DNA from: Sodalis ligni
GTDB taxonomy: Bacteria; Pseudomonadota; Gammaproteobacteria; Enterobacterales; Enterobacteriaceae
Direction: 5' to 3'
Assembly: GCF_016865525.2 (NCBI RefSeq)
Contig: NZ_CP075169.1
Location: 2,542,337 to 2,606,336 of the forward strand
DNA: 64,000 nucleotides
The notes under the pieces are model-generated. The model searched no databases and had not been told where the DNA came from. It worked only from the letters and a program-made list of their open reading frames with translations. A program made the position numbers and the translations under genes. Positions 1-64,000 of this stretch are shown here, piece after piece; within the stretch, counting starts at the first letter, position 1, and each line of letters starts with the position of its first letter.

Positions 1-725
1 TTAATGCCGCTTCTTATTGTGGTATTAGTCACAATGTTATGGGAAAACAGGATGAAATGATGCGCTGTGCATTTCTCGATATTGCCCCTCATCACCTGCC
101 GCAACTGTTCGAGCATGGACTCTTTATCCCGGGCCGGCACCGGCCGGAGGGTATAGATATCGCAAGAATCCACCTTATCCAGTAAAAACAGCGGCTGCCT
201 ATCCTGCCGGTTGAAATAGACATAGGCCATCAACAGGGTGGCGGCAAAGGCGATACCCAAGACGCCGTTGATAAAGATTTCTTTAGTTGACGAGGATTTT
301 TCGGCGGTGAAAGCGTCGTCCGGCTGCCCGTCTTCTCTATCCTGAGGTTGGGGCAAAGAAGCGGCGGGCGGCTGAGGTGGGTTTTCCTCCTGGGTTATCA
401 GCAAGCGATCGTTAAGCTTCAGCCCGCGTTTGGGTAAGGTCACTATGGCCGTCGCATCCAAATGCAGGGATATGAGCGCTTTTCTCAGCAGGCTGATTTG
501 CTGATTCAAATTGCCGTTTGAGGGCTGCATTCCGTATTTTACCCAGACGCTGTCAAATAACCATTCACGGGTTACCGTATTCCCTTCGCCGTGGGCGGCT
601 ATTAACGCTTCCAATACCCGGCCGGCGGTATTGGATAATTTAATTACAGAGGCATTATTATTTAATAAGCCTAATTGATATCCCGCGGTGTCAAATAAAA
701 CTGAATGATTAATTAAATACTTCAT
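1..725 (-). CDS. ToxR/CadC-like membrane-anchored winged-helix regulator (3' end cut by window)
   Basis: The frame opens at the ATG ending at 725, with GGAG about 6 bases upstream, and runs off the left edge without a stop after 241 codons. Residues 1-110 look like a Trans_reg_C winged helix: a helix around LSNTAGRVLEALI, the transactivation loop with REWLFDSVW, and the wing ending TLPKRGLKL. A proline- and acid-rich linker follows, then one hydrophobic segment at about 150-171, then an apparently periplasmic part. This is the ToxR/CadC layout: cytoplasmic DNA binding, one membrane pass and a sensor outside. The signal sensed and the targets cannot be read from the sequence. Confidence 0.8.
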   Translation of the reverse strand, partial: MKYLINHSVLFDTAGYQLGLLNNNASVIKLSNTAGRVLEALIAAHGEGNTVTREWLFDSVWVKYGMQPSNGNLNQQISLLRKALISLHLDATAIVTLPKRGLKLNDRLLITQEENPPQPPAASLPQPQDREDGQPDDAFTAEKSSSTKEIFINGVLGIAFAATLLMAYVYFNRQDRQPLFLLDKVDSCDIYTLRPVPARDKESMLEQLRQVMRGNIEKCTAHHFILFSHNIVTNTTIRSGI

Positions 726-783
726 AACACGCTCCATAATGGACCGCTAAGCCGAACAATACATAGACCTGATTTGAAGACTA

Positions 784-806
784 TATACCCGTCATACTTT
801 ACGTTG
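784..806 (-). repeat. dispersed enterobacterial repeat, end fragment
   Basis: TATACCCGTCATACTTTACG is the reverse complement of the terminal motif AAGTATGRCGGGTATA, which also occurs at 11365-11380, 20094-20109 and 51305-51320. Only one end of the element can be recognised here. Confidence 0.6.
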
Positions 807-1042
807 CTAGGGTATATTGAGAGGCGGCGCCGAAAGTCATCAGTAATAAAATATGTTAATTAAGTAGCGATCCAAGGCGATGGATAAAACGCGTCGGTTT
901 ATTTATCGACGATTATAATCGGCGTCGCGGAAAGAAAGAGTTATGTCGCGCCGAAAATCAACAAAAACCGTACGCCATTACAAAAAGCGCTACTGATCGG
1001 ACTTGTTCAGCGCACACATGTACGCTAGGATAGCATTCCTCA

Positions 1043-1067
1043 AGTGACTACAATGATTATAGTTACT
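1043..1067. promoter_or_regulatory. palindromic operator in front of the HxlR gene
   Basis: The halves AGTGACTACAAT and ATTATAGTTACT are an inverted repeat around G1055 with four mismatched pairs. The ACTA...TAGT core resembles known YodB/HxlR-family operators (TACTA-spacer-TAGTA). It ends about 40 bases before the chosen ATG, which fits autoregulation by the HxlR protein. Confidence 0.55.
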
Positions 1068-1108
1068 GAGGATTGCGTGTTAAACCCGCTGATAACCATC
1101 AGGAAAGT

Positions 1109-1648
1109 ATGCAAAGAACCCATTTTGACCATATGGCTTGTCCCATAGCACAATCCCTGGAACGGATAGGCGAGTGGTGGAGCATGTTGATCGTGCGGGA
1201 TGCCTTTCGCGGTTTGACCAAATTCGATGAATTCCAGCATAGCCTGGGGATATCCCCCACCATGCTGACCCGGCGGCTCAATACGCTGGTGCGAAACGAT
1301 ATTATGTTTAAGCAACCCTACCAGACGCGGCCGGTCCGCCATGAATATCTTCTGACCGAACGCGGATTGGCGCTGTTTCCGGTGCTGATTTCACTGCTGG
1401 ACTGGGGTAACCGCTTGTTAGACGACGATCGGATCGCTATCGTGCCGGTGCATCGCCACAGCGGCAAAGCGGTCACGCCGCAAGTGATTGACAGGCAGAG
1501 CGGCGAGCGGCTCACCTATCATAATGTCAATATTATCACCACCGCGCGTTGCGCCGGAACGGGCAACAAGCCGCAGCGTGACGCGCATCGGGAAATTTCC
1601 GCTCCTTACCAACATCAACAACCCTATAACAGGACAGGCAATGAATAA
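1109..1648 (+). CDS. HxlR-family winged-helix transcriptional regulator
   Basis: The protein is about 179 aa. Residues 7-100 carry the HxlR (PF01638) pattern: an early Cys in HMACPIAQSLERIG, then WWSMLIVRDAFRG, the recognition region LGISPTMLTRRLNTLV and the wing RPVRHEYLLTERG. Members are small redox- or electrophile-responsive or metabolite-responsive repressors or activators, and the early Cys suits a thiol switch. I prefer the ATG at 1109, behind AGGAA, to a TTG at 1073 that has no usable spacing to GAGGA. The 3' end overlaps the next gene by 8 bases, so the synthase is probably translationally coupled and is the likely regulated target. The C-terminal 40 residues look atypical for the family. 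Confidence 0.8.
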   Translation: MQRTHFDHMACPIAQSLERIGEWWSMLIVRDAFRGLTKFDEFQHSLGISPTMLTRRLNTLVRNDIMFKQPYQTRPVRHEYLLTERGLALFPVLISLLDWGNRLLDDDRIAIVPVHRHSGKAVTPQVIDRQSGERLTYHNVNIITTARCAGTGNKPQRDAHREISAPYQHQQPYNRTGNE

Positions 1649-2912
1649 GCGTCGAGTAGTGATCACCGGCATGGGTGCCGTATCGCCGTTAGGCTGTGGC
1701 GTAGAAACCATCTGGTCGAGGTTGCTGGCCGGGCAATCGGGGATCGGGCCTTTGCCGGAAGAAATGGTCGCGCTGCTGCCGGTGAAAATAGGCGGCCAGG
1801 TGCCGACGTCGGAACAGGATCCCGAAGCGGGTTTGTATCCGGATCGGTACGTTCCGCCGAAAGATCAGAAAAAAATGGACCGGTTTATCCTCTTCGCCAT
1901 GGCGGCGGCGGATGAAGCTCTCCGTCAGGCCGGCTGGACGGCCGATACCGATGAACGTCAGGAGCGTACCGCCACCATTATCGCCACCGGTATCGGCGGA
2001 TTCCCCGCCATCGCCAATGCGGTGCGCACCTCGGATAACCGCGGGCCAGGGCGGCTCTCTCCCTTTACCGTTCCGTCGTTTCTGGCCAATCTGGCCGCCG
2101 GACATGTTTCCATCAAGCACCATTTCCGCGGACCTATCGGCGCGCCGGTCACCGCCTGCGCGGCCGGTGTGCAGGCTATCGGCGACGCGGTTCGCCTGAT
2201 TGCCAACGATGAGGCGGATATCGCCCTGTGCGGCGGGGCCGAAGCGGCCATCGATACCGTAAGCCTGGGTGGATTCGCCGCCGCCAGGGCGGTCTCCACT
2301 CACTTTAACGACGCTCCGGCCGCCGCTTCCCGTCCTTTTGACCGGGATCGCGACGGTTTTGTCATGGGCGAAGGGGCGGGTCTGCTGGTGGTGGAAGCCC
2401 TTGACCATGCCCTGGCCCGTGGCGCCACGCCTCTGGCGGAAATAGTGGGTTATGGCACCACCGCGGACGCCTATCATATGACCTCCGGCGCGGAAGACGG
2501 CGACGGCGCTTACCGGGCAATGAAAATCGCCCTCAAGCAGGCCGGCGTCTCGCCCCAGCAGGTGAGGCATTTAAATGCCCATGCCACCTCGACCCCGGTG
2601 GGGGATTTGGGCGAAATCAACGCCATAAAACATCTGTTCGGTTTGGGTTCGGCACTGGCCGTCACCGCCACCAAATCGGCAACCGGCCATTTGCTCGGCG
2701 CCGCCGGCGGCCTTGAGGCCATTTTTACCGTTCTGGCCTTGCGCGATCAAATCGTTCCGGCCACCCTTAACCTGGAGAATCCGGACCCGGCCACCGAAGG
2801 TTTGCATCTGGTGCGCAAAGAGGCGGAGCCTTATGAAATGACCTACGCCTTATCCAATGGCTTCGGTTTTGGCGGCGTCAACGCCAGCATCCTGCTGAAA
2901 AAATGGTCGTGA
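1641..2912 (+). CDS. FabF-type 3-oxoacyl-[ACP] synthase II
   Basis: This is a condensing enzyme of 423 aa, which elongates acyl-ACP with malonyl-ACP with loss of CO2. The complete triad is visible: Cys173 in VTACAAG, His314 in LNAHATSTPVGD and His350 in SATGHLLGAAGG. The N terminus RRVVITGMGAVSPLG and the end GFGFGGVNASILLKK are typical of KAS II. The ATG at 1641 has AGGACAGG in front and lies inside the end of the HxlR gene. No acpP, fabD or fabG is nearby, whereas the housekeeping fabF normally sits in that cluster. This is therefore probably a paralogue under dedicated control, perhaps for altered membrane lipids or a secondary product. Confidence 0.88.
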   Translation: MNKRRVVITGMGAVSPLGCGVETIWSRLLAGQSGIGPLPEEMVALLPVKIGGQVPTSEQDPEAGLYPDRYVPPKDQKKMDRFILFAMAAADEALRQAGWTADTDERQERTATIIATGIGGFPAIANAVRTSDNRGPGRLSPFTVPSFLANLAAGHVSIKHHFRGPIGAPVTACAAGVQAIGDAVRLIANDEADIALCGGAEAAIDTVSLGGFAAARAVSTHFNDAPAAASRPFDRDRDGFVMGEGAGLLVVEALDHALARGATPLAEIVGYGTTADAYHMTSGAEDGDGAYRAMKIALKQAGVSPQQVRHLNAHATSTPVGDLGEINAIKHLFGLGSALAVTATKSATGHLLGAAGGLEAIFTVLALRDQIVPATLNLENPDPATEGLHLVRKEAEPYEMTYALSNGFGFGGVNASILLKKWS

Positions 2913-2994
2913 TATCAGCTTTTCCCAGGGCGCTCCTGGCTTGGCGGCGATAATACCGCCCGCAACCAAGCGTAATCCGAATTGATGTAAATCA

Positions 2995-3034
2995 GGGGCG
3001 GGGGGGATGGCTGTTGTACCCCCCCCCCTATTGT
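2995..3034 (+). terminator. G-run/C-run hairpin after the FabF gene, with a C10 tract
   Basis: Seven G (3000-3006) face ten C (3019-3028) across a 12-base loop, followed by the T-rich TATTGTTTTAT. It could terminate the synthase transcript. The long C tract lies 50 bases before the next ATG and is also a slippage-prone sequence. Confidence 0.4.
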
Positions 3035-3077
3035 TTTATATTTAGGCCTATATCGTTTAAAAAACCACCCCCCTCTT

Positions 3078-4166
3078 ATGAACACGCCCCGTTTCGCCCG
3101 ACAATTCTGTCTGCACATCCTGTTGTGTTTTTCGTTTCTTGCCGCCAGTTTCAGCGCCGTGGCGGATCGTGTCCTTACCGATCAGCTCGGACGCCAGGTG
3201 ACCCTGCCCGATCGGGTGACGCGAGTGGTGGTGCTACAGCATCAAACCCTGAATCTGCTGGTGCAGTTGCACGCCGCCGATGATGTGGTGGGAATATTGT
3301 CCAGCTGGAAAAAACAGCTGGGCCCGGACTTCGTGCGTTTTGCTCCAAGGCTGGCCTCTTTGCCTATGCCGGGGGATTTGACGCAGGTGAATATCGAAAG
3401 TCTGCTGGCGGAACATCCGCAGGTGGTCTTCGTCGCCAACTATGCGCCGCCGGAAATGATCAAGCAGATTGAATCCGCCGGCATCCCGGTGGTGGCCGTC
3501 TCGCTGCGCAAGGATCGTCCCGGCGAACAGGACAAGCTGAATCCCGCCATGGCGGACGTAGAGCAGGCCTATAACGAGGGCCTGAAAGAGGGCATCCGTC
3601 TGGTGGCTGCGGTGGTTAACCGGCAGCCGCAGGGGGAGGCGATGATTGACTATGCCTTCCGCGCCCGCGAGGAAGTAGCCGGCCGGCTCAAGGATGTGCC
3701 CGCCGATAAGCGGGTGCGGGTGTATATGGCGAATCCGGATCTCACCACCTATGGCTCGGGAAAATACACCGGCCTGATGATGCAGCATGCCGGCGCGCTG
3801 AACGTGGCGGCGGCTACGGTAAAGGGTTTCAAACAGGTTTCCATGGAACAGGTATTGGCCTGGAACCCCCAGGTGATTTTTGTGCAGGATCGCTATCCGG
3901 AAGTGGTACGGCAAATCAACCGCGATCCGGCCTGGCAGTCTGTAGACGCCGTGAAACAGCACCGGGTATTCCTGATGCCGGAATATGCCAAGGCCTGGGG
4001 CTATCCCATGCCGGAAGCGTTGGCCATCGGTGAGCTGTGGATGGCCAAGCAGCTCTATCCGCAACGGTTCGCCGATGTGGATATGAACCGCCGGGCCGAC
4101 GACTATTATCAGCGCTTTTACCGCATCCGCTGGTCGCCGCGCCAGGTGGACGATGCCGCCCGCTAA
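3078..4166 (+). CDS. FecB/BtuF-type ABC transporter substrate-binding protein
   Basis: The protein is 362 aa with a signal peptide ending near AASFSAVA (about residue 30), so it is periplasmic. The fold is the two-lobed TroA/PeripBP_2 type: VLTDQLGRQVTLPDRVTRVVVL at the start (mature N terminus), VNIESLLAEHPQVVFVAN in lobe 1 and VLAWNPQVIFVQDRYPE in lobe 2. The family delivers siderophores, haem, cobalamin or, as in Haemophilus MolA, molybdate and tungstate. The ModA-like gene beyond this operon makes Mo/W the leading guess. The ATG has no Shine-Dalgarno sequence; an A-run and a C-run precede it. The 3' end overlaps the permease gene by 14 bases. Confidence 0.85.
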   Translation: MNTPRFARQFCLHILLCFSFLAASFSAVADRVLTDQLGRQVTLPDRVTRVVVLQHQTLNLLVQLHAADDVVGILSSWKKQLGPDFVRFAPRLASLPMPGDLTQVNIESLLAEHPQVVFVANYAPPEMIKQIESAGIPVVAVSLRKDRPGEQDKLNPAMADVEQAYNEGLKEGIRLVAAVVNRQPQGEAMIDYAFRAREEVAGRLKDVPADKRVRVYMANPDLTTYGSGKYTGLMMQHAGALNVAAATVKGFKQVSMEQVLAWNPQVIFVQDRYPEVVRQINRDPAWQSVDAVKQHRVFLMPEYAKAWGYPMPEALAIGELWMAKQLYPQRFADVDMNRRADDYYQRFYRIRWSPRQVDDAAR

Positions 4167-5160
4167 CGGCCATGGCGCGGGGGTACAACCGGTACTGGCG
4201 GCCCTCACGCTCGTCATCGCCTTTCTCTCGCTGGGCATGGGGCAATACGCGCTTTCTCCGCTGCAGGTTCTAAGTGAACTGGCGTCGCCGTTTCATCACC
4301 ATCAGGTGGCCGGCCAGATCATCTGGATGGTGCGCATGCCGCGTATCCTGACCGCCTGCCTGGCGGGCGGGGCGCTGGCGCTCTGCGGGGCCGCCCTGCA
4401 GGGCATTTTCCATAATCCGCTGGTGGATCCGCATATTATCGGCGTCAGCGCCGGCGCCGCGTTCGGCGGGACGCTGGCCATCCTGTTCGGACTGACGCCG
4501 CTGGCGTTGCTGGGGTCGGCGTTTGTATTCGGTTTATTGGCGCTGGGATCGGTATATGTGATTGCCGCCACCCTGGGGCGGGATAATCTGCTGATGCTGA
4601 TTCTGGCGGGGATTATCCTGAGCGGTTTTTTTTCGGCATTGGTCAGTCTGCTGCAATACCTGGCCGACACGGAAGAAAAACTGCCCAGCATCGTGTTCTG
4701 GCTGCTGGGGAGCTTCGCCACCGCCGATTGGCATAAGGTGCTGATGCTGGCGGTACCGGTGCTGCCGGCGGGTTTACTGCTGCACCGCCTGCGCTGGCGG
4801 GTTAATATTCTGTCCCTGGGGGACAGGGATGCCGCTTCTTTGGGCATGTCTGTTGCCAATCTCCGCCGCGGGGTGCTATTGCTGTGCGCGGTGCTGGTAG
4901 CGGCGCAGGTATCGGTGAGCGGCAGCATCGGCTGGATCGGCCTGGTGATTCCCCATCTGGCCCGCCTGCTGGCGGGGGCGGATCATCGCCGTTTGTTGCC
5001 TACCGCTTTCTGGCTGGGGGCCGGCTTTATGATCCTGGTGGACGATGCGGCGCGAACCCTGAGCCAGGCTGAAATCCCCCTGGGCATCATCACCGCCCTT
5101 ATCGGCGCGCCGCTGTTTGCCTGCCTGCTGGTACGGGATAATCGCCGGAGGCATCAATGA
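4153..5160 (+). CDS. FecCD-family ABC transporter permease
   Basis: The protein is 335 aa with about ten hydrophobic segments, an inner-membrane permease that works as a dimer. Family marks include MVRMPRILTACLAGGALALCGAALQ near residue 60, NPLVDPHIIGVSAGAAFGG, and the coupling region GSIGWIGLVIPHLARLL, where it meets the ATPase. The ATG lies 14 bases inside the binding-protein gene and the stop overlaps the ATPase start (ATGA), so all three are tightly coupled. The substrate cannot be told from the permease alone. Confidence 0.9.
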   Translation: MPPANGHGAGVQPVLAALTLVIAFLSLGMGQYALSPLQVLSELASPFHHHQVAGQIIWMVRMPRILTACLAGGALALCGAALQGIFHNPLVDPHIIGVSAGAAFGGTLAILFGLTPLALLGSAFVFGLLALGSVYVIAATLGRDNLLMLILAGIILSGFFSALVSLLQYLADTEEKLPSIVFWLLGSFATADWHKVLMLAVPVLPAGLLLHRLRWRVNILSLGDRDAASLGMSVANLRRGVLLLCAVLVAAQVSVSGSIGWIGLVIPHLARLLAGADHRRLLPTAFWLGAGFMILVDDAARTLSQAEIPLGIITALIGAPLFACLLVRDNRRRHQ

Positions 5161-5918
5161 GGGAGATTACCCTTGCTACCCGGCAACTGCTGTACGGCCA
5201 TGGCGAGGCGCTGTGTGATCCGCTTGATTTCGCCTGCGCCGCCGGTGAGGTTTGCGCGGTGCTGGGGGCGAATGGCCGGGGAAAAACCTCTTTGTTACAG
5301 ACCCTTATCGGCACGCTGCCGGCCCTGGGCGGAACGGTGCATTGCACCGGCGGCATCGGCTTTGTGCCGCAGGAGTTCACCTCGGCCTTCGCCTACCGGG
5401 TATTTGATATCGTGCTGATGGGGCGGGCGGCCCAGGTGGGGTTGTTGAGAATGCCGGACCGGCGGGACGATAGCATCGTCCGTGAGGCGCTGGAAGCCCT
5501 CCATATCGCTCCCCTGGCCGATCGGCCGTTTCACTCCCTTTCCGGCGGCCAGCGGCAACTGGTGCTGATGGCCCGGGCGCTGGCGACCCAAGGCCGCCTG
5601 CTGGTGCTGGATGAACCCGCTTCGGCCCTGGATCTTTTCAATCAGCAGGCGGTGCTGCAACTGATTCGCCGCCTCGCCAGGGAGCAGGGGATAAGCGTTC
5701 TGTTCACCACCCATGACCCGTCCCATGCCGCCCTGGCGGCGGATAACACCCTGCTGCTGCTGCCGCAAAGGCAATGGCTGTTCGGCGCCACCGGCGAGGT
5801 GCTTGGCGAGGAGAATCTGCAGCAAGCCTACGGCGTGACGGTAAAACAGATCAACGTTACCCACCAGGGCCGGGATTATTCCCTTCTGGCGCCGTTGTTT
5901 GATGTGCCCAAGCGGTAG
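5157..5918 (+). CDS. FecE/MolC-type ABC transporter ATP-binding protein
   Basis: This is a 253-aa cytoplasmic ATPase. It has a Walker A motif GANGRGKTS (residues ~38-46), the signature LSGGQRQ, a Walker B motif LLVLDEPASALD and an H-loop TTHDPSHA, so it should be active. One Gly of the usual GxNGxGKS is kept, with Arg in the variable position. It overlaps the permease gene by four bases. Its last 62 bases lie opposite the 3' end of the leftward ModA-like gene, an unusual convergent overlap. Confidence 0.9.
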   Translation: MREITLATRQLLYGHGEALCDPLDFACAAGEVCAVLGANGRGKTSLLQTLIGTLPALGGTVHCTGGIGFVPQEFTSAFAYRVFDIVLMGRAAQVGLLRMPDRRDDSIVREALEALHIAPLADRPFHSLSGGQRQLVLMARALATQGRLLVLDEPASALDLFNQQAVLQLIRRLAREQGISVLFTTHDPSHAALAADNTLLLLPQRQWLFGATGEVLGEENLQQAYGVTVKQINVTHQGRDYSLLAPLFDVPKR

Positions 5919-6666
5919 CGGCGTTAACCTCGGGATTCAACTCTGGGATAACAGGCATAAAACCCGCCGCCAGCAGCTGCTTTTGTCCCGCCGGAGAAAG
6001 GATATATGCCGCCAGCGGTTCGGCGGCGGCGGTGCCCACCCCCAGGGAATAAAGCGCCCGCACGTTGAATTGCGCCGGGATCTCCACCACCCGCAGCAAC
6101 GGATCTTGCCCAAGCAGCCGGGCGTAGTGGGCGTAACCGATAAAGATATCCGCTTTGCCTTGATGAATCAGCCAGCCGGCGGCAATGGCGCCTGCCGGCA
6201 GCGGGGGAGAATCGGCGCCGCCCACCAGTTGCCTGGCCCGCGCTTTAAGCACCCCGGCGCAGGGCGGCAGCAGCGGGGCGATATTATCGAACAGTTGCCA
6301 GGTATAATCTCCCGACGGATCGCAGCCGGGGGTGGACATGCCGATAATCAGAATGGGATTGCCCAGCAGCGCCAGCCAGTCCGCCCCCAGTGTCGCCGGC
6401 GTATTGCGCACCGTCAGACACAGCCGGTTGGCGATAAAGGGCTGCACCCGCAATATCCGGCCCGCCGCCAGCAGCCGCGGCGGATGGGGGGTATTGGGGG
6501 AAGGGAAGAGATCGCAGGGCGCTCCCGCCTCGATGCGCTGGCGCAGCAGGCCGGCGGGGCCGTATTCCGCCTGTACCCGCTGCCCGGTTAAACGGGTATA
6601 TTCCGCCAGTAAAGGCGTTAGCGCCGTGCGCAGACTGCCGGCGGCCAAAACGGTTAAACAGGTCAA
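5857..6666 (-). CDS. ModA-like substrate-binding protein lacking a signal peptide
   Basis: The protein is about 269 aa. It begins MTCLTVLAAGSLRTALTPLL, which is the ModA/extracellular solute-binding type 11 motif (AAGSL...) that normally follows a leader peptide. Other family features are AEYGPAGLLRQRIEAGAPCDLFPS and DIFIGYAHYARLL. The start is TTG at 6666, placed by GGAG six bases upstream. No leader lies in frame before it, so the product may be cytoplasmic unless a start was missed or lost. Its place beside a Fec/Mol-type importer suggests a joint role in molybdate or tungstate handling. The last 62 bases overlap the ATPase gene on the other strand. Confidence 0.7.
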   Translation of the reverse strand: MTCLTVLAAGSLRTALTPLLAEYTRLTGQRVQAEYGPAGLLRQRIEAGAPCDLFPSPNTPHPPRLLAAGRILRVQPFIANRLCLTVRNTPATLGADWLALLGNPILIIGMSTPGCDPSGDYTWQLFDNIAPLLPPCAGVLKARARQLVGGADSPPLPAGAIAAGWLIHQGKADIFIGYAHYARLLGQDPLLRVVEIPAQFNVRALYSLGVGTAAAEPLAAYILSPAGQKQLLAAGFMPVIPELNPEVNAATAWAHQTTAPEGNNPGPGG

Positions 6667-6901
6667 GACGCGCTCCGGTAACGTTCCTCAAGGGTTAACA
6701 AAATATTATCAAATCCGCGCATGCAAGAAAGGTTTCCGGTGACGATCCGCTATCGGAAACGGGTAATTTCTTATAGCCGGACACATTCTTATTCAGACTA
6801 TGCCTTGCTTCAAAGTTTGACTTTAAGCACAGTTTATACTGTCCGGGCGCAACATCGTTACATTCCTGTACAAGTTCTGCTAAGCCACAAGGAATCCTAC
6901 A

Positions 6902-9181
6902 ATGGATGAACAACTCAAACAGAGTGCTTTAGATTTTCATCAATTCCCACAACCAGGGAAAATACGGATTACCCCGACTAAACCGTTGGCTACCCAACGC
7001 GATCTGGCGCTGGCCTATTCACCGGGCGTTGCCGCCCCTTGCCTTGAAATCGCCGCCGATCCCCTTGCCTCCTATAAATACACCGCCCGGGGCAACCTGG
7101 TAGCGGTGATTTCCAACGGCACCGCGGTGCTGGGACTGGGCAACATCGGCGCGCTGGCCGGCAAACCGGTGATGGAAGGCAAAGGCGTCCTGTTTAAAAA
7201 ATTTTCCGGCATTGATGTGTTCGATATCGAGGTTGATGAATCAGAACCCGATAAACTCATCGATATCATTGCCGCGCTGGAGCCCACCTTCGGCGGTATA
7301 AACCTTGAAGATATCAAGGCGCCCGAATGTTTCTACATCGAGAAGAAACTTCGTGAACGCATGAAAATCCCGGTATTCCACGACGATCAGCACGGTACGG
7401 CCATTATCTGTACCGCCGCGGTGATGAACGGTTTACGGGTGGTGGAAAAATCCATCAGCGACGTGCGCCTGGTGGTTTCCGGCGCCGGCGCCGCCTCCAT
7501 CGCCTGTCTCAACCTGCTGGTGGCGCTGGGCCTGAAGCTGCACAATATCATCGTCTGCGATTCCCGCGGCGTGATCTATAAGGGCCGGGAAACGGACATG
7601 GCGGAAACCAAAGCCGCCTATGCCATCGAAGACAACGGCATGCGCACCCTGGCGGACGCCATTCACGGCGCCGATATTTTCCTCGGCTGTTCCGGTCCCG
7701 GCGTGTTGACCCAGGACATGGTGAAAACCATGGGCACCAAACCCCTGATCCTGGCGCTGGCCAATCCGGAACCGGAAATATTGCCGCCGCTGGCCAAAGC
7801 GGTGCGGCCTGATGCCATTATCTGTACCGGCCGCTCCGACTATCCCAACCAGGTCAATAACGTCCTGTGCTTCCCGTTTATCTTCCGCGGCGCGCTGGAT
7901 GTGGGCGCCACCACCATTAACGAAGAGATGAAGCTCGCCTGCGTGCACGCCATTGCCGACCTGGCGATGGCCGAACAAAGCGACGTGGTGGCCTCGGCCT
8001 ATGCCGATCAGGATTTGACCTTCGGCCCGGATTACCTTATTCCCACTCCCTTCGATCCCCGGCTGATTATAAAAATCGCCCCGGCGGTAGCGAGGGCGGC
8101 GATGGATTCCGGCGTAGCCACCCGGCCCATTGAAGATTTCGATGCCTATGTGGAGAAACTCACGGAGTTTGTCTACAAAACCAACCTGTTTATGCGGCCT
8201 ATCTTCTCCCAGGCGCGCAAACAGCCGAAACGGGTCGTGATGGCCGAGGGCGAAGACGAACGCGTCCTGCATGCCACGCAGGAACTGGTCACCCTGGGAC
8301 TGGCCACACCTATTCTTATCGGCCGTCCGAGCGTTATCGAGATGCGGCTGAAAAAACTGGGGCTGCATATTACCGCCGGTAAAGATTTCACCGTGGTCAA
8401 TAACGAGTCCGATCCGCGCTTCAAAGAGTACTGGGGCGAATATTACCAGATCATGAAACGGCGGGGCGTTTCTCCTGAACAGGCGCAGCGCGCGTTAATC
8501 GGCAACCCGTCCCTTATCGCCGCCATCATGGTGAAACGCGGCGAAGCGGATGCCATGATTTGCGGTACCGTCGGCAGCTATCATGAACATTACAACGTGG
8601 TGGAATCGGTGTTCGGCTTCCGCGAGGGCGTCCACGTCGCCGCGGCGATGAACGCCTTGCTGCTGCCCAGCGGCAATACTTTCCTCACCGATACCTATGT
8701 GAATGACGATCCGACGCCGGAGCAGCTGGCGGAAATCACCCTGATGGCGGCGGAAACGGTGCGGCGTTTCGGTATTGAACCCAAGGTCGCGCTGTTATCC
8801 CATTCCAGCTTCGGCAGCTCCAATGCCCCCGCGGCATGCAAGATGCGTAAAACCCTTGAGCTGGTGCGGGAAAGAGCGCCGGAGCTGGAAATAGACGGGG
8901 AAATGCACGGCGACGCGGCGCTGGTGGAAAGCATTCGCCATGAGCTGATGCCCGACAGTCCGCTGAAAGGCTCGGCGAATCTCCTCATCATGCCGAATAT
9001 GGAAGCCGCGCGCATCAGCTACAATCTGCTGCGCGTCTCCTCCTCGGAAGGCGTGACGGTGGGGCCGGTCCTGATGGGCGTGTCAAAACCGGTGCATATC
9101 CTTACGCCGGTGGCTTCGGGGCGGCGCATTGTGAATATGGTGGCGCTGGCGGTGGTGGAAGCCCAGACCGAGCTGCTGTAA
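6902..9181 (+). CDS. maeB: NADP-dependent malic enzyme (oxaloacetate-decarboxylating)
   Basis: The protein is 759 aa, the same length as E. coli MaeB. It converts malate to pyruvate and CO2 with NADP. Residues 1-430 hold the malic domain: [13 protein letters not shown], the metal and catalytic stretch [26 protein letters not shown], and the dinucleotide fold [13 protein letters not shown]. Residues ~430-759 are a phosphotransacetylase-like domain ([18 protein letters not shown]), known in this family to have a regulatory rather than a transacetylase role. The start ATG follows AAGGAATCCTACA. The gene stands alone and is intact; it may also help dispose of oxaloacetate and malate from citrate. 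Confidence 0.97.
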
Positions 9182-9199
9182 ACCGGCGTCGCCACCGGC

Positions 9200-9226
9200 G
9201 GTCCGGGCGCGTTACCTGCCCGGACC
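9200..9226 (+). terminator. hairpin after maeB, possible terminator
   Basis: GGTCCGGGC and GCCCGGACC form a perfect 9-bp stem over a 9-base loop, 19 bases after the maeB stop. No T-run follows, so intrinsic termination would be weak. Confidence 0.4.
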
Positions 9227-9288
9227 GTCCGGTGCCCGCGCGGGACTCGCGGGTAAAGGCGCTCTGATGAGTTTGTCCTATCTCAAAT

Positions 9289-9315
9289 GCTGCAGTGATA
9301 AGCCATCACTGCAGC
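9289..9315. repeat. perfect 11-bp inverted repeat
   Basis: GCTGCAGTGAT and ATCACTGCAGC pair perfectly over a 5-base loop (AAGCC). It is not followed by a T-run on either strand, so it could be a protein site, an RNA structure or a repeat remnant. Confidence 0.5.
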
Positions 9316-9782
9316 GCACTTTAATGACAATCCCAATGACCCCGCCGCCGACGCCGGTTTTAGCGCCGCTTTAAACCCTGTTATGACTGGCATCGTTATT
9401 TCCAAAACATAGACAAACGCTAATATAAATAAATGGGTCGCAATAGCATGACCTTGATTATCGAATCCAGGCCGAATAGCCAAGCCATATTACTATATAT
9501 TGAAATTAAATTATTAAAATGACTAAACTATTATGGCAATGGTTTTAAAATAAAAGCGCAGCGTTGCTTATATTATAATATATTCTTACGCATTGTTTTT
9601 AAAAGTTTATTAACGTTGAGACGTGACGGCATCTTGCTCTTTCATATATTGCGCACCAGATCGCAAATATGGAATATGGCTAAAGCCGCATATAAAACAA
9701 TGTGACATAATTCTTCAGACAATAGCGTATTTATTTCCCAGCCGGCCCACCGTCCCGATATAGATATCCTTAAGGATCAACC

Positions 9783-11234
9783 ATGAGCTTAAATAGAAAT
9801 AGCCACTCTAGCGGGTTGTCCGCCGTTTCGGCATATTGCGGCAATAGAATAAAAGGCCCTTGGTTAATCCTGCTGGGGATACTCTGTTTCTTTTCATATA
9901 TCGCCTTGGCGGATGAAGGCGATTTCATCATGCCCGGGGAAGCCACGCCGCCGCCGGTCAATCACGAGGTGACCTTATTTCAGAATGTCCGCATCTTTGA
10001 CGGTAAGAATACCGACCTTTCCGACCCTTCAAACGTGCTGGTGAAGGATGGCGTCATCGCGCGCATCTCCACCGACCCCATTGACGCGGACGGCGCCGAC
10101 AATGCCCGGGTTATTGCCGGCGACGGACGCGTGCTGATGCCGGGCCTTATCGATGCGCACTGGCATGCGTTCATGGCGGCGACGCCGCAGATGATGCTGA
10201 TGACCGCCAGTCCGGACTACCTGCAGCTGCGGGCGGCGCGGGAGGCGAGCGATACCTTGATGCGCGGGTTTACCACGGTGCGCGATCTCGGCGGCCCGGT
10301 ATTCGGCCTCAAGCGCGCCATTGATGAAGGGATGATTGACGGCCCGCGCATCTACCCGTCCGGAGCCTTTATTTCACAAACGTCCGGCCATGGCGACTTT
10401 CGGTTCGCGTTTGAATTGCCGCGCCAGCCGGGCGGCCCGCTGAGTTTTTCAGAGCGTGAAGGCATCGCCGCCATTGCCGACAGCGCGGACGAAGTGCGCC
10501 TGCGGGCCAGGGAGCAACTGCGGCAGGGCGCCAGCCAGATCAAGCTGATGGGCGGCGGGGGCGTGGCCTCGCAGTATAATCCCCTTGAATCGGTACAATT
10601 CTCCGTGCCGGAAATCCGTGCGGCGGTGGAAGCCGCCAACGGCTGGGGCACCTATGTGACGGTACACGCCTATACGCCGGCGGCTATTCGCCAGGCGGTG
10701 GAAGCCGGCGCCAAATGCATCGAGCACGGTCAGTTGATGGACGACGCCACCGCCAAAATGCTGGCGGATAAAGGCATCTGGCTGAGCACCCAGCCGTTGC
10801 TCGATGACGAGGACGCCTCACCGCTGCCAACCGCCCTGTCCCGGCAAAAGGCCCAGCAGGTCTTTGCCGGCACTGACAACGCCTATATGCTGGCCATCAA
10901 ATACCATATCAAGACGGCTTTCGGCACCGATTCGCTGTTCGACCCGCGGGTGGCCGGCCGCCAAGGGGCGATACTGGCTAAATTGGTACGCTGGTATACC
11001 CCGGCGGGGGTATTGAAGATGGCCACCGGCGACAACGGCGAACTCATGGCATTATCGGGAAATATCAACCCCTATCCCGGCCGGCTCGGCACGGTGGAGC
11101 AAGGCTCGCTGGCGGACCTGCTGCTGGTGGACGGCAATCCTCTGGATAATATCAAGCTTATCGAGGACCCCGGCAAAAACTTTGTCGTCATTATGAAGAA
11201 CGGCCATATCTATAAAGATACGTTGCCGAAATAA
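9783..11234 (+). CDS. exported metal-dependent amidohydrolase
   Basis: The protein is 483 aa. An N-terminal hydrophobic segment, PWLILLGILCFFSYIALA, ending near residue 43, suggests export. The rest is an amidohydrolase TIM barrel of the imidazolonepropionase/prolidase-like branch: GLIDAHWH (HxH metal pair), IKLMGGGGV with the probable carboxylated Lys, VTVHAYT, CIEHGQ, and TAFGTDS with the last metal Asp. The end (GSLADLLLVDGNPLDNI) returns to the small beta domain. Members hydrolyse N-acyl amino acids, X-Pro dipeptides or cyclic amides; the substrate here is unknown. AAGGATC precedes the ATG. The gene stands alone. Confidence 0.85.
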   Translation: MSLNRNSHSSGLSAVSAYCGNRIKGPWLILLGILCFFSYIALADEGDFIMPGEATPPPVNHEVTLFQNVRIFDGKNTDLSDPSNVLVKDGVIARISTDPIDADGADNARVIAGDGRVLMPGLIDAHWHAFMAATPQMMLMTASPDYLQLRAAREASDTLMRGFTTVRDLGGPVFGLKRAIDEGMIDGPRIYPSGAFISQTSGHGDFRFAFELPRQPGGPLSFSEREGIAAIADSADEVRLRAREQLRQGASQIKLMGGGGVASQYNPLESVQFSVPEIRAAVEAANGWGTYVTVHAYTPAAIRQAVEAGAKCIEHGQLMDDATAKMLADKGIWLSTQPLLDDEDASPLPTALSRQKAQQVFAGTDNAYMLAIKYHIKTAFGTDSLFDPRVAGRQGAILAKLVRWYTPAGVLKMATGDNGELMALSGNINPYPGRLGTVEQGSLADLLLVDGNPLDNIKLIEDPGKNFVVIMKNGHIYKDTLPK

Positions 11235-11237
11235 CAA

Positions 11238-11380
11238 TGCAGGGTTCACCCGCCGGCGTCGCAGCGACAAATCTGCCGGAAGCAGATTTGAACGCCGCTG
11301 GCAGCGGTCCCGAAGGGGCGAGGCTCATGGATGAGCCGAGTATTACCAACGCACCGGCAACTTGAAGTATGGCGGGTATA
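11238..11380 (+). repeat. dispersed enterobacterial repeat, long form
   Basis: This interval contains a hairpin CAAATCTGC/GCAGATTTG (11268-11290), a second GGCTCAT/ATGAGCC, and the terminal motif ACTTGAAGTATGGCGGGTAT. The same end appears in three other copies in this window. I recognise the whole as a repeat common in Enterobacterales genomes. It ends two bases before the stop codon of the ArgR-like gene. Confidence 0.6.
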
Positions 11381-11381
11381 T

Positions 11382-11926
11382 TCATTCGCGGAAATCCCCA
11401 TGCCCCAGCAGGCGGGAAATATGCTTATAGAGATGCAGCACCGAATAATCCCGCCGGGGGCTGACCCACACCGATGAATTGGTGGCCACGATGCCCAGGA
11501 TCCCCGGCAGATTCTGCAAATCCAGCACCTTGGCGATGGCGCGGGCATAACCGGCAATGGTCAAAATCAACACGAAATGGGTGTTATGCTCCACGCCCAG
11601 CACCATGGAAGACAAAGGATTCTCGATGGCCGGCCTGGCCTGGTGGCGCTGGTCGAGGGTATACACCTTGATGCCCTTGGCGTTGCGTACCTTGGTTACC
11701 CCAGGCTTTTCAGTAAACGCGATACGCTGGATTGCCCGATACGGGTGTAGCCGGCCCGGATCATCTCACGGCGGATTTCATCTTGGGACGCGTAATTATT
11801 ACTGCTGATCAATTGATGGCAGAGGTCAAGTTTTCGCTGTTCTTTCGCAGCTGAATCGGTGGATTTTTTTATCATGGATAGCCAGCCTGCACTGGAGGTT
11901 GAATGAGAAATCCATTGTTTAATCAA
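11382..11926 (-). pseudogene. ArgR-family arginine repressor paralogue, frameshifted
   Basis: The N-terminal DNA-binding half (KLDLCHQLISSNNYASQDEI, then SVSRLLKSLG) ends at a stop near 11696. The C-terminal arginine-binding and hexamer half (YTLDQRHQARPAIENPLS, then GILGIVATNSSVWVSP) continues in the next frame. Adding one G to the G4 run (complement of 11699-11702) restores LGVTKVRNAKGIKVYTLDQ through the junction, so a single -1 change breaks an otherwise complete repressor of about 180 aa. It is the last gene of the arc operon, where ArgR-type regulators commonly control arginine deiminase genes. It is distinct from the housekeeping ArgR, which normally lies beside mdh. Confidence 0.85.
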
Positions 11927-11995
11927 TCTGCTGGGTAAGCAAATCAGCGAACCGATTTGCCTACCGGCTTAACATTTACGTCACGGTTCGGCGCG

Positions 11996-13480
11996 TCAGG
12001 AAACCAGCTGGATTTGCCCCTGGGCAATCATGACCAGGGTGAGGATCGCCAACAGCACCAGCAGCACCGCAATGACGATTTCAAACGGTTTAAACAGCAG
12101 CGGCGCGCCAAGGCTGCTTTTATGCCAGGCATACACCGCGATGCCCGGTACGAACAGCAGCGAGGAAAGCATCATTTGACCACCGGCGGCATAACACAGC
12201 CAGATGCCGTAAAGCGTACCGATCAAGGCCAGGATGATATCGCCGCCGCGGGATTCCCCGTCCTGGTAGCTCTCTCCCCGCCAGGCCAGCTTCAGTCCAT
12301 AAGCGGCGCTGAATACATAAGGCGGCAGGATGGCGGCGGTGGCGATGGAAAACAGGGCCTGATAGCCGGCGCTGTAAAACAGGGTCAGCAGCAAAAACAG
12401 CTGGATCAGTCCGTTGGTGACCCACAATGCCGTTTCCGGCGAGTTATGGACGCCGGTTTTGCCGAAGAACCGCGGGAACATACCGTCTTTGGCGGCGACG
12501 TAGGGCAGTTCAGCGGCAAACAGCGTCCAGGCCAGCAGGGCGCCAGCCACCGACAAAATGACCCCCGCGGCGACAAACTTCGCCCCCCAGGCGCCGACAA
12601 TATGCTCCAGCACGCCGGCCATGGACGGATTTTTCAGTTGTCCCAGCGCGGCCTGTTCCAGCACCCCCATCGACAGCAGGCTCACCAGCAGATAAATGGC
12701 CAGGCAACCCAATAGCCCCAATACCGTTGCCTTGCCGATATCGTTACGCCGCGCCGCGCGGGTGGACACCACGGTGGCCCCTTCGATGCCGATAAATACC
12801 CAGGTGGTCACCAGCATGGTGCTTTTCACCTGTTCGAACAGCGCCGGGTGCTGATTGTCCACCTGGATAAGCCGACCCCAGAAATCGCTGCTGAACACAT
12901 CGAGGCGGAAGGCCACTACCGCTGCGCAGATAAAGACCATCAGCACCAGGACTTTCACCACCGTCAGGATAGTATTGATCAGCGCGGCTTCCTGTACGCC
13001 TTTCAGCACCAGGGTATGCACCAGCCACAACATAGCCGAGGCGCCCAGAATGGATTGCCAGTTATTGCCCAGCCCGAACACCGGGAAAAAGAAGCTTAGC
13101 GCGCTGAACATCAATACCGCATAGGAGACATTGCCGAGCCAGGCGGAAAACCAGTATCCCCACGCGGCTTGAAATCCGATGAAATCGCCGAAACCGGCGC
13201 GGGCGTAGCTGTATATACCGCCCTCCAGATCGGGCCGGCGGCGGTTCAGTAATTGAAAAATAAGCGCCAGGCAAATCATGCCCACCGCCGTAACGCCCCA
13301 GCCGATAAGCAGGGCGCCGGTGGAGGCGGAGTAGGCCATATTCTGCGGCAGGCTGAATACCCCGCCGCCGATCATGGAGCCGATAACCAGCGCCACCAGC
13401 GCGCTCAGGCCGAGCTTTTTCTCAGATATATTTTCAGCTGCGCTCAGGCCGTGTTTGTTATCAGAAGTATGTTCAGACAT
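11996..13480 (-). CDS. arcD: arginine/ornithine antiporter
   Basis: This 494-aa inner-membrane protein of the APC superfamily, basic amino-acid antiporter branch, has about 12-13 hydrophobic segments. The family signature [20 protein letters not shown] is at residue ~28 and [19 protein letters not shown] lies in the middle. It swaps external arginine for ornithine made by the pathway, so no net energy is spent on uptake. GGGAGG lies 5 bases before the ATG, inside the 3' end of arcB, and the two genes overlap by 8 bases. It appears intact. Confidence 0.93.
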
Positions 13481-14495
13481 ATAAACCTCCCGGGACGCCC
13501 AAGGTGGCCACCATCACCGCCTTGATGGTGTGCATGCGATTTTCCGCCTCATCGAACACAATGGAATGGCGTGATTCGAACACTTCATCGGAAACTTCCA
13601 GCCCTTTGAGCCCGTAGGTCTGCTCAATTTCGCGGCCGATAACCGTCTGCTCGTCATGGAAGGCCGGCAGGCAGTGCATAAATTTCACCTGCGGATTGCC
13701 GGTAGCGGCTACAACCGCCATATTCACCTGATAAGGCGTCATCAATGCCACCCGTTCGGCCCAGGTGTTTTTGGGTTCGCCCATGGAAACCCAAACGTCG
13801 GTATAGAGAAAATCCACCCCGGCCACGCCCTCGTCGATATGTTCGGTCAGCGTGATGGCCGCACCGGTATCCTTGGCGACGGCGCGGCACTGCGCCACCA
13901 GCGCTTCCCGCGGCTGGAAGCTTTTTGGCGATACCAGGCGGATATCCATGCCCATCTTCGCCGCGCCCACCATCAGGGAATTGCCCATGTTGTTGCGGGC
14001 ATCGCCCAAATAGGCGAATTTGATCTGGTTCAGCGCCTTGCCGCCGGCGTGCTCCTGCATGGTCATCAGGTCCGCCAGGATTTGCGTCGGATGGAACTCA
14101 TCCGTCAGCCCGTTCCACACCGGTACGCCGGCGTAACGCGCCAGCTCTTCCACAATCTGCTGTCCGTAGCCGCGGTATTCTATGGCGTCATACATCTTTC
14201 CCAGGACCCGTGCGGTGTCTTTCATCGATTCCTTGATGCCGATTTGCGAACCGGTGGGCCCGAGGTAGGTGACCTGCGCGCCCTGATCGAAGGCCGCCAC
14301 TTCAAAGGCGCAGCGGGTACGGGTGGAGGTCTTTTCGAAAATCAGCGCAATGTTTTTGCCCTGGAGATGCCGTGGTTCGTCGCCGGCGTATTTGGCTTTT
14401 TTCAGGTTCGCCGCCAGGGTGAGCAGATACCGGATCTCCTCCGGGCTGTAGTCCAGCAGTTTGAGAAAATGCCGATGATATAAATTGACGCACAT
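13473..14495 (-). CDS. arcB: ornithine carbamoyltransferase, catabolic
   Basis: The protein is 340 aa. The carbamoyl-phosphate motif is [17 protein letters not shown] (residues ~57-73), the ornithine loop is HCLPAFHD, and [19 protein letters not shown] are present. In the arginine deiminase pathway it runs backwards, turning citrulline and phosphate into ornithine and carbamoyl phosphate. Its place between arcC and arcD supports the catabolic name, although the sequence also resembles E. coli ArgI. GGAAG precedes the ATG. Catalytic motifs and length are complete. Confidence 0.92.
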
Positions 14496-14546
14496 ATTTT
14501 TCTTCCTTAAATAAATATCAGGCGGCGCAGCGGCCGCCGGTGGGGA

Positions 14547-15464
14547 TTAATGCAAGGTAATCAGCGTGCCGGTTTCGCCGCGCATAATGGCGACGCCCTG
14601 TTCCATGGCGCCGATGCCGGCCGTGCCGCCGGTAGCGGTGACAAACTCGCAAACCGCCTGGATCTTCGGCCCCATGGAGCCCGCGGCAAAATGCATGGCC
14701 GACAGCTCCAGGGGCGTGCTGTGGCGCAGCGCGGTCTGGCGTGGCGTGCCCCAGTCGCGGTAAACGGCGTCGGCGTCGGTGAGGATCAGCAGCGCGTCGG
14801 CGTTGATCTGGCGCGCCAGCAGCGCCGCCGACAGATCTTTATCAATCACCGCTTCGATGCCCCGCATGCCTTCAGCGCCACGTACCACCGGAATGCCGCC
14901 GCCGCCGTTGCATATCACCAGATGCCCCTTGGCCGTCAGGGCGTGAATCGCCTCGCGCTCGATAATCTGTACCGGCCGGGGCGAGGGCACCACGCGGCGC
15001 AGGGCATTGCCGTCCGCTTTCATGGCCCAGCCGCGCGCAGCCTGCAGCGCGGCGGCCTGCGAAGCGGTATAAACCGGGCCGATGAACTTGCTGGGATTGA
15101 GGAAGGCGGCATCTTGCGGGTCTACCTCCACCTGGGTCAGCAGGGCGCTGATGGGCATATCCGGCAGGGCGTTTTTCAGCGCTTGCAGCAGCATGTAGCC
15201 GATCATGCCCTGGGACTCGGCGCCCAGTATGTCCAAAGGGTAGGGCGTCACCTCGGTAAAGGCGCTGTTTTGCAGCGCCAGCAGTCCCACCTGGGGACCG
15301 TTGCCGTGAACCAGGATCACCTGCCACTCCCCGGTCAGGGCGGCGAGGGTTTCGGCGGCGGCGGCCACGTTGCGTCGCTGAGTTTGTGCTTCCAGCGGCT
15401 CGCCGCGTCTCAACAAGGCATTGCCCCCCAGCGCCACCACCAGGGTCGGTTTAGTCATATTCAT
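14547..15464 (-). CDS. arcC: carbamate kinase
   Basis: The protein is about 305 aa from the chosen start. It uses carbamoyl phosphate and ADP to make ATP, the energy-yielding step of the pathway. Motifs of the amino-acid kinase fold are LVVALGGNALLRRGE at the N terminus, ILVHGNGPQVG, the nucleotide region VICNGGGGIPVV and IDKDLSAALLA. A GTG start at 15497 is also in frame, but the ATG at 15464 has AAGGA eight bases upstream and matches the family N terminus. It lies 19 bases after arcA and appears intact. Confidence 0.93.
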   Translation of the reverse strand: MNMTKPTLVVALGGNALLRRGEPLEAQTQRRNVAAAAETLAALTGEWQVILVHGNGPQVGLLALQNSAFTEVTPYPLDILGAESQGMIGYMLLQALKNALPDMPISALLTQVEVDPQDAAFLNPSKFIGPVYTASQAAALQAARGWAMKADGNALRRVVPSPRPVQIIEREAIHALTAKGHLVICNGGGGIPVVRGAEGMRGIEAVIDKDLSAALLARQINADALLILTDADAVYRDWGTPRQTALRHSTPLELSAMHFAAGSMGPKIQAVCEFVTATGGTAGIGAMEQGVAIMRGETGTLITLH

Positions 15465-15483
15465 CTGTTTTGTCCTTAGGCGA

Positions 15484-16702
15484 TCAAAGTCCGTCACGCT
15501 GCAGCGGGCAGCTCATGCAGCGGGCTCCGCCCCGGCCGCGGCCCAGCTCGTCGCCGGGAATAGTCAGCACGGTAATGCCGGCTTTGTCATATTTCTCGTT
15601 GGTATAGGTGTTGCGTTCATAACCGATGACCACGCCGGGCCGCACCGTCAATACGTTGTTGGCATCGTTCCACTGCTCGCGCTCCGCTTCGAACGCATCG
15701 CCACCGGTAGTGATAAGCTCGATAGGGTCCACCTGCAGTACCTGTTCCAAGGACCGTAAAAATAGCGGCTCTTCGGTCATCTTCAATCCGCCCCGGCCGT
15801 CGGGGTAAGGTTCCAATAGCCCTGTTCGGCCTTGATGACTTCGGGATAAACCGAGAATTTATTCATATCCAGGTGAGTCATAACCGTATCCAGGTGCATA
15901 CATGAGCGGTGTTTGGGTAATTGCAGCGCCATAACCCGGTCGGCCTGATGATGTTTAAATAAGGAACGGGCCAGCAGTTCGACGCCCTGTGGCGTGGTAC
16001 GTTCGGATAAACCGATTAATACCGCTCCCCGGCCAATGACCAATACATCACCGCCTTCAAGAGTGGCATTATCATAATTAATCCTTTCGTCATCGAAATA
16101 TCTATAAAAGGATTGCCGGGCAAATAAAGGATGCCAGCGATAAATGGCACGCAAATTATTACTTTCCCGTCTCCTGGCCTCTTTAGCCATAGGGTTGATT
16201 GAGACGCCGTTATATATCCAGCAGGATGTGTCTCGAGTAAATAAATGATTCGGTAATGGCTTGATAATAAAATCAGTCGGGCTATGGCTATTTACCACCA
16301 TATTGGTAAAGCCGGTGGGCACCTCCTGGTAGCTCAATCCGCCGGTAAGAATCCGCGCCAGTTCCCGGTCGGGCAGGGTACGCAGCCAATGCTGTATTTC
16401 CAGGGCAAACGACGGTCCCAGGCGGAAATCCGACACCTGAGTGGTCAATAGCCACTCCTTGGCTTCGTCGATAGCCAGCGTTTGAGCCAGCATATCGGTT
16501 AATAGTAATACCTCCACGTCTTCCTTTCGCAGGATGTCGGAAAAATATCATGCTCTTTTCCCGCGCGCTCAACAGACAGGACATCGTCAAATAATAATTC
16601 CTGGCAGTTGGATGGGGTTAAATGTTTCAGGCTTAAATTTGGTCGGTGCAGCAGAACACGACGGAGTCGTCCTATTTCAGAACCCACATAATGACTTTGC
16701 AT
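15484..16702 (-). pseudogene. arcA: arginine deiminase with two -1 frameshifts
   Basis: Three frames together give a complete arginine deiminase of about 405 aa (arginine to citrulline and ammonia). They are the N terminus [20 protein letters not shown] at the ATG ending at 16702, the middle [20 protein letters not shown] with [17 protein letters not shown], and the C terminus [18 protein letters not shown] with the catalytic Cys. The first break is at the A5/T5 run 16541-16545: one more T restores [18 protein letters not shown]. The second is at about 15800-15805: one more base restores [10 protein letters not shown]. All active-site motifs are otherwise conserved, so the damage is very recent or is a sequencing artefact. 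It is the first gene of arcACBD. Confidence 0.92.
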
Positions 16703-16849
16703 GGTTAGTACCGCCTCTCACAGAATTAACAGGAGCAAAAGAGCGTAGGGTATCCCGCTCTCAAATAATCAATATTTGAAAGGGAAATAATTAAGCACCG
16801 CCTTCTTCATTGCGATGGCGGCCATATTAACCAGGCGGCTTAATTCGAA

Positions 16850-16865
16850 AGTGATCCGGATCACG
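16850..16865. promoter_or_regulatory. CRP-type site upstream of arcA
   Basis: AGTGATCCGGATCACG is a perfect GTGA-N6-TCAC palindrome, the CRP core. It also keeps the TGAT-N4-ATCA core of FNR, so either protein might bind. Its centre is about 155 bases before the arcA ATG. Confidence 0.55.
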
Positions 16866-16899
16866 CTTAATTTATTATTTGCCGTGCTGTGTTAGTTAG

Positions 16900-16913
16900 T
16901 TGATGGCAATCAT
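16900..16913. promoter_or_regulatory. FNR-type site upstream of arcA
   Basis: TTGATGGCAATCAT matches the FNR/Anr consensus TTGAT-N4-ATCAA at nine of ten fixed positions. Oxygen-controlled expression by FNR or Anr is well known for arginine deiminase operons. Confidence 0.6.
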
Positions 16914-16996
16914 TATTTAGGTATTTGGTATTATTCATGAACTGAATTTTTATGTGGTTTTATTGACTGGAGTTCCTTCCTCGCTGGATTTGATAT

Positions 16997-17011
16997 CCAT
17001 GACAGTCATGG
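16997..17011. repeat. 15-base perfect palindrome
   Basis: CCATGACAGTCATGG is symmetric around A17004. Its length and position suggest a regulator site, but no family can be named. Confidence 0.4.
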
Positions 17012-17227
17012 CTGGTTTTATAATACATTGAATGTTATGTATTTATTTGTCTTTCACACAGGGACATTAACATTTTATGCGTAGCGGTGGTTTTATATTT
17101 TACCGGGGCAATGTCAGGCTGGAAAACTATGCTGAATGGGGAGATTTTTACCGCGATGATGAATTGTGAACCGAAGCGCAGTTAAATTAATATCCATGCA
17201 TTAACAAGACATTAGGCGAACCTAAAG

Positions 17228-17241
17228 GTAACTATAGTTAC
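17228..17241. promoter_or_regulatory. 14-bp perfect palindrome related to the HxlR operator
   Basis: GTAACTATAGTTAC is self-complementary and is followed by TG. The string TATAGTTACTG is shared with the right half of the palindrome at 1043-1067, which suggests a second site for a similar regulator. Confidence 0.35.
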
Positions 17242-17333
17242 TGTTTTGGCGTTTTGGGTGCATAAAAATCCAGCCAAGATCGTAACGCTCCGGCAATAAC
17301 CGGAATAATTAATCACGGGCCGGCAAAGGGTGG

Positions 17334-18041
17334 CTATAAAGGGGTGTGGCGGCGGTATAGCCGGCGCGGATGGCCGATTTTGCCGTAGCGAATTTCAACG
17401 CTGAGGAAATCAATTTCCACGCAGTATTCCAGATAGCGGCGGGCGGTGGTTTTGCTCAGCCCGGTCTGGCTGACGATATCGTCAACGGAGTGCAGGCTGT
17501 CTTGCCCGGCGATAAAAATTTGCCGGATCAGATTGAGGGTATTTTCTTCGATACCCTTGCTGCCGGTATCCTGGCTGAATGTTTTGGATTGCAGCTGATA
17601 AAGGATATCGACGTTTTGCTGGTCCACCACTTTGAAGGCCCGCTGGGTCCGGGCAAACTGAATAAACCGTTCCAGCGAATGGCTCAGCCGCTTCCAGGAG
17701 ATGGGTTTAAGAATATAGTCGAACGCACCGCAGCGGATAGCCTGGCTACAGGTATTCATATCGCTGGCGGCGGTAATGAAAATCACCGAACATTCCAGTC
17801 CGCGCATAAGTTCGCTGTCGATTAATGAGATCCCCTCACCGTCCGGCAGGTAATTATCCAGCAGGATCAGCCGGGGCCGCTTTTGACGGAGCTGTTCCCG
17901 CGCGTCCTTCAAGGTGCGCGCAACGCCCACCAGACGAAGCTGTGCATGGCCGTCGATAAAATCAGCGTGCATTTGCGCCAGTTGGTTTTCATCTTCCACC
18001 ACCAGCACGTCAAAAATTTCAGGCTGTATCATCAGATTCAT
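17334..18041 (-). CDS. citB: CitB/DpiA-type response regulator
   Basis: The protein is about 235 aa. Residues 1-125 are a receiver domain: acidic pocket VVEDENQLAQMHADFI, the phosphoacceptor Asp in LILLDNYLPDGEG, Thr in FITAASDM and Lys in YILKPIS. The C terminus has the CitB/DcuR helix-turn-helix (VDDIVSQTGLSKTTARRYLEYC). CitB activates citrate fermentation genes when citrate is present without oxygen. The gene overlaps the end of citA by about 23 bases; ATGs at 18041 and 18032 are both possible. A longer upstream frame from 18134 lies inside citA and is unlikely to be used. Confidence 0.9.
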   Translation of the reverse strand: MNLMIQPEIFDVLVVEDENQLAQMHADFIDGHAQLRLVGVARTLKDAREQLRQKRPRLILLDNYLPDGEGISLIDSELMRGLECSVIFITAASDMNTCSQAIRCGAFDYILKPISWKRLSHSLERFIQFARTQRAFKVVDQQNVDILYQLQSKTFSQDTGSKGIEENTLNLIRQIFIAGQDSLHSVDDIVSQTGLSKTTARRYLEYCVEIDFLSVEIRYGKIGHPRRLYRRHTPL

Positions 18042-19663
18042 CCGGATTAATGAGGTCGGGTAACATTGCACGACTTTCCATCGGAATAAAAATGGAAAAA
18101 ACCGTACCATAAGGTTGATTGGCGGACACCTCAATGGTTCCGCCGCAATGATTCACATAATTTGCCACCAGGTGCAGGCCAAGCCCATGATCGCCGCTGG
18201 GTTTGGTGGTGATGCCCACGTCGAAAATCCGTTCCCGCATCGCCTGGGGGATACCGATGCCCTGATCGGCTATTTCGATCACCACATCACGGGCGCTACC
18301 GACAATATAGGCCTCTATGGGATAGCGCTCCCCCTTGCGCAACAGGGTTGCCTCAATGGCGTTATCCAGCAGGTTGCCGATAATCGACATCAGCTCGGTT
18401 TCGCGCAGGCCGGATGGCAGCTGCGCCAGGCCGCAGGCCGGATCAAATAACAACTCCACGTTTTTCTCACGCGCCCCGGCATACTTGCCCAGCAATAAGC
18501 CGCACAATGCCGGCGAGCAAAAACGCGCCGAGACGAAATCAAGTATTTCCTGGGCGCTTTCCGATTGCGCTTCAATATACCGTATTGCTTCATCATAGCG
18601 TTTCATATGCAATAACCCGGCGAGGGCGGCGGTCCAGTTCAACTGCTCATGACGCAAAATACGTAAATTATCCGCATAGCGCTTCACCTGGCTTAATTGA
18701 ACATTGAGACTGTTTATTTCATGCTGATCGCGAAAACTGATTACCCAGCCCTGCAACTTGTCCTCCAGCAAAATCCGCACGCGGCTGGCGATGACCGTAA
18801 CCTGATTGAAAAGGCAGATTTCGTCATGGGTATCGCTGGCCAGCATGGTTTTTTCATGCAGGAAAGGGATGGGTTTAATCACCGATGACAGGCGTTTGCC
18901 GCGCAGTTCTCTTGAGGACGCATGCAGGGAGAGTATCGATTTGGCCGCTTGATTGATCTCGGCAACGCGGTATTCTTTATCGATGGCAATCACGCCTTCA
19001 AAATGGATTCCAACAGCGCTTTTGCTGGCGGACCAATAGGCCTATTTCTCTTGGCTCCAGTGAAAACATCTGTTTCTTCATCGTATTGGCAAACCACCAG
19101 GAAAACACAAATAATGCCACCAGCAACATTAACGCCATCACGAGAATATTAATTAATTTCCCGGTGCTGAGCATATCGATACGAGTTTTCAAATAGCCGA
19201 TAGAAACAATGCCAATAATATGATGTTGCCCATCGAATATGGGCGCCTTACTGCGCAAGGAGATACCTAAACCGCCGCGCCGCACGGAAATGCTGTCTTT
19301 ACCTTGCAATACCTCTGTATTGTCTCCACCGATCATCGATTTGCCAATGCTGCCGGGATAACCCGAATGATATAAATGCATACCGTGCTCATCGCCGATA
19401 ACGATATAACTGGCATCGCTGCGCTTTGCCAATTTACCCACCAGGGCGGCAATGGCGTCGGTATCCTTGATTTCAACCGCATCAATCAGCGTGGGGATCA
19501 TGGCGATTTCCCGCGATTGGACCTGAGCGCGAGCGCCGAGTTCAGCATAAAGCTGCTTATCCAAGTCGTAGTAATAATATATGCCTATCAGCAATAGCAA
19601 TAATGAAAAGAAAAGGATCAGACTGATAAATAACTTAATATGGAAAGAAACTTTTATACACAT
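18019..19663 (-). pseudogene. citA: CitA/DpiB-type citrate sensor kinase, frameshifted
   Basis: The 5' part (from 19663) has a membrane segment (FISLILFFSLLLLLIGIYYY), a periplasmic PAS-like sensor domain and a second membrane segment, ending after EPREIGLLVRQQK. The 3' part has a cytoplasmic PAS domain, the H-box RHEQLNW, the N-box NLLDNAIEAT and the G-boxes ADQGIGIP and GDHGLGLHLV. Two -1 changes, at about 19017-19024 and in the A4 run 19000-19003, separate the parts. Correcting both gives QKALLESIFEGVIAIDKEYR, the usual junction. The kinase would pair with CitB and sense citrate in the periplasm. As read, no complete kinase is made. Confidence 0.88.
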
Positions 19664-19702
19664 AATAAATCATAGCCATTAGGCAAACGCGGTAATCTTA
19701 TC

Positions 19703-19716
19703 ATGATTAAAATCAG
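19703..19716. promoter_or_regulatory. FNR-like site in the citA/citS region
   Basis: ATGATTAAAATCAG keeps TGAT-N4-ATCA, eight of ten positions of the FNR consensus, in front of genes for anaerobic citrate use. Confidence 0.45.
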
Positions 19717-19739
19717 GTGTAAGGGCGCCAAATCTAAAG

Positions 19740-19755
19740 TGTGATCTCAACCACA
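19740..19755. promoter_or_regulatory. CRP-like site in the citA/citS region
   Basis: TGTGATCTCAACCACA matches TGTGA-N6-TCACA at nine of ten fixed positions. CRP control of citrate fermentation genes is established in Klebsiella. Confidence 0.55.
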
Positions 19756-20052
19756 ACCGTTGGGGATATTACCGCTAAATGTCGACCGAGTGTTAAAAAC
19801 TCAGTCTACATATCTCCCACCTTTCATTAACAAGCTATTTTTTGAGGAATAAAACCATTAAAACCATAAAACCATTGAAATCATATAACCCATAAAAATT
19901 CTATTAAGATAAATTGCGCCACTGCCATGACCATGAAATAATAAAATCCATTAAAATCTTTAAGACCTTTAAAATAGCGGTTTAAATTTGAATTCAATCA
20001 CATAAATAACGTCAGCCGTTTTTAGTATTCCAGCACTTATTTTACTTACCTA

Positions 20053-20109
20053 AATAATTCGAGCTGCAGGAAAACCAACGCATCTGCAGCTTTGAGTATG
20101 GCGGGTATA
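20053..20109 (+). repeat. dispersed enterobacterial repeat, short internally deleted form
   Basis: The left end AATAATTCGAGCTGCAGG and the right end CTGCAGCTTTGAGTATGG, followed by CGGGTATA, face each other across about 15 bases. The inverted AGCTGCAG/CTGCAGCT ends give a MITE-like palindrome. It lies just before the citS ribosome-binding site and so sits in its leader. Confidence 0.6.
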
Positions 20110-20121
20110 AGGGGGGTGATT

Positions 20122-21492
20122 ATGAGCACGACAGAAGACAGTTATATTGCTACAGCTGAACCGGCAACGGTGAAAGAAATTTCTGTCAAGGAAAAATGGT
20201 GGCATATCCTTGATAGCTGGAAAATCGGTATTATTCCACTGCCGCTATTTTTATTGGCCGGCATACTCATCGGTATTGATTGCCTGAGCGGGAAATTACC
20301 CAACGATATCGTGGTGATGGTAGCGACCCTGGCGTTTTTTGGCTTCGCCTGTGGTGAAATCGGCAAGCGCCTGCCGGTGGTGGGTAAAATGGGCGCGGCG
20401 GCTATTTGCGCCACATTTATTCCTTCAGCAATGGTGCATTACGGTTTGTTACCCGAGGTGGTGGTGACGGCCACCACCAGTTTTTATAAATCGACGAACA
20501 TTCTATATCTCTATATCTGCTGCATTATCGTCGGCAGCATCATGAGCATGGACCGGCGCACCCTGATTCAAGGTTTTTTGCGCATCTTTTTCCCGATGCT
20601 GTGCGGCGAGGCGGCCGGCATGCTGGTGGGTATGGCCGTTGGACTGGCCCTTGGCCTGCCGCCGTTTCAGATCTTCTTCTTTCTTATTTTGCCGATTATG
20701 GCCGGCGGCGTGGGCGAGGGCGCCATACCGCTCTCCATCGGTTACGCCGCATTGCTGCATATGGAACAGGGCGTGGTGCTGGGACGGATATTGCCGGTGG
20801 TGATGCTCGGCGGATTAACCGCCATTATCATTGCCGGCTGCCTGAACCGGCTGGGTAAGCGCTATCCCCATTTGACCGGGGAAGGCAAGCTGATGCCGGC
20901 CAATCAGTCGGGCCAGGACCAGCCGGCCGCCGCCCTTACCGGCACGTTTAGCGGTAAAACCGATGTGACCGCGATTGCCGCCGGGGCGCTGCTGGCGGTG
21001 CTGCTCTATATGCTGGGCATGCTGGGGTATAAATTGATCGGCCTGCCGGCCCCGGTGGGCATGCTGTTTATCGCGGTGTTGATCAAACTGGCCCACGGCG
21101 TTTCTCCCCGCATGCTGGAAGGCTCCCAGGTGGTGTATAAATTTTTCCAGACCTCGGTGACCTACCCGATTCTGTTTGCCGTCGGCGTCGCCATTACCCC
21201 CTGGCAGGAGCTGGTGAATGCATTCACCCTCTCCAATTTGCTGGTGATCGTCAGCACCGTCTGCACCCTGGTGGGTACCGGCTATCTGGTGGGCAAAAAA
21301 ATCGGTATGCATCCCATCGACGTGGCCATCGTGTCCTGTTGCCAAAGCGGCCAGGGCGGCACCGGCGACGTGGCTATCCTCACCGCCGGCAACCGGATGG
21401 AGCTTATGCCGTTTGCCCAAATCGCGACCCGCATCGGCGGGGCGATAAACGTCTCGGTCGCCTTGCTGGTATTGGGCAAGTTCTTACTTTGA
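20122..21492 (+). CDS. citS: citrate:sodium symporter, 2-hydroxycarboxylate transporter family
   Basis: This is a 456-aa inner-membrane protein with about 11 hydrophobic segments. The two re-entrant-loop motifs of the family are visible: GGVGEGAIPLSIGY in the first half and CQSGQGGTGDVAILTAG in the second. It imports citrate with sodium ions and feeds citrate lyase. The ATG at 20122 follows AAGGGGGGTG; an ATG-like start 30 bases upstream lies inside the repeat element and is less likely. Unlike Klebsiella, no oadGAB sodium-pumping decarboxylase genes follow. Confidence 0.93.
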   Translation: MSTTEDSYIATAEPATVKEISVKEKWWHILDSWKIGIIPLPLFLLAGILIGIDCLSGKLPNDIVVMVATLAFFGFACGEIGKRLPVVGKMGAAAICATFIPSAMVHYGLLPEVVVTATTSFYKSTNILYLYICCIIVGSIMSMDRRTLIQGFLRIFFPMLCGEAAGMLVGMAVGLALGLPPFQIFFFLILPIMAGGVGEGAIPLSIGYAALLHMEQGVVLGRILPVVMLGGLTAIIIAGCLNRLGKRYPHLTGEGKLMPANQSGQDQPAAALTGTFSGKTDVTAIAAGALLAVLLYMLGMLGYKLIGLPAPVGMLFIAVLIKLAHGVSPRMLEGSQVVYKFFQTSVTYPILFAVGVAITPWQELVNAFTLSNLLVIVSTVCTLVGTGYLVGKKIGMHPIDVAIVSCCQSGQGGTGDVAILTAGNRMELMPFAQIATRIGGAINVSVALLVLGKFLL

Positions 21493-21598
21493 TATCCGGC
21501 CACGCTGCGACCCGGCTGCGCATGCCGGACGAGGATGATTTACCGGCTAATACCGGCCGGGCCATCGGGTTGAGAAGAATGTTAATTCAGGAAAATGT

Positions 21599-22474
21599 AT
21601 GAAACTCGCAAGTTATGTTTATCAGCGCGGCAAGAGCTACGGCATCGTGGCCGCAGACGGCCTGATTGACTTAGGCCGCCGTCTTGGCCCGCGCTATCCG
21701 GATCTTAAAACCCTGCTGGCCGGCAATGCCTTATCCGAGGCGCAGGATCTGTGCCATCAGCCGCCGGATATAGCGGTTGACCAGGTAACATTCCTGCCGG
21801 TAATTGAAAATCCGGGCAAAATCTTATGCGTCGGCATGAACTATGCCGAAAAGCGTAAAGAGTTCAATGAGGTGAACCCGGCGCCGACGCTTTTTATTCG
21901 CTTCGCCGATTCCCAAACCGGTCACGGTATGCCGATTGTCAAACCTGGCCTTTCGGCGGAATTTGATTACGAAGGCGAACTGGCGGTGATTATCGGCCGG
22001 GAGGGGGAGGGTATTCCCGCTTCGCAGGCGTTGTCACATGTCGCCGGGTATAGCTGCTATATGGATGGTTCGGCGCGGGACTGGCAACATAATTGGTTCA
22101 CGGCGGGCAAGAATTGGCGGCAAACCGGCGCGTTCGGCCCTTTTCTCCCCCCTTCCGATGAAATCCCCAATCCCCATGACCTGAACATCCGTACCTGGTT
22201 AAACGGCCGTCTGGTACAAAACGACAATACCGGCAGCATGATTCACGGTATTGCCGCGCTGATTGAATACATCAGTACCTTCACCCGGCTGCACGCCGGC
22301 GACGTGATTATCACCGGTTCGCCGGGGGGCGTCGGCAAGAAGCGTACCCCGCCGCTGTTCATGAAAAGCGGCGATTGCATCGAAGTGGAAATCGAAAAAA
22401 TCGGCCATTTGAGAAATCTGATTGTGGATGCGGTTGATTATTCCATGCCCGGGTCGTCTCATGCCGCCGCGTAG
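21599..22474 (+). CDS. fumarylacetoacetate hydrolase family protein, candidate oxaloacetate decarboxylase
   Basis: The protein is 291 aa. The FAH fold is clear: KILCVGMNYAEKRKEF at residue ~77, then the metal ligands in EFDYEGELAVIIGREGEG, GYSCYMDGSARDWQ and ITGSPGGVG near the end. Relatives include acylpyruvases and soluble Mg/Mn-dependent oxaloacetate decarboxylases (FAHD1, Corynebacterium Cg1458). It lies between citS and citC in an apparent operon that lacks the usual oadGAB genes, so removal of CO2 from the oxaloacetate made by citrate lyase is the most sensible role. That role is inferred from position. CAGGAAAATGT leads to the ATG. Confidence 0.85.
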   Translation: MKLASYVYQRGKSYGIVAADGLIDLGRRLGPRYPDLKTLLAGNALSEAQDLCHQPPDIAVDQVTFLPVIENPGKILCVGMNYAEKRKEFNEVNPAPTLFIRFADSQTGHGMPIVKPGLSAEFDYEGELAVIIGREGEGIPASQALSHVAGYSCYMDGSARDWQHNWFTAGKNWRQTGAFGPFLPPSDEIPNPHDLNIRTWLNGRLVQNDNTGSMIHGIAALIEYISTFTRLHAGDVIITGSPGGVGKKRTPPLFMKSGDCIEVEIEKIGHLRNLIVDAVDYSMPGSSHAAA

Positions 22475-22532
22475 TTTAAAAACCGCCGGGCTCATCGCCG
22501 AGGCCCGGGATTCGAGCCATAGGGTAAGCGCT

Positions 22533-23612
22533 ATGTATGATTTGGACGCGTTGGAATTTGCCGTGCTGCCGATCCGATGCACCGTTAACGGCCTGAACGA
22601 AGGGCGCGCCCTGCCGGAACGCGGCGGGTTGGACGAGGTGCGCGCCCTGCTGGACACCAGCGGCCTGGGCATGGATGAGGATATCGATTGTTTCGTGGTG
22701 GCACATGATGGCCGGCAGTTGGCGGGGTGCGCCGGTATTGCCGGCAATACCATCAAATGCGTCGCGGTGGCGGCGGATTACCGCGGGGATAACTTGAGCG
22801 CCCGCCTGGTGGGAGAGGTGGAAAATCTGGCGATACGGCAAGGGCATTTTCACCTGTTTCTTTATACCCGTCCGTCCAATATCGCCCTGTTCAAGGGCTG
22901 CGGCTTTTATCCCCTGGCGCAATGGGACCAGGTGGCGGTTCTGATGGAAAACACGCCGGTGGGCATTACGCGCTATTGCCGCGCGCTGGCCCTGCAGCGC
23001 CATCCCGGCGCCCGAATCGGCGGGATCGTCATGAATGCCAATCCCTTCACCCTGGGGCACGCCTACCTGGCGGAGCAGGCCGCCGCTGTTTGCGACTGGG
23101 TGCATATCTTCGTGGTGCGGGAAGATGTGTCGCTCTTTTCCTATGCCGAGCGTCTTGAAATGGTGCGTCAAGGCGTGGCGCATCTCAGCCATGTCACGGT
23201 GCATCCCGGCTCGGATTATCTCATTTCGCGGGCGACGTTCCCCGGCTATTTTTTACGGGATACGCAGCTTATAGGCCAGACCTACAGCGCCATCGATCTG
23301 CTGATTTTTCGCCGTTATATCGCGCCGGCCCTCGGTATTACCCATCGTTTTGTCGGCACCGAGCCCTATTGTCCGGTGACTGAACAATACAATCGCGATA
23401 TGCGGGTGTGGTTGGAAGAGCCCGTGCGTTCAGCTTCACCGCCGGTGTCGGTGGTGGAGATTCCCCGCAAATGCCAATCCTCCGGCTGGGCGATTTCAGC
23501 CTCGGAAGTGCGGGCCTTGCTAAAGGATCGGCAGATGTCGCACATCCGGGAAATCGTGCCGCCCTGTACGTTTGCCTTTTTAACGTCACATCACCGGTCG
23601 GAATGTGCGTAA
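22533..23612 (+). CDS. citC: [citrate (pro-3S)-lyase] ligase
   Basis: The protein is 359 aa from the chosen ATG. It acetylates the phosphoribosyl-dephospho-CoA arm of CitD, using acetate and ATP, to switch on citrate lyase. The N-terminal third is a GNAT-like domain (GNTIKCVAVAADYRGDNLSARLV), followed by a nucleotidyltransferase domain with IGGIVMNANPFTLGHAYLAE (the HxGH-type motif) and SGWAISASEVRALL near the end. The ATG at 22533 has AGGG eight bases upstream and matches relatives; earlier starts would run into the preceding gene. It appears intact. Confidence 0.93.
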   Translation: MYDLDALEFAVLPIRCTVNGLNEGRALPERGGLDEVRALLDTSGLGMDEDIDCFVVAHDGRQLAGCAGIAGNTIKCVAVAADYRGDNLSARLVGEVENLAIRQGHFHLFLYTRPSNIALFKGCGFYPLAQWDQVAVLMENTPVGITRYCRALALQRHPGARIGGIVMNANPFTLGHAYLAEQAAAVCDWVHIFVVREDVSLFSYAERLEMVRQGVAHLSHVTVHPGSDYLISRATFPGYFLRDTQLIGQTYSAIDLLIFRRYIAPALGITHRFVGTEPYCPVTEQYNRDMRVWLEEPVRSASPPVSVVEIPRKCQSSGWAISASEVRALLKDRQMSHIREIVPPCTFAFLTSHHRSECA

Positions 23613-23640
23613 CCGAATTTTTTTTGTCAGGACAGTCATT

Positions 23641-23934
23641 ATGAAGATAGTTAAAGAATCCTTGGCTGGTACGTTTGAATCCAGCGATCTGCTGGTGAAA
23701 ATCGCCCCGGCCGACGGCGAGTTGAACATTGTCGTGAACAGCGAGGTGATAAAACAGTTCGGCATACAAATCCGCCAGGTCATTGATCAAACGCTGGCTG
23801 CCATGGGCGTTACGGAAGGGTTGATCATTATCGACGATAAAGGGGCGCTGGATTGCGTAATCCGCGCCCGCATTCAGACCGCGGTATTACGGGCCGCCGG
23901 CGCGGAAGATATTATATGGGACAGCATGTCATGA
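23641..23934 (+). CDS. citD: citrate lyase gamma chain (acyl carrier protein)
   Basis: This 97-aa protein is close to the family's 98 aa. Ser14 in GTFESSD is the residue to which the phosphoribosyl-dephospho-CoA group is joined. The ending [21 protein letters not shown] is typical of the family. Its stop overlaps the citE start (ATGA). The longer frame from 23605 is not needed because the ATG at 23641 matches the known N terminus. Confidence 0.95.
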
Positions 23935-24806
23935 AAAAGCTTCGCCGCAGTATGTTGTTTATTCCCGGCGCCAATGCCGCCATGTTGTCCACCGCGTTTA
24001 TCTACCGTCCCGATTCGATCATGTTCGATTTGGAAGATGCCGTTTCGCTGCGGGAAAAAGACAGCGCCCGGATCTTGGTGTTCCATGCGCTGCAGCACCC
24101 CATGTACCGGGACATTGAAACCGTGGTGCGCATCAACCCGCTCAATACGCCGTTCGGCCTGAAGGATCTGGAGGCGGTGGTTCGGGCCGGGGCGGATGTG
24201 GTGCGGTTGCCGAAAACCGACAGCCCGGAGGATATACATGAGCTGGAAACCCATATTGAACGCATCGAGCGGACCTGCGGCCGGGAAGTGGGTTCCACCC
24301 GAACCATGGCGGCCATTGAATCGGCCATCGGCGTGATTAACGCAGTGGCCATAGCCCGCTGTTCTCCACGGCTTATCGGCATTGCCCTGGCGGCCTTTGA
24401 TTATGTCATGGATATGCAAACCGAACGGGGCGACGGCACCGAACTTTTCTACGCCCGCTGCGCGGTGCTGCACGCGGCCCGCGCCGCCGGCATCGACGCT
24501 TTCGATGTGGTCTATGCCGATATCAACGACGAGGCCGGTTTCCTGCGGGAAGTGGAGCTGGTACGCAAAATGGGTTTCAACGGTAAATCATTGATTAACC
24601 CGCGCCAGATTGAACTGCTGCATAACGCCTATGCGCCGACCCAGGAAGCGGTGGACTACGCCCGCCGGGTGATTGCCGCCGCCGAGGACGGAGAGCGTAA
24701 AGGCCTGGGGGTTATATCGTTGAACGGGAAAATGATTGACGGCCCGATTATCAACCATGCCCAGGTGGTACTGGACCGTGCCAGGGCTTCCGGCGTGCGC
24801 CGGTAG
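23931..24806 (+). CDS. citE: citrate lyase beta chain (citryl-ACP lyase)
   Basis: The protein is 291 aa. It cleaves citryl-ACP into acetyl-ACP and oxaloacetate. It has a TIM barrel with Mg-binding acidic residues: [15 protein letters not shown] at the start, [43 protein letters not shown] and [11 protein letters not shown]. The ATG at 23931 overlaps the citD stop by four bases, giving tight coupling. Upstream in-frame sequence belongs to citD. The length is near the usual 300 and the frame is intact. Confidence 0.95.
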
Positions 24807-24837
24807 CGGTTTAGGCGAATAAATACAGGAATACCTA

Positions 24838-26364
24838 ATGAGTGATTTTTTAGACAATCTACAGACGCAATATCGGCATCTCGGGCAACTGGCGCAGTTC
24901 AGCCATGCGTGCAGTACCACGCCCTGGCTGGCGGATAATCTGGCCAAACACCAGCGCAAGCTTTGCGACAGCCTGGAACAGGCCATTGAACGCAGCGGCC
25001 TGCGTGACGGTATGACCATCTCGTTCCATCATGCCTTTCGGGAAGGGGATATGGTCATTAATCGGGTGGTGGAAACCCTTGCCCGCTTAGGGTTTAAAAA
25101 CCTGACGCTGGCGTCCAGTTCGCTGATGACCTGCAATGATGCCTTGATAGAACCCATCCGGGCGGGCGTTATTAGCCGCATCTATACGTCGGGCATGCGC
25201 GGCAAGCTGGCGGACGCTATTTCCCATGGCCTGATGGAAGAACCGGTACAAATCCATTCCCATGGCGGAAGAGTAAAACTGCTGCAGGATGGCGAGCTCA
25301 AGATCGACGTGGCGTTTCTCGGCGTGCCGTGCAGCGATGAGTTCGGTAATGCCAACGGCAGCCACGGTCAATCCTGCTGCGGTTCCCTGGGCTATGCCAT
25401 GGTGGATGCGCGTTTTGCCCGCAAGGTGGTATTGCTCACCGAAGCCTTGCTGCCTTTTCCCAATCTGCCCGCCAGTCTGGTTCAGGATCAGGTTGACTAT
25501 ATCGTCAAGGTGGATCAGGTAGGGGACCCGGCTAAAATCAGCGTGGGCGCGGCGCGGGTCACCAGTAATCCACGGGAGCTGATGATCGCCCGCAGCGCCG
25601 CCGAGGTCATTGAGCATTCCGGCTATTTTGTCGACGGGTTCTCCCTGCAAACCGGCTCGGGGGCGTCAAGCACCGCCTGTACCCGTTTTATGGCGGAAAA
25701 GATGGAGCGGCGCCATATCAAGGCCCGCTTTGCGCTGGGGGGTATCACCGGCAGCATTGTCGATCTGCATGAGAAAGGCCTGATCGATATCCTGCTCGAT
25801 ACCCAGTCCTTTGACAGTCAGTCGGCGGAGTCGCTGCAACATAACCCGCGCCATATCGAAATTTCCACCAATGTCTATGCCAACCCCGCCGCCAAGGCGG
25901 CCTGCTGCGATCAATTGGATATCGTCATCCTCAGCGCGCTGGAAATCGACGTGAATTTCAACGTTAACGTTATTACCGGCTCCGACGGCGTGATGCGCGG
26001 CGCTTCGGGTGGTCATTGCGATGTGGCTGCCGCGGCCAATCTGACCATTGTGGTGGCGCCCCTGACGCGCAGCCGTATCCCTACCGTGGTCCGCCAGGTG
26101 ACGACGCGGGTAACGCCTGGTGAAAGCGTCGACGTTCTGGTGACCGATCAAGGCATCGCCGTCAATCCGGCGCGGCCGGAGGTGCGCCGGCGGCTGGAAG
26201 AAGCCGGTCTCGAAGTGCTGGATATCGAACAGCTCTATCAGCGGGCGGTGGCGCTGACCGGTGAACCCAGGCCCATCGAGTTTACTTCGCGGATTGTCGG
26301 TGTGGTGCGCTACCGCGATGGCAGCGTGATTGATGTGGTACGCCAGGTAAAAGAGGATGACTAG
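24838..26364 (+). CDS. citF: citrate lyase alpha chain (citrate:acetyl-ACP transferase)
   Basis: The 508-aa protein matches the family length. It swaps the acetyl group on CitD for citrate. Features include SFHHAFREGDMVINRVVETL, HSHGGRVKLLQDGELKIDVAFL, SLQTGSGASSTACTRFMAEK, and GASGGHCDVAAAANLTIVVA near the end, all of the CoA-transferase-like fold. ACAGGAATACCTA precedes the ATG, and citX begins directly after the stop. The gene is complete. Confidence 0.95.
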   Translation: MSDFLDNLQTQYRHLGQLAQFSHACSTTPWLADNLAKHQRKLCDSLEQAIERSGLRDGMTISFHHAFREGDMVINRVVETLARLGFKNLTLASSSLMTCNDALIEPIRAGVISRIYTSGMRGKLADAISHGLMEEPVQIHSHGGRVKLLQDGELKIDVAFLGVPCSDEFGNANGSHGQSCCGSLGYAMVDARFARKVVLLTEALLPFPNLPASLVQDQVDYIVKVDQVGDPAKISVGAARVTSNPRELMIARSAAEVIEHSGYFVDGFSLQTGSGASSTACTRFMAEKMERRHIKARFALGGITGSIVDLHEKGLIDILLDTQSFDSQSAESLQHNPRHIEISTNVYANPAAKAACCDQLDIVILSALEIDVNFNVNVITGSDGVMRGASGGHCDVAAAANLTIVVAPLTRSRIPTVVRQVTTRVTPGESVDVLVTDQGIAVNPARPEVRRRLEEAGLEVLDIEQLYQRAVALTGEPRPIEFTSRIVGVVRYRDGSVIDVVRQVKEDD

Positions 26365-26910
26365 GTGACTCTGACCGGAGATATCGCCGCGGACGTTACG
26401 CTGGATCAACTGCTGGCGGCGAAGGAGCGCCGCGCGGCGCGGCAACGGGAGTGGATCGGCCGTTATGGCCGGCCGCTGATTTCGCTGACGCTGGTAACGC
26501 CGGGGCCGGTGAAGGATTCGGCCCCTTATCGGCAATTGATGGCGGAAGCCATCAACGTTTGCGAGGGGATGTTGACGGGCCGCGGCTGGCCGGTGGCGGC
26601 GCGACAGGCCTTTTGGCTGTCCACCGGACCGGAAGCGTTTTGGGCGGTGGGGCATGGGGCCGGGGAAATAAAAGCCGCCACGGTGGCGCTGGAGCAGCAG
26701 CATCCCCTCGGCCGTCTCTGGGATATGGATGTTATTTCGGTCCACGACGGTATTATCGGCCGCAATTTTCTTAGTCAGGCCGGACGCCGCTGTCTTGTCT
26801 GCGACCAACCCGCCCATGCCTGCGGGCGGTCCCGCCGGCATCCGTTGCCTCAGTTGACGGCTAGAATAAAGGATCTGCTGGAGGCGTATTTTGTCCGCGA
26901 TGAAAGCTGA
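26365..26910 (+). CDS. citX: apo-citrate lyase phosphoribosyl-dephospho-CoA transferase
   Basis: The protein is 181 aa. It joins the prosthetic group precursor made by CitG to CitD. Family features are LDQLLAAKERRAARQREWI, LVTPGPVKDSAPYRQLM, LWDMDVISVHDG and RRCLVCDQPAHACGRSRRHP. The GTG start follows the citF stop directly, with AGAGGA in front. The 3' end overlaps citG by 20 bases. It appears intact. Confidence 0.93.
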   Translation: MTLTGDIAADVTLDQLLAAKERRAARQREWIGRYGRPLISLTLVTPGPVKDSAPYRQLMAEAINVCEGMLTGRGWPVAARQAFWLSTGPEAFWAVGHGAGEIKAATVALEQQHPLGRLWDMDVISVHDGIIGRNFLSQAGRRCLVCDQPAHACGRSRRHPLPQLTARIKDLLEAYFVRDES

Positions 26911-27812
26911 AGCGCTGCGAAGCGACGCCGGCCCGATAAGCGGTAATCCGCCCATTCCGCTCCATTATCCCGTTGCCGATGCCGAACTTATGGCGGTGGC
27001 GCGGTTGGCCGCCGCCGCGCTGCGGGAGGAGGTGTATTTGACGCCCAAACCGGGACTGGTGGATAACTGCAATAACGGTGCGCACCAGGATATGGATTTA
27101 CCGCTGTTCCTGCGCAGCATCGCGGCCATAGTCCCCTGGTTCAGCCGCTTTACCGCCCTTGGCTATCGTTATGCCGCGCTTCCGGCCGGGGAGGTGCTGG
27201 CCCGTATACGTCCGCTGGGGCTGGCCTGCGAGCAGGGGATGTTTGCCGCTACCGGCGGCGTCAATACCCACAAAGGCGGGGTTTTCTCCCTCGGGTTATT
27301 ATGCACCGCCGCCGGACGGCTGAAAGGGCGCTTACAGCCGTTAACCCGCGGGGGATTGTGCGACGAAGTGGCGGCAATATGCGCCCGTATGGTGATGACA
27401 GAGCTGGCGGATCGCCGGCGGGCGGCTACGGCGGGGAGCAGCTGTTTCAGCGCTACGGCATGACCGGTGCGCGCGGGGAAGCGGCGAGCGGATTCGCCAC
27501 CGTGCGCCGGTATGTTTTACCCGACTGGGATCGCCTCAAGGCCGACGGCGCCGGCGAGCCCATGATTATGCTGCACTGTCTGCTACTGCTCATGGCTTAT
27601 AATCCCGATACCAACCTGGTCTCGCGCGGCGGCCTGCCGGGCCTGCATTTTGTGCAGCGCTACGCCCGGCGCTTATTGCTTTGCGGCTGGGATATCGCCG
27701 AGCTACGGCAAATGGATGCCGCGCTGACAGCGCTTTATCTCAGCCCCGGCGGCAGCGCTGATTTGCTGGCGGTGGCTTATGTCCTGGCGCACCTGCCCTA
27801 TGAACGGACATG
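26891..27812 (+). pseudogene. citG: triphosphoribosyl-dephospho-CoA synthase, frameshifted
   Basis: CitG makes the citrate lyase prosthetic group precursor from ATP and dephospho-CoA. The 5' frame carries EEVYLTPKPGLVDNCNNGAH and AATGGVNTHKGGVFSLGLLC. It breaks at the G4 run 27433-27436; one more G restores AATAGEQLFQRYGMTGARGE and continues to MAYNPDTNLVSRGG and YLSPGGSADLLAVAYVLAHL, where relatives end. The start is TTG at 26891, six bases after GGAGG; an ATG at 26900 has poor spacing. No stop follows the family's usual end, and the frame runs on into the next gene. As read, active citrate lyase could not be matured. Confidence 0.88.
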
Positions 27813-27882
27813 GACCGGCGCGCCTCGGTGGAATTTCCCTCGACGGGGTCTCGTCGCCATATTCCGACGACCCTTCGGCGCG

Positions 27883-28421
27883 CTGACCGTTCTGCTGGTG
27901 CCGGGCATTCAGGATAGCGGGCCGGAACATTGGCAAAGCTGCTGGCGGCAACGGCATCCGCACTGGCTGCGCATCACGCAGCGCAACTGGCAGGATCCGG
28001 ATCTGGACGGCTGGGTGGCGGCGATCCGGCGCGAGCTGGGGAGCAGCGCTCGCACTTACTGTTGATAGGCCATAGCTTTGGCGCGCTGTCATCATGGTAT
28101 TTCGCCAGCCAATTCCCCGGCGTGGTGGCCGGCGTAGTGCTGGTGGCGCCTGCCGAACCGGTGCGTTTCGAGCTTGAAGAGCGTATCCTTGCCACCCCGT
28201 TACCGGTGCCAAGCCTGCTGTTCGCCAGCCATAACGACCCGCTGCTGGCGTTCAGCCGCGCCCGCTACTGGGCACAGGCCTGGGGTAGTGAGCTGGTGGA
28301 TGTCGGCGAGGGGGGGCATATCAACGCACAATCGGGTTTCGGCGCCTGGCCCCACGGTTTGCAGCGCATCGGCCAGTTCGCCCGCGAACTGAATCCCGGC
28401 CCTGCCCGCGGGCTGTTTTAA
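27883..28421 (+). pseudogene. RBBP9/YdeN-type serine hydrolase, frameshifted
   Basis: LTVLLVPGIQDSGPEHWQSC is the family N terminus, GHSFGALSSWYFA contains the nucleophile Ser, and GGHINAQSGFGAWPHG holds the catalytic His. The two halves lie in different frames, joined if one G is added to the G4 run 28038-28041 (giving ELGEQRSHLLLIGHSFG). No ATG, GTG or TTG begins the first half; it is in frame with the end of citG, so it is either a fusion or uses CTG at 27883. A function in citrate use is not known for this family. It may be an unspecific passenger of the operon. Confidence 0.7.
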
Positions 28422-28547
28422 AATCTGCTTACAATCCGCCTTGCGCAAATCGGCCATACCGGTATCAATTAATCTTAGGGTTCGCCGCGGGTATGCCATA
28501 ATCAATGCAGTTTGGGTTATGCGCTGCGCAAGTAACGGAGAAAAATA

Positions 28548-29354
28548 ATGAGTAAAAGCAACGATCATCAGCCGGATCATGATTCGGAACATCCCTACTC
28601 GGGCAAAGAGTACGATCAGACCCTGCATTTACTGCAAATCGAGCTAGTCAAGCTGCAGCGGGAAATTATTGCCTCCAACGATCAGATCCTGGTGATTTTT
28701 GAAGGGCGCGACGCGGCGGGCAAGGATGGTATCATCAAGACCATTTCCCAGCATCTGAGCCCGCGGGAATTTCGCATTGTCGCCCTGGGCAAGCCGTCAG
28801 AGCGGGATCGCGCCGAATGGTACTTCCAGCGTTACGTGGCGGAATTGCCGGCGGCGCAGGAGATGGTGCTGTTTAACCGCAGCTGGTACAACCGCGCCGG
28901 CGTTGAGAGGGTGATGGGTTTTTGCAGCGATAAAGAGTACGAACTGTTCATGAATACGGTGACGGATTTTGAACAGCTGCTGGTGGATTCAGGCATTAAA
29001 ATCATTAAATATTACCTTGATATCAGCAAGCACGAGCAAAAAGAGCGTTTGGAGGCCCGGCTGACCGATCCTCTTAAGCAATGGAAAATCAGCCCCATCG
29101 ACGAGCAGGCCACCAAACAGTGGAAGCAGTACAGCAATGCACGCAATGAAATGCTGATTCGCTCCCACACCCCCAATACACCGTGGGTCATCGTGCATAC
29201 CGACGACAAGCATGAAGCAAGGATCAACATTCTGCGCGACCTGCTGGGACGGCTGAATTATAAGGGAAAGGACAAAAAACTGGCCCTGCCGGATCCCGAA
29301 GTGGTCTTCGCCTTTGATACCGTCTGCATTGAAAACGGCCGCCTGGCGCCGTAG
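28548..29354 (+). CDS. ppk2: polyphosphate kinase 2 (PPK2 family)
   Basis: The protein is 268 aa. It moves phosphate between polyphosphate and nucleotides, usually making GTP or ATP. Walker A is EGRDAAGKDGIIKTI (residues ~48-62), the lid region has PSERDRAEWYFQRYV, and Walker B is VLFNRSWYNRAGVERVMGF. A single PPK2 domain of this length fits class I. GGAGAAAAATA precedes the ATG. It is a lone gene upstream of kup, with a terminator between them. Confidence 0.92.
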   Translation: MSKSNDHQPDHDSEHPYSGKEYDQTLHLLQIELVKLQREIIASNDQILVIFEGRDAAGKDGIIKTISQHLSPREFRIVALGKPSERDRAEWYFQRYVAELPAAQEMVLFNRSWYNRAGVERVMGFCSDKEYELFMNTVTDFEQLLVDSGIKIIKYYLDISKHEQKERLEARLTDPLKQWKISPIDEQATKQWKQYSNARNEMLIRSHTPNTPWVIVHTDDKHEARINILRDLLGRLNYKGKDKKLALPDPEVVFAFDTVCIENGRLAP

Positions 29355-29394
29355 ATCTCTTCATGAATCACCAAGATTTTGTTAGGAAATCTGA

Positions 29395-29420
29395 CGCTCA
29401 GGTGCATACTGAGCGCTTTT
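29395..29420 (+). terminator. intrinsic terminator after ppk2
   Basis: CGCTCAG and CTGAGCG form a 7-bp stem over a 7-base loop, followed by CTTTTCC. It lies 40 bases past the ppk2 stop. Confidence 0.55.
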
Positions 29421-29482
29421 CCGCGAGGCGTCACGGGTAACGGACGCTTACCGCCTTCCATTCGGATCCTGTAGTTGAATCT

Positions 29483-31351
29483 ATGAGCACAGAACATAAA
29501 CAGCCGTTGTCTGTGGCAACACTTGCGGCTATCGGCGTGGTGTACGGCGATATCGGCACCAGTCCCCTCTATACCCTGCGAGAATGCTTTTCCGGCAACT
29601 ATGGTTTCGATGTTCGTCCGGACCAGGTATTCGGCTTCCTTTCCCTGATTTTCTGGCTGCTGATCCTGATTGTTTCGCTGAAATACCTGGTTTATGTCAT
29701 GCGGGCCGATCATGCCGGCGAGGGCGGCATCATGACGCTGATGTCCCTGGCCGGCCGCAATACCCCGGCGCGTACGGCGACGCTGATTATGGTGCTGGGG
29801 CTGATAGGCAGCGGCTTTTTTTATGGCGATGTGGTAATTACTCCGGCCATTTCTGTAATCTCCGCCATTGAGGGGCTGGTGATTGTCGCACCGTCCTATT
29901 CCGGCTATATCGTCCCGGCCTCCATTGCCGTCATTACCCTGCTGTTCATGATCCAAAAGCACGGCACCAGCCGCGTCGGCAAGTTTTTCGCGCCGGTGAT
30001 GCTGGCATGGTTCCTGACCCTGGCGCTGCTGGGCGTACGCAGTATTATGATCTACCCGGCGGTCCTGCAGGCGATAAACCCGGCATGGGCGCTGCATTTT
30101 TTCGTTGAATACAAAAAATTGTCCTTCTTTGCCCTCGGAGCGGTGGTGCTGGCCATTACCGGCGTGGAAGCGCTGTATGCCGATATGGGGCATTTCGGCA
30201 AACGCCCCATCCAGCTGGCCTGGTTCGTGGTGGTGCTGCCGTCGCTGGTGCTTAACTATTTCGGCCAGGGCGCGTTGCTGTTGCAAGACCCGTCGTCCAT
30301 CATCAATCCCTTCTTTTTATTGGCCCCCGGCTGGGCGTTGATCCCGTTGCTGATCCTGTCGGCCCTGGCGACGATTATCGCTTCCCAGGCGGTTATTTCC
30401 GGCGTCTTTTCCCTGACCCGCCAGGCGGTGCGCCTGGGATATCTGCCGCCGATGCGCATAATCCATACCTCGGCTGAGGAATCCGGGCAAATTTATGTCC
30501 CCACCATCAACTGGATGTTGTATGTGGCCGTGGTGCTGGTCATTGCCTTTGCCAAACACTCCAGCAACCTGGCGGCGGCTTACGGTATCGCCGTCACCGG
30601 CACCATGCTGTTAACCAGCCTGCTGGTGACCTGGGTGGCGGTAAATACCTGGCGCTGGAACCGGGTCCTGGTAGGGCTGATACTGGCGGCGCTGCTGGTC
30701 ATAGACGTGCCGATGTTCGCCTCCAATGCCCTTAAACTGTTCTCCGGCGGCTGGTTGCCGCTGCTGCTGGGGCTGGTGATGTTTATCGTCATGACCACCT
30801 GGAATACCGAACGTTTCAGTCTGGCGCGCAAGCTGCACTCCCACGGCAACTCCCTGGAGGCGATGATAGCCTCCCTGGAGAAAAATCCGCCGGTGCGCGT
30901 CCAGGGTACGGCGGTATTTATGTCCCATATCACCAATGTCATCCCCTTTGCCCTGCTGCATAACCTCAAACATAACAAGATGCTGCATGAGCGGGTGATC
31001 CTGCTGACGGTGCGCACGGAGCATGCTCCCTACGTCCATAACGTCCGCCGCGTGGTCATTGAGCAGCTATCCCCCACGTTCTGGCGGGTAGTAGCCCGCT
31101 ACGGCTGGCTTGAAGCGCCGAATATGCTGGAAATATTCCACCGCTGCGGCCTGGAAGGCTTACCCTGCCAGATCATGGAAACCTCGTTTTTCATGTCGCA
31201 CGAAGCGTTGATCCTGACCAAGCGGTCCTGGCTCCGGTTCCTGCGGGGCAAGCTGTTTATCACGTTGAGCCGCAATGCCCTGCGGGTGGCGGATGAATAT
31301 GAAATTCCTCCCAACCGGGTTATCGAGCTGGGCACGCAGGTGGAAATCTAG
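29483..31351 (+). CDS. kup: low-affinity potassium transporter Kup
   Basis: The 622-aa inner-membrane protein matches E. coli Kup (TrkD) in length and pattern. [18 protein letters not shown] is at residue ~17, [12 protein letters not shown] follows, and there are about 12 hydrophobic segments up to residue ~430. A soluble C-terminal domain follows. It takes up potassium, probably with protons, and matters at low pH. The frame is intact and is probably a single-gene unit. Confidence 0.96.
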
Positions 31352-31474
31352 CGGCTGACTTTCTCCATGGGCGGCATGCAAGGCGCCGTCCGGCGTGTTA
31401 TTGTCATAAAGTATCCGTTGCCCCGGCCGCGTCTGGCGGAGCGTGATTCATCAGCATATTCAAGAGGATAATTC

Positions 31475-32015
31475 ATGACAGATTCCGTTTACGACATTCC
31501 CGTTAAAAATCGACGGCACCGCCGCCAGCCTGGCGGACTATCGCGGCAAAGCGCTGCTGGTGGTTAACGTCGCCTCCAAATGCGGCCTGACCCCGCAATA
31601 CGAAGCATTGGAAAAGCTTTATCAGGACCGGCATTCCCAGGGGCTGGAAGTGCTGGGTTTTCCCGCCAATAACTTCAAGGGCCAGGAACCGGGCAGCGAT
31701 GCGGAGATCAAGGATTTTTGCACGCTGACCTACGATGTGCATTTCCCGCTGTTTTCGAAAATTTCGGTGCTGGGGGAGGACCGGCATCCGCTGTACGGGA
31801 AATTAACGGCGGCGCAGCCGGACGCCATAGGAGAGGGGCCGTTCCGCGAACGGCTGAAAGGCTACGGCGTCGATCCCGTCAATCGCCAGGATGTATTATG
31901 GAATTTTGAAAAATTCCTGATTAACCGGCAGGGCGAGGTGGTGGCGCGTTTTGCGCCGGATGTGACCGCCGACGATCCACGGTTGCTGTCGGCCATTGAT
32001 AAAGCTCTGGCGTAA
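31475..32015 (+). pseudogene. glutathione peroxidase, frameshifted near the N terminus
   Basis: The protein would be about 180 aa, a thiol peroxidase of the GPx/BtuE type. The reactive Cys is in NVASKCGLTPQY, Gln in FKGQEPGSD and Trp in VLWNFEKFLI. The ATG at 31475 follows AGAGGA and reads MTDSVYDIPVK, but the A5 run 31505-31509 has one A too many. With four A the frame continues KIDGTAASLADYRGKALLVV into the long frame. Most of the enzyme is intact downstream, and a start at GTG 31560 would lack the first strand. Confidence 0.85.
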
Positions 32016-32219
32016 CGCCTGCAGCCCGCCGGCGTCCGGCGGATCTATTCAGCTGCCGGGCGTCCGGCGCAGCCTGTTTGGCGGCAGTGGAAATAGCCGG
32101 CTGCCGGGCGCTTGGTCCAAAGGCATTCGCCGGCCGCGGAAAGCTTTATGGCGCGAAGTCCGGTATGCTAAAATCAGCAGGATCTTTCCCCCGTACGTCC
32201 GTTGAACAAGGCTTCATAG

Positions 32220-33272
32220 ATGATTACCATGCAGGATGTTGCAAGAAAAGCGGGCGTTTCCAAGTCCACGGTATCCCGTGTCCTGGCGGGTAATAACTAT
32301 GTCAAGGAGAGCACCCGCCAGCGGGTGTTTAATGCCATCGAAGAGTCCGGCTACCGTCCCAATCTTGTGGCGCGCAGCCTGGCCACGCAAAATTCCCAAA
32401 GCATCGGCCTGATTGTCACCAACTCCATATTCAACGGCCCCTATTTTAGCGAGCTGTTATATCAAACCGCCAAGATGACCGAAAACTATGGCCGGCAGCT
32501 GATTCTGGTGGACGGTAAATACAGCGCGGAAAGCGAGCTGGAATCCATACAGTTTTTGCTGGATCGCCGCTGCGATGCGGTGATTATCTACCCGCGTTTT
32601 CTGGGGGAGAAAGAGCTGATGGCGATTATTCGCCAGCACGAGATTCCTTTTATCGTCATCAACCGCAACCTGCCGCTGGCGCGGCAGCACTGCGTGTTCG
32701 CCACCCATCAGGCCGATGCCCGCCAGGCGGTGGGTTATCTCATAGAGCAGGGGCATCGTGACATTGCCTTTATCAGCGGCGCGCAGGGATCTCCCACCGC
32801 CGGCGCCCGTGAACAGGGGTATCGGCAGGCGCTGAGGGAAAAGGGCATTTCATTGAATGAGGCGCTGATGGCGCCGGGACACTGGTCGCTCGGCAGCGGT
32901 TATGAAGCCTGCGCCGAACTCCTGCGGCGCCCGGCGGGTTTCAGCGCGCTGGTGTGCTGTAACGACGATATGGCCATCGGCGCCGCCAAGGCGCTGCGGG
33001 AACATGGCAAAACCATTCCCGGCGACATCTCCCTGGTGAGTTTCGATGACATTCCCGTGGCATCCTATTTCAATCCTCCCCTGACCACCGTCCATGTGCC
33101 GGTGGCGGAGATGATCAAAAGCGCGCTCGATCAGGTGGTTCACGTACTGGACGGCAAGCCGGTGTCGCCGCTAAAACCCTTCAGCGGCGAGCTGGTGATT
33201 CGCGATTCGGTGGTGCCCGGCCCTTTCGCCGCCACTTCGCGCCAGAAAAAAACGCCGGTGGGACACCTTTAG
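32220..33272 (+). CDS. LacI-family repressor, AscG-like
   Basis: The protein is 350 aa. Residues 1-60 hold the LacI helix-turn-helix and hinge (MQDVARKAGVSKSTVSRVLAG, then RPNLVARSLAT). The remainder is a periplasmic-binding-like sugar domain with VSFDDIPVASYFNPPLTTVHVP. It faces the leftward beta-glucoside operon, only 20 bases from its end. The palindrome at 36882-36910 in front of that operon contains two AACCGGTT cores, as expected for this family. It likely represses the PTS-GH1 genes until a phospho-beta-glucoside is present. Confidence 0.88.
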   Translation: MITMQDVARKAGVSKSTVSRVLAGNNYVKESTRQRVFNAIEESGYRPNLVARSLATQNSQSIGLIVTNSIFNGPYFSELLYQTAKMTENYGRQLILVDGKYSAESELESIQFLLDRRCDAVIIYPRFLGEKELMAIIRQHEIPFIVINRNLPLARQHCVFATHQADARQAVGYLIEQGHRDIAFISGAQGSPTAGAREQGYRQALREKGISLNEALMAPGHWSLGSGYEACAELLRRPAGFSALVCCNDDMAIGAAKALREHGKTIPGDISLVSFDDIPVASYFNPPLTTVHVPVAEMIKSALDQVVHVLDGKPVSPLKPFSGELVIRDSVVPGPFAATSRQKKTPVGHL

Positions 33273-33292
33273 CTCCGGCGCATTGCTAATAG

Positions 33293-34771
<1,479 letters not shown>

Positions 34772-34828
34772 TTAAACCCGTTTATTTAAAACCGCTTACT
34801 CAATTCCGCTTAAACGGAGCGCCCGAGA

Positions 34829-35191
34829 TCATGGCTTTTGCCCGCAGGCTTCGCCCGGATGCTTTAGGGTGTCGATTTCGCGATACAGGACGATGATTTC
34901 TTCAACCAATTCCCGGCACAGCATGGCGTTCATCAGATGATCCTGGGCATGTACCATGATAAGGTTCACCGGAATTTTCCCCACGCCCTCGTCGGCGCCT
35001 ATTAATTGCGTCTGGATACGGTGCGCCTGGCGGGCGGCGTCGGAGGCGGCGGCCAATAGGGCATCGACCTTCAGCCACTCCCGGTTGCGGGCGGCGCGCA
35101 GCGCCTCCATCGATTCGGAACGCGCCTCGCCGGCAAAGATAATCAAAGCCATGATCGTACTTTCCATATCCATCGCCACCGTCTCGCTCAT
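34829..35191 (-). CDS. PTS lactose/cellobiose-family IIA component
   Basis: This is a 120-aa cytoplasmic phosphocarrier forming a helical trimer. The phosphorylated His lies in LIMVHAQDHLMNAMLC near residue 80. MALIIFAGEARSESMEALRAA is the family N terminus. It passes phosphate from HPr to the IIB protein. It lies 2 bases after the IIC gene, and GH1 follows after about 100 bases. Confidence 0.92.
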   Translation of the reverse strand: MSETVAMDMESTIMALIIFAGEARSESMEALRAARNREWLKVDALLAAASDAARQAHRIQTQLIGADEGVGKIPVNLIMVHAQDHLMNAMLCRELVEEIIVLYREIDTLKHPGEACGQKP

Positions 35192-35193
35192 GG

Positions 35194-36513
35194 TTATGCC
35201 TCCTGGGCCTGGGTCTGCGGCAACGGATCTTCCTGCGCCAGCAGCTGCCGTTCGTAGATTTTGAAGAAGGGGTAATAAATCAGCGTGGATACGGCCACCA
35301 GGACAACCACCAGGAACGCGGCGCGGATATCCCAGCCGGTGGACCAGGCGGCGCCGATGGGGGCAGGAGTGGTCCAGGGCACCACGGAAATCACCCGGCC
35401 CACCATATCGGTACGGGTGGCGATATAGGCCAGAGTACCGTTAACCAGCGGCGCGGTAATAAACGGAATGAAGAGGGTGGGATTCATCACCACCGGAGAG
35501 CCGAAAATCACCGGTTCGTTAATGTTGAAAATACAGGGCACCATGCTGAGCTTGCCGATGGAGCGCAAATGGGCGGAACGGCTGCGTAAATACAGCCCCA
35601 CCAGCCCCATGGTGGAACCCGATCCGCCAATCACGATGAAAAACAGCCAGAACGGTTCGATAAAAATATGGGTTAAGGGTTGTCCGGCGGTGAGTTCCTG
35701 CTGGTTGATGCCCAGATTGGTCAGCCAGAAAGCCTGCAACACGCCGCCGACGATGACCGCGCCGTGAATGCCGGCGAACCACAGCAGATGGCAGATCAAT
35801 ACGGAGAGCAAAATGGCCGGCAGGGTATCGGCAGCGGAAACAATCGGCTGGAACAGCGCCATAATGGCCTGGGGCAGCAGCATGCCGAATTGCCATTGGA
35901 TCAGCAGGCTTAACGGGTAAAGGGTAAAGAATATCGCCAGTACGGGAATCAATAAATCAAAGGACTGTTTTATTTTCGGCGGTACCTGTTCCGGCAGATG
36001 GATACCGATATGCCGTACTTCCAGAAAATGTATCAGCTCGGTGGTATAGATTCCCACCAATATCGCGGTGAAAATCCCGGTCCCCCCAAGCGATGATACC
36101 GGCAGCATTTTATCCGCGGTTTGCGGAGCCGCCACTACCAGGAATGACATTAATGACAGCAGGGCGGCCATAAAACCGTTCATTTTATAGCTGGTGGCCA
36201 GATTATAAGAGATCGCCGCGGCGATAAACACCGACATAATACCCATGGTCATGTTATAGGGCATCAGAATAACGTTTTCATACTGCTGCGCCATCCGCAG
36301 CCACCATTGGGCGAAGGACCAAGTGCTGGTGGGGGAGAAGGGCGGATGGGCAAATACCAGCATAAAGGAACCGACAATCAGAAACGGCATTGCGGAAATA
36401 AATCCGTCCCGGATGGCCATGACATGCCGTTGACTGGATAATCTCCCTGCTATCGGACTAATGGTATTTTCAATGACGCCGAATACCGATTCGCTAATTC
36501 CGGACATATTCAT
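35194..36513 (-). CDS. PTS cellobiose-family IIC permease
   Basis: The 439-aa membrane protein, about ten segments, belongs to the EIIC Lac/Cel family (ChbC-like). Features are RHVMAIRDGFISAMPFLIVG at the N terminus, GIHGAVIVGGVLQ in the middle, and the sugar-site stretch FNINEPVIFGSPVVMNPTLFIPF. It moves the beta-glucoside in as IIB phosphorylates it. The gene is 3 bases after IIB and appears intact. Confidence 0.93.
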   Translation of the reverse strand: MNMSGISESVFGVIENTISPIAGRLSSQRHVMAIRDGFISAMPFLIVGSFMLVFAHPPFSPTSTWSFAQWWLRMAQQYENVILMPYNMTMGIMSVFIAAAISYNLATSYKMNGFMAALLSLMSFLVVAAPQTADKMLPVSSLGGTGIFTAILVGIYTTELIHFLEVRHIGIHLPEQVPPKIKQSFDLLIPVLAIFFTLYPLSLLIQWQFGMLLPQAIMALFQPIVSAADTLPAILLSVLICHLLWFAGIHGAVIVGGVLQAFWLTNLGINQQELTAGQPLTHIFIEPFWLFFIVIGGSGSTMGLVGLYLRSRSAHLRSIGKLSMVPCIFNINEPVIFGSPVVMNPTLFIPFITAPLVNGTLAYIATRTDMVGRVISVVPWTTPAPIGAAWSTGWDIRAAFLVVVLVAVSTLIYYPFFKIYERQLLAQEDPLPQTQAQEA

Positions 36514-36516
36514 CTC

Positions 36517-36825
36517 CTAGGCATTAAGCAGCGCCAGAGTATCGTTTAATATTTTTTCGCCGTTCATCATGCCGTAATCCATGCTGTTAATGACGGCTAT
36601 GGGTTTATGCTGCTCATCGGCGATTATTTTAAAATCTTTCAATTTATATTTGATTTGCGGTCCCAGCAGGCAACAATCGTAATGGGGGAACTCCGCGGCG
36701 AACTCTTCCAGACCCACCGCATTGATTTCCACCTCTATTCCTTTTATTTCGGCGGCTTTTTGCATTTTCCTCACCACCATGCTGGTGGACATCCCGGCGG
36801 CACAGCATAAGAGTATTTTTTTCAT
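36517..36825 (-). CDS. PTS cellobiose-family IIB component
   Basis: The protein is 102 aa. The phospho-Cys is in KKILLCCAAGMSTSMVV (residue 7 or 8), the P-loop of the Lac/Cel IIB group. DCCLLGPQIKYKL follows. It is the first gene of the operon IIB-IIC-IIA-GH1. AAGG lies about 9 bases before the ATG. Confidence 0.93.
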   Translation of the reverse strand: MKKILLCCAAGMSTSMVVRKMQKAAEIKGIEVEINAVGLEEFAAEFPHYDCCLLGPQIKYKLKDFKIIADEQHKPIAVINSMDYGMMNGEKILNDTLALLNA

Positions 36826-36881
36826 AAGACGAGCCTTGTGATTATTGGTCTGGCAGCAGTATGACGCGAGAAAAAGAATCT

Positions 36882-36910
36882 CTGCAACCGGTTTCAGAAA
36901 CCGGTTGCAG
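36882..36910. promoter_or_regulatory. 29-bp perfect palindrome, double LacI-type operator
   Basis: CTGCAACCGGTTTC is mirrored by GAAACCGGTTGCAG around A36896. Each half contains its own AACCGGTT palindrome (36886-36893 and 36899-36906), 13 bases apart. LacI-family repressors such as AscG bind GAAACCGGTTTC-type sites. It lies 57 bases before the IIB start. The stem could also fold in RNA as a leader hairpin. Confidence 0.65.
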
Positions 36911-37081
36911 TTTTGTGATGGAGGTCAATTCTTGTTTCAGGATAAGTTTTTAGCGGATTTCTGATTAATGGAAATCAAGTCTGTAAGCTGGGTTAAAGAA
37001 TTCAGGATGAAAGGTGTTCATGATACGGCCAAGCCAATTCATCATCCAACATAGATCTGACTATTTGCCGAGAGGTCAACC

Positions 37082-39216
37082 GTGTCTCGAACCATTATGC
37101 TAATTCCAACCGGTACCCATGTGGGGCTGACCAGCGTCAGTCTCGGCGTGATCCGGGCCATCGAGCGCAAGGGCGTGCGCCTGAGCGTATATAAGCCCAT
37201 TGCCCAGCAGCGCGACGGCGCGAGTTTGCCGGACCAGACCACCGCCATCATTCGGGCCAATTCAGGGATCCCCGCCGCGCAGCCGCTGGCGATGGACTAT
37301 GTGGAAACCCTGTTAAGCACCAATCGCCGCGATGTGCTGATGGAGGAGATTGTCGCCCGCTATCATGAAACCCGGCAGGACGCCGAAGTGGTCCTGATTG
37401 AGGGGCTGATGCTGACCCGTCGCCATCAGTTCGCCAATGGTCTGAACTACGACATCGCCCGGGCGTTGAACGCTGACATGGTTTTTGTCACCACCCTGGG
37501 GGCCGATTCACCGGCGCAGCTGAAGGCGCGGCTGGAGTTGGCCTGCGCCGGGTTCGGCGGCTGCCAAAACAAGAATATCGCCGGGGTTATCATCAATAAA
37601 TGGCACGCCCCGGTGGATGAACAGGGCCGTACGCGCCCAGACCTGTCCGAACTGTTCGACGCCGCCAACCAACATGATGACGCCGCCGCGGATACCCGCC
37701 CCCGGTTTGCCGACAGTCCGCTAAAGGTCTTGGCCTGTATCCCCTGGAACTATGATCTGATAGCCACCCGCGCCGTGGATATGGCCGGGCATCTTCATGC
37801 CCACATCGTGAATGCCGGCGATCTGCAGACGCGCCGGGTGCAGTCCGTGACTTTCTGCGCCCGCGGTTTGGCAAATATGGCGCAGCACTTTCGCGCCGGC
37901 GCGCTGCTGGTCACCTGCGCGGACCGCCCCGAAGTGCTGGTGGCGGCCTGCCTGGCCGCCATGAACGGGGTGGCCATCGGCGCGGTCCTGCTCACCGGCG
38001 GCTATCCCATTCCCCCGGCCATTGCCACGCTGTGCGAGCGGGCGTTTCAGACCGGTTTGCCGGTGATGATGGTCAATACCAATACCTGGCAGACGTCCCT
38101 GAGTTTGCAAAGCTTTAATCTGGAAGTGCCGGCGGACGATCGTTTACGGGTGGAGAAAGTACAGGACTACATGGCCGGCTACATCGATAGCGGGTGGATT
38201 GATTCACTGAGCGCTGCCTCGGAGCATTCCCGCCGCCTCTCGCCGCCGGCATTCCGTTATGCCCTGACCGAACGGGCACGGCGGGCCGGCAAGCGCATCG
38301 TGTTGCCGGAGGGGGGTGAGCCGCGCACCATCCGGGCCGCCGCCATCTGTGCCGACCGGGGCATTGCCCATTGTGTCCTACTGGGCAATCCCGACGACAT
38401 TCGCCGGGCGGCCGCGGCCCCGGGCGTGATTTTGGGTGACAATGTGGCGCTGCAGGATCCGGCGCCGCTGCGCGAGCGCTACCTGGGGGGCTGATGGAGC
38501 TGCGTAAAAGCAAAGGCATGACCGAAGTGGTGGCGCGGGAGCAATTGGAAGACAACGTGATGCTCGGTACCCTGATGCTGGAGGCTGGGGATGTGGACGG
38601 ATTGGTTTCCGGCGCGGTACATACCACCGCCAATACCCTTCGTCCGGCGTTGCAGCTGATTAAACCGGCCCCGGGCAGTTCGCTGGTTTCATCGGTATTT
38701 TTCATGCTGTTGCCGGAGCAGGTGCTGGTATACGGCGACTGCGCCATCAATCCCGATCCGGATGCCGAACAGCTTTCGGAAATCGCCATTCAGTCCGCCG
38801 ACTCGGCCGCCGCCTTCGGCATCGAGCCGCGGGTAGCGATGATGTCCTACTCCACCGGCACCTCGGGCACCGGCAGCGATGTGGATAAAGTGCGGGAAGC
38901 CACCGCGCTGGCGCGGCGCAAACGCCCGGATCTGGTGATTGACGGCCCGCTGCAATACGATGCCGCCATTATGGCCGACGTGGCGCGCACCAAGGCGCCG
39001 GACTCGCCGGTGGCCGGCCGGGCCACGGTCTTTATTTTTCCGGATCTGAATACCGGCAATACCACCTACAAGGCGGTACAGCGTTCCGCCGACCTGGTTT
39101 CCATCGGTCCGATGCTGCAAGGCCTGCGCAAACCGGTCAATGACCTGTCCCGCGGTGCCCTGGTGGACGATATTGTTTATACGATAGCCCTTACCGCCAT
39201 CCAGGCCACGCAATAA
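37082..39216 (+). pseudogene. pta: phosphate acetyltransferase split by a -1 frameshift
   Basis: Together the parts give a full Pta of about 711 aa (acetyl-CoA and phosphate to acetyl phosphate). The N-terminal P-loop-like domain starts [20 protein letters not shown], the DRTGG domain follows, and the catalytic domain begins at [20 protein letters not shown]. The first frame ends at 38494 after RERYLGG. The second starts with ATG at 38494 in a TGATG overlap and carries [21 protein letters not shown] and [12 protein letters not shown]. One more G in the G6 run 38485-38490 would restore [12 protein letters not shown]. The break lies inside the catalytic domain, so separate halves would probably be inactive. 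No ackA is adjacent, which is unusual. Confidence 0.9.
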
Positions 39217-39217
39217 T

Positions 39218-39240
39218 CGCCGCCAAAAGAGGCGGCGTTT
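39218..39240 (+). terminator. terminator after pta
   Basis: CGCCGCC and GGCGGCG pair over AAAAGA and are followed by TTT, two bases past the pta stop. Confidence 0.6.
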
Positions 39241-39243
39241 CAT

Positions 39244-39275
39244 CCCGATGCCGGGCAACAATCCCCGGCATCGGG
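39244..39275. repeat. second hairpin downstream of pta
   Basis: CCCGATGCCGGG pairs perfectly with CCCGGCATCGGG (12 bp, loop 8). It has no T-run, and may back up the adjacent terminator or be a REP-like unit. Confidence 0.5.
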
Positions 39276-39487
39276 ACGCAAATTAATGGCAATAATGATC
39301 ATTGCATTGATATGCCTTCACCTCCTTTAGTAAACAAATCCCGCATATGAAAATATTCTGTGAAATATTATTTCCTGGCTATACTTTTAGGGTCAGACTG
39401 AATATGTGCTCATCCGGTTATATCGTGAACATTATTTAGTACGATATCACGGGAACAGTTCAAAAAAAATTTACAGGAGCTACACAC

Positions 39488-39646
39488 ATGGGCATCGGAA
39501 CAATTGTACTTATCGTATTAATTTTACTTCTCATCGGCGCGCTGCCCAGCTGGCCGCATAGCCGTAGTTGGGGTTATTTTCCCAGCGGTATTCTTGGCGT
39601 TGTTGTGGTTATTCTGATTGTTTTGGTTCTGATGGGAAGGATCTGA
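39488..39646 (+). CDS. DUF3309-like 52-aa membrane protein
   Basis: This is a short gene of 52 residues: MGIGTIVLIVLILLLIGALP, a WPHSRSWGYFPSG turn, and a second hydrophobic helix ending LVLMGRI. Two membrane passes with the SWPHSRSWGY centre match the DUF3309 family of small membrane proteins, whose function is unknown. AGGAG lies 8 bases before the ATG. It stands between the pta terminators and a convergent gene. Confidence 0.8.
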   Translation: MGIGTIVLIVLILLLIGALPSWPHSRSWGYFPSGILGVVVVILIVLVLMGRI

Positions 39647-39658
39647 CCCGAAACAAGC

Positions 39659-41296
39659 TTAATGATGTAATACATAGAGATCTTTAGTGGAAATATACCC
39701 CAATCGGGTTTCATAATATCCACCGATATAGGGTTTCACCAGCCTGGCAGCCACATGGTAAAAAATGGGGATGCCGGGTGCGTCTTTTGCTAAAATATCT
39801 TCAGCTTCCTGATAATACTCCATTGCTTTTGAAACAGAGCTTGCGTCGGCCGCCTTTGTCAAGGCGCGATCGAAATCCGCGTTGCTGTATTTGGCATAAT
39901 TGCCGCTATCCTGAGATCGGTAATTATTCAGAAACGTCGCAGGATTGCTGTAGTCGGCGTACCAACCTGTCCTCGACACTTCAAAATTACCGCTGCGCAC
40001 GCTGCTGAACAGGGTTTTCCACTCCTGATTGCTTAACGTCGCCTCGACGCCCAGATTTTTCTTCCACATGGAGCTTGCCGCGATGGCGAGCCGCCGGTGG
40101 GTCTCGGAGGTATTATACAGTAGAGTGAATTTAAGCGGTCGCGTCTCGCCGAAGCCGGCCTGCGCCAAGAGTTTCTTTCCTTCGGCGATGCGCCGCTCCC
40201 GGGGCCAATGGGCATAGGCCGGCGGCGCCGGTTTAAAACCGCCGATGTCGGGCGCGCTGAACATATAGGCCGGCGTTTGCCCTTGCCCCATGATGTCAGC
40301 GGCGATAATCTCCCTGTCGAGTCCGAGATTCAGAGCCAGACGAACCCGTACGTCGTCAAAGGGCGGTTTGCCGGTGTTGATATCATAAAAATAGGTGCCG
40401 AATTGCGGCGAAATGCGTACCTCATCGCCCAATTTTTTTTTCAGCGCGGCAAACTGGATTTCCGGTACGGTTTTAACAATATCGATTTCATCGCTTCTAT
40501 AGCGGTTCAGCGCGGAATTTTCCGACACGAGGGACAAGAAGGTCACCTTGTCGATTATCGTATGTTCGTTATCCCAATAGCGGCCGTTGCGAACGCCCAC
40601 GACCTTTTCATTCACCACCCATTCCTGCAGGGTAAAAGGTCCGCTGCCGGCAAATTTCCCCGGCTGGGTCCAGGTATCGCCCCACCGATGAATAAGTTCG
40701 CTGTTCACCGGCGCCAATGCCTGATGGGCCAGCATGTCCATAAAATAAGACAGCGGCTGGTCCAGCCGGATCTCAAGCGTAAGGTCGTCCAATGCCTTGA
40801 TGCCCAGGGCTTCAGGCGGTTTTTTGCCCGCGACGATATCCGCCGCATTCGCTACCTGCATATTGGCGAGATAGCTGGCATAGGGGGAGGCGGTATCAGG
40901 TGAGACCAGGCGCCGCCAGCTCGATACCACATCACGGGCGGTGAGGGCGTCGCCGTTGGACCAGGTGAGATGGGGCCGCAAATGGAATATCCACAGGGTA
41001 GGCTGTTTTTGCTCCCAGCTTGCCGCCAGCCGGGGCTCGACGGTGCCGTCATCGTTAACCGCCACCAGCCGTTCGAAAAAATCGTTGATAATGGCGAATT
41101 CGTTGTCGCTTTCCGCCTTGTGCGGGTCGAGTGACGCCGGTTCGGCGATATTTTGCCGCACGATTTCCTGCCGGGCGGCCAATTCAGCCCCAGGCGGCAC
41201 AGCGGCGGCGAAGGCGGGGGCTGCGGGCAGCAGCGCCAGGCCGATGCAAAGGGACAAGACATATTGCCCGCCGGAAAACAAAGAACACGCAGTCAT
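39659..41296 (-). CDS. oligopeptide-type (SBP_bac_5) ABC substrate-binding protein
   Basis: The protein is 545 aa with a signal peptide (LSLCIGLALLPAAPAFA) and so is periplasmic. Family 5 features are EPASLDPHKAESDNEFAIIN, LTWSNGDALTARDVVSSWRR, and the hinge and peptide-site stretch in the last third, SGNFEVSRTGWYADYSNPATF. It resembles OppA/MppA, which bind peptides or murein tripeptide. No permease or ATPase genes are nearby, so it must borrow another transporter, as MppA does with Opp. GAGGAG lies 8 bases before the ATG. Intact. Confidence 0.88.
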   Translation of the reverse strand: MTACSLFSGGQYVLSLCIGLALLPAAPAFAAAVPPGAELAARQEIVRQNIAEPASLDPHKAESDNEFAIINDFFERLVAVNDDGTVEPRLAASWEQKQPTLWIFHLRPHLTWSNGDALTARDVVSSWRRLVSPDTASPYASYLANMQVANAADIVAGKKPPEALGIKALDDLTLEIRLDQPLSYFMDMLAHQALAPVNSELIHRWGDTWTQPGKFAGSGPFTLQEWVVNEKVVGVRNGRYWDNEHTIIDKVTFLSLVSENSALNRYRSDEIDIVKTVPEIQFAALKKKLGDEVRISPQFGTYFYDINTGKPPFDDVRVRLALNLGLDREIIAADIMGQGQTPAYMFSAPDIGGFKPAPPAYAHWPRERRIAEGKKLLAQAGFGETRPLKFTLLYNTSETHRRLAIAASSMWKKNLGVEATLSNQEWKTLFSSVRSGNFEVSRTGWYADYSNPATFLNNYRSQDSGNYAKYSNADFDRALTKAADASSVSKAMEYYQEAEDILAKDAPGIPIFYHVAARLVKPYIGGYYETRLGYISTKDLYVLHH

Positions 41297-41468
41297 AAGA
41301 AGCTCTCCTCGATGAAGGTGGAATAGACGTTTTTGATGTTGTTACCCAGTCTACCCACCTGCTTGTCAACCGGGTGTAAATCCCCTGTGTCGGCTATGAT
41401 TGACTCATGCGCCGCCGGCGCTTTTGTAAAAAACCATCTGCTGTTTTCGACGCTATAGGAGGAAATCT

Positions 41469-41993
41469 ATGGGGCGTATTATCATATTTATGCTATTGGT
41501 GTTGTTTGCCGGACCGTTATGGGCCCAGCCCAACCCGGTGGTGCATACCGGTACCCTGATGGGAAGGGACGGTAAAAGTCTGGGTAAGATAACCGTTACC
41601 GAGGCGCCAAAAGGGGTGATCTTGCGTATCGAGGCGACGGGCATATCCCCCGGCTGGCACGGCGTGCATTTCCATGAAAAGGGATCGTGCAGCGCCAAGG
41701 ATAAATTCAACGACGCCGGTTCCCATGTGCACAGCGAGATGCCCGTGGTGCACGGCATCCTGAACGGCAACGCCAACGACGCGGGGGATTTGCCCAATGT
41801 GTTTGTCGGCGCCGACGGCAAGCTGACCGTGGAACTCTATTCCACGCTGGTGGCGGTGAGTCCCGGCAACGGACGTCCCGCCTTGCTGGATCAGGACGGT
41901 TCTTCCTTGATTATCCACGGCAAACCCGATGATTACGAAAGCCAGCCCATCGGCGGCGCCGGCGAACGTATCGCCTGCGCGGTGATCCAGTAA
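41469..41993 (+). CDS. sodC: periplasmic Cu,Zn superoxide dismutase
   Basis: The protein is 174 aa with a signal peptide (IIIFMLLVLFAGPLWA). The metal site is seen in HGVHFHEKGSC (Cu His and the disulfide Cys), the Zn loop in AGSHVHSEMPVVHG, and the last Cu His in SLIIHGKPDDYESQP, with the closing Cys in RIACAVIQ. It protects the cell envelope from superoxide. AGGAGG lies seven bases before the ATG. Complete. Confidence 0.94.
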   Translation: MGRIIIFMLLVLFAGPLWAQPNPVVHTGTLMGRDGKSLGKITVTEAPKGVILRIEATGISPGWHGVHFHEKGSCSAKDKFNDAGSHVHSEMPVVHGILNGNANDAGDLPNVFVGADGKLTVELYSTLVAVSPGNGRPALLDQDGSSLIIHGKPDDYESQPIGGAGERIACAVIQ

Positions 41994-41995
41994 AT

Positions 41996-42020
41996 CCGCC
42001 GCCGGTTGTTACCGGCGGCG
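41996..42020. terminator. hairpin between convergent sodC and the LuxR-type gene
   Basis: CGCCGCCGG (41997-42005) and CCGGCGGCG (42012-42020) pair over TTGTTA. There is no clear T-run, but the position between convergent stops suggests a shared terminator. Confidence 0.45.
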
Positions 42021-42754
42021 TCACCCGTCATCGTTGGTAAGCATCCGGCTGCCGGGGCTGAAGAATTTCTGCGGGATAAAGCGGTCAAAACCTTTCTCTT
42101 TGCAAAATGCCTGGAATTGGCTGAGGTTATGCACATCGGCTTTTTGATAAATCTGTTGTAATTTATTCTCTATGGTCCGGTGCGAACGGTTGAGTCGTTT
42201 GGCGATATTTTTACTGGGCATGGATTGCAGGGCGAAAAAAATCACGTCCAGTTCTCCTTCAGTAAACAGATTTTCCGGCGGGTAGAAGCGAAAGAATCCC
42301 GGCTGCTCGCCGTTGAGATGCTTTAGCAGAGAGAAGTTTTCAAATTGCCGGGCATGAAATATTGTGCCGACACATTGGGCCGTGGAATTGTCAAACAAAG
42401 GAAATTTATCAAAATAATAAGGCTTTAATATTTGCTCAGGACCATAGCAATGAATTTCCAGCGAACACAGCCGGTCTTGAACCGCCAGGGTATTACGATC
42501 GTGCTCTTTGAAAACCAGGCAAATCTCGCAATGGAGCACGGCAGTTCATCATCATAATATCCTTCAATACTCATTGATGCAGGATTAATATTGATCAGCT
42601 CATAATAAGCTTTATTTGCATAAACATACTGCGAATAGATATTTTTAACGCCCCAGGGTTCCCTCGATGTCTCCCATAAAAGAAGAAGCTGCTGCGATAT
42701 ATCGATGGAATACTTTTGAAAGGCTTCAAAGGCTTGACTGATATTGCGATCCAT
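42021..42754 (-). pseudogene. PAS-like/LuxR-type regulator, frameshifted
   Basis: The first frame (ATG ending at 42754) reads about 70 residues including EPWGVKNIYSQYVYANKAYY, a PAS-like ligand domain. The second frame continues the PAS and ends with a LuxR helix-turn-helix (FALQSMPSKNIAKRLNRSHR, then TIENKLQQIYQKA). Adding one base near 42540 joins them as DELPVLHCEICLVFKEHDRN. The repaired protein would be about 244 aa. It diverges from the DUF917-HyuA genes across a 394-base interval and may have controlled them. Confidence 0.8.
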
Positions 42755-43148
42755 TTATCTATCATCCAATATATTATTATCTGAAATATCAATTGACCTT
42801 GCCATCAGTCAATCGGTGAAAAACAGACGTAAACGGCCAATAAAATATTTGAAAAATAATTAAATATTAAATGAATGATGTTTATTTTATTATATTATAG
42901 TTGACGATAATGCCTTTTGCGTATTTCATCAGTGTGCGTTTCCTTTTTTTAACAAAAAACTGGCGGTACCACAAATTTTTATGCTTTAATTTGTCTTCTT
43001 TTATCAGAATGTTATTTGAACGAAAGAATAATATCATTTTTTATTATTTTTTTTCGTTCCGAGCACGTCTTGATTATTCATGGCGTCCCGGAGCAATACC
43101 CGCGGGCGGCTATTTTGAGATCAACCCTATTACCAGTCGGGATCTGTT
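42755..43148. other. AT-rich divergent intergenic region
   Basis: This 394-base stretch is much richer in A and T than its surroundings (runs such as TTTATTATATTATAG). A frame of 117 codons starting at 42901 has no family resemblance and runs into the DUF917 gene. It probably contains the promoters for both flanking genes. Confidence 0.5.
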
Positions 43149-44261
43149 ATGCGCCTATTGGATAAACACGCGATTGAACATATCAGTATCGGCGCCTCGC
43201 TTATGGCGAGCGGCGGCGGCGGCGATCCATACATCGGCAAAATCATGGCGCTGAAGGCCATAGAGGAACACGGCCCGCTGGCATTGGTTTCCGTCGGGGA
43301 GCTGTCGCCGGATGATTTGCTGCTGTCCACCGGCATGATAGGGTCGCCCACGATCATGATGGAAAAAGTGCCGAACGGTAATGAATCCGTCGCCGCCTGC
43401 CGGCTGATGGAAAGGCGGCTGGGCAGGAAAATCGCCGCTATCTATCCCATCGAGGCCGGCGGAATCAACTCCCTGCTGCCGCTGGCCACCGCTTCGCGCC
43501 TGGGCCTGCCGGTGGTGGATCTGGACGCCATGGGACGGGCCTTCCCCGAGTTCCAGATGACGACATTTCATCTCGAGGGCGTGGGGGCGTCGCCTTTTGT
43601 CGTGGTCAACGAAAAATACGATTCCTGCGTGGTGGAAGCCGACGACAATCATATGGCGGAGAAGTTTGCCCGTGCGGTTTCGGTGAAGATGGGAGGCGCG
43701 GCCATTTTTGCCGCTTATCCCGTTTCCCCGGCGCAGGCGGCGAGATCGGGCATTACGGGATCCCTGAGCTTTATGCAGAACGTCGGCCGGATGGTGGAGC
43801 AGGCACGCCGCGATAAATCCGGCATGGTATCCATGCTGACGAAGGCGCTGGGGGGCTATGTCTTGTTCCGCGGTAAGGCCGTCAACGTGGATCAGCGCAG
43901 TGAAGGAGGCTTTACCCTGGGGGTGGCGGCGTTCGCCGGCGTGGATGACCAAAAGGGCAGGCAGTTCGAGGTTTATTTTCAAAACGAATATCTGCTGGCC
44001 CGATGCGGGGCCGCTCCGGTTTGCATGACCCCCGACCTGATTATCCTGTTGGATGAGGATACCGGCCTGCCGATCCTGAGCGAACGATTACGCTACGGCG
44101 TGCGGGTGGCGGCATTGGGCGTCCCGGCCAACGAAAGATGGCGCACGCCGCGCGGCATCGAAGTGGCAGGCCCCCGCTATTTCAATTACGACACTGATTT
44201 TATCGCGGTTGAAACCTTGGCCGCCGGAAACGGGGAACATGACCATGACCATGACATATAG
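43149..44261 (+). CDS. DUF917 family protein
   Basis: The protein is 370 aa. LLDKHAIEHISIGASLMASGG with a GGGGDPYIG loop is the family N terminus. IYPIEAGGINSLLPLATASR and DLDAMGRAFPEFQMTTFHLEG follow. DUF917 proteins nearly always neighbour hydantoinase/oxoprolinase genes, as here, and one branch acts on thiohydantoins. The exact reaction is unknown. The last residues are alternating His-Asp (EHDHDHDI), which may bind metal. The 3' end overlaps the next gene by about 20 bases. Confidence 0.85.
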   Translation: MRLLDKHAIEHISIGASLMASGGGGDPYIGKIMALKAIEEHGPLALVSVGELSPDDLLLSTGMIGSPTIMMEKVPNGNESVAACRLMERRLGRKIAAIYPIEAGGINSLLPLATASRLGLPVVDLDAMGRAFPEFQMTTFHLEGVGASPFVVVNEKYDSCVVEADDNHMAEKFARAVSVKMGGAAIFAAYPVSPAQAARSGITGSLSFMQNVGRMVEQARRDKSGMVSMLTKALGGYVLFRGKAVNVDQRSEGGFTLGVAAFAGVDDQKGRQFEVYFQNEYLLARCGAAPVCMTPDLIILLDEDTGLPILSERLRYGVRVAALGVPANERWRTPRGIEVAGPRYFNYDTDFIAVETLAAGNGEHDHDHDI

Positions 44262-45808
44262 AATCGGAATCGACGTCGGCGGAACCAACACCGATGCCGC
44301 CTTGCTTAACCGGCATAGCATCGTTGTCGCCCGTACCAAGCGGCCCACCACGGCGGATATCATGTCGGGAATCGACGATGCCATAACCGCCTTGCTCGGC
44401 GAGGCCGATATCGATAAGTCCGCCATCAGGCGGGCCATGCTCGGTACGACCCACTGCACCAACGCCATTGTTGAACGCAAGGGCCTGAACCCGCTGGCTC
44501 ATTTCCGGCTGGGGGCGCCGGCTACCCTTGCCATACCGCCGTTAAGCGATATTCCCGACGATTTGCGCCGCCTGTTGTCAGACCGGCTGTTTATCGTGGG
44601 CGGCGGTTACGAATATAACGGCGACCCGCTGGCGCACCTTGACGAAGCGCTGATTCGCAGATACCTGCGGGAAGTGAAAGGGCAGGTGGATTCGATTTCC
44701 GTCTGCGGCGTCTTTGCGCCGGTGTCGGACGTCCAGGAACGGCGGGTGGCGGTGCTGGCGCGGGAAGAGCTGGGGCCGGAGATTGCTCTTTCCCTGTCAG
44801 GAGAAATCGGATCCATCGGTTTACTGGAGCGTGAAAACGCCTGTATTTTAAATGCCGCGCTGCATGGTGCCGTCCGCGATATCACCGAGGGGTTTCGATA
44901 TGGCGCTGCGCCGGCACGACATCCACGCGGAGATTTATTTCGGGCAGAACGACGGCACCCTGATGACGCTGCGGCAGGCGCGGGCCTTCCCCATACATAC
45001 CGTCGCCTCCGGTCCCACCAACAGCATCCGCGGGGCATCGTACCTGGCGGACGTGCGTGATGCCCTGGTGGTGGATGTCGGCGGTACCACCACCGATATC
45101 GGCATATTGTCGAAAGGGTTCCCGCGGGAATCGAGCCATGCCGCGGAAATAGGCGGAGTGCGAACCAACTTTCGCATGCCGGACATTATTTCCATCGGGC
45201 TGGGGGGCGGTTCCATTGTCACGGTGGGCGCCGGCAACAGCATCCGTATCGGCCCTGAAAGCGTGGGATATGAATTAACACGGCGCGCCTTGATTTTCGG
45301 CGGCGACACCATAACCGTCACCGATATTTCGGTGGCGAAGGGTCTGATGCATCTGGGAGATAGCCGGCGGATCCGGCATTTATCCGCCGAACTGGTGGAG
45401 CGGGCTTATACGCGCTATGTCGGCATGGTGGAGGATGCGATAGACCGGCTGAAAACCCAAGACGATCCCATACCGGTGATTCTGGTGGGGGGCGGGGCCG
45501 GGTTGCTGCCCACCCGATTGCGGGGCGCCTCGAAGGTTATCAGGCCGGTGAATGCCGATGTGGCCAATGCCGCCGGGGTGGCCCTCGCCCAGGTCAGCGG
45601 CAGCGTCGATACCATTGTGTCCCTGAGACACCGGGATCGGGAGAGCTGGCTGGCGGATGCCGCCCTCATGGCGCGGGCAGCGGCCATCACGGCGGGAGCG
45701 ATCCCGGGCACCGTCGAAATCATCGATCTTGATACCTTGCCCCTGGCCTATATGCCCGGCAATGCCGTGCGCATACGCGCTAAAGCGGTGGGGAGCCTGA
45801 AGTTCTGA
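44239..45808 (+). pseudogene. HyuA-type hydantoinase/oxoprolinase, frameshifted
   Basis: The N-terminal frame has the actin-like ATPase start YRIGIDVGGTNTDAALL, then MLGTTHCTNAIVER, and runs to ITEGF. The second frame begins at DMALRRHDIHAEIYFGQNDG and holds VVDVGGTTTDIGIL, IGLGGGSIVTVG and VILVGGGAGLLP. The frames meet at about 44888-44896 if one base of GGGG or TTT is removed, a +1 change. The repaired protein is about 520 aa, an ATP-dependent amidohydrolase subunit. ATGs at 44239, 44245 and 44251 repeat as ATGACC; the second has the best spacing to GGGGA. No HyuB follows. Confidence 0.85.
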
Positions 45809-45918
45809 AACGACGGAGCCGGGGGGTATTCGTTACTCTATACCCGGATATCTTCGCTTCTTAACATGGAAGAACCTTAACCTGTAATGATGCGCATGTA
45901 GTGTGCGGGAGAAGTAGC

Positions 45919-46518
45919 ATGTGTAATTCCGGTTCCTGCTTTTACCAATTCCTGTTCAAAAGCAATCTCGAGTTCAGCCGAAAGTGTGACGGCAGTACGG
46001 TGATTTACGGCACCCTGAATTTAACCTCCAGCGGTATTACCCATATACCCCCAAAGCTTGTCGTCATAAATTCAATTATCATAAGATATTCCCAGCTGGA
46101 AAGTTTACCCAGCGAGCTGCGGGTCATTGAAGATCTGGACTTGAAAAACTCGCCCATCAAAACATTGCCCGAGGATTTACAAGTGGGCGGCAATGTATTT
46201 CTGGAAAATTCCCAAATAAGCGAATTACCGGATAACCTGAGCGTCGAAGGCGGTTTGGATCTGGAAAACACGCCCATTGCTACCTTGCCAAAAAACCTTT
46301 TTGTCGGTGATTACCTCAATATCCAGGGGACTAACATCACTGCCTTGCCGGAGGATTTGTATGTCGGCCGGAATCTGCTGCTGGATGCCGATAAAATTGC
46401 CCATAACGCCGCTTTTGCACAAATTCTGGCGCAAGGGGTAATCTGGCCGCGCCAAGATTGGGGAGGGGGTAAGCGCGTCACCGCCCGGACTGAGGCCGGG
46501 CACAGCGCGGTCTACTGA
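45919..46518 (+). CDS. leucine-rich-repeat protein of unknown function
   Basis: The protein is 199 aa. From residue ~30 there are six repeats of about 20 residues with the pattern LxLxxSxIxxLPxxLxVxG, for example DLDLKNSPIKTLPEDLQVGG and NVFLENSQISELPDNLSVEG. The N terminus is short and Cys-rich (CNSGSCFYQF) and is not a signal peptide. Similar LRR tracts occur in type III effectors of the IpaH/SspH class and in phage or genomic-island proteins; no ligase domain follows here. GGAG lies 8 bases before the ATG at 45919. It sits next to a decayed insertion sequence. Confidence 0.7.
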   Translation: MCNSGSCFYQFLFKSNLEFSRKCDGSTVIYGTLNLTSSGITHIPPKLVVINSIIIRYSQLESLPSELRVIEDLDLKNSPIKTLPEDLQVGGNVFLENSQISELPDNLSVEGGLDLENTPIATLPKNLFVGDYLNIQGTNITALPEDLYVGRNLLLDADKIAHNAAFAQILAQGVIWPRQDWGGGKRVTARTEAGHSAVY

Positions 46519-46619
46519 ACAGGCACGGGCAAAGGCGTTCCATCACACCTTGGCGCGCCATCGTTTATGCCGGCAATCGGCGGCGCGTAATGACGCATAA
46601 AGCTCTGCCCGTGCAGCTA

Positions 46620-47763
46620 AATAACTGCGCCTAATAGTAGATCACCGAAGGGAACTCAATCCGGTTTGAGCGATCTGATCAATCGCCAAACATCACAAAT
46701 CACCAACCGGACTGAGTTATGCCGATCATAGCACCCATACCCAGAAATGAACGACGCCAGATGCAAAAAATTGTCCAGAAAACGGCAGATAAGAATCATG
46801 CCAGACGCCTTATCGCCATGTTGATGTTGCACCGGGGTGAATCGCTGACTTGCGTTGCTAAAACCCTATGTGCCGCCCGTTCTTCCGTCGGACGCTGGAT
46901 TAATTGGTTCACGTTATTTGGTATTGAAGGCCTGAAAAGTCTGCCACCGGGCCGTCAAAAAAAATGGCCTGTCGACGCCATGCTGCGAATGCTCAATTTG
47001 CTTGTTCAGCGCTCCCCGCAAGATTTTGGCTATCTGCGCTCACGCTGGAGTACCGAGATGTTAACGATTGAAATTAATAAGTTATTTAACTCTACGTTGC
47101 ATCCTGGCTCACTTCGCCGTTGGTTGCCAGGAGCCGGCATTGTCTGGCGCAGAGCAGCTCCGACCTTGCATATTCGGGATCCTCACAGGGAAGAAAAGCT
47201 GGCTGCAATTGATGAGGCATTGGCAAAGAACAGTGCTGAACATCCCGTGTTTTACGAGGATGAAGTTGATATCGATCTCAACCAAAAATCGGCGCGGACT
47301 GGCAGAAAAAGGTCAGCAGAAACGCATCCCTACGCCGGGTAAAATGAAAACATTACCTTGCAGGTGCGCTGCATGCTGGAACGGGCAGAGTGGATTACGT
47401 GAGTGGAACACGTAAAACTCAGGCTTGTTCATCGATATGCTATGCCAGCTGAAAAGCACGTATCGCAGCGCCAAAACGATCACCCTTATTGTCGATAATT
47501 ACATCATTCACAAAAGTAAAAGACATTGAAGTGGTTGAAGAAGAATCCAAAATTTATTCTTATTTATCAGCCGATTTACTCGCCATGGGTGAACAAAATA
47601 GAGCTCTTATGGTTAGCATTACACGAAACGGTGACCCGCAATCATCACTGTAAAACAATGTGGGAGTTACTAAAAATGTCAGACAATTTATGAAAACCGC
47701 ATCACCTTTCCCAGGCAACAAACCTGGACTAACAAAAGTGGAGCGGTAATAGGCGCAGTTATT
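46620..47763 (+). mobile_element. IS630-family insertion sequence, decayed
   Basis: The ends are AATAACTGCGCCTA at 46620 and its inverted copy TAGGCGCAGTTATT ending at 47763. They are flanked by TA on both sides (46618-46619 and 47764-47765), the target duplication of IS630/Tc1 elements. At 1144 bp the size fits. It contains a broken transposase. It lies one base beyond the hydrolase stop codon at 47767. Confidence 0.9.
46719..47700 (+). pseudogene. IS630-family transposase with several frameshifts
   Basis: The first frame (to 47342) has the helix-turn-helix part, LTCVAKTLCAARSSVGRWIN, and the first catalytic Asp region HPVFYEDEVDIDLN. It then shifts. Later fragments in other frames match the family: ITLIVDNYIIHKS and PWVNKIELLW, with the second Asp and the Glu. 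At least two further shifts prevent a whole transposase, so the element cannot move by itself. Confidence 0.88.
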
Positions 47764-47766
47764 TAG

Positions 47767-48711
47767 TCACTCCTCGTCAAAAGCCATCAGCTCCCGGGCG
47801 ACTGACGCAGGTTGCTCTTCCGCAAGAAAGTGGCCGCAGGACACGATCGTGCCGCCACGCACGTTATCGACAAATGCCTTGAGCGCAGCAGCCATGTCCG
47901 CAATAGAACCTTGGTCTGAACCAAGGCCCAGCACCGGCATATTCAGTTTTCCCCGTGCGCTGAGTTCCCGGTTTTGCTGCGCGGACAAATCTACCGCGCG
48001 GTAATAGGCGAGACCGGCGCGCAAACCGCCGTCCTTCCTGAAAACGCGCAAATACTCTTCCACGTCACTGTCCGAAAAAGTATCGGGATTAGCGGTCTTT
48101 CTGCGCAGGAACCAATTTAGATACTCGCGCTCTTTGCCCGTAATCAACGTCTCCGGCAGGTCGGGCACCGCATGAAACGCGAAGTGCCAGGTGCGCCACG
48201 CACGCTGCGGCGCGGTCGGCAGAGCATCCGGCAGGGTTATCCCCGGAATGCCCGCATCAAGCAGTACCAGACGTCTCACTTCGTTGCCAAAAAGTGCCGA
48301 ATACGAATATGCCACCCACGCGCCTACGTCGTGGCCCGCCATGAAATAGCCGCTGACGCCGAGTTGCTGCAATAAGCCATGAACCGAAAGAGCCAGGCTT
48401 TTCGTGTCGTAGCCGGTCAACGGACGGTCGGAATCCCCTTGTCCGGGCAGGTCCAGCGCTATTATCCGATAGCGCCCGGCGAGCAGCGGCATGACCTTGC
48501 GCCATGCGTACCAGCTCTGTGGAAAGCCGGCGAGAAGGACAACCGTGTCGCCGTCTGCGCGTCCTCCCGATACGTAATGCAGCCTCACACCGTCGACGGC
48601 GGCGAATCGATGCGTGAAACCGTGCAGTCCGGCGGCCGGGCGGGAAGCCGGTTCGGCCTCAATCATTCGAACCGTTGAGGGAGAAACCGGGTTGGATTGC
48701 GGCTGTGTCAT
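47767..48711 (-). CDS. alpha/beta hydrolase, epoxide hydrolase/dehalogenase-like
   Basis: The protein is about 314 aa. The oxyanion motif is LLAGFPQSWYAW, the nucleophile is Asp in FMAGHDVGAWVA (not Ser), and the final His is in VSCGHFLAEEQP. Asp as nucleophile points to epoxide hydrolase or haloacid dehalogenase activity. The ATG at 48711 has AGGAG five bases upstream. A TetR regulator with its own operator follows upstream; the pair likely forms an inducible detoxification unit. The substrate is not known. Confidence 0.85.
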   Translation of the reverse strand: MTQPQSNPVSPSTVRMIEAEPASRPAAGLHGFTHRFAAVDGVRLHYVSGGRADGDTVVLLAGFPQSWYAWRKVMPLLAGRYRIIALDLPGQGDSDRPLTGYDTKSLALSVHGLLQQLGVSGYFMAGHDVGAWVAYSYSALFGNEVRRLVLLDAGIPGITLPDALPTAPQRAWRTWHFAFHAVPDLPETLITGKEREYLNWFLRRKTANPDTFSDSDVEEYLRVFRKDGGLRAGLAYYRAVDLSAQQNRELSARGKLNMPVLGLGSDQGSIADMAAALKAFVDNVRGGTIVSCGHFLAEEQPASVARELMAFDEE

Positions 48712-48791
48712 AAATGCTCCTGGAGAAAGTGATAAATAAGATTTCATGCTGCCGGTATTTGGAAATGATCAATTCCAAATTGGTTAAATTT

Positions 48792-49412
48792 TTAACTGAG
48801 CAGGCGCATGGCCTGTTCGGCCGCCGCCAGCATTTCAGAACGGGCGCGCCCGGCCTTGCCGATCACACGAAACCCCTGCAGCATGCTCAGCAACAGACAT
48901 GCGGTGGCCTCCGTATCGATTCCCGCGGGAATGGAGCCATCGGACTGGCCGAGCCGGATCAGGCCGCACAGTATTGACTCCACGCGATGCAAGGCGCTTG
49001 TCACGAGGTCAGCCATCGCTGAATCAAAGGTAGCGAGCTCGATGGCGCTGGCCGCAACCAGACAGCCGCGCCGGCCTTCTTCGCCGTGTGAGGTCTCGGC
49101 GTAGAAGATGAGCATGGCTCTTAGCTTGTCGAATCCCGTGGTCTCGGTTTCCAGGCGCTTTTCCAACTGCGCATGGCGCGTGCTGGTATAGCGGTGAAAT
49201 GCACGGAGAAAAAGCTCGCGCTTGTCGCCGAAAGCTTTATAAATGCTGCCGGCCGACAGCTGCATCGCCGCACTGATATCGGTGATGGAGGCTGAGCTGA
49301 AACCGCGTTCGCGGAACAACGGCACTACCGCATCTATGGCTGCGTCAATGTCGAATTCTCGCGGCCGGCCCGCGCTGCGCGGGGACTTTGGTGATATAGG
49401 CGATGTAGGCAT
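48792..49412 (-). CDS. TetR-family repressor
   Basis: The protein is 206 aa. The helix-turn-helix is at residues ~25-70 (FSSASITDISAAMQLSAGSI, then YKAFGDKRELF). The N terminus RSAGRPREFD is the usual basic start. The ligand domain includes GCLVAASAIELA, of the AcrR/TetR_C_6-like type. The palindrome at 49423-49442, 11 bases upstream of the start, is its probable operator. It lies upstream of the alpha/beta hydrolase and is read in the same direction, so the two may be one unit under autorepression. Confidence 0.88.
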   Translation of the reverse strand: MPTSPISPKSPRSAGRPREFDIDAAIDAVVPLFRERGFSSASITDISAAMQLSAGSIYKAFGDKRELFLRAFHRYTSTRHAQLEKRLETETTGFDKLRAMLIFYAETSHGEEGRRGCLVAASAIELATFDSAMADLVTSALHRVESILCGLIRLGQSDGSIPAGIDTEATACLLLSMLQGFRVIGKAGRARSEMLAAAEQAMRLLS

Positions 49413-49422
49413 GGCAGTATAA

Positions 49423-49442
49423 TAGGAAACGATCGTTTCCTA
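49423..49442. promoter_or_regulatory. 20-bp perfect palindrome, TetR operator
   Basis: TAGGAAACGATCGTTTCCTA is exactly self-complementary and lies just before the TetR start. The GGAAACGATCGTTTCC core is of the kind seen for TetR/AcrR regulators. Confidence 0.75.
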
Positions 49443-49443
49443 G

Positions 49444-50610
49444 TCAAGGGGCATCGTCGCCGGCCGCTCGATAAGCTGAGGGGTTTATGCCGACAGGGGC
49501 GATAGACTCCACGTCCAGCTTTTGATACGCCTGCTCCAGCAGGGCGATATCCTGCGGGCGCGCGCTGGCGTGCATGTTGCGCACCGTCGGCACATCAAGA
49601 GCTATCGGCCGGCATAAGGTATAATCCCTGACCCGCAGTTCCGGCGGGATAGAGGTAAAGATAGCCGTCGACGGTACGTCAAACCCCGCCGCCGCATGTA
49701 CCGCCGCCGAATCCGACGAGAGGACGAAGCGGGCATGCTTTATCCAGGACAGGAACTGTGGGGTATCGGTTGCATATCCGGCTATATCAACATAATGGGC
49801 AGAGTCCAGCGGACCGAAGCCCAGCACCGGGCAGGCGAAGCGCCGCCATAGGCGCTCCACAAAGGATTTATGCATCATCACCGGGATACTGCGCAGCGGA
49901 GTACTGGCGCCGGGGCAAAACAAGACATACTCATTTTCCCGCCAGGGGGCGGGCGGCAGCGGCAGACAGAGGCGCTGCAGCCAGCGGTTAGCCTTGAGGC
50001 CCGTCGGCACGGCGGCGGGATCAACCCCCAATGAGCGGAGAAAAAAGTCAATCATCGGCATGGCGGCAAAGGCCGGCCGGAAAAGATGATTGCCCAAATC
50101 GATACGGGGCTCTGGACCGCACACTTCCGTCAGCGTCCGGGGCAGCCAGCGCATTTCCCCAATGATGCCGGCCGCCATGTGATAGAGCGACTCCACATAG
50201 GCCGGCGCCCGGCCAGGCCGGTAAAGCACCGCATGCAGGGCTGGATTGAAAAAGCGCAGCGCCTCGACGGCGGTGAGGCCGATAATGGAATCACCGAGGG
50301 CCACCCCCATGCCGTTGACGATATGCACGGCGGACAGGCGCGCATAATCAAGAGTAAACGCCGCGGCCGCGGCATTAAAAAAGCCGGCCTGGGAATATAA
50401 GCTGCGATAGCAGCCGATCTCCCGCTGCTGCTCGATATCGTAAGAGGCCACCACGTGCCCGTCGCCGGTTAACAGGCTGCCGGGATGAAACAGCGCGTCA
50501 TCGCCGCTTATGATGTCCGTGGCAATACCCTCCCTGGGTTTAACCCCATGGGTAACAGCTTCAGCGTAAACATCTGCCGCCGTCCAGGCCGAGGGTCTGG
50601 CCGGTGACAT
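49444..50610 (-). CDS. glycosyltransferase family 9-like protein
   Basis: The protein is 388 aa. The last third has FVLSSDSAAVHAAAGFDVPS, the nucleotide-sugar motif of ADP-heptose:LPS heptosyltransferase-like (GT9) enzymes. VNGMGVALGDSIIGLTAVEA in the middle is like their GDxxxxTPxxxAL N-terminal motif, displaced here by a 90-residue extension. The acceptor is unknown. The ATG at 50610 lies 50 bases inside folM, with no strong ribosome-binding site, so coupling to folM or a later start is possible. The stop at 49444 lies next to the TetR operator. Confidence 0.6.
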   Translation of the reverse strand: MSPARPSAWTAADVYAEAVTHGVKPREGIATDIISGDDALFHPGSLLTGDGHVVASYDIEQQREIGCYRSLYSQAGFFNAAAAAFTLDYARLSAVHIVNGMGVALGDSIIGLTAVEALRFFNPALHAVLYRPGRAPAYVESLYHMAAGIIGEMRWLPRTLTEVCGPEPRIDLGNHLFRPAFAAMPMIDFFLRSLGVDPAAVPTGLKANRWLQRLCLPLPPAPWRENEYVLFCPGASTPLRSIPVMMHKSFVERLWRRFACPVLGFGPLDSAHYVDIAGYATDTPQFLSWIKHARFVLSSDSAAVHAAAGFDVPSTAIFTSIPPELRVRDYTLCRPIALDVPTVRNMHASARPQDIALLEQAYQKLDVESIAPVGINPSAYRAAGDDAP

Positions 50611-51286
50611 AACGGCTTTTAAACAGATAATTCACCAGATCCACAATTTCCATTTCTCCCGGTTCAATCTTCATCAGGGTTTTATTCAGCACATGCCGGC
50701 GATATTCCTCATCGTCCTGCTCATTAAACAGAATCAGGGCCGGGGCGATGGCGTTGACTTTGACATCGGGGGCCAATTTGCGGGCAAAGGACCGGGTCAT
50801 ATTGTCCAGGGCGGCCTTGCTGGCCGCATAGGCGATATGTTTTTTGCTGCCTTTTTCAACGGCGAAGTCGGTGATATGAATGATATCCGCCGCCGCATGC
50901 CCCTGGTCCCGCAGGCAGGGTTCGAGGGCCAGGTTTAGCAGATAGGGGGTATAAACGTGAATTTGCAGCATCGCGGCCATGGTGTCTTCCGGCGGCGTTT
51001 CCGCGCTTTCCGCCACCCATGCGCTGGCATTATGGATAATCGCCCGCAGCTTGCCGCTATAGGCCTTGACCTGTTCCGCGAAGGCGTAAATACCGCGGTT
51101 ATCCGAAAAATCAGCCTGTATACAGTGGGCGCCCAGGGATGCCAGCGTATCGAGTGCCGGGTAGTACTGGCGGTAACTGACGATGACCGGAATTCCCTGT
51201 CGCAGCAGGGATTCCGCCAACGCCAAACCGATACGGCGCGCACCGCCGGTAATCAGTAACGGCGCGGGGGGGGGTATCTTTGGCAA
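50561..51286 (-). CDS. folM: dihydromonapterin reductase FolM
   Basis: The protein is 241 aa, a short-chain dehydrogenase that reduces dihydromonapterin (and weakly dihydrofolate). The NADP site is LLITGGARRIGLALAESL, the catalytic region is HITDFAVEKGSKKHIAYAAS with YxxxK, and ASKAALDNMTRSFARKLAPD is almost identical to E. coli. The start is TTG at 51286, fixed by AGGAG six bases upstream. Intact. Confidence 0.95.
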   Translation of the reverse strand: MPKIPPPAPLLITGGARRIGLALAESLLRQGIPVIVSYRQYYPALDTLASLGAHCIQADFSDNRGIYAFAEQVKAYSGKLRAIIHNASAWVAESAETPPEDTMAAMLQIHVYTPYLLNLALEPCLRDQGHAAADIIHITDFAVEKGSKKHIAYAASKAALDNMTRSFARKLAPDVKVNAIAPALILFNEQDDEEYRRHVLNKTLMKIEPGEMEIVDLVNYLFKSRYVTGQTLGLDGGRCLR

Positions 51287-51302
51287 ACACGTCTCCTGAA
51301 TT

Positions 51303-51368
51303 CATTGGCTTATACCCGCCATACTTCAGGTTGCAGGTGCTTCGCCTGTCCTGCAACCCGAATTACCG
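51303..51368 (-). repeat. dispersed enterobacterial repeat, palindromic short form
   Basis: Read on the minus strand, the element ends in CCTGAAGTATGGCGGGTATA, and the other end is TAATTCGGGTTGCAGG. The inner GGTTGCAGG/CCTGCAACC arms make it a hairpin. It lies upstream of folM, between it and the efflux genes. Confidence 0.6.
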
Positions 51369-51449
51369 TGGGTATGGTGTCATGGAATTCCGACATTATA
51401 TCGACAAAAATTTCCCGCGCTCCACTACTCTTTAATCCAGGTCTATAAC

Positions 51450-54400
51450 TCAGGCGGTCAGGCTTTCCCTCACCCTGCTTTTACGGCTGACCAGGGTGCG
51501 CAATGCGACATAAAACACCGGGGTCAGGAACAAACCGAACAGGGTGACCCCCAGCATGCCGGCGAATACCGTAATGCCGGTGACGCCGCGCACTTCCGCG
51601 CCGGCGCCATGGCCCAGAATCAGCGGCACGGTACCGGCAATGAAGGCGATGGAGGTCATGACAATCGGCCGCAGCCGCAGGCGGCAGGCTTCCAGTGCCG
51701 CCTCGACAATGCTTCGGCCCTGCATTTCCAGTTCGCGGGCGAACTCCACAATCAAAATAGCGTTTTTACAGGCCAGACCCATCAATACCACCAGCCCCAC
51801 CTGGACAAAGACATTATTGTCGCCGCCGGTGAGCCAGACGCCGAACAGCGCGGAGAGCATGGTCATGGGCACAATCAGGATCACCGCCAGCGGCAGCGTC
51901 CAGCTCTCATAAAGGGCCGCCAGCACCAGGAACGCCAGCAACACCGCCACCGGGAAGACGATAAGCGCCGTATTGCCCTGGGTGGACTGCTGGTAGCTCA
52001 AATCGGTCCATTCGATATTCATGCCGAAGGGCAGCACATGGCTTGCTATCGCGCTTACTTTTTCCATTGCCTGGGCGGAGGAGAGAATACGCGGATTGGC
52101 GTCGCCGATAAGGTCCGCCGCCGGGTAACCGTTATAGCGGATCACCGGATCCGGTCCGTATGTGGTGCCCAGGGTCACCATGCTGCCGATGGGCACCATT
52201 TCCCCTTTATTGTTGCGGGTGCGCAGATTGGCGATATCGCCGGTACTCTGGCGGAACGGGGCGTCCGCCTAGGCGAAGACCTGCCAGGTGCGCCCGAATC
52301 GGTTAAAGTCATTGATATAGGTGGAACCCAGATAGGTTTGCAGCGTAGCGAACAGTTCGGTGAGCGGCACTCCCTGCGCCTTGGCTTTATCCCGGTCGAC
52401 GCGGGCGTCCAGCTGCGGCACATTGGCCTGATAGGCGCTGATGGGGAATTGCATCCCCGGCGTCTGGGCAATGGTGCCGGACATGGCGTTAACCGCGTTT
52501 TGCAGCGCGCCGTAGCCCAGGCCGGCGCGGTCCTGGATATACAGTGAATATCCGGAGCCCTGGCCCAGGCCCAGAATGGGCGGCGGCATGATGGAAAACG
52601 CAAAGCCTTCCTGAATCTGGCTGATTTTGGCGTTGATCTCGGCGTTGATCTCAAGGGCGGTGCGATGCCGTTCGCTCAGGGGTTTCAGGGCGAAAAATAC
52701 CGTGCCGGTATTGGGTGTATTGGTGAATTGCAGAGCGTTAAGACCCGGAAACGATACCGCGTCGCTGACGCCTTCGGTATTCATGCCCATGGCGCTGATT
52801 TTGCGAATGACCGCATCGGTACGGGCCAGGGACGATCCTTCAGGCATTTTCACGCCGGCGATGAGGTAGAGTTTATCCTGGGTAGGGATAAATCCGCCCG
52901 GCACCGCTTTAAACATCACCCCCGCGCCCACCAGCAACAGGATATAGACCGCGAATACCGCCCCGCGCCGGTTGAGGGTGCGGGCGACGGCGCGCTGATA
53001 GCGATGGGAGCCGGAAGCGAAAAAGCGGTTAAAGGGCCGGAACAGCCAGCCGAGCAAATGGTCTATCAGGCGCGTCGGCATGTCTTTCGGCGCGTCGTGG
53101 GACTTCAGCAGCAGGGCCGCCAGGGCCGGCGACAGCGTCAGGGAATTGATGGCCGAAATCACCGTGGAAATGGCGATGGTCACCGCGAACTGCTTGTAGA
53201 ACTGGCCGGTCACGCCGGACAGAAACGCCATGGGGACAAACACCGCGCACAGCACCAGCGCGATGGCGACAATAGGGCCGGACACCTCGCGCATGGCCTG
53301 GTGGGCGGCTTCCACCGGGCTGCGTCCCTCGGAGATATTGCGCTCGACGTTCTCCACCACCACGATGGCGTCATCCACCACGATGCCTATGGCCAGCACC
53401 AAGCCGAACAGGCTGAGCGTATTAAGGGAAAAGCCCAGCAAATAGAGGATGGAAAAGGTGCCGATGACGGATATGGGCACCGCCAGCAGCGGGATAATCG
53501 ACGCGCGCCAGGTCTGCAGGAACAGGATGACCACCAATACCACCAGTATCACCGCCTCAAACAGGGTCTGGATCACGGCGTGAATGGAGTCGCGCACGAA
53601 AATGGTCGGGTCGTAAGGGGCTTTCCAGGTCATGCCCTGGGGAAAGCGGGTGGCCAGTTCGGCCATTTTTGCCCGTACCGCGTTGGACAGGTCGATGGCG
53701 TTGGCGCCGGGGGACTGAAAGATGCCGATGCCGACCGCTTCCTGGTTGTTTAACTGGGAACGCAAGGCATAGCTGCCGGCGCCCATTTCAATGCGGGCCA
53801 CATCCCGCAGCCGTACCACCTCGCCGTCATCGCCGCTTTTGAGAATGATATTGCCGAACTCTTCCTCGTTTTCCAGCCGGCCCCGGGCATTGATGGATAA
53901 TAAGAAGTCGCTGGTGGTGGGCATGGGCTCAGCCCCCAGCTGACCGGCGGAAACCTGCACATTCTGTTCGCGGATAGCGGCCACCACGTCCGAGGCGGTC
54001 AGTCCGCGCGACGCTACTTTTTGCGGATCGAGCCACACGCGCATGGCGTACTCGCCGGCGCCGAACACCTGGATTTGACCGACGCCGGGCAGGCGGGCCA
54101 GTTCGTCCTTGACGTTGAGGGTGGCGTAATTGCGCAAATATAATGAATCATATTTGCCCGACGGGGAGGTCAGATGTACCACCAGGGTCATGGTGGGGGA
54201 TTGTTTCTGGGTGGTGACGCCCTGGCGAACCACATCGTCGGGCAGCCGGGCCTGAGCCTGCGCCACCCGGTTTTGCACCTGCACCTGGGCCTGATCCGGG
54301 TCCGTACCGGGGCGGAAGGTCACGGTGGTCACCAGGACGCCGTCCGAACCGGCGACGGATTTCATGTACATCATGTTTTCCACGCCGTTGATCGCTTCTT

Positions 54401-54601
54401 CCAGCGGCGTCGCCACCGTTTCGGCGATTTCCTTTGGATTGGCGCCAGGATATTGCGCCCGCACCTGCACGCTGGGAGGCACCACCTCAGGATATTCGCT
54501 GATAGGCAACAGCGGGATGGCAATAATGCCGGTGACAAAAATAATGATAGATAAAACGGCGGCAAAATTGGCCGATCGATGAAAAACCGGGAAAAGTCCA
54601 T
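51450..54601 (-). pseudogene. RND efflux pump inner-membrane transporter, frameshift plus amber codon
   Basis: A complete pump of about 1050 aa (AcrB/MexD type, HAE1 family) can be read with two defects. The ATG at 54601 starts MDFSRFFIDRPI, but one T is missing in the A4/T4 run 54564-54567; with five T it reads PIFAAVLSIIIFVTGIIAIP into the long frame. At 52269-52271 an in-frame TAG stands where FGRTWQVFAQADAPFRQ is expected, a CAG-to-TAG change. Family motifs are intact: GIVVDDAIVVVENVERN with the proton-relay Asp pair and GLACKNAILIVEFARE. AAGGA precedes the ATG. The adaptor gene lies just upstream; no outer-membrane factor is in the window. Confidence 0.9.
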
Positions 54602-54655
54602 GGCAGCGGGTTCCTTGACGGGCCTAGTTAAGCACGGTGGCGGCTGGAGCCGAGG

Positions 54656-55810
54656 TCATCGGCACGTTTTGGCGTTAACCGGCATGCCGGGCATGAATAT
54701 TTTTTGCACGCCGTCGATGACCACCCTATCGCCGGGCGCCAGTCCTTCCTGTACCACCAGCATGCCGTCAAATTCGCGGCCGGGGGTGATATCGCGCCGT
54801 TGCGCTTTGCCCGTGCTGTCCAGCACGTACACGAACTTGCGGTCCTGGTCGGTTACCACGGCTTTGTCGTCAATCAGCATGGCATTGAAACGTTGACTTG
54901 CGGGCAATTGCACGCGGGCGAACAGGCCGGGGGTAAAGCGCCGATCGCGATTGTCCAGCAATGCGCGCATGCGAATGGTGCCGGTGCTGGGGGCTAGCTG
55001 ATTATCGAGAAAATCGATTTTGCCGGTGTGGGGATAGCCCTCTTCACCCACCAGGGCGATGTGCACTTCCTGCGGGCGATTGCCGCCGTTGGCCCGGGCC
55101 AGCCCCTGATAGCGCAGGAAGGTGCTTTCATCCACATCAAAATAGACATACACCGTATCCAGGGAGACCAGGGTCGTGAGCACGCTGGCGCTGTCGCCGG
55201 CGGTGACCAGGTTGCCGGCGGTAATCTGCGCGCTGCCTGCGCGGCCGTCGATGGGGGCGGTAACGCGGGTGAAATCCATATTCAACTGGGCGGTATCCAC
55301 CGCGGCCTGGGCCGACAGCACATTGGCCTGGGCCTGTTCGGCGGCGGAGCGGCGTTGTTCGCCCTGTTCCGCCGAGACGGCGCTGGTGCTCAGCAGTTTT
55401 TCCGTGCGTCCCGATTCGCTGCGGGCCAGCTTCGCCTGGGTAACGGCGCCGGCAAGTTCCGCCTTGGCCTGTTGCAGGGCGGCGCGGTAGGTGCGGTCGT
55501 CGATGGTGAAGAGCACATCGCCCTTATGGACTTCCTGGCCTTCCTTGAAATTCACCCGGTCGATATAGCCGGATACCCTGGGCCGCAGCTGTACGCTTTG
55601 CACCGCTTCGACGCGGCCGTTAAAGGTATCCAGCGGCTCTATTTGCTTGAGCAAAACCGGGGCGACGCTGACGGAGGGCGGCGGCGGGGCGGTCTGCACC
55701 GCGCTGCCGGCATCACAGCCGGCCAGTTGCAGCGCCAGCAGCACAGCGGGTAAAACCAGGCTGTACCTGGCATGTTCCAAGGGGTAGCGAAAAACGTTAA
55801 TGTCTGTCAT
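54656..55810 (-). CDS. RND efflux periplasmic adaptor lipoprotein
   Basis: The protein is about 384 aa (AcrA/MexC type). The lipobox LQLAGC is at residue ~30 from the ATG at 55810. Then come a lipoyl half-motif (RVEAVQSVQLRPRVSGYIDR), a coiled-coil hairpin of about 90 residues, the second lipoyl half and beta-barrel domains (GVQKIFMPGMPVNAK). The C terminus ends at TCR*, but adding one C near 54664 would read on as NAKTVPMTSAPAATVLN to a TAG at 54624, so a -1 change may have clipped it by about ten residues. Longer starts up to 55930 exist but would bury the lipobox. Confidence 0.85.
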   Translation of the reverse strand: MTDINVFRYPLEHARYSLVLPAVLLALQLAGCDAGSAVQTAPPPPSVSVAPVLLKQIEPLDTFNGRVEAVQSVQLRPRVSGYIDRVNFKEGQEVHKGDVLFTIDDRTYRAALQQAKAELAGAVTQAKLARSESGRTEKLLSTSAVSAEQGEQRRSAAEQAQANVLSAQAAVDTAQLNMDFTRVTAPIDGRAGSAQITAGNLVTAGDSASVLTTLVSLDTVYVYFDVDESTFLRYQGLARANGGNRPQEVHIALVGEEGYPHTGKIDFLDNQLAPSTGTIRMRALLDNRDRRFTPGLFARVQLPASQRFNAMLIDDKAVVTDQDRKFVYVLDSTGKAQRRDITPGREFDGMLVVQEGLAPGDRVVIDGVQKIFMPGMPVNAKTCR

Positions 55811-56089
55811 GGAGGAAGCCCTGATGTTAAGAAGATGCGCTGAATCCAACGGCATCCTCGATGATTTAATTGCAACTATTATAAATACACTTAAAGCGCA
55901 AATTGTAGGAAGGCAGTTAATAAAATGCAAGTGTTATTGTTGCTTTTTAAGGCGCTAAAAAGAGGGTCTATAACGAGCCGCTCCGGGCATGGCGGGCTGC
56001 TTCGGATCTATTATGTCCAGTACGTTATAGTAAAGTGATGAAATCGTTTTGCCCGAAAGGGCGGTATCTGCCCATCGATGAGGGGGGGA

Positions 56090-56578
56090 TTAATCCGCCG
56101 GGGGAAGATTCGCCGATGCCGGCGCGGCGCCGCCGTCCTGCGCCGAAAGGCGGCGATCCTTTTCGTGCAGTTCCCGCAGGGCATCGGCGACGGTACGCCG
56201 TGCCAGTACCTCAAGGCAGGCCTGCTCGGCTTCGCCGGCCAGTGTGTCGAAAAACCAGCCGGTATTGGCCGACACCAGGCAACACTGCGGTACGTCGGGA
56301 CGCTTGCCCCACAGCGGCTTGTCGTCCATGACGGACAGATAAATATCCTGCAGGGAGATTTGGTCCGCCGGCCGGCCGAGATGGATGGAACCCTGGCGGC
56401 CGTGGGTGGACATAATGATTCCGTCCCGGGTCAGCGGCACCATCAGTTTACGGACAAAACTCGGGTTCGCCTGTAAACCGGTGGCAAGAATGGCGCTGGT
56501 GGCCCTGGTTCCGTTCTGCTGAGCGTCGGCAACGCTCAACACCATTTGCAGAGCGGTGGGAAAGCGTAGATCAATCAT
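56090..56578 (-). CDS. Rrf2-family transcriptional regulator
   Basis: The protein is 162 aa. The winged helix is MIDLRFPTALQMVLSVADAQ, then SFVRKLMVPLTRDGIIMSTH, with the recognition region followed by the glycine-rich GRQGSIHLGRPADQISLQDIY typical of Rrf2. Cys residues occur at PQCC and QAC in the effector part, where IscR/NsrR hold a cluster, but the spacing is not the standard one. It stands downstream of the catabolic operon and may regulate it or the pump. Confidence 0.82.
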   Translation of the reverse strand: MIDLRFPTALQMVLSVADAQQNGTRATSAILATGLQANPSFVRKLMVPLTRDGIIMSTHGRQGSIHLGRPADQISLQDIYLSVMDDKPLWGKRPDVPQCCLVSANTGWFFDTLAGEAEQACLEVLARRTVADALRELHEKDRRLSAQDGGAAPASANLPPAD

Positions 56579-56742
56579 GTATTCATTCTCGCGCTGTCCG
56601 GAGAATTAGCTTTATTAAAATCCATTTTTAATAGTTACATATCTGCGACGGAGAATCCAGTCCCGGTTTATTATACCGCAGGAGAATATCGGTTGCCGAG
56701 GATATTGCCGGCCCAAACCGGCCGCTCGGCTACGGCCGACGA

Positions 56743-58365
56743 TCAGAATCCCACCGCTTGCCCATCCCGACGGGTGTCGCTGGCGGCCACGTAGCCGTGA
56801 TCGCTGTCGGTTGACAGCCGCCAGATAAACTGGCCAGAGCCGAAATCCATATAGGGATCGTTGACAGTATGGAGCTGGTGCCCCTGCTGCTGCAACTGCG
56901 CCATCACCGCCGGGTCAAAGGTGGATTCCAGATCCAGGGTAAAATCACGGTTGACCTTCCAGCGGGGCGCATCGCAGGCCGCCTGAGGCTGCTGATGAAA
57001 ATCCAGCATCCGCACCAGCGTCTGCACATGGCCCTGCGGCTGCATGTCGCCGCCCATCACGCCGAAACTCATCTGCGCCCGGCCGTCCTTGGTGAGGAAC
57101 GCCGGGATAATGGTATGGAAAGGCCGCTTGCCCGGCGCCACCACGTTTGCCGAACGCGGGTCGCTGGAAAATCCCGCGCCGCGGTTCTGCAGGCTGACGC
57201 CATACTCCGGCACCACCACCCCGGATCCGAAGCCCATATAGTTGGATTGGATAAACGACACCATCATGCCGCTCTCGTCGGCGGTGCTGAGATAGACCGT
57301 TCCGCCGGCGGCGGGCCTGCCCGGCTGGGGCAGGGCGGCCTTGCGCGGATCTATCATGGCCGCGCGTTGGTCCAGATACGCATCCGCCAGCATATCGGCG
57401 GGAGTGATTTCCATGGCGGCCGGATCCGCCACGTAGCGGTAAACATCGGCAAAGGCCAGCTTCATGGCCTCGATTTGCAGGTGCTGAACCTGGGCGCTGT
57501 CCAGCGGCAGTGACGACAGATCGAACCGCTCCAGAATCCCAAGGGCTATCAAGGCGGCGATGCCCTGGCCGTTAGGGGGGATTTCATGCACTTCGTAGCC
57601 GCGATAGGTCCGGCTGATGGGGGTGACCCACTCGGGACGGTAAGCCGCCAGATCTTCCAGGGTCATGCCGCCGCCGGTGCCCTTGGCCCAGGCTACGATA
57701 TTTTCGGCGATTTCTCCTTCATAAAAAGCGCGGCCGCCCTGGTCCGCCAGCAGCCGCAAGCTGCGGGCGGCGCCGGGAAAGACAAATTTTTCCCCGATGG
57801 ACGGCGCCCGTCCGGCGGGCATAAAGGTTTGCGCATAACCGGGCTGCGCCGCCAGTATCGGCACCGCCGCCTGCCATTTGCGGGCGACTATCGGCGCGAT
57901 GGTGACGCCGCGCTCCGCCGCTTCGATAGCGGTTTGCATCAGCTGTCCAAAGGAGAGCCGGCCGAAGCGCCGGTGCAATGCCTCCCAGCCCGCCACGGCC
58001 CCCGGCACCGTCACCGCGTCCCAGCCCCGTTCCGGCCGCCGCGCCAGCCCATGGTCGTCTTCGCCGTAGCGCTGGCGGAAATAGTCCAGGTTCCAGGCGG
58101 CGGGGGCGGGCCCGGAGGCGTTTAGCCCGTGCAGCTGCGTCCCGTCCCACACCAGCGCGAAGGCATCGCTGCCCAATCCGTTGGAGATGGGTTCCACCAC
58201 CGTTAAGGTGGCGGCGGCGGCAATGGCGGCGTCCACGGCGTTACCGCCCTCCAGCAGGGCGCGATTGCCGGCCTGGGCGGCAATGGGATGGGAGGTCGCC
58301 ACCACGTTGCGGGCGAATAACGGCGCACGGGTGGTGAGATAGGGGTTATGCCAATCAAAACTCAT
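56743..58365 (-). CDS. gamma-glutamyltransferase-family protein, no export signal
   Basis: The protein is 540 aa, an Ntn-hydrolase of the YwrD-like branch. The autoprocessing Thr begins the small subunit at GGTVYLSTADESGMMVSFIQ. Also seen are GNAVDAAIAAAATLTVVEPI and IPPNGQGIAALIALGIL. No leader peptide precedes MSFDWHNPYLTTR, so it is probably cytoplasmic, unlike periplasmic Ggt. It may remove a gamma-glutamyl group from an amide intermediate. It is 11 bases after the acyl-CoA synthetase gene in the operon. Confidence 0.88.
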   Translation of the reverse strand: MSFDWHNPYLTTRAPLFARNVVATSHPIAAQAGNRALLEGGNAVDAAIAAAATLTVVEPISNGLGSDAFALVWDGTQLHGLNASGPAPAAWNLDYFRQRYGEDDHGLARRPERGWDAVTVPGAVAGWEALHRRFGRLSFGQLMQTAIEAAERGVTIAPIVARKWQAAVPILAAQPGYAQTFMPAGRAPSIGEKFVFPGAARSLRLLADQGGRAFYEGEIAENIVAWAKGTGGGMTLEDLAAYRPEWVTPISRTYRGYEVHEIPPNGQGIAALIALGILERFDLSSLPLDSAQVQHLQIEAMKLAFADVYRYVADPAAMEITPADMLADAYLDQRAAMIDPRKAALPQPGRPAAGGTVYLSTADESGMMVSFIQSNYMGFGSGVVVPEYGVSLQNRGAGFSSDPRSANVVAPGKRPFHTIIPAFLTKDGRAQMSFGVMGGDMQPQGHVQTLVRMLDFHQQPQAACDAPRWKVNRDFTLDLESTFDPAVMAQLQQQGHQLHTVNDPYMDFGSGQFIWRLSTDSDHGYVAASDTRRDGQAVGF

Positions 58366-58376
58366 GGGATGCTCCG

Positions 58377-59903
58377 TTATTGTTGGTTAATGCGCCGCTC
58401 GGCTTCCCGTTGCAATGCCCGGCGATCCACTTTATTGGAACCGGCGAGGGGAAAGCTGTCCACCAGCCAGATATGCCGCGGGTGGAGGTAGGCGGCGCCG
58501 TGGCGCAAGGTAAACTGTTTCAGTTCCTCCGTCGTCGCGCTATGTCCCGGCCGCAAAATCACCCAGGCCGTGGGTTTGGTTCCCTTGATGTCGTCCGGCA
58601 CCGGCACCACGCAGGCCTGCTGTACCGACGGGTGCCGCTCGATGATTTGCTCCACTTCGCCGGGGTAGATGTTTTCCCCGCCGCTGACGAACATATCGTC
58701 CACGCGGCCGACAAAGGTATAAAACCCGTTTTCGTCACGGCTGAAAACATCGCCGGTAATATAAAAACCGTCATCGGTAAACGGCGGTTTGATATCGGGA
58801 CGCTGGTGATATCCCTGCATCAGGCCGGGGCTTTTCATTTCCAGTACGCCGGTGTTATCCGTCAGATTGCCCTCGCCGTCCCGCAGGCGGACCTGAACCT
58901 CTGGATGGGGATAGCCTGAGGATTGCAGTGGAGTGGGGATACCCTGGGGATGAGGACCGAACACCACCGGACCGCCCTCGGTGGTGCCGAAGGCATTGAT
59001 GATGCGGGCGGAGGGCAGCAGTTGCCCGATTTGCGCATAAAGGGTGGCGTTCACCGGGGCCGATCCCATGCGCACCACCCGGACGCTGGACAGGTCGCTG
59101 TGCTGCAGCAGGGCTTTTTCCCGTAGCATCATGGCGATCATCGGCGGTACCGCGGTCAGCCAGGTACAGCGATAGCGGGTAATGGCATCGATATAGGCCG
59201 CGGCGCTGAACTGGGGCAGCAGCACGGTGGTCACATGGCTGGCCAGGGTCAGCAGCACCAGCGCCAGGGCGTTCATATGGTACAGCGGCGCGGCAATCAG
59301 CACCCGCTCGCCGGTGAGTTCCCGGTTGGCCAGCCGGCTGCGCACCACCCACAGATGGCTGGCATGGGTCAGCCGCACCCCTTTGGGCATGCCGGTGGAG
59401 CCGGAGGTATAGAGCAGCAGCGCCAGATCTTCCGGTCCGGGGTTAAAGAGGGGCAGCGCGCCGGGGTCTTCAAACGCCTTCAGACCGTCAGCCTGTGAAG
59501 AGCGGAATACCACGCGAGGAATGGCGTAGCCGGTGGCGGCCAGGTGATCCGGGTCCCCCATTAGCAGACGCGCGCCGCTGTCGCGTAAAATATTCTCCTG
59601 GGTTTCTACCGGGAATTTGAAGTTGACGGGTACCGCCACCAGCCCGGCGCGCAAAATGCCCAGCAGGCTGGCGACATAATCAATGGAGTTGCGGCCGAGA
59701 ATGGCGATGCGATCGCCGGGGGAAAACCCGCGGGCCAGCAGGGCGCGGCCAATGCCGTCCGCCCGTGCGTCCAGTGCGCCGAAGGTCAGCCGTTCATCGC
59801 CGCCGCCGTCCAGCGGAGCGATAAAAGCCAGTTGGCCGCCGTCCAGGGCGGGATCGATCAATGCGCCCAGATTGGTGGTCTTGGGCAGGATTAGCTCTGT
59901 CAT
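58377..59903 (-). CDS. acyl-CoA synthetase (AMP-forming)
   Basis: The 508-aa protein belongs to the ANL family. The phosphate loop is LLLYTSGSTGMPKGVRLTHA, the A5 motif INAFGTTEGGP, the A7 motif GFYITGDVFSRDENGFYTFV, the A8 hinge GRVDDMFVSGGENIYPGEVE, and the catalytic Lys is in LAGSNKVDRRALQ. It activates an organic acid with ATP and CoA; the acid is unknown. The gene overlaps the end of the VOC gene by four bases (ATGA), and GGT follows. Confidence 0.92.
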   Translation of the reverse strand: MTELILPKTTNLGALIDPALDGGQLAFIAPLDGGGDERLTFGALDARADGIGRALLARGFSPGDRIAILGRNSIDYVASLLGILRAGLVAVPVNFKFPVETQENILRDSGARLLMGDPDHLAATGYAIPRVVFRSSQADGLKAFEDPGALPLFNPGPEDLALLLYTSGSTGMPKGVRLTHASHLWVVRSRLANRELTGERVLIAAPLYHMNALALVLLTLASHVTTVLLPQFSAAAYIDAITRYRCTWLTAVPPMIAMMLREKALLQHSDLSSVRVVRMGSAPVNATLYAQIGQLLPSARIINAFGTTEGGPVVFGPHPQGIPTPLQSSGYPHPEVQVRLRDGEGNLTDNTGVLEMKSPGLMQGYHQRPDIKPPFTDDGFYITGDVFSRDENGFYTFVGRVDDMFVSGGENIYPGEVEQIIERHPSVQQACVVPVPDDIKGTKPTAWVILRPGHSATTEELKQFTLRHGAAYLHPRHIWLVDSFPLAGSNKVDRRALQREAERRINQQ

Positions 59904-60688
59904 GGCAAGAACTCGAGTAAGGTCATTAAATCGGGCAGGGCTACCTGCAGCCGTTCTCCCTCCCGGCGCACGGGCATGCCCATGGCCGCCGCATCACGGG
60001 CGATGCGCTCGCCGTCGCCGCCGCGCATTCTTATGGCGGCGAACAGGCTGTCCCGCCCGGCGGGCGGCTGGATTAATCCGCCGCAGCGGCGGGCGGATTC
60101 GTCGCGATGCATGATAGTCAGCCGGAATCGTTCATCTGTATCGCCCAGCCGGCGGAAATGCTGTTTTTGCTGTTCCGGCTCGTCGGCCACCAGGGTCAGT
60201 TCGTCGATGGCGCTGACCCCGTTTTGGTGCGATAGCCATTCGGGGCGCCAGACCCACTCCGGGGTATGGTGTTGACAGAAATAGACCCGTCCGGCGGGGA
60301 ATTCCCCGGCGGCGAGGCGAACGGTGGTGAAGCGGGCCACTCCCCGTGCGTCTTTGCTCACTACCTCGCGGGAGAAAGATTGCACCGGCTGCAAGGAAAA
60401 CTCCGCCTGGCTCAGATGCCGGGCGGTGTGGGCGGCGTCGGGGCTTGCGAACACCAATCCGTCGATTCCGGGCGGGCTTTCCAGCAGTTCACGGCGAATT
60501 TTGTCTCCCTGGGTCGGCAGGCCCACCAGTTCCAGATAATGTCCGGGGAACATTATCAGGTAATTTAGCGAACCCAGGGAGTGGACGCCGCGGGGCGTGA
60601 GGGTGAACCCCAGTCCGCGGAAGATGTCCGCCGTCTTTTCAACGGCGAAGTGGCTGTTTATCACCAGGTGATCAAGGGAGAGGTTCAT
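59900..60688 (-). CDS. glyoxalase-like VOC-family protein
   Basis: The protein is 262 aa. The N-terminal part, LDHLVINSHFAVEKTADIFR, and HYLELVGLP fit the glyoxalase-like domain PF13468, with a His early and Glu in LELVG as metal ligands. A second, weaker half starts near ISAIDELTLVADEPEQQ. VOC enzymes are dioxygenases, isomerases or lyases; the reaction is unknown. It sits 10 bases after the PaaI gene. Confidence 0.75.
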   Translation of the reverse strand: MNLSLDHLVINSHFAVEKTADIFRGLGFTLTPRGVHSLGSLNYLIMFPGHYLELVGLPTQGDKIRRELLESPPGIDGLVFASPDAAHTARHLSQAEFSLQPVQSFSREVVSKDARGVARFTTVRLAAGEFPAGRVYFCQHHTPEWVWRPEWLSHQNGVSAIDELTLVADEPEQQKQHFRRLGDTDERFRLTIMHRDESARRCGGLIQPPAGRDSLFAAIRMRGGDGERIARDAAAMGMPVRREGERLQVALPDLMTLLEFLP

Positions 60689-60697
60689 GTGGTTTCC

Positions 60698-61114
60698 TCA
60701 GGCGGTGGCGGTGGAGTAGAGTCCCCGTCCGCTGGCCACCAGCGCGCCTTCGCTGTCGTAAATCCGGGCTTCGGCGCTGGAGAATTGTTTGCCTATTTTG
60801 ATGACCTGGCCGACGGCGGTTAAATTTCCCCGTGCCGGGCGATGATAGTCCACCCGTAAATCCAGGGTGGGTACGCCTTTGCCGGTATAGGCCACCAGTG
60901 ACCAGTCGGCGGTGAGATCCACCAGCGCGGCGAGAATGCCGCCGTGGATGTAACCGCCGGCTACGTTCACTATCCACTCGTCGCGAAAGCGGGCCTGGAT
61001 CTTGATTTCCCCTTTACCCACAGACAGGACTTCGAGGCCCAGCCATTGGTGGTAGGGGCCTTTTAACAGCCGGGCCTGTACGTCGGCGGCGTCGGGAATC
61101 TGAATCTCTGCCAT
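60698..61114 (-). CDS. PaaI-family hotdog thioesterase
   Basis: The protein is 138 aa. VAGGYIHGGILAALVDLTAD is the hotdog motif (HGG, with Asp in the helix), and LDLRVDYHRPARG the substrate strand. Such enzymes release free acid from stalled aryl- or acyl-CoA. It is in the same operon as the acyl-CoA synthetase. The start lies 25 bases from the edge of the tandem repeat array. Confidence 0.9.
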   Translation of the reverse strand: MAEIQIPDAADVQARLLKGPYHQWLGLEVLSVGKGEIKIQARFRDEWIVNVAGGYIHGGILAALVDLTADWSLVAYTGKGVPTLDLRVDYHRPARGNLTAVGQVIKIGKQFSSAEARIYDSEGALVASGRGLYSTATA

Positions 61115-61152
61115 ATCTTACTCCTCAAGAATGTTGAAATTTGAAGGCGGTG

Positions 61153-62165
61153 GGCGGGTGCGTTGTCACGTCCGGTGATAGCGGGCCTACCATGCCATGG
61201 GGCGCTCCAGCGGGCGGTAAAACCACGCCCGCGTCGACCCCATCGGCAAGGTCTCCCTTTAACAGGCTCGCTGTCACGTTCGGTGATAGCGGGCCTACCG
61301 CGCCATGGGGCGCTCCGGCGGGCGGTAAAACCACGCCGCTTCGACCCCATCGACACGGTCTCCCTTTAACAGGCTCGCTGTCACGTCCGGTGATAGCGGG
61401 CCTACCATGCCATGGGGCGCTCCGGCGGGCGGTAAAACCACGCCCGCTTCGACCCCATCGACACGGTCTCCCTTTAACAGGCTCGCTGTCACGTTCGGTG
61501 ATAGCGGGCCTACCGCGCCATGGGGCGCTCCGGCGGGCGGTAAAACCACGCCGCTTCGACCCCATCGACACGGTCTCCCTTTAACAGGCTCGCTGTCACG
61601 TTCGGTGATAGCGGGCCTACCGCGCCATGGGGCGCTCCGGCGGGCGGTAAAACCACGCCGCTTCGACCCCATCGACACGGTCTCCCTTTAACAGGCTCGC
61701 TGTCACGTCCGGTGATAGCGGGCCTACCATGCCATGGGCGCCCCCAGCGGGCGGCACACCCCCGCCCGCGTCGCCCCCGTCGCTCCCGTCCCCCGTGAAC
61801 AGGCTCGCTGGCACGTTCGGTGTTGGCGGGCCTACCGCGCCATGGGGCGCTCCGGCGGGCGGTAAAACTACGCCCGCTTCGACCCCATCGGCACGGTCTC
61901 CCTTTAACAAGCTCGCTGTCACGTTCGGTGATAGCGGGCCTACCACGCCATGGGGCGCTCCGGCGGGCGGTAAAACTACGCCCGCGTCGACCCCATCGGC
62001 ACGGTCTCCCTTTAACAGGCTCGCTGTCACGTCCGGTGATAGCGGGCCTACCATGCCATGGGGCGCTCCAGCGGGCGGTAAAACCACGCCCGCTTCGACC
62101 CCATCGGCACGGTCTCCCTTTAACATGTTCGTTGTTACGTTCAGTGTTAGCGGGCCTTCCGCGCC
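61153..62165. repeat. ten tandem copies of a 107/108-bp unit
   Basis: Counting the TCACG or variant landmark in each copy gives positions 61166, 61274, 61381, 61489, 61596, 61703, 61811, 61919, 62027 and 62135. The spacing is therefore 107 or 108 bases. The 107-base copies lack one C in CGCCCGCTTCGACC. Each unit includes a small hairpin GCGCC-ATGG-GGCGC and an AACAGGCTCGCTGTCACGT block. Copy 7 (about 61735-61810) differs from the others by many changes to C. No spacers separate the copies. Frames of 36 codons per unit stay open on both strands, but no ribosome-binding site or known protein family supports coding. The array splits an otherwise compact operon. Confidence 0.93.
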
Positions 62166-62192
62166 ACGGGAGTCCGTGGATCCGGTAATTTG

Positions 62193-63209
62193 TTACGGTG
62201 TCACTATGACCTTGCCCAGCACTTCGCGGTCGCGGATCAGCCGCAGCCCTTCCGCCGCCTGTTCCAGCGGCAATACCCGGTCGATCAGCGGGTCGATGGA
62301 GCCGTCGGCAATCATGTCCAGCAGGGCGGAAAGGTCTTCTTGGTAAAAGCTGTTTGAGCCCTTGACGGTGAGTTCAAAACTCCAGATATAGCGCAGGTCT
62401 TCTTTCGGGTCGTAGCCGGCGGTGGCGCCGCACACCAGCAGCAGGCCGCCCCGCTTCAGGCATTTTAGCGAGGGGCGCCAGGTTTCGCCGCCGGTGAAGT
62501 TGATCACCACGTCTACGCCGCCTTCATAGCTGCGGCGCTGCGGTTTGCCGTAATGTTCGATGGCCCATTTGGAGAAATCCGTTTCGCGGTAATTCACCAC
62601 ATGATCCGCCCCCAGCGCTTTCAATGCCTGGGCCTTTTCTTCGCTGCCGGCGCAGGCGATCACTTCGGCGCCCAGATGTTTGGCCAGGATGGCGCGGGCG
62701 GTGCCCACGCCGCCGCTGGCGCCGAGTATCAGTACCCGATCGCCTTTCTTCACGGTGTTATGGGTGACCAGCATGCGATGGGCGGTCCCGTAAGCCACCG
62801 GCAGGGCCGCGGCCTGGGGAAAGTCTACTCCCGCCGGCAAGCGGATAAGCTGCTTGGCGTCCACCGCCGCATATTCCGCCATGCCGCCGTCGGTCATTTC
62901 ACCCATGAGGCCCACGCCGGGCTTCAGCGGATTCACCAGCACGCGATCGCCGATTTTCCAGTCGCTTACATCCGGCGCCACCTCGGTGACGGTACCGGCC
63001 AAATCGAGGCCGATAACCACCGGCAGGGGCACCTTGATGCCCGGCATGCCGCGCACGGTGAAAACGTCATGGTAGTTGAAGGAAGATGCTCCCACCCGCA
63101 CCACCACGTGACCGGCGGCGGCCGATGGGCGGGGTTTATCATCAATCACCCGCAGCTCGTCGAGATCGCCGTGCTGGGTCAGGACTAGGGCTTTCATGGT
63201 ATCGCTCAC
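62193..63209 (-). CDS. zinc-binding dehydrogenase/quinone oxidoreductase-family protein
   Basis: The protein is 338 aa, medium-chain dehydrogenase superfamily. GASSFNYHDVFTVRGMPG and VIGLDLAGTVTEVAPDVSDW are the N-terminal domain; the NAD(P)H site is RVLILGASGGVGTARAILAK. The usual structural Zn cysteines are absent, as in the Zn-free quinone oxidoreductase branch. It lies 9 bases after the substrate-binding protein gene and just upstream (in reading direction) of the repeat array. Confidence 0.88.
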   Translation of the reverse strand: MSDTMKALVLTQHGDLDELRVIDDKPRPSAAAGHVVVRVGASSFNYHDVFTVRGMPGIKVPLPVVIGLDLAGTVTEVAPDVSDWKIGDRVLVNPLKPGVGLMGEMTDGGMAEYAAVDAKQLIRLPAGVDFPQAAALPVAYGTAHRMLVTHNTVKKGDRVLILGASGGVGTARAILAKHLGAEVIACAGSEEKAQALKALGADHVVNYRETDFSKWAIEHYGKPQRRSYEGGVDVVINFTGGETWRPSLKCLKRGGLLLVCGATAGYDPKEDLRYIWSFELTVKGSNSFYQEDLSALLDMIADGSIDPLIDRVLPLEQAAEGLRLIRDREVLGKVIVTP

Positions 63210-63218
63210 AACTCACTC

Positions 63219-64000
63219 CTATTTGATGGATTTGGCGGCCAGGTAGGGACGATTATCGAACAGGTCGTCTTTTAACTCGCCTTTGATGGCGCCGCTTTGC
63301 AGAAATACGCTGTGCTGCCGTTTCAGTGTGTCGATATCGGCCGGTTCAAAGGTGAGACGATTCATGCTGTCCCAGCGGCCCATATAAACACGGGCGTCTT
63401 TTTCCGGCAGGTTGGCCTGTTTTTGCAAAATGGCCGCCGCCGCGTCGGGATTGGCGTGGCCCCAGGCCAACGTATCTTTAAGGGCGGCAATCACCCGGGC
63501 CACGGCGTCGGGATGTTTGTTCAGATAGTCGCCGCGCACCGCGCCGACGCCGATGTAGGGCACCGCGTCGGTGTGGGTGAGTTTTTTCCATTCGTCGGCG
63601 AAGCTGCCGATGGGGGTCACCTTAAGCTCGTCGAGCTGATCGATGGTTAACGAGCGCAGGGCGGCGGCATCGATCTGCTTTTGCGCCAGGAACTGGGCCA
63701 GACGGGACTCATTGCCGCCGATCAGGGAAAAACCGTCCGGTTTGATGCCGTAGTTTTCCTGCAATATCGTGGCGGCGATAACCGCCACCGACGAGCCCGC
63801 CGGCGACATGCCGACTTTTTTACCCGCCAGCTGCTTGAGGCTGGTGATGGGGGAGCCGGCCGGCACGACAAACTGTACGTCCGCCGGCTGGGTGGCGGCG
63901 AAAATCTTGATGGGCACCCCTTCGGCGGCGGTGCTGAACACGCCCGCCAGGGGCGCGCCGAAGGCCAGGTCGATGGAGCCGGAGGCCAAGGCTTTAATTG
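63219..64000 (-). CDS. NitT/TauT-type ABC substrate-binding protein (5' end outside window)
   Basis: The visible 260 residues begin inside the protein (AIKALASGSIDLAFGAPLAG) and run to the stop at 63219. Features of the SsuA/TauA/ThiY group are VGMSPAGSSVAVIAATILQ, a lobe-crossing strand, and LAWGHANPDAAAAILQKQAN. The substrate may be a sulfonate, nitrate-like or aromatic compound. Its permease and ATPase genes, if present, lie beyond the right edge. It is the first visible gene of the catabolic operon. Confidence 0.87.
   Translation of the reverse strand, partial: IKALASGSIDLAFGAPLAGVFSTAAEGVPIKIFAATQPADVQFVVPAGSPITSLKQLAGKKVGMSPAGSSVAVIAATILQENYGIKPDGFSLIGGNESRLAQFLAQKQIDAAALRSLTIDQLDELKVTPIGSFADEWKKLTHTDAVPYIGVGAVRGDYLNKHPDAVARVIAALKDTLAWGHANPDAAAAILQKQANLPEKDARVYMGRWDSMNRLTFEPADIDTLKRQHSVFLQSGAIKGELKDDLFDNRPYLAAKSIK

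Follow-up and report, generated by a model that had tools for sequence, protein, structure and literature searches.

About ten genes of Sodalis ligni, most of them accessory, are interrupted by one-base changes within a stretch of 64,000 nucleotides (NZ_CP075169.1, positions 2,542,337 to 2,606,336, in the following called the window), which raises the question whether the lineage has recently lost these functions or whether the sequence is wrong. The contig comprises 6,443,694 bases and is the single contig of the assembly version studied. The genome is very probably that of the type strain dw23T; for S. ligni dw23, a genome size of 6.44 Mb is given in the accessible text of PMC9241852. The published dw23T assembly is described in the accessible part of PMC8226273 as a hybrid of MiSeq and MinION reads, generated with Unicycler, polished with pilon and consisting of 32 contigs. 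The main comparison genome was that of Sodalis sp. dw_96 (G002), a short-read genome and the closest named relative found, with 88% identity to S. ligni in the first region compared. This is in line with the ANI of 88% between dw23 and dw96 in the same part of PMC8226273, according to which dw96 was sequenced by short reads alone.

Five regions were compared with dw_96, namely the window plus 200 kb (region A; 151 dw_96 ORFs with 164 kb of dw_96 coding sequence), the dcw cluster (B; 93 ORFs, 102 kb, compared over the part covered by the dw_96 dcw contig), the dnaE region (C; 70 ORFs, 73 kb), the rpoBC region (D; 22 ORFs, 24 kb) and the sequence upstream of the window (E; 40 ORFs, 39 kb). In counting breaks, 30 bases at either end of each gene were ignored, and each event was charged to the genome with the shorter ORF, the side with the longer ORF being taken as whole. 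By this rule two events in A, five in B, three in C, none in D and two in E were charged to dw_96 instead of S. ligni. One of the two in A sits within a patch of shortened runs at 75 kb (see below) and was probably charged to the wrong side. Fetched stretches of four other relatives (G001, G003, G004 and G005) were also used. G005 was tried as an outgroup for assigning changes to branches and then set aside for this purpose; it aligned over 53 kb in region A (79% identity) and over 123 kb in region B (82%).

Broken genes of the window

All breaks listed in the earlier note are present in the window, where they were recovered as tblastn pieces in differing frames, in the alignment with the corresponding dw_96 region and as separate Pfam matches (Table 1). 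This includes the double breaks of arcA, the pieces of which were aligned to two outside ArcA proteins (P0001 and P0003), and of citA. An ADI domain was found in each of the two main arcA pieces. Both arcA and the argR-like gene sit within a stretch that is absent from dw_96. The Arg_repressor_C domain of the latter lies in one frame (ORF 11382 to 11666), and its putative N-terminal part was read by eye in a second frame. In gpx, an A-run near the gene edge is shorter than in dw_96, and the remaining open frame enters the GSHPx profile (108 positions) at position 26; this gene was not counted, since the break lies within the ignored 30 bases of the gene edge. The break in hyuA is an extra base and not a shortened run. 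In the RND pump, the frame break is accompanied by a stop codon that does not stem from an indel; it lies in frame, near codon 777 of 1051.

Among the 42 dw_96 genes mapped to the window, nine were flagged by the counter (citA, citG, the serine hydrolase, pta, the LuxR-type regulator, hyuA, the RND pump, its adaptor and sodC). The flag of sodC was taken as a start-codon difference, since the domain is whole in one frame. As stated in the earlier note, maeB, kup, folM, ppk2 and sodC are each intact in the window.

Table 1. Interrupted genes of the window and one patch of missing bases (positions in the window)
Feature	Position	Strand	Evidence
argR-like gene, two frames	11382..11860 (upper end approximate)	-	Arg_repressor_C profile, three-frame translation
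arcA (arginine deiminase), three pieces	15487..16702	-	tblastn with P0001 and P0003
citA (citrate sensor kinase), three pieces	18013..19833	-	dw_96 alignment, tblastn, Pfam
Patch of missing single bases, citA and upstream DNA	19002..20048	no strand	run comparison with dw_96
citG, two pieces	26891..27798	+	dw_96 alignment, tblastn, Pfam, database protein
Serine hydrolase, two or more pieces	27800..28412 (start approximate)	+	dw_96 alignment, tblastn, Pfam
gpx (glutathione peroxidase), break at gene start	31500..32015 (start approximate)	+	run comparison, Pfam
pta (phosphate acetyltransferase), two pieces	37082..39216	+	dw_96 alignment, tblastn, Pfam
LuxR-type regulator, two pieces	42021..42754	-	dw_96 alignment, tblastn; GerE domain in one piece
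hyuA (hydantoinase/oxoprolinase), two pieces	44239..45808	+	dw_96 alignment, tblastn, Pfam
RND-family pump, frame break near start and in-frame stop in later third	51450..54605 (upper end approximate)	-	dw_96 alignment, Pfam	
Pump adaptor (HlyD-type), frame break near C-terminal end	54656..55930	-	dw_96 alignment, Pfam

Unbroken copies in databases and relatives

A near-identical, unbroken protein was found for two of the three genes searched (citG and hyuA, not arcA). The search with the first citG piece led to P0121, a protein of 304 residues in one frame, which is identical to the second piece in 122 of 122 residues and to the first piece at 98%. The second hyuA piece led to P0241, an unbroken protein of 522 residues, to which the two pieces were matched at 98.6% and 98.4%. 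The best protein match in the arcA search reached 90%, and neither a protein of S. ligni nor a near-identical one was found there.

The comparison with close relatives, proposed in the earlier note as a check, gave one frame for citG, the serine hydrolase and pta in G001, G003, G004 and G005. For the LuxR-type gene, hyuA, the pump and the adaptor, the fetched stretches of these four genomes gave matches in G003 alone, each in one frame. For citA, a single frame was seen in each of the four genomes, but the alignments contained one or two stop symbols, tentatively attributed to a query beginning upstream of the true start. Among the controls, 12 genes that are unbroken in the window, citF falls into pieces in G003 and contains a stop in G004, while S-Me-THD contains a stop in dw_96; the relatives are therefore not free of breaks. 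In a published comparison with 159R as index and dw23 as query (accessible part of PMC9241852), 120 deletions and 50 insertions were counted, which, if given relative to the index, agrees with bases lacking in dw23. Given that only 3,072 SNVs are reported there, the comparison is supposed to cover part of the genome.

One-base losses and shortened runs

In region A, 37 sites lack one base in S. ligni and two carry an extra one relative to the dw_96 ORFs (binomial p 3e-9). Other non-triplet changes comprise ten with lacking and one with extra bases. Altogether, 32 of the 47 base-lacking events in A lie beside a run of at least four identical bases in the S. ligni sequence, compared to 13% of random positions. 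The excess of missing over extra bases is weaker outside region A. One base is lacking at six sites in B and four in C, with three sites carrying one extra base in each of the two regions (other non-triplet changes in B: two lacking, two extra), and five sites lack one base in E, where no extra base and one other event were counted. No frame-breaking event was found among the ORFs of region D. Stops caused by substitutions are few in A (two in 151 genes); seven were counted in four ORFs in B, five in three ORFs in C and two in one ORF in D, many of them in short, doubtful ORFs.

Run lengths were compared directly for single-base runs of at least five bases whose flanks match. In region A, 27 of the 303 dw_96 runs are shorter in S. 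ligni and one is longer, while in the reverse comparison three of 286 S. ligni runs are shorter in dw_96 and eight longer (Fisher p 6e-6 for the asymmetry in shortening, 27/303 versus 3/286). A small excess of runs shorter in S. ligni was seen in regions C (5/169, reverse 0/168), D (1/42, reverse 0/42) and E (4/72, reverse 0/71). Region B showed no excess of shortened runs (2/202 versus 4/202 in the reverse comparison). Sorted by their share of shortened runs, the order of the regions is A, E, C, D, B; the distance from the replication origin, with oriC assumed next to atp on the E. coli model, is no more than a suggestive explanation of these differences.

The shortened runs are clustered. 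Eleven pairs of adjacent shortened runs were found in region A, compared to 2.29 on average and at most eight in 5000 permutations. Beyond the window, eight consecutive runs are shortened between 75,248 and 76,093 (numbering of the extended sequence), and in the window three between 19,020 and 20,019. The assembly holds patches of tens to approximately 850 bases in which runs fall one or two bases short of their length in dw_96; these patches cover genes and non-coding DNA alike. Neighbouring events span gene borders, from citG to the hydrolase and from the pump to its adaptor. In region A, 12 of 45 non-coding and 15 of 258 coding runs are shortened; some of the DNA counted as non-coding may be unrecognised genes. 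Some runs within patches keep their length, for example near 54.58 and 214.56 kb.

Essential genes elsewhere in the assembly

From six E. coli K-12 gene clusters in which essential genes are frequent, 131 proteins were searched in the assembly; 123 were matched, and eight were not found or were too unlike. Six of the 123 were flagged, and four of these are frame-broken, namely ftsA, murG, coaA and ftsI, the last near its end. All four genes are essential in E. coli, and the sequence is therefore almost surely wrong at least at these sites. Three of the four are located in the dcw cluster, with coaA as the only one in the other five clusters. Full-length ORFs are present in dw_96 at ftsA, murG and ftsI. 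The changes in murG and ftsI are extra bases and not shortened runs. The flag of ftsW was rejected, as its stop precedes the gene start, and that of rpsG was set aside, its stop having been placed in what we take to be a C-terminal extension of the E. coli K-12 protein. The division into broken accessory and intact housekeeping genes drawn in the earlier note thus holds in the window, but not genome-wide.

Origin of the breaks

The gene breaks of the window are very likely sequencing and assembly errors and not a real loss of functions. Of the two origins considered in the earlier note, uncorrected homopolymer errors are the one supported by the deletion bias, the clustered shortening of runs, the affected non-coding DNA and essential genes and the unbroken, near-identical CitG and HyuA proteins, while the data lend no support to a recent loss of anaerobic and accessory functions. 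Error is claimed for most breaks and not for each of them. Single breaks may be real, because the density is uneven, less constrained genes are affected more and the RND pump carries an in-frame stop. The patches would be sites at which the final sequence derives from long reads, with their tendency to under-call single-base runs, and lacks effective short-read correction, possibly at bridges or thinly covered spots of the short-read assembly. A patch falling on a gene would then break the reading frame, and most genes that are broken as written would be expected to be whole in the living cell.

Several observations point in the other direction. The density of events differs between regions, and outside the dcw cluster coaA alone is broken among the matched E. 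coli proteins. A pilon-polished hybrid assembly, as described in the accessible text of PMC8226273, should lose many such errors. Neither the in-frame stop of the RND pump nor the extra bases in hyuA, murG and ftsI are of the run-shortening type. Further counterpoints are the constraint gradient in region A described below, the runs of unreduced length within patches and the arcA search, which yielded no S. ligni protein.

True recent pseudogenes, with small indels removing citrate fermentation, arginine deiminase and further accessory functions from the lineage, are an improbable explanation. It would fit the distribution of events over thirds of region A ordered from most to least constrained (9, 16 and 25 events without branch assignment, 7/50, 11/45 and 14/56 genes hit), the least constrained third having 25 events versus nine in the most constrained one at equal lengths. 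It would also fit the additional stop in the pump, the single breaks found separately in relatives (citF of G003 and of G004, S-Me-THD of dw_96) and the many pseudogenes known in insect symbionts of the genus according to the accessible part of PMC8226273. On the other hand, genes essential in E. coli are not spared (four of 123 matched proteins), two substitution stops in 151 genes of region A stand against 37 and two one-base indels, the shortening of runs is clustered and extends into non-coding DNA, and a one-frame CitG exists that is identical over all 122 residues past the break. An equal mixture, with many breaks being errors and true pseudogenes making up a sizeable share of the window's breaks, is unlikely, if less so than pseudogenes throughout. 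The uneven density, the constraint gradient and the pump stop are compatible with it. Against it, citG and hyuA, the two window genes with a near-identical database protein, are both unbroken there, and the accessory genes of region C are mostly unbroken (4/70 genes hit), which speaks for a regional density of errors over selection.

It is conceivable, with very low probability, that one-base deletions at homopolymers truly occurred in a recent local burst and silenced the anaerobic citrate and arginine pathways as early genome decay, with the breaks in essential genes as separate assembly errors. Reversible phase variation through homopolymer slippage was given hardly any weight. Many breaks do lie at single-base runs, but runs of four to six bases are short for this mechanism, local clusters of events fall on unrelated genes, on essential genes and on non-coding DNA, and only three of 286 S. 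ligni runs are shorter in dw_96. Programmed frameshifting was rejected, as it cannot account for so many unrelated genes together with non-coding DNA.

Taken as sequencing and assembly errors, the breaks are an artefact of a known kind. In long-read bacterial assemblies, the residual errors are mostly homopolymer-length errors that fragment genes, as far as described in the accessible parts of PMC8812927 and PMC12007338, and one-base losses at runs split ORFs in S. ligni in the same way. These losses are absent from the short-read relative and from the near-identical database proteins. A difference is that the errors in S. ligni lie in patches of uneven density and are not evenly spread, as if the correction had been partial. 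Many interrupted reading frames are also reported for S. glossinidius and SOPE of the same genus in the accessible text of PMC8226273. Unlike these insect symbionts, S. ligni is free-living and has a large genome, and unlike in symbiont pseudogenes, genes essential in E. coli are interrupted and stops in region A are far fewer than frame breaks. Since this reference genome is apparently that of the type strain, the result serves as a warning: taken at face value, the sequence would probably introduce false losses into pseudogene counts, into reconstructions of citrate, arginine and acetate metabolism and into comparisons with decaying symbionts. Such patches can be located simply, and without reads, by comparing run lengths with those of a relative sequenced by short reads.

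Structural differences and patches of shortened runs

The clearest patch of shortened runs, i.e. runs of one base written shorter in S. ligni than in the short-read relative Sodalis sp. dw_96, comprises eight consecutive cases; the stretch holding it also has a 73% match to another place in dw_96. The control gene citF is spread over two frames in one relative (G003) and carries one in-frame stop in another (G004), reflecting either real decay or errors.

Coordinates of the features (window numbering unless stated)
Feature	Position	Size
Patch of shortened runs	75248-76093 of the window extended by 200 kb (genome about 2,617,584-2,618,429)	
citF, G003 (L088, L093)	C174:98415-99936	
citF, G004 (L086)	C216:12028-13539	
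Arginine deiminase stretch	11235-17317	~6.1 kb
Stretch absent from dw_96	46611-47765	~1.15 kb
ORF within it	46719-47342	
Repeat-like ORF	45901-46518	
Tandem repeat	61270-62070	unit ~107 bases

The arginine deiminase cluster and an argR-like gene lie where collinear dw_96 has ~130 bases, and from this comparison the stretch would be an island, either gained in S. ligni or lost in dw_96. The S. ligni stretch absent from dw_96 is probably an insertion sequence, its ORF encoding transposase-like helix-turn-helix domains. For the ORF in which leucine-rich repeats were suspected by eye, no Pfam match was obtained. The tandem repeat contains ~5 units, as counted from shifted matches to a single dw_96 stretch.
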